From: a virus
Direction: 5' to 3' (one strand)
Length of the DNA: 24,743 nucleotides
Virus record (IMG/VR): IMGVR_UViG_3300009285_002073
Span: 1-24,743 of that record
Positions 1 to 24,743 of the stretch are shown in pieces (position 1 is the stretch's first letter; the number at the start of each line of letters is the position of its first letter). The notes beneath the pieces were generated by a model. The model searched no databases, had not been told where the DNA came from, and was given only the letters and a program-made list of their open reading frames with translations. The position numbers were made by a program, and so were the translations under genes.

Positions 1-43
1 AGTGTTGTCAAGTCCCCAAGATGTGGCTATTTTTAATTAAGTG

Positions 44-49
44 TATAAT
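44..49 (+). promoter_or_regulatory. -10 hexamer of a probable leaderless promoter for terS
   Basis: A perfect TATAAT lies here and ends six bases before the ATG at 56, so transcription would begin at or next to the start codon. There is no Shine-Dalgarno sequence between them. No good -35 is seen 16-18 bases upstream. The same TATAAT-6-ATG arrangement precedes the large terminase gene. Leaderless initiation is inferred from spacing alone. Confidence 0.5.
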
Positions 50-55
50 ATAAGA

Positions 56-484
56 ATGACGACACGACAAGCGGCTACTATAAAAGATGTACTTGTAAAT
101 AAAATGCCGGTGTCAACCGCAATGCGCAAAAACGGCTACACAAAGGAAAGTGCAAGATCATTAAAGATTAAGGATACTGAAGCATGGAAAGAAGTAGTCG
201 AAACATATCTGCCAGATCATAAACTCTTTCAAGCCCACCAAGACGCTCTAGAAGCTAACAAACTACATGGAACGGATAATGACTATGTAGAGATACCTGA
301 TCATTCTACAAGACTTAAGGCGGTAGAAATGGGGTATAGACTTAAAGGAAAGATGTCTGATAATGTCCGAAACAATTATCAACAGTTTAATATCTCGCTT
401 AATAGTGACGGTTACACGCCTATAAATAATACTCTAGGAATCAAACCCACTAAATTAACCTACAAACCTAAGTTGGACACATAG
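56..484 (+). CDS. terS: Terminase small subunit-like protein
   Basis: A 142-residue protein that probably recognises phage DNA and presents it to the large terminase subunit during packaging. The N-terminal 45 residues read like a helix-turn-helix: a helix (AATIKDVLV), a turn and a second helix (TKESARSLKI), as in small terminase proteins that sense a packaging site. A middle segment (YLPDHKLFQAHQDALEA, then HSTRLKAVEMGYRLKGKM) resembles the central oligomerisation region of many environmental phage TerS proteins. The ATG at 56 is preferred over an in-frame GTG at 41 because a TATAAT overlaps the latter. It is the first gene of the late cluster, two genes before terL. The assignment rests on pattern and gene order; small terminases diverge strongly. 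Confidence 0.65.
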   Translation: MTTRQAATIKDVLVNKMPVSTAMRKNGYTKESARSLKIKDTEAWKEVVETYLPDHKLFQAHQDALEANKLHGTDNDYVEIPDHSTRLKAVEMGYRLKGKMSDNVRNNYQQFNISLNSDGYTPINNTLGIKPTKLTYKPKLDT

Positions 485-488
485 TGTC
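476..488. repeat. Perfect 13-base inverted repeat over the terS stop codon
   Basis: GACAC-ATA-GTGTC is a perfect inverted repeat with 5-base arms spanning the stop codon of terS. There is no following T-run, so it is not a standard terminator. It could be an operator for the nearby ribbon-helix-helix protein or part of a packaging signal; neither is demonstrated. Confidence 0.3.
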
Positions 489-683
489 GCACAATTTACA
501 AATTTACGACATTGTTTTATAGCTAAAACCTCAAATTAGCTTTATCTATTATCCTATAGTGCTTGGATTAGGTGTAGGGGTGTCATTGGACAGAGGCGGG
601 GGGTGCGGTTTAAATTTTATGGGCGGTAAGCATGGCTATTTCTAAAAAAAATTAAGTGCATAGCAAATTAAAAAAAAGAAGAA
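489..683. other. Non-coding gap between terS and the regulator gene; possible packaging (pac/cos) region
   Basis: About 195 bases hold no convincing gene. The second half (about 570-613) carries dense guanine runs on the + strand, including GGGG and a GGGGGG tract, in an otherwise AT-rich genome. The only short reading frames are trivial. Packaging-initiation sites of tailed phages commonly lie in or near the terminase genes, so this is a reasonable place for such a site, and the G-runs could fold as a quadruplex. Nothing here proves either role. Confidence 0.3.
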
Positions 684-713
684 TTGACAAGTCCTTATGT
701 CCTTTAGTACAAT
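684..713 (+). promoter_or_regulatory. Sigma-70-type promoter for the ribbon-helix-helix gene
   Basis: TTGACA (684-689), an 18-base spacer and TACAAT (708-713) form a strong predicted promoter. The start site would fall near 720, giving a leader of only about eight bases before the ATG at 728. This supports that ATG as the true start, because the longer in-frame version from GTG 656 would run through the promoter. Confidence 0.65.
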
Positions 714-727
714 TGGCACATAAAGAC

Positions 728-868
728 ATGAAACAAATACATATCTATGTTGATGAAAAAACCTATGAGGAACTTCGTATTATTCTTCTAAAAAGACAAG
801 AAACAGTATCCGCGTGGGTAAGACGGCTAATGGAAATATTTATTAAAAAACAAAATGCCCCAAACTAA
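728..868 (+). CDS. Ribbon-helix-helix (Arc/CopG-type) DNA-binding protein
   Basis: A 46-residue protein with the compact Arc/MetJ/CopG layout: a short beta strand (KQIHIYV, residues 2-8), a helix (EKTYEELRIILLKRQ), a turn (ETVS) and a second helix (AWVRRLMEIFIKK). Such proteins dimerise, place the paired strands in the DNA major groove and usually repress promoters. The family match is based on size and strand-helix-helix pattern. It has its own near-consensus promoter and sits just before terL, so it may regulate late genes or mark the packaging region. Palindromes at 476-488 and 7642-7657 are candidate binding sites. The start at 728 is chosen over GTG 656 because the promoter lies between them; no Shine-Dalgarno is seen for either. 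Confidence 0.65.
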   Translation: MKQIHIYVDEKTYEELRIILLKRQETVSAWVRRLMEIFIKKQNAPN

Positions 869-873
869 AAGGG

Positions 874-879
874 TATAAT
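874..879 (+). promoter_or_regulatory. -10 hexamer of a probable leaderless promoter for terL
   Basis: A perfect TATAAT ends six bases before the terL ATG at 886, the same spacing as at terS. There is no Shine-Dalgarno sequence and no convincing -35. If active it would produce a message starting at the AUG itself. Confidence 0.5.
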
Positions 880-885
880 TGTCTT

Positions 886-2223
886 ATGCCCAGTATCAAC
901 TTCTACGACTTCATCGGCCAACGCCTTAAAAAAGAGGGTTTGCCTAAACTTAACCTTTTCCAGATGAATGTTCTAACCGATCCCCACAGGTTCAAAACAA
1001 TCGTCTGGCACAGGAAAGCGGGCAAGACTACTATGTCCTTAATTGAAATCCTAAGACAAAGTATGCTAAGAATCGGCACTTACTGGATTGTCTTTCCGTA
1101 TCTTGACGAAGGCAGGGATACCGTCTGGAACGGGATGCTTTTTAAAATAATTCCCGAAGAATTTATCGAAAAGAAAAACGAGAATTTTATGTCCGTTAAA
1201 TTCACCAACGGCAGTTACTTACGATTAAAGGGTGCAGATCACCCCGATTCCCTTAGGGGCCCTAACGTCTGCGGAATAGTTATGGATGAGTTTGCCAAAC
1301 AAAAACTGGAAGCCTGGAAGATTATTTCCCCAATGATAACTGCAACAAGAGGTTGGGCCTGGTTTATTTCAACTCCCGTGGGCAAAAACCATCTTTACGA
1401 CTACTATAATCGGGGCAAAAGCCTAACTAATCCCCAATGGCACTCTTGGTATTTAAAAGCCAGTGAATCACAAATCATCCCGCCCGAAGAACTTGAGCGG
1501 GAATATGACAACTTGGGGGGGGAACAGTACAGTCAGGAATATGAATGTGCCTGGCTTGAAGGGGCAGGACAGGTCTTCAGGGGAGTGGAACACGTCTTAA
1601 CCGCCGCACCTTCGGGGCCGTTAACCGACCATCTTTACGTTATCGGCTGCGACATCGCCAAACTGCAGGACTGGACTGTAATTACCGTCTTTGACAGAAA
1701 AAACAACCAACAGGTTTTTCAGGACAGGTTTCAAAGAATTGACTGGCCTCTGCAAAGACAGCGGATTGCTGAAATATCAAAACTTTACAATGGGGCAGTC
1801 GTTAACCTGGATGCTACGGGTATCGGTGATCCTCTAGTCGATGAGTTGACCAGAATGGGTGTACCTGTCAATCCCATTAAAATAACCGAACCTTTAAAGC
1901 GGGAAATGGTAGATAAGCTGCAGCGGTGGATACAAAACAAATGGTTTTCGCTTTTGCATATCAAAGAAACGGTTGAAGAATTAGGCGACTACGCCTACAA
2001 GAAAGGCCCTACAGGCAAGTATGTCTACAGTGCCCCTTCAGGCAGGCATGACGATATTGTTATGTCTTTGGCTTTGGCGGTTCTGGAACTTAATCCTATC
2101 TCTCCTAACCAGCCGAAGGAAACCGAGCCCACCCCTTTACAAAGTTATAAACAACATCTATTATCAAGGTTAGGAGGTGACGATGAATACTGGGAAAATC
2201 TCCAAGACTGGGAGCGACTTTGA
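886..2223 (+). CDS. terL: Terminase large subunit (packaging ATPase/nuclease)
   Basis: A 445-residue packaging motor protein that pumps phage DNA into the prohead through the portal and cuts it. The ATPase half shows a Walker A-type loop (HRKAGKTT, residues 42-49), Walker B (IVMDEF, 131-136) and a coupling motif (STP, about 162-164). The nuclease half shows the expected acidic residues of an RNase H-like fold: D256 in IGCDIAK, D309 in NLDATG and D389/D390 in GRHDDIV. Length and motif order are normal for the family, so the protein looks intact. It lies between the regulator gene and a small gene that overlaps its 3' end. The ATG has no Shine-Dalgarno but a TATAAT six bases upstream. Confidence 0.95.
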   Translation: MPSINFYDFIGQRLKKEGLPKLNLFQMNVLTDPHRFKTIVWHRKAGKTTMSLIEILRQSMLRIGTYWIVFPYLDEGRDTVWNGMLFKIIPEEFIEKKNENFMSVKFTNGSYLRLKGADHPDSLRGPNVCGIVMDEFAKQKLEAWKIISPMITATRGWAWFISTPVGKNHLYDYYNRGKSLTNPQWHSWYLKASESQIIPPEELEREYDNLGGEQYSQEYECAWLEGAGQVFRGVEHVLTAAPSGPLTDHLYVIGCDIAKLQDWTVITVFDRKNNQQVFQDRFQRIDWPLQRQRIAEISKLYNGAVVNLDATGIGDPLVDELTRMGVPVNPIKITEPLKREMVDKLQRWIQNKWFSLLHIKETVEELGDYAYKKGPTGKYVYSAPSGRHDDIVMSLALAVLELNPISPNQPKETEPTPLQSYKQHLLSRLGGDDEYWENLQDWERL

Positions 2224-2644
2224 AGTTGACCCTAAAAAGGCATCCGATCTAATGCACGAGGCACTGCGCAGTTTATGGGACTTGATGGAATTTTACATCT
2301 GGCATCCGACACTGGATACGGCTAAAGCCATTAAGGAACAAGATGCTTCATTCTTGGAAGAAAAGATAACAGGAGCGATTCACCAACGGCATTTAACCAA
2401 AGAAGTCAAAAGTGCCATTAAATCCCAGCTTGACTACTGGCAGGATAGAAAAATCTCAGAACCCTACGAGTTCACGGAAGATTGGATTAAATGGACTTAC
2501 AAGGGTGTACCCGTTGAAATTAAGATTCTTAAAAGACGATACGGATTTTTCAATAATCCCGATCCTGTAAGCTATAACTTTGACGATTATTTGCTCGCCA
2601 ATCCGTTTAAAAAATACTGGCCTACTAGATTTATAGTTAGATGA
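2183..2644 (+). CDS. Unknown protein between terL and the portal gene
   Basis: A 153-residue soluble protein that I do not recognise. It is rich in charged and aromatic residues, including a tryptophan-rich stretch (LWDLMEFYIWHP near residue 30), and is predicted to be mainly helical for the first 100 residues. The start is ATG 2183, placed directly after a near-perfect Shine-Dalgarno (AGGAGGTGA at 2172-2180); an in-frame GTG at 2177 falls inside that ribosome site. The gene overlaps the end of terL by 41 bases in another frame, which implies coupled translation. Its position between terminase and portal suggests a packaging or head-assembly accessory, but no function can be read from the sequence. 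Confidence 0.75.
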   Translation: MNTGKISKTGSDFEVDPKKASDLMHEALRSLWDLMEFYIWHPTLDTAKAIKEQDASFLEEKITGAIHQRHLTKEVKSAIKSQLDYWQDRKISEPYEFTEDWIKWTYKGVPVEIKILKRRYGFFNNPDPVSYNFDDYLLANPFKKYWPTRFIVR

Positions 2645-2913
2645 GCATTGAACTTGGAGCTTTAATAATTTTAGGCATAACCAATATCGGTACTTTAGCC
2701 TATCATGCTTGGACTACTTACCTCGAAAACAAGGAAAAGGCAAAAACCATCAATGCCTTAATTGCCAAAAACTCCCAAGACTTTAGTAACTTTGAACTCT
2801 CCGACAAAATGGATAAAGTTAAGGTTGAACCGCAACCTGACCTTCGGGAAGACTTAAAAGAACTTTCCGACTTAACAGATCAACAGTTTGACGAGAATAT
2901 ACTCAAAGAATAA
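2641..2913 (+). CDS. Small protein with an N-terminal membrane segment
   Basis: A 90-residue protein of unknown function. Residues about 5-27 (LGALIILGITNIGTLAYHAW) form one hydrophobic segment likely to be a transmembrane helix; the rest is hydrophilic, acidic and probably helical, with a C-terminal tail full of D and E. The start codon overlaps the previous stop (ATGA), so translation is coupled. Its last codons carry promoter A for the portal operon, and the stop codon TAA is the first half of that -10. Being next to the portal gene it might be a head or membrane accessory; no homologue is recognised. Confidence 0.7.
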   Translation: MSIELGALIILGITNIGTLAYHAWTTYLENKEKAKTINALIAKNSQDFSNFELSDKMDKVKVEPQPDLREDLKELSDLTDQQFDENILKE

Positions 2914-2916
2914 AAT
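2888..2916 (+). promoter_or_regulatory. Promoter of module A (portal operon)
   Basis: TTGACG (2888-2893), a 17-base spacer and TAAAAT (2911-2916). It sits inside the end of the preceding gene, with the TAA stop forming the start of the -10. The predicted start site is about 2923. Twenty bases separate the -10 from the hairpin at 2937, the same distance as in modules B, D and E. The leader shares TTAAGAA and GATATTAGA with module D. Confidence 0.7.
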
Positions 2917-2936
2917 AGACTTAAGAAACGGATATT

Positions 2937-2959
2937 AGAGAGCCGAAAGGCTCTTTTTT
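2937..2959 (+). terminator. Terminator-like hairpin of module A, between promoter and portal start
   Basis: An 8-pair stem (2937-2944 with 2949-2956, one G-U pair) closed by a GAAA tetraloop and overlapping six T residues. It has the form of an intrinsic terminator, yet it lies downstream of promoter A and ends only five bases before the portal ATG, leaving no room for a Shine-Dalgarno. RNA from promoter A would be about 37 nt if it stops here. It could act as an attenuator, end a tiny RNA, or stabilise the 5' end of the message. Confidence 0.75.
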
Positions 2960-2964
2960 GTTTA

Positions 2965-5064
2965 ATGGCAGATTACCAGACTTCAACAGTTGAAACCCGA
3001 AATATAGGTCAGACTATAGATCAGTTAATGACCTATGCCAAAACCGCCAGACGGCCATTTGAGCGCAAATGGTACGACAATCAATTCTTTGATGACGGCT
3101 ATCATTTCCGTTACTGGTCAAGAAGTGCCAATAAGATAATTGACGTATCAAACGATACTTCTATCTATTCTCCGATGCGGGCAATTCCTAAAGCCTCAAG
3201 ACAGATCAGGGGTGTGGCTAACCTTCTAACCACTAACGATCCGACCCCTGTTGTTTACCCAGAACCTTTAAACCAAACAGCTTTTGAGAACCCGCAGGAA
3301 TATGAACAAGCAAGGCAGGACAACAAAAAGACTGCCAAGTTAATCGGGCACTGGATTGCCGAGGAGTTTAAGAATCAGGAAATTTCCGAGCAGTTAGCCT
3401 TAATGCTGATTCTTGCCGCCAAACACGGCATTGCCTATATGCAGGTCTGGCCTGATGCCGTCAAAGAAAAAATCTGTACTCAAGTATATGACGCTTTTGA
3501 TATTTTTATTAAAGGTGACCTTAACTCAATTTACGACTCGCCCTTTATTATTAAAGGAATCCCCAAAACCATAGCCGAAATTAAAGCCAACGAACTTTTC
3601 AGCAAAGAACAATTGGATAAAATCAGCCCCGATAACCGTTTGGCTTCTTCTGAGATTAAAGAGGCATATCTTAGAGCTAAACAGGGTATGCACCCGAACC
3701 CTGATATTGTCGCCCAAATTATCCAAAAAGAGTTCTTTTTAAAGGAATATTTAGGCTCTGAAAATAAAGCAAGAGTAAGGCAGATGAACCCTGATCTTTT
3801 GAAATACAGAAAAGACGGTGATTGCGTAATCAGGCATGGTTTTGTGGCAGGCGATATTTGGCTTTATGATGAATATCTGGATGTTTACGAGTATCCATTT
3901 GTTGATTTCCGCTTTGAGCCAGGCCCGATTTATCAGGTTCCTCTAATTGAACGCTTTATTCCCCAAAACAAGTCACTTGATGTGGTTGTTTCCAGAGTAG
4001 AACGCTTTATAAACACAATGGTAACAGGCTTTTGGATGAAGAAACAGGGCGAACAATTCAAGCCAACCAATATTGCGGGAGGTGTGGTCTATGAATATCT
4101 TTCACAACCGCCTCAGCAGGGCGTAATTTCACCGCTTCCTAATTTTGTTTTCACTTTTATGCAGCTTTTGACCAATTTTATTGAGGAACAGGGCGTTACA
4201 ACTACAACTTTGGCTAAAATCCCGCAGGGTGTAAGATCAAATGCGGCCATTGAATCCTTAAAAGAGAGTGAATATGCCGCTTTAGCTATAGCCCAACGCA
4301 GATTAAAACAAACTGTCAAGAAAATAGCCGAAAGGTTCCTGATGATAGCCGATGACTACTTTATCCAACCCCAGCAGATCAGGTATTTGGAGAAAGGCGA
4401 GCCGCAGTATTTCGATGTAGTCGGTGCAAAAGCTAAAAAAGCCAGAGAAGCGTTAGGTGTACCAGTTGAAGGGAATGTTGTCCCTTTATCTAGTGAAGTT
4501 CATGTCGATATTGAGGTTGAAGCGGGGCTTGGCTTCACCAAACAGGGCAAACGAGATGCGGTTTTGAACTTAGTTGCTAAAGTCTTTCTGCCTCTTGCAG
4601 AAAAAGGTATGTTCCCGCCTGCGGCTGTTAAGACTATGGTTGAGAGAGTTGCCGAAACCTATCAATTCGGGGCAACCGCTGAACTGATGGATGCTTTTGA
4701 GCAGGAAGGCCCGCAATTCACTGACCAGCAGATTCAGGAGTTGAAAGTAGCTGTTGCCGAAGTCTTAAAGGACTTGCAGGGAAGCGGAATGTTCCCAGAT
4801 CAGGAACAGCGGATTCAGGAGGCTAAAGTAGCAGCAGCCGAAGTGATGAAAGATACGGGAATGGGACAACCAAAACAACAACAGGGTAAGCCGCCAAATA
4901 TAGCCTTTAAAGACTTACCGCCTACAGGTAAAATGCAGGCAGCAGCCCAAGCAGGTATCCAGATTGACCCTCAAGAATTATTAAGACAGGAAGCAAGAGA
5001 AGATGCCAAGATAATAATTCAGGATAAAGGCAGACAGACGAAAGGAGGTACGAATGCCTCTTAA
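2965..5064 (+). CDS. Portal protein (P22-like)
   Basis: A 699-residue portal subunit, close to the roughly 725 residues of P22 gp1. Portals form a dodecameric ring at one capsid vertex through which terminase pumps DNA. Supporting features are the position directly after terminase, the size, an N-terminal half with conserved-looking aromatic and charged blocks ([12 protein letters not shown] near residue 36; [15 protein letters not shown] near residue 80), a long helical section ([20 protein letters not shown] near 427) typical of the wing/stem helices, and a glutamine-rich, helical C-terminus like a barrel domain. It starts at ATG right after the hairpin of module A without a ribosome site. 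The family call is by pattern recognition, not alignment. Confidence 0.85.
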
Positions 5065-5236
5065 AAAAGGAAGTAGTAATAAAACAGTAAGTAGTAATAT
5101 TAGTGAGTTAGTACATTCGGGCTATCCGCAAAAGCAGGCTATCGCAATCGCTATGAGTAAAGCTGGTAAATCCAGAAAGAAAAAACCATCTAAGAAAAAT
5201 TATTCCCATGAGGCAATAAGGATGGCAAAAGGATGA
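5054..5236 (+). CDS. Small basic protein
   Basis: A 60-residue, strongly basic protein with many serine and lysine residues ([12 protein letters not shown] near residues 37-48) and a [17 protein letters not shown] segment that recurs in small proteins of environmental phages next to portal genes. It overlaps the end of the portal gene by 11 bases and has an excellent Shine-Dalgarno (AAAGGAGGT). The charge suggests binding to DNA or to an acidic head protein, but the role is unknown. Confidence 0.7.
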
Positions 5237-5484
5237 AACGAGTAGGAATTAAGGTATTATTCTATTTTGATCCGATAGATACTCGTTGGACTACTTTATC
5301 GGATTTTGAGCATTGGATCGCCAAACACTTGGCTGAAAATAATATGGAGGCCGAAAGAATGGAGATACTAGGTAGTGCCGAGCTTGTAATGATAATTAAG
5401 TCAAAACAGGAAATATCCAATTTACCTAAATTACATAAATCAAAACCTATTGAAGAACAAATCAAAAATTTAAAGGTAAAATAA
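5233..5484 (+). CDS. Unknown small protein
   Basis: An 83-residue protein I do not recognise. It begins with a beta-strand-like stretch (VGIKVLFYF), followed by a helix containing [11 protein letters not shown] and a second hydrophobic strand ([10 protein letters not shown]); this could be a small alpha/beta fold. The tail is lysine-rich. The start ATG overlaps the previous stop (ATGA) and is preceded by AAAAGG, indicating coupled translation. It is part of the portal operon, so a head-related role is possible but not shown. Confidence 0.65.
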
Positions 5485-5485
5485 T

Positions 5486-7021
5486 ATGCCTATAAAGCCA
5501 CACCAGAACGCAGTACAAGATAATAACGATTTTCCTGCCTTAACTGCGCATACGGGAACTGCAGGAACAGCTACAACTGTTAGGATTGTAGCCAATACTT
5601 CAGGACATATTGGTGTTTTTGGAACTGTCACATCCTCGGTAACAGTTGGGGATATTGATACGGTAGGTACTGTAAGGGTAGTTGAATCGGGTACTCTTGG
5701 TCTTGTTACCAGAACAGGTAAAGTAGGCACAATTGAGAATCTTGATAAGGGGACTATTACCAGAGTCGAGGGTGGATCAATTGTCGTTACTGCAGGTACA
5801 ATTGGGGATATTAATAAAATAGGAACGATAGGAGTTATTGATGCAGGCTCAATTGTCCAAACCGCAGGAACGGTATCTACAGGTTCACTTTCAAATGTAG
5901 CAACTATTGGTACTATCAAAAATTTAGATGCAGGTACAGTTACAGTTGGTAACATAAATAATCTTGGAACTACTAATGTAGTTGAAGCTGGTAGCCTTAA
6001 TTTACTTAAAGCTGGCACAATTACACGCCTTGAAGGCGGCTCAATAGTAGTTACCACAGGAACAATTGGCAATATTAATCAGGTTGGGACGGTTACGGTT
6101 GTTAATGCAGGATCAATAGTCCAGACCGCAGGTACATTAACTACTGGCTCTCTTACAAATCTGGCAACTCTTGGTACTGCTACAAACCTTGATAAAGGTA
6201 CGATTACTCGTGTAGAGGGAGGAAGCATAGTCGTAACGGCTGGAACCACTACTATTACTACGGGTTCAATTGTGGTTACCACAGGTACGATTGGAGATTT
6301 AGACACAGTAGGAACGGTAGGAAGAGTAGAGGGTGGTTCGATATTAGTAACTGCCGGCACTTTAACCACTGGTTCCTTATCAAATGTAGCTACAACTGGA
6401 ACTCTTTTAAACCTAGATAAAGGAACAATTACAAGATTAGAAGGTGGTACTTTAGGAATTGTTGCAGGAGGATCAATAGTTCAAACCGCAGGGACTTTAA
6501 CTACAGGTTCTTTAACTAATATCGCAACACTTGGAACTCTTTTAAATCAAGACAAAGGGACAATAACCCGACTTGAGGGTGGTTCAGTTGTTCAAACTGC
6601 AGGTACGGTAACTACAATGCTTGCAGGGACTTTAACAGCTCTTGCCAATGGAACAATTACGGCAGGAACAGTAAGAGTAAATGCTATTCCTGCTGGAAGT
6701 ACCATTTTAACCACCCATGTATTAGGAACTGGTGGTACTACTTGGGGAACAATAATAGCACCCGTAGGTGCAGGAACTAATGTTTATGTAACGGGACTTT
6801 CAATAATTGGTCGTACGGGAACAGCAGATTATGCTATTACTAATAATGTGGCCGGCTCTACGGGTGACGGAGTATTGGCTAGAGGATTTTTTCCACCAAG
6901 TGCCGGTATTGAAAAGGAATTCAACCCTGCAATTATGTTTGGGACTAATGGAACCATTGCTTATCTTGTATTAGGGCCGGGAACAGTAGATTTTAATCTT
7001 AGTTATTGGGTAGGCCCATAA
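5486..7021 (+). CDS. Gly-Thr-rich repeat protein, likely beta-solenoid surface or fibre protein
   Basis: A 511-residue, cysteine-free protein dominated by short strands of the type GT-hydrophobic-x. By eye it holds about 40 GT dipeptides. Residues about 89-385 form imperfect supra-repeats that begin with GTITR(V/L)EGGS and usually pass through NAGSIVQTAGT, TTGSLTN and NLDK. This pattern suits a beta-solenoid or trimeric fibre. The C-terminal 110 residues lack the repeat and look like a compact beta domain (LSIIGRTGTADYAITNN onward), as seen at the ends of related phage proteins. It lies in the head region of the operon, so it could be a capsid fibre, decoration or receptor-binding protein. 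Weak AAAGG ribosome site. The two glycosyltransferases downstream make threonine modification conceivable. Confidence 0.7.
   Translation: MPIKPHQNAVQDNNDFPALTAHTGTAGTATTVRIVANTSGHIGVFGTVTSSVTVGDIDTVGTVRVVESGTLGLVTRTGKVGTIENLDKGTITRVEGGSIVVTAGTIGDINKIGTIGVIDAGSIVQTAGTVSTGSLSNVATIGTIKNLDAGTVTVGNINNLGTTNVVEAGSLNLLKAGTITRLEGGSIVVTTGTIGNINQVGTVTVVNAGSIVQTAGTLTTGSLTNLATLGTATNLDKGTITRVEGGSIVVTAGTTTITTGSIVVTTGTIGDLDTVGTVGRVEGGSILVTAGTLTTGSLSNVATTGTLLNLDKGTITRLEGGTLGIVAGGSIVQTAGTLTTGSLTNIATLGTLLNQDKGTITRLEGGSVVQTAGTVTTMLAGTLTALANGTITAGTVRVNAIPAGSTILTTHVLGTGGTTWGTIIAPVGAGTNVYVTGLSIIGRTGTADYAITNNVAGSTGDGVLARGFFPPSAGIEKEFNPAIMFGTNGTIAYLVLGPGTVDFNLSYWVGP
5750..6620 (+). repeat. Supra-repeats in the Gly-Thr-rich gene
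   Basis: Five copies of the peptide GTITR(V/L)EGG begin at 5750, 6014, 6197, 6422 and 6557, spaced 88, 61, 75 and 45 codons apart. Peptide identity is high, but glycine and threonine codons vary among all synonyms (GGA, GGT, GGC, GGG), so the DNA copies are much less alike than the protein copies. Confidence 0.7.
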
Positions 7022-7068
7022 TGGCAGGAACAGCTTTTATTACAGTTCAATATTGGAACGAGGTATAA
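7021..7068 (+). CDS. Possible 15-residue micro-ORF
   Basis: MAGTAFITVQYWNEV fills exactly the gap between two genes. Its ATG overlaps the previous stop (TAATG) and its TAA abuts the next ATG, giving an unbroken chain of coupled reading frames. It may serve only to carry ribosomes across the gap, since its end (GAGG) is the ribosome site of the following gene. Expression as a real peptide is uncertain. Confidence 0.3.
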   Translation: MAGTAFITVQYWNEV

Positions 7069-7623
7069 ATGGCAGTAGTATTAGGAACAAGTAGCGGATT
7101 TGTAACAACATCACCGACAGTAGACCCCATTGGAGGAAGCTCGCCGACAATAGATGGTAGTTCTTGGACCACTAAACATACAAGTCCTTCTACGGCAGTT
7201 AAAATAACAGAAATGGGATGGTGGTGTAATGACGCAACAGAGGCAGCAAATTTTGAGGTAGGCCTGTATGCCGCAGATGGGGCGGTTGTTCCGGGGGAAG
7301 CAGGGACAAGATTATTTGTTAGTGCAACAAACGCAAAAGGAACAGGGGCAGGATGGAAAAAAGTAACAGGATTGAATTGGACAATTTCTTCAAACACTGT
7401 TTATTGGTTAGCTGTTCAATTAGATGCGGTTGTAACGGCAACAACAACAGACAGGGAATTAAGCGGTGGTGTTGGTGGAGATGTGGTAGGCGCTCAAACT
7501 ACTTTAACAGACCCTTTTAACGGCGGGGCTTTTGATTCTGCCAGAATGATGGCTATTTATGCGGTCTGGGAAGCAGGAGGAGTTGTTTTTCTTTCTCATT
7601 TAACTCTTTTAGGAACAGGTTGA
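7069..7623 (+). CDS. Beta-sandwich virion protein, possibly carbohydrate-binding
   Basis: A 184-residue protein with alternating strand-like segments and no obvious signal peptide. The core (VKITEMGWWCNDATEAANFE, residues about 44-63, then WTISSNTVYWLAVQLD, about 104-119) matches a beta-sandwich type seen in environmental phage decoration or tail proteins, where paired aromatic residues suggest sugar binding. It is threonine- and glycine-rich like its upstream neighbour and ends the portal operon. The stop codon TGA lies inside the -35 of promoter B. Binding of host sugars or decoration of the capsid are both possible; no catalytic motif is visible. Confidence 0.6.
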   Translation: MAVVLGTSSGFVTTSPTVDPIGGSSPTIDGSSWTTKHTSPSTAVKITEMGWWCNDATEAANFEVGLYAADGAVVPGEAGTRLFVSATNAKGTGAGWKKVTGLNWTISSNTVYWLAVQLDAVVTATTTDRELSGGVGGDVVGAQTTLTDPFNGGAFDSARMMAIYAVWEAGGVVFLSHLTLLGTG

Positions 7624-7648
7624 CATGATAATTAGTAACCGCTAGAAT
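7620..7648 (+). promoter_or_regulatory. Promoter of module B (scaffold/capsid operon)
   Basis: TTGACA (7620-7625), a 17-base spacer and TAGAAT (7643-7648). The -35 contains the stop codon of the preceding gene. The predicted start is near 7655, and 20 bases separate the -10 from the hairpin at 7669. Unlike the other modules, its -10 is embedded in a perfect 16-base palindrome. Confidence 0.75.
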
Positions 7649-7657
7649 ATATTCTAG
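7642..7657. promoter_or_regulatory. Perfect 16-base palindrome overlapping the -10 of promoter B; candidate operator
   Basis: CTAGAATATATTCTAG is a perfect inverted repeat without a spacer, covering the -10 hexamer and extending to about the transcription start. A dimeric repressor bound here would block polymerase. The other four modules do not show it, so the scaffold/capsid operon may have an extra control. The ribbon-helix-helix protein encoded at 728 is one candidate ligand. Confidence 0.5.
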
Positions 7658-7668
7658 TAAGCGAATTT

Positions 7669-7693
7669 AGAGGGCGCAGAGTCCTCTTTTTTT
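7669..7693 (+). terminator. Terminator-like hairpin of module B
   Basis: A 7-pair stem (7669-7675 with 7681-7687, one G-U pair), a 5-base loop and seven T residues. It follows promoter B by 20 bases, so a transcript ending here would be about 39 nt. Downstream, GTGG/CCAC (7694-7697/7705-7708) and GGTTT/AAACC (7696-7700/7711-7715) could form two mutually exclusive small hairpins before the scaffold gene. Confidence 0.75.
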
Positions 7694-7754
7694 GTGGTTT
7701 AGAGCCACTAAAACCGATAGACTTGCTAATTCTGGCAGGAAGGAAGTGATTAAG

Positions 7755-8444
7755 TTGGCAGATTTTTTTGATAAACCCGAGGAGAAAGTAGATGAGCCGA
7801 AAGAAGAAGAAAAAGGGCAAGAAGAAGCGAAAGTAAAAGTTGGGGAAAAAGAATATACCCAAGAGGAACTTTCAAAACTTGTAGGCTTGGGCGAAATCGG
7901 TGCGGAAGCTGAAGAAAAGTTTAACGTCAGACTTGACAAGGTTTGGCCTAATCTTCAGCAAACGATTAACGAGAAGAAGGCTTTGGAAGACAGAATAAAA
8001 ACTTTGGAAGCTCAACCCGCCCCAGAGGGCGAATTGACGGAACAGCAGATAATTGCCAAAGCCAAAGAGGAGGCAAAAAAGTTAGGTTTGGTTTCGATTG
8101 ACGATATTAACGAGTTCGTTGACCGAAGAATCGAAGTAAGGGAATTAAGGGAGGATGTTCAGGCGGTTGTAACCGAGGCCGAAGAAAAATATGGCATTAA
8201 GACATCCGAGGATGCAATCTTAAACCATATGGTCGATACGGGAATTAAAAACCCGCAAAAGGCTTTTAAAGACATATACGAGGAGAAATTAGATGCTTGG
8301 AAAGAACAACAGATTAATAAAGTTAAAAAGCCAGGAATGGTTACTGAAACTGCGGTTACAGGCAACAAGGAGCCTAAGACTGAACCTGTTACAAAAGACA
8401 ATTTCTTTTCTCGCATTGATGAGGTTCTTGATCGAGCAGCTTAG
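7755..8444 (+). CDS. Probable capsid scaffold protein
   Basis: A 229-residue, highly acidic and lysine-rich protein predicted to be nearly all helix with long coiled-coil stretches (residues about 1-45 and 70-150), no cysteines and low complexity at the N-terminus. These are the usual traits of phage scaffold proteins, which guide assembly of the capsid shell and then leave or are degraded. The gene lies immediately before the capsid gene, apart from an HNH gene between them. The TTG at 7755 (giving MADFFDKP) lies eight bases after AGGAAG; an in-frame GTG at 7746 is the other realistic start. Assignment is from composition and position, as scaffold sequences are poorly conserved. Confidence 0.75.
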   Translation: MADFFDKPEEKVDEPKEEEKGQEEAKVKVGEKEYTQEELSKLVGLGEIGAEAEEKFNVRLDKVWPNLQQTINEKKALEDRIKTLEAQPAPEGELTEQQIIAKAKEEAKKLGLVSIDDINEFVDRRIEVRELREDVQAVVTEAEEKYGIKTSEDAILNHMVDTGIKNPQKAFKDIYEEKLDAWKEQQINKVKKPGMVTETAVTGNKEPKTEPVTKDNFFSRIDEVLDRAA

Positions 8445-8455
8445 AGGAGGATTAA

Positions 8456-9046
8456 TTGGGCTTAAAAGGTCAAATCCCTTGGAATAAGAATTTAAAAGGA
8501 GTTATGCCTAGTGGGAAAAATCACGGTCGATGGTTAGGTGGAATACCTAATTGTATTTTTTGTGGCAATCGAGTTTCTTCTTATAAAGTAAAAAAATGTT
8601 GGGATTGTTATGTAAAAAATCGTTCTATACAACAAGTAAAAATAGCTGCCAAATTAGGAGCTGATAAAAGATGGGCAGGGCATATAAAACAACATAAATC
8701 TTATTACAAAAGTACTAAAAAATGGAGAGAAGAAAATAGGGGAAGATTTTATTTTCTTAAAAAGAAAAGAGAAATACAGAAAAAAACTAATGGTTTACAT
8801 ACATTCGAGGAATGGGTTGCATTAAAAGTTAAATTTAACTTTATGTGTCTTTGTTGCAAACAATTTGAACCAAATATAAAACTTACTGAAGATCATATCA
8901 TACCAATTAGTATGGGGGGATCGAATAATATTTCAAATATTCAACCACTTTGCCAAAATTGTAATTCTAAAAAATATACAAAAACTATATCTTACTTGCC
9001 TCTAAATTCTTATGAATTAATAAACGAGGGGAAGGAGGTTTTTTAA
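8456..9046 (+). CDS. HNH homing endonuclease with N-terminal zinc finger
   Basis: A 196-residue protein of the free-standing HNH homing endonuclease type, which cuts DNA at a target lacking its own gene so that repair copies the gene in. The N-terminus has the IPWN motif common to this group, then a four-cysteine finger (C33, C36, C48, C51), a basic helical linker and a C-terminal HNH domain: CLCC at 131-134, catalytic D146-H147, N161, and CQNC at 166-169. It starts at TTG 8456, five bases after GAGGAGG. It separates the scaffold and capsid genes, an essential site typical of such mobile genes. Its base composition is visibly richer in A and T than its neighbours, consistent with separate origin. 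Confidence 0.85.
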   Translation: MGLKGQIPWNKNLKGVMPSGKNHGRWLGGIPNCIFCGNRVSSYKVKKCWDCYVKNRSIQQVKIAAKLGADKRWAGHIKQHKSYYKSTKKWREENRGRFYFLKKKREIQKKTNGLHTFEEWVALKVKFNFMCLCCKQFEPNIKLTEDHIIPISMGGSNNISNIQPLCQNCNSKKYTKTISYLPLNSYELINEGKEVF

Positions 9047-9047
9047 C

Positions 9048-10319
9048 ATTCCAGCTTTTGCATTATCGGATTATAGTTCAGTACTAAGAGAAGTCATTTT
9101 GCCTTATATCCAAGACAATATTCCTTCCCAAAAGGTGACCTTAAATCAGTTTAAAAAGAGTGTGGACTCACAGGTTTTGAACAATAACTTTCATGTTCCA
9201 CTTAGACTGACAAGGCATGGAGGAGTTACCTCGCTCGCAGCAGATGGTAATACCCTAAATGCTACAACGGGTGCAACTTTCGGTAGGGGTTCGGTCGCAG
9301 TTAGGACTCACACTGGTGTTTTCAACATTTCAAAGTTAGCGATGGAAGCGTCAAGTGGTGACAAACTAGCGATTAAGGGTGCTTTTATGGCACAGGCAGA
9401 TTCTCTAGTAAAAGATTTTTCACGAGATATGAACCGACAACTCTATGGACAAAACCTCGGAGCGGTCGCACAGGTTTCAGGCTCGACTTCATCTTCGGAA
9501 TTCACTATCAAAGCGATAGATTCAGCAACAATTGATGATGGTCGTGTTCTTGATTACTATGGAACCGTAAATGGGGATATTGCGCCAGGTGCCTATCTTT
9601 ACGATGGGGCACAAATTGCAGTTGGTACGGCTTACCTTGCACGGGGAACCATTGGCACAGTTACCAATAAAGGTAAAGGTGTCGCTACAGGAACTGTTAC
9701 TTTAACAGCAGCAGGAACGGTAGCCTCAATAGCTAATGATGCTGTCTTTATAACAGACGGCTCAGGCGGAGGTACTGCCAACATGGACGGTATTGGTGAT
9801 GCCCTCAATTCCGAAACTGGTACAAACCTGTACGCAGGTGTTGCCAGATCGAGGGAAGGATGGACACCACAATTTGGTTCAGTATCGGAAGCCCTTTCAC
9901 TTTCCAGAATGGAGAGTGCTTATCTTGCAGCAAAGGAATTCGCAAATGAAGGTGATAAATATGCCATTTTTGTAAACTTAACCCTTTATAAGAAATATGG
10001 TGATTTATTGACCGCCATGCGAAGAACTGTCAATTCAACCGAGTTAGTCGGTGGATGGACAGGATTAGAATTTGCAGCAGGCGCAGGTCAAGTCGGAGTA
10101 TTTCTTGATTACAATGTTCCAGACGGTGAAGTAGTGATACTTAACCTTGATTCTTGGAATCTTTGTCAAGTAAACGATATGTCCTGGGTAGAACAGGGTT
10201 CTGAAAATCTTTTAAGGTTGCAAAACACGATTACTTATCAGGCCGCACTTGTGTGGTTTGCTAACGTAATTTGTCGAGCACCAGCAGCTAATGCTAGGGA
10301 AACACAGAAAACGGACTAA
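9048..10319 (+). CDS. Major capsid protein (HK97-type)
   Basis: A 423-residue protein forming the capsid shell. Supporting features are the position after the scaffold gene, the size, an N-terminal helix (ALSDYSSVLREVILPYIQDN), a middle region of strands and a C-terminal half with an E-loop/A-domain-like succession (LYKKYGDLLTAMRRTVNS; VGVFLDYNVPDGEVVILNLD). A GT-rich insertion (about residues 185-240) interrupts it. The start appears to be ATT 9048: the frame is open back to a TAA at 9021 with no ATG, GTG or TTG before TTG 9099, a strong AAGGAGG (9032-9038) lies nine bases before ATT, and the 17 residues gained look like a normal capsid N-terminus. If ATT is not used, the protein would start at TTG 9099 with a weak ribosome site. 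Confidence 0.85.
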   Translation: MPAFALSDYSSVLREVILPYIQDNIPSQKVTLNQFKKSVDSQVLNNNFHVPLRLTRHGGVTSLAADGNTLNATTGATFGRGSVAVRTHTGVFNISKLAMEASSGDKLAIKGAFMAQADSLVKDFSRDMNRQLYGQNLGAVAQVSGSTSSSEFTIKAIDSATIDDGRVLDYYGTVNGDIAPGAYLYDGAQIAVGTAYLARGTIGTVTNKGKGVATGTVTLTAAGTVASIANDAVFITDGSGGGTANMDGIGDALNSETGTNLYAGVARSREGWTPQFGSVSEALSLSRMESAYLAAKEFANEGDKYAIFVNLTLYKKYGDLLTAMRRTVNSTELVGGWTGLEFAAGAGQVGVFLDYNVPDGEVVILNLDSWNLCQVNDMSWVEQGSENLLRLQNTITYQAALVWFANVICRAPAANARETQKTD

Positions 10320-10320
10320 G

Positions 10321-10432
10321 AAGGTGTTTTTGGATAGTTTGGCATCTTGAAAGGCAAAGCGAAACGAATCAATAAGTTAGCTGACACCTTACCAAACTAT
10401 CATTTCAGGACAGATCAATTTGGTCTTTCCTG
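10321..10432 (+). ncRNA. Structured intergenic RNA after the capsid gene (possible pseudoknot plus hairpin)
   Basis: The gap after the capsid stop holds two interleaved complementary pairs: AAGGTGT (10321-10327) with ACACCTT (10384-10390), and GATAGTTTGG (10333-10342) with CCAAACTATC (10392-10401). Their order a-b-a'-b' is that of a pseudoknot. It is followed by an 11-position stem with one mismatch (10406-10416/10422-10432, loop AATTT) ending four bases before the next ATG. There is no T-run. It may control translation of the next gene or the capsid message's 3' end. Evidence is base complementarity only. Confidence 0.45.
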
Positions 10433-10436
10433 AAGT

Positions 10437-10832
10437 ATGAAGGCTAGAGGCCCGAAATTATACAAGGATTTAAAACGAGGGAGAAGCGGTGAGATTCGTG
10501 ATGTGGATTTTAAGTATATGTATCAAAAACCCGATGGCGATATTGGGTTTTCTGTCGAGCATAACCGTAGAGTTATTGCTGAAACTATTAAAAAGAATAA
10601 AGAGAATGAGAAACGGCTTAAAAAAGAATACTTAGAAAATGTCGAGGAACGGATTGATGCAAGTACTTATTTTTTAAAAGCATTGGCAAATAGTAAATAT
10701 GCCTCGTCCGATCCGCATACACAGGCTCTAAAGTATTTTGGCAGGCGGGAATTGGCAAGATTAAGAGGAGAACAAATTAAACAAGAACTTATGTCAAAAT
10801 TTGCAATGGCTAGTAAGTTATTAAACAATTGA
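10437..10832 (+). CDS. Unknown basic helical protein
   Basis: A 131-residue, charged, mostly helical protein. Residues about 45-75 (VIAETIKKNKENEKRLKKEY) look coiled-coil, and the C-terminal third contains YFGRRELARLRGEQIKQELM. No cysteine or membrane segment is present. The gene follows the structured gap after the capsid gene and is the usual place for a head completion or head-tail connector gene, but I see no diagnostic motif. It has no clear Shine-Dalgarno; its ATG lies right after a hairpin, so translation may depend on RNA folding. Confidence 0.65.
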   Translation: MKARGPKLYKDLKRGRSGEIRDVDFKYMYQKPDGDIGFSVEHNRRVIAETIKKNKENEKRLKKEYLENVEERIDASTYFLKALANSKYASSDPHTQALKYFGRRELARLRGEQIKQELMSKFAMASKLLNN

Positions 10833-10835
10833 TGT

Positions 10836-10991
10836 GTGCCGAGGAAGAAAAGAAAAAATATTAGAAGAATACATGATACAAGGCTTAGTTTTACAGAATT
10901 ATGTAAGAGGGCGGGTATAACGCCTTTTGAAAGAATTATGTTAATCAGAATTAGAAAAGCCCGAATTAGGGCGAAAGGTGGTGAATATTAA
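10836..10991 (+). CDS. Small very basic protein
   Basis: A 51-residue protein starting at GTG four bases after the previous stop. It opens with PRKKRKNIRR, continues with LSFTELCKRAGITPFERIML, which has a helix-turn-helix-like rhythm, and ends in RIRKARIRAKGGEY. It fills the gap up to the next gene almost exactly and the tail overlaps that gene's AAGGTGGTG ribosome site. The charge suggests nucleic-acid binding. No clear ribosome site is seen for it, so it is probably translated by coupling. Function unknown. Confidence 0.55.
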   Translation: MPRKKRKNIRRIHDTRLSFTELCKRAGITPFERIMLIRIRKARIRAKGGEY

Positions 10992-10993
10992 AT

Positions 10994-12061
10994 ATGAGTA
11001 GAGCAAATCCTTTTAGTAATTTGGATCTCTACAAAGTTGATCCGCTTTCGGAAATCAGAAATGCCGGAATCTTAACTACGGGAAACGTAGTTTGGGTAAA
11101 GGATCCTTCCGATGCCGATTATACTACCGTCAAAGAAGCTGTTGGTAATTCAAACCTTTTTGATACCATTCAGGCAGCTATTGACTCAAGCAAAGTTAGA
11201 AGTGGTAAAAATGATTACGTTATCGTTTGTCCAAGAGACAACAATACTGCTTTTGTTCCTACAGGAACACCAGCGGGTGTTGTTTTAAATAAAGATAATG
11301 TCCACTTGATAGCGCTTGGTGCAGGTAAGTCATTCGGTAGTGCCTCGACAATTTTAGAAGCACCAGGAACCGCAGGGACTATCGGAACGATGGGTATTTT
11401 GCAGATAACAGGTAATTCTTGTGAAGTTGCAGGATTCCACTTTAGGGGAACCGCAGGGACTTCTGCAGGAGGTACTATGGGTGATGGTGGTGATGGTGGC
11501 GTTGTCACTGTAAATGCAGGCGTTAAAGGGCTTGATCTTCACGACTTTAAAATTGAGAAGACAGGTATTCAATGGGATGCAGGTACTACAGGTATAACAG
11601 GTACACCACAGGCTGATCTTATGATTGGTTCGGCAGCAACAGATATTACCGTTAGAGACGGTTTCATCCTTTCCGGTACAGGATTACTAGCTTCCGCTTC
11701 GCATGGAATAAAGCTATTTTTTAACAACACGAACATTCGTGTTCAAAATGTTGAATTTGTGGCAAACCATGACGCAGCAGCAAGTGCGTTTATACTAAAC
11801 TCGCCTGGAACAGCTAATAATGCGATATCCTTGATAGTTGACCGTAGTAAGTTTTACAATACTGGTGGTACAGCTACCGCTTCGGCAGTAGGTGGAACAA
11901 TGGGTGTTGGTATGCGGGCAATAATAAACGAATCGCCAGGTGTTGGTTGTACGCAAATTGGAACCGCAGGTTCTACATTTGTAACACCAGTTTACGGAAC
12001 GGCAACTGTAGTGAAGAATCCATATCTTGGGATCGGGACTGCAGCATTGGTATCAGCATAG
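10994..12061 (+). CDS. Beta-helix (pectin lyase-like) virion protein
   Basis: A 355-residue protein predicted to form a right-handed parallel beta-helix. The N-terminal part has FDTIQAAIDSSKV (residues about 54-66), the classic opening helix of pectin lyase-like phage proteins, followed by repeated strand-turn units (VHLIALGAGKSF; CEVAGFHFRGT; LDLHDFKIEKTG; ITVRDGFILSG; IRVQNVEFVAN; LIVDRSKFYNT). Several turns are filled with GT dipeptides (GTAGTIGTMG near residue 124). Such proteins serve as tailspikes, head fibres or decoration. Position after the capsid gene favours a head-attached protein, but a receptor-binding role is possible. No catalytic residues can be assigned. It is the last gene before module C. 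Confidence 0.7.
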   Translation: MSRANPFSNLDLYKVDPLSEIRNAGILTTGNVVWVKDPSDADYTTVKEAVGNSNLFDTIQAAIDSSKVRSGKNDYVIVCPRDNNTAFVPTGTPAGVVLNKDNVHLIALGAGKSFGSASTILEAPGTAGTIGTMGILQITGNSCEVAGFHFRGTAGTSAGGTMGDGGDGGVVTVNAGVKGLDLHDFKIEKTGIQWDAGTTGITGTPQADLMIGSAATDITVRDGFILSGTGLLASASHGIKLFFNNTNIRVQNVEFVANHDAAASAFILNSPGTANNAISLIVDRSKFYNTGGTATASAVGGTMGVGMRAIINESPGVGCTQIGTAGSTFVTPVYGTATVVKNPYLGIGTAALVSA

Positions 12062-12091
12062 TTGACTCAGGTTGACTTTTGTTGATATGTT
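12062..12091 (+). promoter_or_regulatory. Promoter of module C (glycosyltransferase operon)
   Basis: TTGACT (12062-12067), an 18-base spacer and TATGTT (12086-12091) with an upstream TG that makes an extended -10. It begins directly after the stop codon of the preceding gene. A second TTGACT at 12072 lacks a good -10. This is the weakest promoter of the five modules. Confidence 0.5.
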
Positions 12092-12093
12092 TA

Positions 12094-12112
12094 GGTTATC
12101 CGAGGAATAACC
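12094..12112 (+). promoter_or_regulatory. Leader hairpin with loop complementary to the following terminator loop
   Basis: GGTTAT (12094-12099) and ATAACC (12107-12112) form a perfect 6-pair stem with loop CCGAGGA (12100-12106). That loop is exactly complementary to TCCTCGG (12135-12141) in the loop of the next hairpin, so a kissing-loop contact is possible. This extra element makes module C's -10-to-hairpin distance 31 instead of 20 bases. Confidence 0.5.
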
Positions 12113-12122
12113 GCAGTATTTT

Positions 12123-12158
12123 AGAGGCTTACTTTCCTCGGAAGCTAAGCCTCTTTCT
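12123..12158 (+). terminator. Terminator-like hairpin of module C
   Basis: A perfect 9-pair stem (AGAGGCTTA 12123-12131 with TAAGCCTCT 12146-12154), a 14-base loop and a short TTTCTT tail ending directly before the ATG at 12160. No ribosome site is present between hairpin and ATG. The loop can pair with the upstream hairpin loop, which might change termination. Confidence 0.65.
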
Positions 12159-12159
12159 T

Positions 12160-12990
12160 ATGAAGAAGAAAAATGTCATTTTAGTTACGGGTCTAGGTAA
12201 AGAATATCTTGAACTGGCGATTAAAATGATAAATTCTCTCAAAAAAACAAACCCCGAATTAGATAAAACCTGCGATATTGCCCTTTATACCCAAGAAGAT
12301 GCCATAAGGCATGGTTTTACAATGCTTCCCAATGACTTAAAAATGCGCTATATGATACCTATTTTTGCGAAGGAACTTTTGGATAAATACGAATGTGTGG
12401 CACGTTTAGATTCCGATATGATAATAACGGGCGATATTTCAAGTTGTTTTGAAGGTGATTTTGACGTAGCAGTTGTCCAAAACGCCAACCCCAGAGAAAT
12501 ACAAAGTCAGATGCAAATGATGGGTAAAACAGTCCAGGTTTGGGATATTGATGCCTTAAAAGAATACGTTAATTGCGGTTTTGTGGTAATGAAATCAAAA
12601 GAATTTGTTAATCATTGGCTTTCTCTTTGTACCGAAAAACGAGCTAATGTTTACCAATTCTACGAGCAGGATTTTCTTAATATCCTTTGTTACTACGGCA
12701 ATTACAAAGTACGGTTTTTGGACAAAGAAAAGGCTAATAAATTCTGGGGACTTTCGAGCAAAGGATATTGGAGTGAATGTATCTTAAAAGATAAAAAACT
12801 AATTTTGCCTAAAAAAAGCGGTACGGAACAGGATATGTGGCCTGAAGATTCCGATAAGGAAATTGTTTGTATTCATGTTGCGGGTGGGCAAGATCCGACT
12901 AAATTTAATTATGACTGGCTTCCTAATAAATTTACCAAAGAGGTAGCCTTATATCTCAAATATCTAATTTCTGATGAAAAAGAAGCGTGA
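12160..12990 (+). CDS. GT-A fold glycosyltransferase (GT8-like)
   Basis: A 276-residue enzyme that should transfer a sugar from a nucleotide-sugar donor. It begins with a Rossmann-like strand (NVILVTGLG), followed by a helix and strand that bind the nucleotide, and carries a metal-binding DxD motif at D84-S85-D86 in ARLDSDMIITGD. NCGFVVMKS (about residue 138) and CIHVAGG (near residue 247) fit the acceptor/donor-site elements of the GT8 group. The ATG at 12160 is used because the promoter and hairpins of module C lie upstream; a longer frame from TTG 12079 would include them. It is co-transcribed with a second glycosyltransferase. Targets may be virion proteins or host surface sugars. Confidence 0.75.
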   Translation: MKKKNVILVTGLGKEYLELAIKMINSLKKTNPELDKTCDIALYTQEDAIRHGFTMLPNDLKMRYMIPIFAKELLDKYECVARLDSDMIITGDISSCFEGDFDVAVVQNANPREIQSQMQMMGKTVQVWDIDALKEYVNCGFVVMKSKEFVNHWLSLCTEKRANVYQFYEQDFLNILCYYGNYKVRFLDKEKANKFWGLSSKGYWSECILKDKKLILPKKSGTEQDMWPEDSDKEIVCIHVAGGQDPTKFNYDWLPNKFTKEVALYLKYLISDEKEA

Positions 12991-14170
12991 TTTAAAGATA
13001 GTTTTTGCGGGTGACGCATTGTGGTCAAGATCGGGTTACGCAAATGAGCTAACCCACTTAATAAGACGTTTCCTTTTAGATGGCTGGCAGGTTGCCCAAG
13101 CTACCAAAGCGGGTCTTAGCGGGCATTGGATAGATTACCAGATGCCTGAAGGAACTTTACGAATGTATCCTTCGGTTGACGATCCTCACGGTTCGGATAC
13201 CATGTTTTATGCCGCAAGACATTTCGGGGCACAAGTTGTCATTTCCATGATAGACATTTGGGTTATTCCCCCTCAATGGATTCAGAACTTGCATCAGATA
13301 GGCTGTAAGTGGTGGCCGTATATGCCAGTTGATGCTAATCCCGCACCGCTTGGTGTTTTACAAAGATTGCCTTTAGCCGATAAAATAATCACTTTTTCCC
13401 AATTTGGACATGACCAGTTAATCAAACACGGTTGGGTTTCCGAAATGATCCACGAAGGTGTGGATGTAAACTTACTGCAGCCAAAAGATAAACGTGAGGC
13501 TAAAAAGAAAATCGGTGTACCGCAGGATATATTTTTATGGGGAATGATAGCGGCCAATAAGGAAAACCCGCCCCGTAAGGCTTTTCAGGAGTCCCTAGAG
13601 GCATTTAAACTGTTTTCCGATGTCCACCCCGAAGCTAGGCTTTTTATCGGCTCTAATCAGATTTCACCAAGTTCTTTCCCGATTAGAGATTATGCTAACT
13701 ACTTGGGAATACTTGATAAAATGTTTTTCCCAGACCAGCTATTTTTTACGATTTTGGCAACTGATGAGGATATTGGGAATTACTATAATGCTTTTGACGG
13801 GCTTCTGCACCCTTCACAAACCGAAGGATTTGGCCTGACTATTGTCGAAGCTCAAGCTGTAGGTGTTCCTGTTGTTATAAACAATGCACAAAGTATGCCA
13901 GAACTTATTATAGAAGGCAAGACAGGTGAGAAAGCTCAAATTGCCTCAAGATGGTTTAATAACGGACTTTCCTTTTGGGAACGGCCTGATCCCCAAAGTA
14001 TCTACTGGGCTATGGAGAAAATTTACAAAAGGATTAAGGAAAAACCGCAGGAAGTCTTACAGGATTGTAGAAACCATATAGTCGAAAACTTCAACATAGA
14101 CAAGATATTCCAAGAGAGATGGCTGCCCTTAATTGAGAAAGCCCAAGATGAATTATTGCCCCAGAATTGA
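12974..14170 (+). CDS. GT-B fold glycosyltransferase (GT4-like)
   Basis: A 398-residue retaining-type glycosyltransferase of the GT4 class, which uses an activated sugar donor. The N-terminal Rossmann domain starts with LKIVFAGDALWSRSGYANE, whose SGYAN loop is typical of acceptor-side glycine-rich motifs. The C-terminal donor domain has the EX7E signature: E284 and E292 in QTEGFGLTIVEAQAVGVPVV. The linker between domains is normal and no part appears missing. The gene overlaps the first glycosyltransferase by 17 bases, so both are made together. Its stop codon lies within the -35 of promoter D. Placement among structural genes suggests decoration of virion proteins, although change of the host surface cannot be excluded. 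Confidence 0.85.
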   Translation: MKKKRDLKIVFAGDALWSRSGYANELTHLIRRFLLDGWQVAQATKAGLSGHWIDYQMPEGTLRMYPSVDDPHGSDTMFYAARHFGAQVVISMIDIWVIPPQWIQNLHQIGCKWWPYMPVDANPAPLGVLQRLPLADKIITFSQFGHDQLIKHGWVSEMIHEGVDVNLLQPKDKREAKKKIGVPQDIFLWGMIAANKENPPRKAFQESLEAFKLFSDVHPEARLFIGSNQISPSSFPIRDYANYLGILDKMFFPDQLFFTILATDEDIGNYYNAFDGLLHPSQTEGFGLTIVEAQAVGVPVVINNAQSMPELIIEGKTGEKAQIASRWFNNGLSFWERPDPQSIYWAMEKIYKRIKEKPQEVLQDCRNHIVENFNIDKIFQERWLPLIEKAQDELLPQN

Positions 14171-14195
14171 CACCCAAGATAAAAAAAACTAAAAT
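14167..14195 (+). promoter_or_regulatory. Promoter of module D (tail/decoration operon)
   Basis: TTGACA (14167-14172), a 17-base spacer and TAAAAT (14190-14195), a near-perfect promoter. The TGA stop of the glycosyltransferase is inside the -35. The start would be near 14202. The leader shares TTAAGAA and GATATTAGA with module A, and the A-rich spacer resembles that of module E. Confidence 0.8.
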
Positions 14196-14215
14196 TTAGT
14201 TAAGAACGTGATATT

Positions 14216-14238
14216 AGAAGGCACTTGATGTGTCTTTT
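14216..14238 (+). terminator. Terminator-like hairpin of module D
   Basis: A stem of seven pairs (14218-14224 with 14230-14236, one G-U) that can extend two pairs to 14216/14238, a TTGAT loop and a T-rich tail TTTTGTTGTTT. It starts 20 bases after the -10. In contrast to modules A, C and E, a strong AGGAGGTGATT ribosome site follows before the ATG at 14258. Confidence 0.6.
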
Positions 14239-14257
14239 GTTGTTTAGGAGGTGATTA

Positions 14258-14551
14258 ATGTCAAGTCAAGAACAAGGATATAGTTATGCCCAATTGACAG
14301 GAACAGGGGTAACATTAAGAAAAAATAGCCAGTGTACTGTTAAGAATTTATGTGTAATGGGAACGGGAAACGGAACAGTCCATTTATACAATATTGATAC
14401 TGCAGCTGGGACTCTAGCTGGCAATCAGTTAGTAACTCTAGCATTGACTTCACCAACCGTACCTTCAACAGTTCCTATCAATGCTAATTTTAATACAGGA
14501 TTAGTTAGTACGGTTACAGGTACGGTTAATGTGGGATTAAGTTGGAATTAA
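14258..14551 (+). CDS. Small threonine-rich decoration-like protein
   Basis: A 97-residue protein with alternating beta-strand pattern (GVTLRKNSQCTVKNLCVMG; TVHLYNIDTAAGTLAG; VNVGLSWN) and many glycine and threonine residues. It is probably a small beta-sandwich or immunoglobulin-like virion protein. It has a strong Shine-Dalgarno (AGGAGGTGATT) and is the first gene of the module D operon, where high expression would fit a decoration protein. No specific family is recognised. Confidence 0.6.
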   Translation: MSSQEQGYSYAQLTGTGVTLRKNSQCTVKNLCVMGTGNGTVHLYNIDTAAGTLAGNQLVTLALTSPTVPSTVPINANFNTGLVSTVTGTVNVGLSWN

Positions 14552-14725
14552 ATGAGCAGCAAAAACTTAGATATAATTGATATAAAACCTAAGATGGTAG
14601 AAATACCGCAGCCTTTGGATAGTGAACAGTTTTATACTATGACGATTAAAGCAGGGCAATGGATGGGCTTTTTGCTTTTCACTTATCCTGCACAATTAAC
14701 AGTATCAAGTTCTAAGGCACCTTAA
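14552..14725 (+). CDS. Unknown 57-residue protein
   Basis: The ATG begins immediately after the TAA of the previous gene and the stop lies two bases before the next ATG, so the gene fits the gap exactly and is probably coupled. The protein has an acidic/basic N-terminal half and a hydrophobic, aromatic C-terminal part (AGQWMGFLLFTYPAQLTV, residues about 34-51) that could be strands of a virion protein or a short membrane segment. No homologue is recognised. Confidence 0.55.
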   Translation: MSSKNLDIIDIKPKMVEIPQPLDSEQFYTMTIKAGQWMGFLLFTYPAQLTVSSSKAP

Positions 14726-14727
14726 TT

Positions 14728-15276
14728 ATGGGCATAGTCAAAATTAACGAAGGTACACAAACAACTATATTTGCAGATACCGTTAGTGGTACAGAAATTC
14801 CTATCATCAAGTTAGACGTTGGTGCGGCTGGTGCTTCCTCTGCCTTTACAGGTACTTTAGGAGCAGTTACTAATTTAGCAGGCGGGACAGTAGGAAGAAT
14901 TGGTGGCGGATCAATAGTTGTAACCACAGGGACGGTTTTTTCACAAACTATAGGCACGGAACTTAAACCTACCAATGAAATTGGAACGGCAGTTACCCTA
15001 ACAGGCACAGCTACAGGAACGCTGGTAGCAGCTTCGGCAGGTTCAATTCACTATGTAACTTCTTTAATAGTTTCAGTTGAATCTTCTGGACGAGTTTCGA
15101 TAGCTTCAGGAACTCCAACATCACCGATTATCGGAACAATGAACTTTGCTGCAAATGGCGGGATTGCCGCTATGCCAATTAATCCTCCTATAAGGACTGC
15201 TAGCGGTTCTGCTTTAGTATTTAATCAGTCTGGTACTGGTGTAATTGGCATCTATGCTGGGGGATATACAGAATAG
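14728..15276 (+). CDS. Gly-Thr-rich decoration/fibre-like protein
   Basis: A 182-residue protein combining a short Gly-Thr repeat section (residues about 48-75, with GGTVGRIGGGSIVVTTGTV resembling the repeats of the protein at 5486) and a C-terminal beta domain (residues about 95-182). The C-terminal pattern, VTSLIVSVESSGRVSIASG then MNFAANGGIAAMPINPP and a final strand pair, is a common fold in small environmental phage structural proteins. It contains no cysteine and few charges. It lies between two probable decoration proteins and may form part of a fibre or capsid surface. No enzyme motif is present. Confidence 0.65.
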   Translation: MGIVKINEGTQTTIFADTVSGTEIPIIKLDVGAAGASSAFTGTLGAVTNLAGGTVGRIGGGSIVVTTGTVFSQTIGTELKPTNEIGTAVTLTGTATGTLVAASAGSIHYVTSLIVSVESSGRVSIASGTPTSPIIGTMNFAANGGIAAMPINPPIRTASGSALVFNQSGTGVIGIYAGGYTE

Positions 15277-15285
15277 GATGAATGA

Positions 15286-15987
15286 ATGGCAAATACACAT
15301 TCTCTTGATTTAGAACGGGGATCTTCACAATATGCTTTTGTAGCTGATACCGCACCATTGTCTATTACTGGCAATTTGTCTATAGAGGCATGGGTTAGAC
15401 TGGAAAGTTTACCAAGCGTAGGTGGTGAGGCATATTGCATAGCTGCCAAGATGGATCAGGATGGCACAAATGCCAGCTACAATTTTTGTATTGCCACTAA
15501 TGACAAGATGAGATTTTTTACTTCTGATGATGGCAATCTAGTCGCAAATGGAGATGCAAACACAGCGCTTTCCATAAACACGTCGTATCACTTAGGGGTT
15601 ACTTACAGCACTGCTGGCTCCTGCACATTTTATCTCAACAAAGTTCCCGATGGTAATCCTAGCGGGCTAGACACTTCAATTTCGAACAATACCTCAAGGT
15701 TTACGATTGGGGCTGTTGATACACAGTCAACGGCTAGATTTTTTATGGATGGGCTTGTCGACGAGGTGGCTGTCTATAACGCAATTGTTGCTCTTGACAC
15801 TCTTGACAACCAAGCCGATAAAACAGGTCGAACCAATATGGTAGGTTACTGGAAACTAAACAATGATTATGTAGATGTTGTAAATGCCGCCAACTTAACA
15901 GCAGTTGGCTCACCAGTTTTTTCAACAACAGTTCCTTTTGTGGACTATAGAGGAGTATTTTCTGGGTTACAATCTAAAATTTGGTAA
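15286..15987 (+). CDS. LamG/concanavalin-like lectin-fold protein
   Basis: A 233-residue protein matching the laminin-G-3/concanavalin A-like jelly roll. Its start (SLDLERGSSQYAF), the LSIEAWVRLESLP strand pair (residues about 28-40), WNxxYHLGVTY-like segment (NTSYHLGVTYSTAGS, about 102), FTIGAVD and DGLVDEVAVYN (about 155-165) follow the order of this family closely. Such domains bind carbohydrates and occur in phage fibres and decoration proteins. It has an AGGA ribosome site seven bases before the ATG. The stop codon TAA opens the -10-like TAAAAT of the next gene. A receptor-binding or capsid-surface adhesion role is inferred. Confidence 0.75.
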   Translation: MANTHSLDLERGSSQYAFVADTAPLSITGNLSIEAWVRLESLPSVGGEAYCIAAKMDQDGTNASYNFCIATNDKMRFFTSDDGNLVANGDANTALSINTSYHLGVTYSTAGSCTFYLNKVPDGNPSGLDTSISNNTSRFTIGAVDTQSTARFFMDGLVDEVAVYNAIVALDTLDNQADKTGRTNMVGYWKLNNDYVDVVNAANLTAVGSPVFSTTVPFVDYRGVFSGLQSKIW

Positions 15988-15990
15988 AAT
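15985..15990 (+). promoter_or_regulatory. -10-like hexamer of a possible leaderless promoter for the connector gene
   Basis: TAAAAT begins with the preceding stop codon and ends six bases before the ATG at 15997, which has no ribosome site. The spacing equals that at terS and terL. No -35 is visible, so its activity is uncertain. Confidence 0.35.
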
Positions 15991-15996
15991 TAAAGT

Positions 15997-17148
15997 ATGG
16001 CTCTAATCAGAACAATAAATGACTTAGATGTAAAAGCTCCGACAACCTATCTTGCCAATGATGAGGTAACAGGAACTACTACAGTTAGAGTCAAAAACAC
16101 CACAGGTTTCACTACAGGCTGGGCAGTTCAGATAGGTAAAACTGGTGAGGATAGAACGGAAGTTGTCTTAGGCACAGTCACAAATGTCGGCACACTTTCA
16201 GTTGCCGCTTTAGACTTTGATCATCCTGCTTCAACTCCAGTTTATGCGATTAAATACAATCAGGTAGTTTTTGAGAAAAGTACAACAGGTACAACAGGAA
16301 CGGCTACGCCAATGACTAATGGTACAGTTGAGTATCAAGCCGATGCCATTGATCCTTTTACAAGCCAAAGTTATACAATATTTGATGATACTTCCGCAGC
16401 CTCAACTGATGCTTATAAGACATATTTTAGGAGTTCTTCTTTAGCAGTCAATTCCAATGAAAGCGATTGGATTACAGCCAGTGGTTTTAATTTTTACTCT
16501 TTGGGTAAGTTAAGAAGCAGAGTCAGGGAGAAACTTTGGAAATCCGATTTTGTTTCAAATGAGGAGATTAATAACTGGATAAATGAATGGAAAGACGAAA
16601 TGACAAATAATGCGGTTAGTGTCAATGAAGATTATGCCATCGGTACTGTCAATGTCGCTTTTGGTACGGCAGGGTTGGGAACCGTAACTACTGCTGATTT
16701 CAAACAACCGAAGCGGATTGAAATAACTTATAACGGTTCGGATTATTTTCTTTCCACAAAACGAGCCTTAAATGAGTATTATCCTTCGGAGGTGGTAAAT
16801 TCTGCTCACCCTTATCATAATTGGGAAGGCAATACGGTATTTCGGGTTTTTCCTTCGGATGAAGCAGGAACAGCTAAAATTTGGTTTTATAGACAGGGTA
16901 CACCGATGATAAATGATACGGATGAATTAGATGTGCCGATGAGAGCTTACACTAATTCTTTTGTTGATTATGCTTTGGCAATGGCACTCCAAAAAGACAA
17001 TCGGTTTACGGAAGCAGACAAAAGACTCACTTTGGCTTATGGACAGAAAAATTCATTTACTGTCCAAATTACTCCCCGTGATAAAAGCTCTCAAACCTAT
17101 GTGAAAATTGATGAGGTAATGAGCGGGGAGGACAACCTCATTTGGTGA
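15997..17148 (+). CDS. Head-tail connector/adaptor (P22 gp4-like) with N-terminal beta domain
   Basis: A 383-residue protein with two regions. Residues 1-150 are threonine-rich beta structure (TTTVRVKNTTGFTTGWAVQI), resembling domains found at the N-terminus of related environmental proteins. Residues about 165-383 begin with LGKLRSRVREKLWKSDF and EEINNWINEWKDEM, a helical pattern typical of gp4-like adaptors that extend the portal ring and close the head. A late helix (FVDYALAMALQKDNRF) fits the same group. It precedes the gp10-like gene, the same order as in P22. It lacks a Shine-Dalgarno and has TAAAAT six bases upstream of ATG. P22 gp4 is about 166 residues, so the N-terminal domain is an addition. 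Confidence 0.65.
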   Translation: MALIRTINDLDVKAPTTYLANDEVTGTTTVRVKNTTGFTTGWAVQIGKTGEDRTEVVLGTVTNVGTLSVAALDFDHPASTPVYAIKYNQVVFEKSTTGTTGTATPMTNGTVEYQADAIDPFTSQSYTIFDDTSAASTDAYKTYFRSSSLAVNSNESDWITASGFNFYSLGKLRSRVREKLWKSDFVSNEEINNWINEWKDEMTNNAVSVNEDYAIGTVNVAFGTAGLGTVTTADFKQPKRIEITYNGSDYFLSTKRALNEYYPSEVVNSAHPYHNWEGNTVFRVFPSDEAGTAKIWFYRQGTPMINDTDELDVPMRAYTNSFVDYALAMALQKDNRFTEADKRLTLAYGQKNSFTVQITPRDKSSQTYVKIDEVMSGEDNLIW

Positions 17149-17149
17149 G

Positions 17150-18553
17150 ATGATTTTAAAAGCGTTCAATGTTAAAGGAATCAATATCAAGACTTCACCC
17201 TTTTACACGAATGAAGGTGAATTGTTACGGGCCGTTAATGTTGAAACTGATGTAGTCGGTTCAAAAAAAAAACGACCTGGTTACACTACTTATTTAGGTA
17301 CTCCTGACACTGACCAAGTAAATACCCTTTTTGACTGGCATAACAATACTGGTACGCAATTCTGGAATTACAGAGCTAGCGGTTCAATCCTTTACTATTC
17401 CCAACAAGGTACGGGTGCATGGACAGTATGCGGAAATGGCACAATTCCCAATAATGACTATGTTTACAACGGGGTTCTGGAAAATACTTTAGTTGTAACT
17501 TCCCCTACTGGCACGACTAGGCACACTACGAATGGGACTTCATTTACTAATACTTCTTCGGCACCAATAGGTGGTGTTGGAGTCGAGGAATATGTAAACC
17601 GTATTTGGGTTGCAGGAACTTCCAGTAATATTTTCTATTCAACTACAGGTACGCCTACGGACTGGACAAGTGATTCTTCCAGTATTGCTATACCAGGTGC
17701 GGGCAAAATGCTTTCACTTTTTAAAGATAATAACCGCTTAATTGCTACTAAAAATTCAGGGTTGGTATTCAGATGGGATGGTTTTAACTTAACCGATCAG
17801 GCAACTAAACTTGGGCCAACATCTGCCCCGTCAATTGATACTATAGAGGGATTTAATTTTTATCTTAATAGATTAGGGGCCTTCGGTTATGGAGGAAATT
17901 ATCCCGAAATCGTTTCCAATCCGATTGAGAAATATATTTATAATGATGCGGCTACAGGTATAGTCGGTACGGTTTTTGACAATGCTCCAGGTGTTGTACA
18001 CAAATATCAATATTATCTAACTGTCGGTTCGGTACAGGATAACTTAACAAGTGAAACTATTAATCCCTGCACTTTGATTTATGATTACCAAAATGATGAG
18101 TGGATGGCCTGGCAGACGGCAGTTCAACCTACAGCTTGGCACTCCTACAAAGATGCTTCAGGCGATGAGCAGTTAATTTTTGGTGATGCCAATGGTCAAT
18201 GTTATACAGTCGGCGGTACAAACCTAAGTGACAATGGTTCGGCTATAGCTTCGGTTTTGGAGGGAGTCATTCACTTTAATAGGCCAGAAACAGATAAGGT
18301 ATTTAGAAGAATTTGGGCTTTTGCCAATCCAGGTTGCCAAGCCTCAATTCAAGTTGCCATTGCCGATACTTTTACCAAAGACCGTTTAAACTGGCTGCCT
18401 TTGGGTGATTTGCAGGATGGCCATGTCGAATACCGTTTTCCTGCCAATTCGCAAGGGAAGTTATTATTCTGGAAATTAATTGAATCTTCATCTTCTGCCC
18501 GATTTACTTTTTACGGTTTCGCAATCCAATTCGATTATGAGAAACCTAGATAA
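17150..18553 (+). CDS. Tail stabilisation protein (P22 gp10-like)
   Basis: A 467-residue protein, close to the 472 of P22 gp10, which binds below the adaptor and plugs the packaged head. It starts with the typical element AFNVKGINIKTSPFYTNEGELLRAVNVE, in which a short GI-N--SP motif leads into a conserved NxE strand, followed by KKKRPGYTTYLGT. The rest is repeated strands with aromatic residues (FDWHNNTGTQFWNY; WVAGTSSNIFYST; YDYQNDEWMAW) consistent with a beta-propeller. The ATG lies one base after the previous stop, indicating coupling. The order after a gp4-like gene supports the call; the fold inference is mine. Confidence 0.7.
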   Translation: MILKAFNVKGINIKTSPFYTNEGELLRAVNVETDVVGSKKKRPGYTTYLGTPDTDQVNTLFDWHNNTGTQFWNYRASGSILYYSQQGTGAWTVCGNGTIPNNDYVYNGVLENTLVVTSPTGTTRHTTNGTSFTNTSSAPIGGVGVEEYVNRIWVAGTSSNIFYSTTGTPTDWTSDSSSIAIPGAGKMLSLFKDNNRLIATKNSGLVFRWDGFNLTDQATKLGPTSAPSIDTIEGFNFYLNRLGAFGYGGNYPEIVSNPIEKYIYNDAATGIVGTVFDNAPGVVHKYQYYLTVGSVQDNLTSETINPCTLIYDYQNDEWMAWQTAVQPTAWHSYKDASGDEQLIFGDANGQCYTVGGTNLSDNGSAIASVLEGVIHFNRPETDKVFRRIWAFANPGCQASIQVAIADTFTKDRLNWLPLGDLQDGHVEYRFPANSQGKLLFWKLIESSSSARFTFYGFAIQFDYEKPR

Positions 18554-19151
18554 TCGTTTCAGAAAAGGATTATCTGCCAGGATTCCTGAATGGAAAAGTG
18601 CCCAGGAACTTGAAGCTACGCAGGAATGGAATCCTATAACACCTCCAGTTTTAACTAATAGAGGTACATTACAAACGATCAGTGGCGGATTACCTCAATT
18701 CAGATCAGTTTCAGGTACTTCAGGCGGTACGATTATTATGGATGTTGACCCTGCAACGGGAACAGTTACCATAAGAGGCGGTCTAGTTGCCCAACAAACA
18801 TTGGATTTGGGAACAATTAACAATACGGTCTTGGCAGGAACCCCAACTCTAGCAGGAACTTTAACTAATAATCGTTTAATTAACAACGGCACTTGGAATA
18901 CAGGCACATTTGGTACCCCCAATATATCAGCAGGTACTCATAACAATGCTTTTTTAGGTACACCCCAGACTGCAGGAGGCACAATCGGCACGCCAGTTAT
19001 TACAGGTACACCAACATTTGGCACGCAAGGCGGAAGCGCAGCATTATCGGCAGACGGTAATTTTGCAATGCAGTTTTACTCAGGAAGCCCGATTATTGCT
19101 TTTAGATATGCGGGAACAACTTTTCGTTTCGTAACCGCAGGAACTATTTAG
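18537..19151 (+). CDS. Tail needle/fibre-like Gly-Thr repeat protein
   Basis: A 204-residue protein with a helical/charged N-terminal 45 residues (NLDNRFRKGLSARIPEW) followed by GT- and N-rich short strands (TLDLGTINNTVLAGTPTLAG; NNGTWNTGTFGTPNISAG) and a C-terminal aromatic piece (FAMQFYSGSPIIAFRYAGTTF). The repeats suit a trimeric fibre shaft. It overlaps the stabiliser gene by 17 bases and occupies the position of the P22 tail needle gene (after gp10), so a needle or short fibre is plausible but is inference from order. The ATG at 18537 is preferred over a TTG at 18480 because the latter would overlap the upstream gene by 74 bases. Confidence 0.6.
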   Translation: MRNLDNRFRKGLSARIPEWKSAQELEATQEWNPITPPVLTNRGTLQTISGGLPQFRSVSGTSGGTIIMDVDPATGTVTIRGGLVAQQTLDLGTINNTVLAGTPTLAGTLTNNRLINNGTWNTGTFGTPNISAGTHNNAFLGTPQTAGGTIGTPVITGTPTFGTQGGSAALSADGNFAMQFYSGSPIIAFRYAGTTFRFVTAGTI

Positions 19152-19152
19152 T

Positions 19153-19181
19153 TTGACACTTTAACGAAAAAAAACTAAAAT
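19153..19181 (+). promoter_or_regulatory. Promoter of module E (internal protein operon)
   Basis: TTGACA (19153-19158), a 17-base spacer and TAAAAT (19176-19181). It begins one base after the preceding stop codon. The predicted start is near 19188, and the hairpin begins 20 bases after the -10. The spacer and -10 (AAAAAAAACTAAAATTTAG) are shared with module D. Confidence 0.8.
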
Positions 19182-19201
19182 TTAGAGAGAAAGCGATACA
19201 T

Positions 19202-19225
19202 AGAGAGCGCAATGCTCTCTTTTTT
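19202..19225 (+). terminator. Terminator-like hairpin of module E
   Basis: A perfect 7-pair stem (AGAGAGC 19202-19208 with GCTCTCT 19214-19220), a 5-base loop and six T residues, then ATTTTT and the ATG at 19232. It is a strong intrinsic-terminator shape but lies after the promoter and before the first gene, with no ribosome site in between. RNA ending here would be about 38 nt. Confidence 0.75.
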
Positions 19226-19231
19226 ATTTTT

Positions 19232-20077
19232 ATGGCAGCACCAATGGGAGCAGGATTATATTCTCCAAAACCAGAATTTGTGGGCATGACCTTAAAGCAG
19301 GCAGGTGAGAGAGCTGATGCAAGAGTTGACCAGCTTTCTGTTGTTTTAGGAATCCCCGAATCTACTATTTTAACCGCTGAAATGACACAACCCTTTTTTG
19401 GAGAACATATGTTTACGGAAGTCAATAGGATATTTAATCAAACTTCATCAACTGCGGGAGCGGAAAAGACTTTAGCTCAAGGCAAACCGATTGTTGAAGC
19501 TGCTTATGCCGAACGGGGCAAACAGCTTGAATCCTCAAAACAACCTATGATTGATAGGTACAACAACATTATTGATGAGTTAAAAGGCAGAGAAGAAAGG
19601 GAAACTACAAAAACTTCAACTGCAACGGCAACTGAATATGGTAAACGGGGTATTCCTTTATCAAGCGGTATGTATGAGGAGGCTTTAGGTCAAAAAACAA
19701 GTGATATTTCCCGATACTATGGTACACAAATTAAAGACGTAGGTTTTGAACGTGAAGAAAAGTTGAAGTCGATTAACGATATGCTGGCAATGCTGCCGAT
19801 TGAGAGAGCACAGGATTTGCATAACATTGATGTAAAAATTGCCGAGATGAAAGCAGCAGGAGCCGAAAGACAATTAACATTAGCCCTTGAGGCTTTTAAG
19901 ATACAACGTGAAGAAAAATGGCGACAGCAGGAATTTGATCTTCAGAAACAAAAATTTGAATTAGAGAGAGAAAGAGGAATGATTGATATCCAAAGTGCTA
20001 AAGCTGATCTTGATTTGAAAAATGTCTTCCGATCACTCAGCAGTTTAGAGTCTCAGTTTGGAGGGATAGGTTTTTGA
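19232..20077 (+). CDS. Coiled-coil internal virion (ejection-type) protein
   Basis: A 281-residue protein, largely helical. Residues about 90-150 and 180-270 have heptad-like, charged helices, with EEKWRQQEFDLQKQKFEL a clear coiled-coil segment. There are no cysteines or membrane segments. Its place after the tail genes and before three other proteins rich in helices matches the block of P22-type ejection proteins, which are packed in the head and leave with the DNA to form a channel. The ATG follows a U-rich tract without a Shine-Dalgarno. The functional call is from position and shape only. Confidence 0.6.
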   Translation: MAAPMGAGLYSPKPEFVGMTLKQAGERADARVDQLSVVLGIPESTILTAEMTQPFFGEHMFTEVNRIFNQTSSTAGAEKTLAQGKPIVEAAYAERGKQLESSKQPMIDRYNNIIDELKGREERETTKTSTATATEYGKRGIPLSSGMYEEALGQKTSDISRYYGTQIKDVGFEREEKLKSINDMLAMLPIERAQDLHNIDVKIAEMKAAGAERQLTLALEAFKIQREEKWRQQEFDLQKQKFELERERGMIDIQSAKADLDLKNVFRSLSSLESQFGGIGF

Positions 20078-20694
20078 TTAGACCTGATGAATTTAAAAGA
20101 AAAGCCCTAGAACAAGGGATTAACGAAAGAGTAATTGATCTTTACCTTGAACAAAGGCAACCCCGCCAAACTTTTAATACTCAACCTTCTGGAAATGTTC
20201 CTTTAGCGGATGAGTTTTACAATAATCCTAATCTATACACACCTGCACCAGGATTTAGTGAAAATGCCCCTACTAAATTTACTTCTGCAAGAGGTGTGAA
20301 AGTTACCCAACCTTTTGGAAATTATAATCCTGCACTTTATCGGGGGATTAATCCATCAATGACCAATACTGGTGTTGATCTTGCTTTGCCTGAAGGCAGC
20401 CCTGTTCTTCTGCCGCAGGGTAATTGGCAGGTTGAGGATATAGCGGGTGGTTATAACAGAGGTTATGGTAACAGCATTATGGTCAGAAATACGCAAACAG
20501 GTGAAACTTTAAGATTTTCCCATTTAAGCAAAATGACTAATATTAAGCGGAATCAGCAAATATCGGGTAACAGAGTTATTGGCTTAACGGGAAGAACAGG
20601 TCATACAACTGGTGCGCATTTGGATTTGGAATATCGTAATCCGCAGGGGCAGTTTGCCGATGCTTTAAGAAGCCCATACGGGAGGAATTTTTAA
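20074..20694 (+). CDS. Internal virion protein with degenerate M23 peptidase domain
   Basis: A 206-residue protein with an N-terminal helical motif (residues 2-28, also found in the next protein), a linker, and a lysostaphin-like M23 domain (about 74-200). M23 enzymes cut peptidoglycan cross-bridges. The expected HxxxD is N98-TGV-D102, the middle histidine is H150 in FSHLSK, and the final HxH is H182-L-D184. Thus two of the three usual zinc ligands are changed (His to Asn and His to Asp), so normal activity is doubtful unless metal binding differs. It starts at TTG, whose T overlaps the previous stop, with GGAGGG about ten bases upstream. Position implies a peptidoglycan-binding or local opening role during DNA entry. 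Confidence 0.75.
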   Translation: MIRPDEFKRKALEQGINERVIDLYLEQRQPRQTFNTQPSGNVPLADEFYNNPNLYTPAPGFSENAPTKFTSARGVKVTQPFGNYNPALYRGINPSMTNTGVDLALPEGSPVLLPQGNWQVEDIAGGYNRGYGNSIMVRNTQTGETLRFSHLSKMTNIKRNQQISGNRVIGLTGRTGHTTGAHLDLEYRNPQGQFADALRSPYGRNF

Positions 20695-21512
20695 TGCCAA
20701 TATCACCTGATGAATTTAGAAGAAAAGCGATAGAACAGGGTATTCCTGCCTATGTTGTAGAACAATATCTTCAGGAAAGGCAAAAACAATCATTTGGTTT
20801 GCAATCAAGCCAGCAGGATATTGCTGAACAGGCTCTTGATATTAAAACCAAAGAAGCTAAATTAACGGAATTACAGGAAGGTGATCCTGAAGAAAAACTT
20901 GCTCAAGATGCCCGAAGTGGGCAGTTTAGTGTTTCTCAGCTATTTCAAAAATATGGTACGGAAATTGATCCCGATACGATATTACAAATCTATAATCAGC
21001 AACAAAATGTACCTGGGGGTTATGGAGCAGCAACAGAAAGTCCAGAATGGTTAGCTCAACAAGGTGTAAAAGGAACATTTGCACCTGCGGAAACTGGAAT
21101 AGGTCAGAAAAAGAAAAATGAATCTGCCAAAATTGGTGGATTAATTCAAACAATGTTGTCTGAATATGAAAATATACCCAAAAAACAAAAAGGTGCATTT
21201 AAGGGTTCTGTTACTAAAAGATTAGGTTTTATTTATCCTCAAGCCTCTCAGTATGAAAAAGGACTGGCTGGTTTTGCGGGAGCAATTAAACAATTAGTGG
21301 GTGAAGCGGGAATGTTGACTAATTATGACATTCAAAGAATTGTTAATGTTTTTCCAAGAACTACAGATACACCTGAACAGGCAGAAATAGCCAAAAAACG
21401 TATCAATGAAATTTTTATAAGATCATATGGAATGAAATTATTTGAAGATGTTAAAGATGAGAGATCAACAGATATAAATAAACGTGTAAAGGAGATCATA
21501 GGTGGACATTGA
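20694..21512 (+). CDS. Internal virion/ejection protein
   Basis: A 272-residue protein. The N-terminus (SPDEFRRKAIEQGIP...) is nearly the same as that of the previous protein. The C-terminal half contains KGLAGFAGAIKQLVGEAGML, then TNYDIQRIVNVFPRTTDTPE and a helix (AEIAKKRINEIFI). That stretch recurs in large internal proteins of podovirus-like and environmental phages, where it is thought to bind or form part of the DNA-ejection apparatus. The ATG overlaps the previous stop (TAATG) and follows GGAGG. A structural, packaged protein is likely; exact function is not shown. Confidence 0.65.
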   Translation: MPISPDEFRRKAIEQGIPAYVVEQYLQERQKQSFGLQSSQQDIAEQALDIKTKEAKLTELQEGDPEEKLAQDARSGQFSVSQLFQKYGTEIDPDTILQIYNQQQNVPGGYGAATESPEWLAQQGVKGTFAPAETGIGQKKKNESAKIGGLIQTMLSEYENIPKKQKGAFKGSVTKRLGFIYPQASQYEKGLAGFAGAIKQLVGEAGMLTNYDIQRIVNVFPRTTDTPEQAEIAKKRINEIFIRSYGMKLFEDVKDERSTDINKRVKEIIGGH

Positions 21513-22476
21513 AGAACTTAGACAGAAGTTAAGAAAAGAAGGTTATCTTGATAGTGAAATTGACACTGCTTTGCAAGAGCAAGGACTTCAGCCAAAATCA
21601 AGTAGTGTATTAGAGGGAATATTAGGACTTGCGGCTCCTCGGACAGCTAATTTATCAACTTATGTTGAAAGAGGTATCCCTTCAGCAAGCCAAACAGGAG
21701 TTGGACAGATTTTACCAAGTCCTAAGTTTGTTGGTGATACATTAGGTGCGGCAGGAGAATTGGCTTCTTATGCTTTGCCTTTTGGGAAAGCAAAAATTTT
21801 GAGCAAACTTCCCTTTGGGGGTTTTCAACCAACAGGATTATTATCCAAATTACCAATCCGTCTTGGTGCGGCAGGAGCAATACATGGTGCTACTACTCCT
21901 AGTGAAAGTTTACCTGAAAGGATAAGGAGTACAGCCATTGAGGGTGGTGTTGGTGCTGCTACAGGATTAGCATTAAGTGGTTTAGGAAAAGTATTGCATC
22001 CTTTCAAGACAGTTGGCGAAAAACGTTCTGGATTGGCAATTAAGTCAGAGCAAACAGTTTCAGGTGATCGTTTACTTACTGATTTAGAATCTAAGAAACA
22101 AGTTATTTCTCCTACACAACAAGTCTCATATAATAAATTTTTAAAGAATGCTAAAAAACTTTACAAGAATCAAGAAATTCCTATGACTAAAGCACTTGAA
22201 ATTTTAGAACAAGCAAATAAAGCATTTACAGCAGCAGGAAAAGTTGGTAAAAGTGCCACAGCTACTTTTAATAAAACATTGGGTGATGCTTTAAGAAAAG
22301 AATTTGCTGAAAAAGCACCTGATATTGCCAAAACTAATAAATTATTTGAGAAACTTTATACAGGACAGAATATAGCTAAAAGATTATTTTTTCCAGCAGC
22401 TACAGGAGTAGCTACGGGTGCAACTTTGGGAGCACTATTTAAATTGTTAGGATTAGGAGGCTCTAGAAATCAGTAA
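21502..22476 (+). CDS. Gly/Ala-rich internal protein with hydrophobic segments
   Basis: A 324-residue protein with a helical N-terminal motif of the same general form as its two upstream neighbours (ELRQKLRKEGYLDSEI). Two glycine/alanine-rich hydrophobic regions occur: LGAAGAIHG through GGVGAATGLALSGLG (about 120-167) and a C-terminal FPAATGVATGATLGALFKLLGLGG (about 296-319), each capable of inserting into membrane. A charged helix (KALEILEQANKAF) lies between. This suits an ejection protein that helps form a trans-envelope channel. It starts at GTG with GGAG upstream, overlapping the previous gene by 11 bases. Confidence 0.6.
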   Translation: MDIEELRQKLRKEGYLDSEIDTALQEQGLQPKSSSVLEGILGLAAPRTANLSTYVERGIPSASQTGVGQILPSPKFVGDTLGAAGELASYALPFGKAKILSKLPFGGFQPTGLLSKLPIRLGAAGAIHGATTPSESLPERIRSTAIEGGVGAATGLALSGLGKVLHPFKTVGEKRSGLAIKSEQTVSGDRLLTDLESKKQVISPTQQVSYNKFLKNAKKLYKNQEIPMTKALEILEQANKAFTAAGKVGKSATATFNKTLGDALRKEFAEKAPDIAKTNKLFEKLYTGQNIAKRLFFPAATGVATGATLGALFKLLGLGGSRNQ

Positions 22477-22552
22477 AATCTTCATTATCTTTATCCCAAG
22501 TAAAATACATAACTAAAGCAACAATGATACCAATGATAATAGCAATATCCAT
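22463..22552 (-). CDS. Antisense micro-gene encoding a 29-residue single-helix membrane peptide
   Basis: The only plausible gene on the minus strand. It reads MDIAIIIGIIVALVMYFTW then an acidic tail DKDNEDFTDF, i.e. one transmembrane helix followed by a charged tail. Upstream on the minus strand a TATAAT ends seven bases before ATG (22552), and GTGAG could be a weak ribosome site. It occupies most of the 103-base gap between two plus-strand genes and overlaps the end of the upstream gene by 14 bases in antisense. It lies at the start of the lysis block, so a holin-related or inhibitory role is conceivable. The clear hydrophobic-then-acidic design argues against chance, but this is a very short ORF. 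Confidence 0.4.
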   Translation of the reverse strand: MDIAIIIGIIVALVMYFTWDKDNEDFTDF

Positions 22553-22579
22553 CACTCACATTATAAACCCTAAAGTCAA

Positions 22580-22792
22580 ATGACAAAAAACGGCACACTT
22601 ACATATCGAGTAGAACAATTAGAGAAGAACTATAACCAGCTTGATACAAAGCTGGATCATTTGCTTATTAACGAATTGCCTCATATTCAGGAAGAATTAA
22701 CTTCTTTAAAAACCAGAGTAAATGTTGCTACAGTTATTAATGTCGGGGCAATTCTATTTGTGGGGATTATGATGGTTTTTCTAAAAGCATGA
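22580..22792 (+). CDS. Small membrane protein (haemolysin XhlA/holin-like)
   Basis: A 70-residue protein with an N-terminal coiled coil (VEQLEKNYNQLDTKLDHLL, residues about 11-29, then HIQEELTSLKTRVN) and a single C-terminal membrane helix (VINVGAILFVGIMMVFL, about 52-68). That arrangement is the one seen in XhlA-type phage proteins, which cooperate with holins and amidases in lysis. It lies upstream of an amidase and a holin-like gene. It lacks a clear ribosome site. The overlap ATGA joins it to the next gene. Confidence 0.6.
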   Translation: MTKNGTLTYRVEQLEKNYNQLDTKLDHLLINELPHIQEELTSLKTRVNVATVINVGAILFVGIMMVFLKA

Positions 22793-23037
22793 CCGAACGA
22801 CCGATAGAAGGCAAAAAAGCAGTTGAGTTTAGGATGCCAGACGGCAGATACGGACACTTGGTTCCTAACACAGACGGTATTTATGAAGTTTATGTCGAGC
22901 CTAAGTTTTGTGCCAGACCCGACAGGTCACAGTTAAGCATAGAGCAGAGAATGGAAATTACCAGACGGCAAGGCCAACGGCATACCAAATGGGATAGGCT
23001 TTTCAAGGATGACACAATAGTCTATAGTGATGACTGA
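22789..23037 (+). CDS. Unknown 82-residue protein
   Basis: A soluble protein with no membrane segment. It begins with EFRMPDGRYGHLVPNTDGIYEVYVEP, which resembles strands of a small beta fold, and ends with a helical basic portion (EQRMEITRRQGQRHTKWDRLF). The start overlaps the previous stop (ATGA). It is carried between membrane proteins and small genes of the lysis block but has no lysis motif. I do not recognise a family. Confidence 0.6.
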   Translation: MTERPIEGKKAVEFRMPDGRYGHLVPNTDGIYEVYVEPKFCARPDRSQLSIEQRMEITRRQGQRHTKWDRLFKDDTIVYSDD

Positions 23038-23245
23038 AAGAGAATACCCAAGAGTTCTCTTATTAACCGACAAAGCCTTAATTGAGGCCAGATTACTTTA
23101 TTTCAAGCAATTTAAGGCCCATGACGGCAATTTGGCTACCGATGCCCAGTTCGGAATTATTGACCATAGAGGTTTAATGCACACTTTTTGGGTTGATGAT
23201 TTGGGCGTTAAGGGTATTTTGGTAGAGTATGATGTTAGGAATTGA
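23030..23245 (+). CDS. Unknown 71-residue protein
   Basis: A small protein with alternating hydrophobic segments (RVLLLTDKALIEARLLYF; FGIIDHRGLMHTFWVDD; GILVEYDVR) that could form a compact alpha/beta fold. The ATG at 23030 lies just inside the end of the preceding gene; an in-frame GTG directly before it would add one residue. The stop TGA is inside the -35-like TTGACA at 23242, the same arrangement as in modules B and D. No function is recognised. Confidence 0.55.
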   Translation: MTEREYPRVLLLTDKALIEARLLYFKQFKAHDGNLATDAQFGIIDHRGLMHTFWVDDLGVKGILVEYDVRN

Positions 23246-23270
23246 CAAAATTGTGAAAAGGGAATAAACC
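23242..23270 (+). promoter_or_regulatory. Possible promoter before a tiny gene
   Basis: TTGACA (23242-23247) is followed after 17 bases by TAAACC (23265-23270), a weak -10 that ends six bases before the ATG at 23277. The -35 contains the preceding stop codon, as in other modules, but no hairpin follows. The spacing would make a leaderless message. Confidence 0.4.
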
Positions 23271-23276
23271 TAAAGC

Positions 23277-23417
23277 ATGACAGCTTTTACTTATTCGCCA
23301 CAAACAGAAGAAGGCCCGCCAGGACTTAACCATAAAGAAAGACGTTTAAAAGTTAGAAACTTTAACAGAAAACCTAAACGGGGTTATACTAAAAGTACAA
23401 AGCCTAAAAGGGGATGA
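23277..23417 (+). CDS. Small basic protein (46 residues)
   Basis: A short gene whose second half is strongly basic (KERRLKVRNFNRKPKRGYTK). There is no ribosome site; a TTGACA-17-TAAACC promoter candidate ends six bases before ATG. The product might bind nucleic acid or RNA. The stop is three bases before the next ATG. No homologue is recognised, so the call depends on the tight fit between genes. Confidence 0.5.
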   Translation: MTAFTYSPQTEEGPPGLNHKERRLKVRNFNRKPKRGYTKSTKPKRG

Positions 23418-23420
23418 CAA

Positions 23421-23624
23421 ATGAAAAAAGATAAAAAAATTAAAACTGCAAGTACAGCGGGAGGAATAGGCAATTGTTATTACACTCATCCGCAAACTCC
23501 TGTGCTAGTAGTTTGTCCGACTTGTGGTACTTGTCCGACTTGCGGGCGGAAGGCAGAACAGCCTTATCCGCTGACATACATGAAGATCGGTTGGTCGGGA
23601 GAGCGTAACGTAATTTATAGTTAA
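23421..23624 (+). CDS. Small zinc-ribbon-like protein
   Basis: A 67-residue protein with a tandem cysteine motif CPTCGTCPTCGRK (about residues 32-44) able to bind one zinc ion. The two CPTCG units are encoded by direct repeats of TTGTCCGACTTG, which suggests a short internal duplication. A fifth cysteine (C19 in GNCYYTHP) lies upstream. A GGGGA ribosome site precedes the ATG. Zinc ribbons usually mediate nucleic-acid or protein contacts; the role here is unknown. Confidence 0.6.
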   Translation: MKKDKKIKTASTAGGIGNCYYTHPQTPVLVVCPTCGTCPTCGRKAEQPYPLTYMKIGWSGERNVIYS

Positions 23625-23678
23625 ATGTTAATTCTAATGCACCCTGACATTTCTTGGATTTTAGAGGATGAAGAATGA
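23625..23678 (+). CDS. Possible 17-residue micro-ORF coupled to the amidase
   Basis: MLILMHPDISWILEDEE starts directly after the previous TAA and its stop TGA overlaps the amidase ATG (ATGA). It includes the amidase ribosome site GAGG. It may simply couple translation. No separate function can be assigned. Confidence 0.3.
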   Translation: MLILMHPDISWILEDEE

Positions 23679-24574
23679 CGATTAAGTGGCTAGGTGCGAA
23701 CTCAAACAATTTTCAAGTCGGTAGATCAGGTAATAAAATAGATAAAGTTGTTTTGCATTGGATAGTCGGAAAATTATCAGCTGCCGATGCTACCTTCCAA
23801 AACCCCGAACGGATAGCTTCCGCCCATTATGGTATTGGGCATACCGAAGTTCATCAATATGTTAGGGAAGAAGATACAGCCTATCACGCAGGCAATTTAA
23901 CTATTAATAGACAAAGTATAGGCATCGAACATGAAGGTGGCCCAGACTTGCCGATCAGTGAAGATACCCATAAGACTTCAATTGAATTAGTTACCGATAT
24001 TTGCAGACGCTATAGTATCCCTGCTGATAGGCAACACATTATTAAACATAGTGAAGTACCTCGTGCCACTCAATGCCCCGGAACTCTTGATATAGACCGA
24101 ATAGTACGTGAAGTGCAAAAAAGGCTTTCTACGCCCTCTGATGCCCCCACAGATACCATTTCAGTACCTAAGAAAGATTTTGAGAAGCTGGTTAGAAACT
24201 CGGACCAAAGAGATAGGGTATGGGATTATCTAAAACTTGACAGGGAGAACGACAACCATGATAAAGTAATATCTGCATTTGAAAACCTCAAAGGCGAACT
24301 CCTTACAATCAAAAAATCCCAGGAAACTGTGGAAGCCGAGAATACCACCCTACGAAAGAAGATTGATACTTTACTACAAAATGGGGTTTTCTCTAACTCT
24401 ACTGGTACTGGAAGTAATATTAGCTTTGAACAGCCGATTGGACCCAGCCCCGTTCCTGATGTTCAACCTGATTCTGATAATGGCGGGAGTAGTTTACCTT
24501 TTCCGCCGACACCTTCAGAAGTATTTTGGACTCGTATTGTAGAATTTATAAAAAAACTATTCGGAAGGCGGTGA
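23675..24574 (+). CDS. N-acetylmuramoyl-L-alanine amidase (endolysin)
   Basis: A 299-residue lysin that should cleave the bond between N-acetylmuramic acid and L-alanine in peptidoglycan at the end of infection. The N-terminal amidase_2/PGRP domain (residues about 20-150) shows zinc ligands H28 (VVLHWI), H125 (IKHSEV) and C134 (TQCPG), a tyrosine at Y52 in SAHYGIG and E85 in GIEHEG. The remainder is unlike a standard cell-wall-binding domain: a coiled-coil-like helix (about 165-240), a proline/glycine/serine-rich linker and a terminal basic amphipathic helix (TRIVEFIKKLFGRR). The last helix could help reach the membrane or outer envelope, an inference. No signal peptide is present, so it needs a holin. 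GAGG precedes the ATG. Confidence 0.9.
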   Translation: MTIKWLGANSNNFQVGRSGNKIDKVVLHWIVGKLSAADATFQNPERIASAHYGIGHTEVHQYVREEDTAYHAGNLTINRQSIGIEHEGGPDLPISEDTHKTSIELVTDICRRYSIPADRQHIIKHSEVPRATQCPGTLDIDRIVREVQKRLSTPSDAPTDTISVPKKDFEKLVRNSDQRDRVWDYLKLDRENDNHDKVISAFENLKGELLTIKKSQETVEAENTTLRKKIDTLLQNGVFSNSTGTGSNISFEQPIGPSPVPDVQPDSDNGGSSLPFPPTPSEVFWTRIVEFIKKLFGRR

Positions 24575-24579
24575 TTTAA

Positions 24580-24743
24580 ATGACAGATCAAGTCTTGAAT
24601 GTTGCCGTAATTGTCGGCTTCGTTAATGCAGTTTCTTTTTTCCTACCAACACAATACCAAGATTCACGAATTAAAGTGGGATTGGCTTTTGTGGGTGCGT
24701 TATTTTTAACTTTTGTACCAGTAGGGCCACAAATTTCAGGTAT
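24580..24743 (+). CDS. Holin-like small membrane protein (truncated by window end)
   Basis: The first 54 codons of a gene that runs off the window. It contains two hydrophobic segments, LNVAVIVGFVNAVSFFLP (about residues 6-23) and VGLAFVGALFLTFVPVG (about 33-49), separated by a polar turn (TQYQDSRIK). A two-helix protein next to an amidase is typical of a phage holin. AAGGCGGTGA gives a plausible ribosome site. The C-terminus and length are unknown. Confidence 0.6.
   Translation, partial: MTDQVLNVAVIVGFVNAVSFFLPTQYQDSRIKVGLAFVGALFLTFVPVGPQISG

Follow-up and report, generated by a model that had tools for sequence, protein, structure and literature searches.

Introduction

In lambdoid phages, late control acts at one site per genome, with the terminator near +194. 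Stem-loops at the very 5' end of an RNA are also familiar from stabilisers of the T7 phi10 and ompA type, which stand at the extreme 5' end of highly expressed mRNAs. HK022 putL is an RNA of ~70 nt with two stem-loops that lies directly past an early promoter (PMC9378689). We describe here a family of uncultured tailed phages in which the promoters of most late operons are followed by leaders that end in a predicted stop signal ~40-70 bases past the promoter, before the first gene.

Results

Promoter-terminator modules in the window

The window, the 24,743-nt stretch of viral DNA analysed here, holds five modules (A to E), in each of which a promoter-like site is followed by a leader and a terminator-like hairpin (Table 1). 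The promoters of A, B, D and E match the sigma-70 consensus at 10-11 of 12 positions, and their hairpins are G+C-rich and followed by a T-run. From the end of the -10 to the hairpin there are exactly 20 nt in all four, and their coordinates thus confirm the gap reported in an earlier note on this DNA, which was also right that this spacing fails for C. The note had proposed one design for all five modules, with promoters that overlap or abut the previous stop codon; both points hold for A, B, D and E, and C is of a different type. With +1 predicted at the 7th base past the -10, the RNAs of the four modules would measure ~37-40 nt through the end of the U-tract. RNA folding gave z-scores of -4.3 (A), -2.4 (B), -2.8 (D) and -2.4 (E). 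These modules form a short class, that of the window's own clade, in which the leader is linear and A-rich; the 5' hairpin described below is absent, so that two stem-loops are not found. Counted separately over the whole window, promoter-like sites (59 vs 46 in shuffles) and terminator-like sites (18 vs 16) are ordinary, thus the signal lies in their pairing. The scaffold gene behind module B probably starts at TTG 7755, judging from the N-termini of relatives.

Table 1. Predicted elements of the five modules and their positions in the window.
Module	Element	Position	Strand	Remark
A	Promoter TTGACG-17-TAAAAT	2888..2916	+	TAA of upstream gene within -10
A	Leader, 20 nt	2917..2936	+	+1 predicted near 2923 from the -10
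A	Terminator-like hairpin AGAGAGCC-gaaa-GGCTCTTT + T-run	2937..2959	+	5' of portal ATG 2965
B	Promoter TTGACA-17-TAGAAT	7620..7648	+	TGA of upstream gene within -35
B	Leader, 20 nt	7649..7668	+	
B	Hairpin AGAGGGC-gcaga-GTCCTCT + T-run	7669..7693	+	5' of scaffold/MCP operon
C	Promoter-like TTGACT-18-TATGTT, weak	12062..12091	+	
C	Hairpin 1 GGTTAT-CCGAGGA-ATAACC	12094..12112	+	Loop can pair with terminator loop
C	Terminator-like hairpin AGAGGCTTA..TAAGCCTCT, pyrimidine tail	12123..12159	+	ATG of GT8 gene at 12160
D	Promoter TTGACA-17-TAAAAT	14167..14195	+	TGA of upstream gene within -35
D	Leader, 20 nt	14196..14215	+	
D	Hairpin AGAAGGCAC-ttgat-GTGTCTTTT, T-run interrupted	14216..14246	+	Followed by SD AGGAGGTGA, ATG 14258
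E	Promoter TTGACA-17-TAAAAT	19153..19181	+	Begins 1 nt past upstream stop
E	Leader, 20 nt	19182..19201	+	
E	Hairpin AGAGAGCG-caa-TGCTCTCT + T-run	19202..19226	+	5' of ATG 19232

Recurrence across the phage family

We compared ~80 related contigs of the family. A strong hairpin with a T-run follows 55 of 402 promoter-like sites in these contigs and 1 of 456 in 76 unrelated IMG/VR viral contigs; the usual order, with the terminator 5' of the promoter, was seen in 5 cases in the family comparison. Across 83 family loci, such a hairpin follows 58 of 415 promoters scoring at least 10/12 (shuffles expect 1.0), and 57 of the 58 pairs lie on the coding strand. Among the matches listed from a pattern scan of IMG/VR (at least 79), modules occur only in contigs of this phage family. 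The earlier claim of promoter-then-terminator modules at operon starts is hence borne out, and more strongly than first reported. In most relatives the distance from the -10 to the terminator is 28-48 nt, not 20, owing to an additional hairpin inserted at the 5' end.

Modules stand before structural or glycosylation operons, and most late operons of the family have one. All five modules of a 49-kb record (G001) lie in its structural half, and the promoters at 2429 and 13095 in its replication half are without a module. Some 19-25 of 40 scaffold/MCP operons carry a module; divergent lineages are without it at the orthologous operon, so it is not universal. Within structural regions, 36 promoter-like sites are followed by a terminator and 34 are not, the latter including some chance sites and pseudoknot leaders.

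Terminator character of the hairpins

When hairpins were collected without a T criterion, 48 of 54 still had a terminator-like U-tract (at least 7 T among the 10 nt past the last G-C pair). The T frequency exceeds 80% at positions 1-6 past the hairpins and drops at position 8. The hairpins thus have the sequence form of intrinsic terminators, a G+C-rich stem-loop with a U-tract right behind it, and they lie between the late promoter and the first late gene, as in lambda. These sequence features speak strongly for both promoters and terminators, and RNA would be released at the U-tract. A 38-bp T7 A1-tR2 unit terminates in vitro at ~33% (PMC6978380), therefore a unit this short can terminate.

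Structured leaders

A hairpin at the 5' end is present in 41 of 51 long leaders (shuffles 6.8, at most 14). It begins 6-7 nt past the -10, at the predicted +1/+2, in 36 of the 41, and this fixed start ties promoter and RNA together. The stem covaries: on a gap-free 19-nt alignment all 120 cells are paired, with two-sided changes in 55 (14 when shuffled) and a covariation score of 1.22 (0.27 when shuffled). The loop is conserved (AYAAWAWRG), A-rich and usually 9 nt long. MAFFT alignments of whole leaders put the stems in the wrong place, hence the gap-free alignment was used instead. Neither the window nor nine module-bearing loci gave an Rfam match at the gathering score. As a check, the earlier note had proposed a search of relatives for hairpins that covary and keep their distance from a -10; covariation is present, mostly at the longer distance, and C falls into a separate class. 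Two further pairings were considered. The 5' hairpin overlaps the terminator, as one would expect of a classical RAT-like switch, in 8 of 148 cases (2.2 by chance, at most 5), several of the 8 being trivial; such overlap is suggestive in L071/G010, L130/G023 and L107/G015 and overall not clearly above chance. The idea that the A-rich loop pairs with the U-tract was dropped, since composition alone accounts for it.

Module C as a whole spans 12062-12160, and the 31 nt between its -10 and the terminator-like hairpin hold a hairpin of their own. The terminator-like hairpin, whose tail is only a short pyrimidine stretch, has a loop TTCCTCGGA (12134-12142) complementary to TCCGAGGAA (12099-12107). 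Kissing-loop or pseudoknot pairing of this kind is predicted in 15 of 28 leaders before the glycosylation operon (C and its orthologues; 0.7 in shuffles), and these structures covary. By its predicted pairing, C is a member of this separate class, with other modules of which it shares the 18-nt promoter spacer. Some pseudoknot leaders (L048, L057 and L105) run straight to the ATG and have hardly any U-tract or none, and for these translation control fits at least as well as attenuation.

Searches for an antiterminator and a host

Profiles for Q-type antiterminators (PF06530, PF03589) gave nothing above cut-off in 20 contigs, most of them possibly fragments; a lone sub-threshold match in G007 contains an internal stop. 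The same 20 contigs gave no phage NusG-family protein (PF02357; NusG/LoaP-type), and the control matched in 10 of 14 genomes. Clustering the proteins of 26 contigs brought up no shared early gene prominent as an antiterminator candidate, and PHROGs and Pfam searches of the G001 early region and of small conserved ORFs yielded no convincing one. A portal profile search of genome contigs for the host and a tblastn search against 50,697 cultured phages both returned no relative. The matches of a phage GroEL are mainly distant proteobacterial GroELs (~45%), and therefore we do not claim a host.

Discussion

The module order recurs family-wide, with covarying stems, U-tracts and a link to late operons, and for this reason a control by attenuation or antitermination fits best. 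The earlier note had offered such a regulon with a phage factor as one option; the regulon stands as the best fit, and a phage factor may or may not take part, as no phage antiterminator was identified in the contigs searched. We put the probability at roughly one half that the modules attenuate transcription of phage late operons close to the promoter and that the nascent leader, alone or together with a factor, sets the level of read-through. Start sites, termination, the control of read-through and what exerts it are inferred. Host RNA polymerase would initiate at a strong sigma-70 promoter within the end of the preceding gene and transcribe a structured leader of 40-70 nt, closing with an intrinsic terminator 5' of the start codon. 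Many polymerases would halt at this point by default, releasing a short RNA, and operon expression would be limited to those that pass. In most of the family read-through may be set by the 5'-terminal hairpin with its A-rich loop, in the window's own clade by the linear leader, and at the glycosylation operon by the kissing loop or pseudoknot. The leader could work on the polymerase directly, comparable to HK022 put, or as a docking site for a host or phage factor. The module terminators may double as the end of transcription from the upstream operon.

More tentatively, each late operon might carry, besides its own promoter, a two-element leader acting in cis (5'-terminal hairpin or pseudoknot, then terminator), in which the nascent structure itself converts polymerase, or licenses it, to pass the terminator without a protein, with a separate kissing-loop or pseudoknot form at the glycosylation operon. 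Antitermination would then be an RNA-only code spread over the late operons, in contrast to the lambda and HK022 systems with their single site, and we consider this possible, though doubtful.

The modules could also be compact boundaries free of regulation, where the terminator ends upstream transcripts, the promoter is tucked in to save space and a moderately weak terminator leaks. Stop codons inside the -35 or -10 and almost no additional intergenic DNA are in line with this, as is the scarcity of terminators in other places: of 84 strong terminators that lie on the coding strand outside ORFs, 59 stand downstream of a promoter. Moreover, tR2 in the 38-bp unit is passed by most polymerases in vitro (PMC6978380). 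However, strong terminators behind strong promoters would waste many initiations, and the fixed position of the 5' hairpin at +1/+2 and its conserved loop, like the kissing-loop/pseudoknot class, would be left unexplained, so that we consider a pure boundary unlikely.

We regard it as less probable still that the structures act after transcription, protecting the mRNA 5' end or gating ribosomes, with the U-run as a feature of translation. The 5' hairpin sits where a stabiliser would, many first genes begin 3-14 nt past the stem without a Shine-Dalgarno sequence, and several pseudoknot leaders reach the ATG without a T-run. Against this, the U-tract is as regular as that of intrinsic terminators and is kept even where the first gene starts ~50-60 nt downstream with its own SD.

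A relay, in which polymerase that has finished the upstream operon halts at the terminator without leaving the DNA, starts again from the promoter lying 60-100 bp before it and is so handed on from operon to operon by the nested order, has a precedent in the nearby re-initiation seen in vitro after two-way diffusion of post-termination polymerase on a 38-bp promoter-terminator unit (PMC6978380), but a re-initiated polymerase would run into the same terminator again and the conserved leader hairpins would go unexplained, which makes it highly improbable. Least probable is that the short RNA itself is the product, a family of ~40-70 nt trans-acting phage RNAs: the predicted RNAs do share a loop motif in 2-5 copies per genome, yet the sites lie directly upstream of operons and not at separate loci, the stems are free to differ in sequence from one copy to the next, and the copies are otherwise dissimilar. 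Tiny RNAs and 5' stabilisers, both raised in the earlier note, are thus possible readings that explain less than attenuation.

Comparison with known systems

Attenuation at the modules resembles lambda pR'-tR'/Q in its strong constitutive promoter, an intrinsic terminator before late genes, a short RNA by default and the need for read-through, for the modules as judged from sequence features. The modules differ in that several occur per genome, with the terminator at ~+37 to +70 and a structured 5' leader, and in that no Q homologue was found in 20 contigs. Long-class leaders share with HK022 put their length, position and two stem-loops (41 of 51), and no dedicated protein was found; put, however, works on distant terminators from two early sites, whereas the second stem-loop of a module is the terminator itself and modules stand at late operons. 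The sequences were compared via Rfam only, with no match. Like lambda nut/boxB, the target of N, the 5' hairpin is short, has a purine-rich loop and lies near the transcript 5' end, but boxB has a 5-nt GNRA-like loop, and the modules mostly have a 9-nt loop in place of a pentaloop, a hairpin at +1/+2 and the terminator inside the leader. BglG/SacY RAT elements likewise place a leader hairpin 5' of a terminator; in the modules the two generally do not overlap. Stabilisers of the T7 phi10 and ompA type share the 5'-end stem-loop, to which the modules add a terminator-like hairpin and U-tract before the start codon. The arrangement suggests that structure-building genes may be turned on when RNA polymerase is allowed past a promoter-proximal stop. 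If read-through control proves true, it would be a new way of coordinating late gene expression and a compact natural set of RNA switches, testable in vitro with purified polymerase although host and phage are uncultured. New with respect to the single lambdoid site is the promoter-leader-terminator-gene order repeated at several operons per genome and retained in a family of divergent phages, as are the covarying 5'-terminal hairpin with its conserved loop and the covarying kissing loops or pseudoknots at one operon type.

Results

Promoter-terminator modules in the window

The window spans the entire 24,743-base record of a contig from an uncultured virus. Its genes include those for terminase, a P22-like portal, scaffold, major capsid, glycosyltransferase, tail and amidase. 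The earlier note had claimed five promoter-then-terminator modules at operon starts (A to E), four of them with exactly 20 nt between the end of the -10 and the hairpin. Modules A, B, D and E were indeed found with this distance, each with a sigma-70 promoter (10-11/12, 17-nt spacer) and a T-run after the hairpin. The upstream stop codon lies inside the -35 (B, D), inside the -10 (A) or 1 nt ahead of the -35 (E). Module C, however, is different: its promoter is weak and has an 18-nt spacer, its 31-nt leader contains a separate hairpin, and the terminator-like hairpin that follows has a short tail. The sigma-70 and terminator rules used for scoring are assumed to hold in the host.

Promoter-terminator pairing is enriched in the phage family

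Taken alone, promoter-like and terminator-like sites are ordinary in number in the window, whereas their association is not. Relatives gathered via the portal protein comprise 80 IMG/VR loci (43-84% identity); among cultured phages and bacterial genomes the family had no match. In the related loci a strong hairpin with T-run lies 8-52 nt past 58 of 415 promoters scoring at least 10/12, compared to 1.0 in shuffled sequences, and 57 of these 58 pairs are placed on the coding strand; the loci are related and partly redundant, hence near-identical leaders were counted once, and shared ancestry remains in the counts. The usual order, with the terminator upstream of the promoter, occurs only five times in the family. 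The same procedure returned 1/456 promoters in 76 unrelated IMG/VR contigs, compared to 55/402 in the family. To avoid circularity, hairpins were also re-collected without any T requirement, and in 48 of 54 the 10 nt that follow contain 7 or more T. T content exceeds 80% at positions 1-6 and drops at position 8, a profile that is, at the level of sequence, that of an intrinsic terminator. Thresholds were chosen during data inspection; for the unrelated-contig control and the T-free test, both done later, the settings were fixed.

An IMG/VR scan for the promoter plus ATTAGAAGG yielded, among the matches listed, modules in this family only. In the 49-kb contig G001 all five modules lie within the structural half, and two strong promoters of the replication half have no hairpin. 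Across 26 long contigs, modules are borne by 36/70 promoters near structural genes and 8/33 elsewhere, both counts including chance promoters. A strict test finds the module in 19 of 40 leaders of the orthologous scaffold/capsid operon, and inspection by eye adds a few; divergent lineages have no module there. The G001 portal promoter, which has lost the 3' arm and T-run, is, judged from its sequence, a natural terminator-less copy.

Long leaders carry a covarying 5' hairpin

The enlarged collection of 73 modules comprises 22 with short leaders, among them A, B, D and E, and 51 with long leaders. The extra sequence is a hairpin, present in 41 of the 51 (6.8 in shuffles), that begins 6 or 7 nt past the -10 in 36/41, i.e. 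at the predicted +1/+2. Its stem measures 4-5 bp and is followed by C(A/G); the loop is usually 9 nt long, with the consensus A-Y-A-A-W-A-W-R-G. The stem covaries strongly: in 30 sequences 120/120 cells are paired, 55 are altered on both sides (14 shuffled), and the covariation score is 1.22 (0.27 shuffled), becoming much lower once slid by 1-3 columns. A spacer ending in about GYGAATT follows, then the terminator, its 5' arm starting AGARGG. The first gene begins in one of two places: 3-18 nt past the terminator stem, where a Shine-Dalgarno sequence is often missing, or about 50-60 nt further on, where one is often present. At three loci the sequence just before the T-run could also pair with the 3' arm of the 5' hairpin, so that only one of the two, hairpin or terminator, could form at a time; across all modules such overlap is not clearly above chance.

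Glycosylation-operon leaders form loop interactions

Homology searches identified operons orthologous to that behind module C (GT8, GT4 and in many cases an FkbM-type methyltransferase), and their leaders were compared with T-runs disregarded. In 15 of 28 leaders the hairpin loop pairs with a later segment (0.7 in shuffles), which is in some the terminator-hairpin loop (kissing loops) and in others part of an H-type pseudoknot. The pairings covary, being kept while the paired segments differ in sequence, and several of the leaders stop right at the ATG.

Coordinates of modules, leaders and neighbouring genes (L and G, loci and longer contigs of related uncultured phages)
Feature	Location	Details
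Modules A, B, D, E	window, about 2.9, 7.6, 14.2, 19.15 kb	hairpin 5' starts AGAGAG, AGAGGG, AGAAGG, AGAGAG
Module C	window 12062-12160	ahead of glycosyltransferase genes
Module C orthologues	L094:14529, L073:12735, L041:11148, L080:18566, L063:10379, L057:9832, L083, L085, L089, L048, L105	
Kissing loops	window and G001	CCGAGG/CCTCGG
Kissing loops	L073	TCTGCGAG/CTCGCAGA
Kissing loops	L080	CCAAGA/TCTTGG
Kissing loops	G013	ATCCGAGAA/TTCTCGGAT; small highly charged ORF directly behind leader
H-type pseudoknot	L083, L085, L089, L048, L105	ends just ahead of ATG
5' hairpin/terminator overlap	L071:1190, L130:7395, L107 (G015:20384)	
G001 portal promoter	L094:4798-4867	promoter and AGAGGGCC hairpin half kept
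Replication-half promoters	G001: 2429, 13095	
Strong promoter, no hairpin	window 684-868, L094:2450-2791	TTGACA-18-TACAAT, ahead of small ORF
Small ORF	window, from 728	46 aa, adjoins large terminase; ribbon-helix-helix regulator likeness by eye; no Pfam match
Basic ORF	window 10836-10991	51 aa, very basic, past capsid gene; relatives in 11/26 contigs; possible RNA- or DNA-binding protein
Glycine/threonine-rich repetitive proteins	window 5486-7021, 14728-15276, 18480-19151	recurring GTI...GTV-type motifs; probably tail or fibre proteins
Free-standing HNH endonuclease genes	window 8456-9046; several in G013	among structural genes
Sugar-metabolism clusters besides glycosyltransferases	L093 (G001:10860-19846), L105-L106 (G012), L115-L116 (G013)	by eye phosphoheptose isomerase-, GHMP kinase-, nucleotidyltransferase-, epimerase-like
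GroEL-like protein	L102:83-1657 (G008)	about 45% to bacterial GroEL
GroES-like ORF	G008:41012-41269	same genome

Discussion

Promoter-proximal attenuation is the simplest reading of the modules, with putative termination, predicted start sites and a proposed control of read-through. The default product would be a short transcript, late-gene expression would hang on read-through, and the leader would decide the outcome, either like HK022 put or as landing site for a factor. Termination in vitro has been described for a 38-bp unit that joins a strong phage promoter to an intrinsic terminator, with most polymerases passing (PMC6978380). Hence, the module geometry can work, and some polymerases would be expected to read through even if no factor is involved. 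For the glycosylation operon, control of translation is as likely as attenuation, because several of its leaders have little or no U-tract.

A Q-like or NusG-like gene was not found in 20 contigs, and no obvious early gene is shared among 26; most of the contigs are perhaps fragments, and such absence is therefore weak evidence. The locked 5' hairpin, together with the kissing-loop and pseudoknot class, argues that the leader sets the outcome of attenuation. The family leaders can in this respect be likened to HK022 put, an RNA of about 70 nt with two stem-loops that adjoins its promoter and acts with no protein (PMC9378689).
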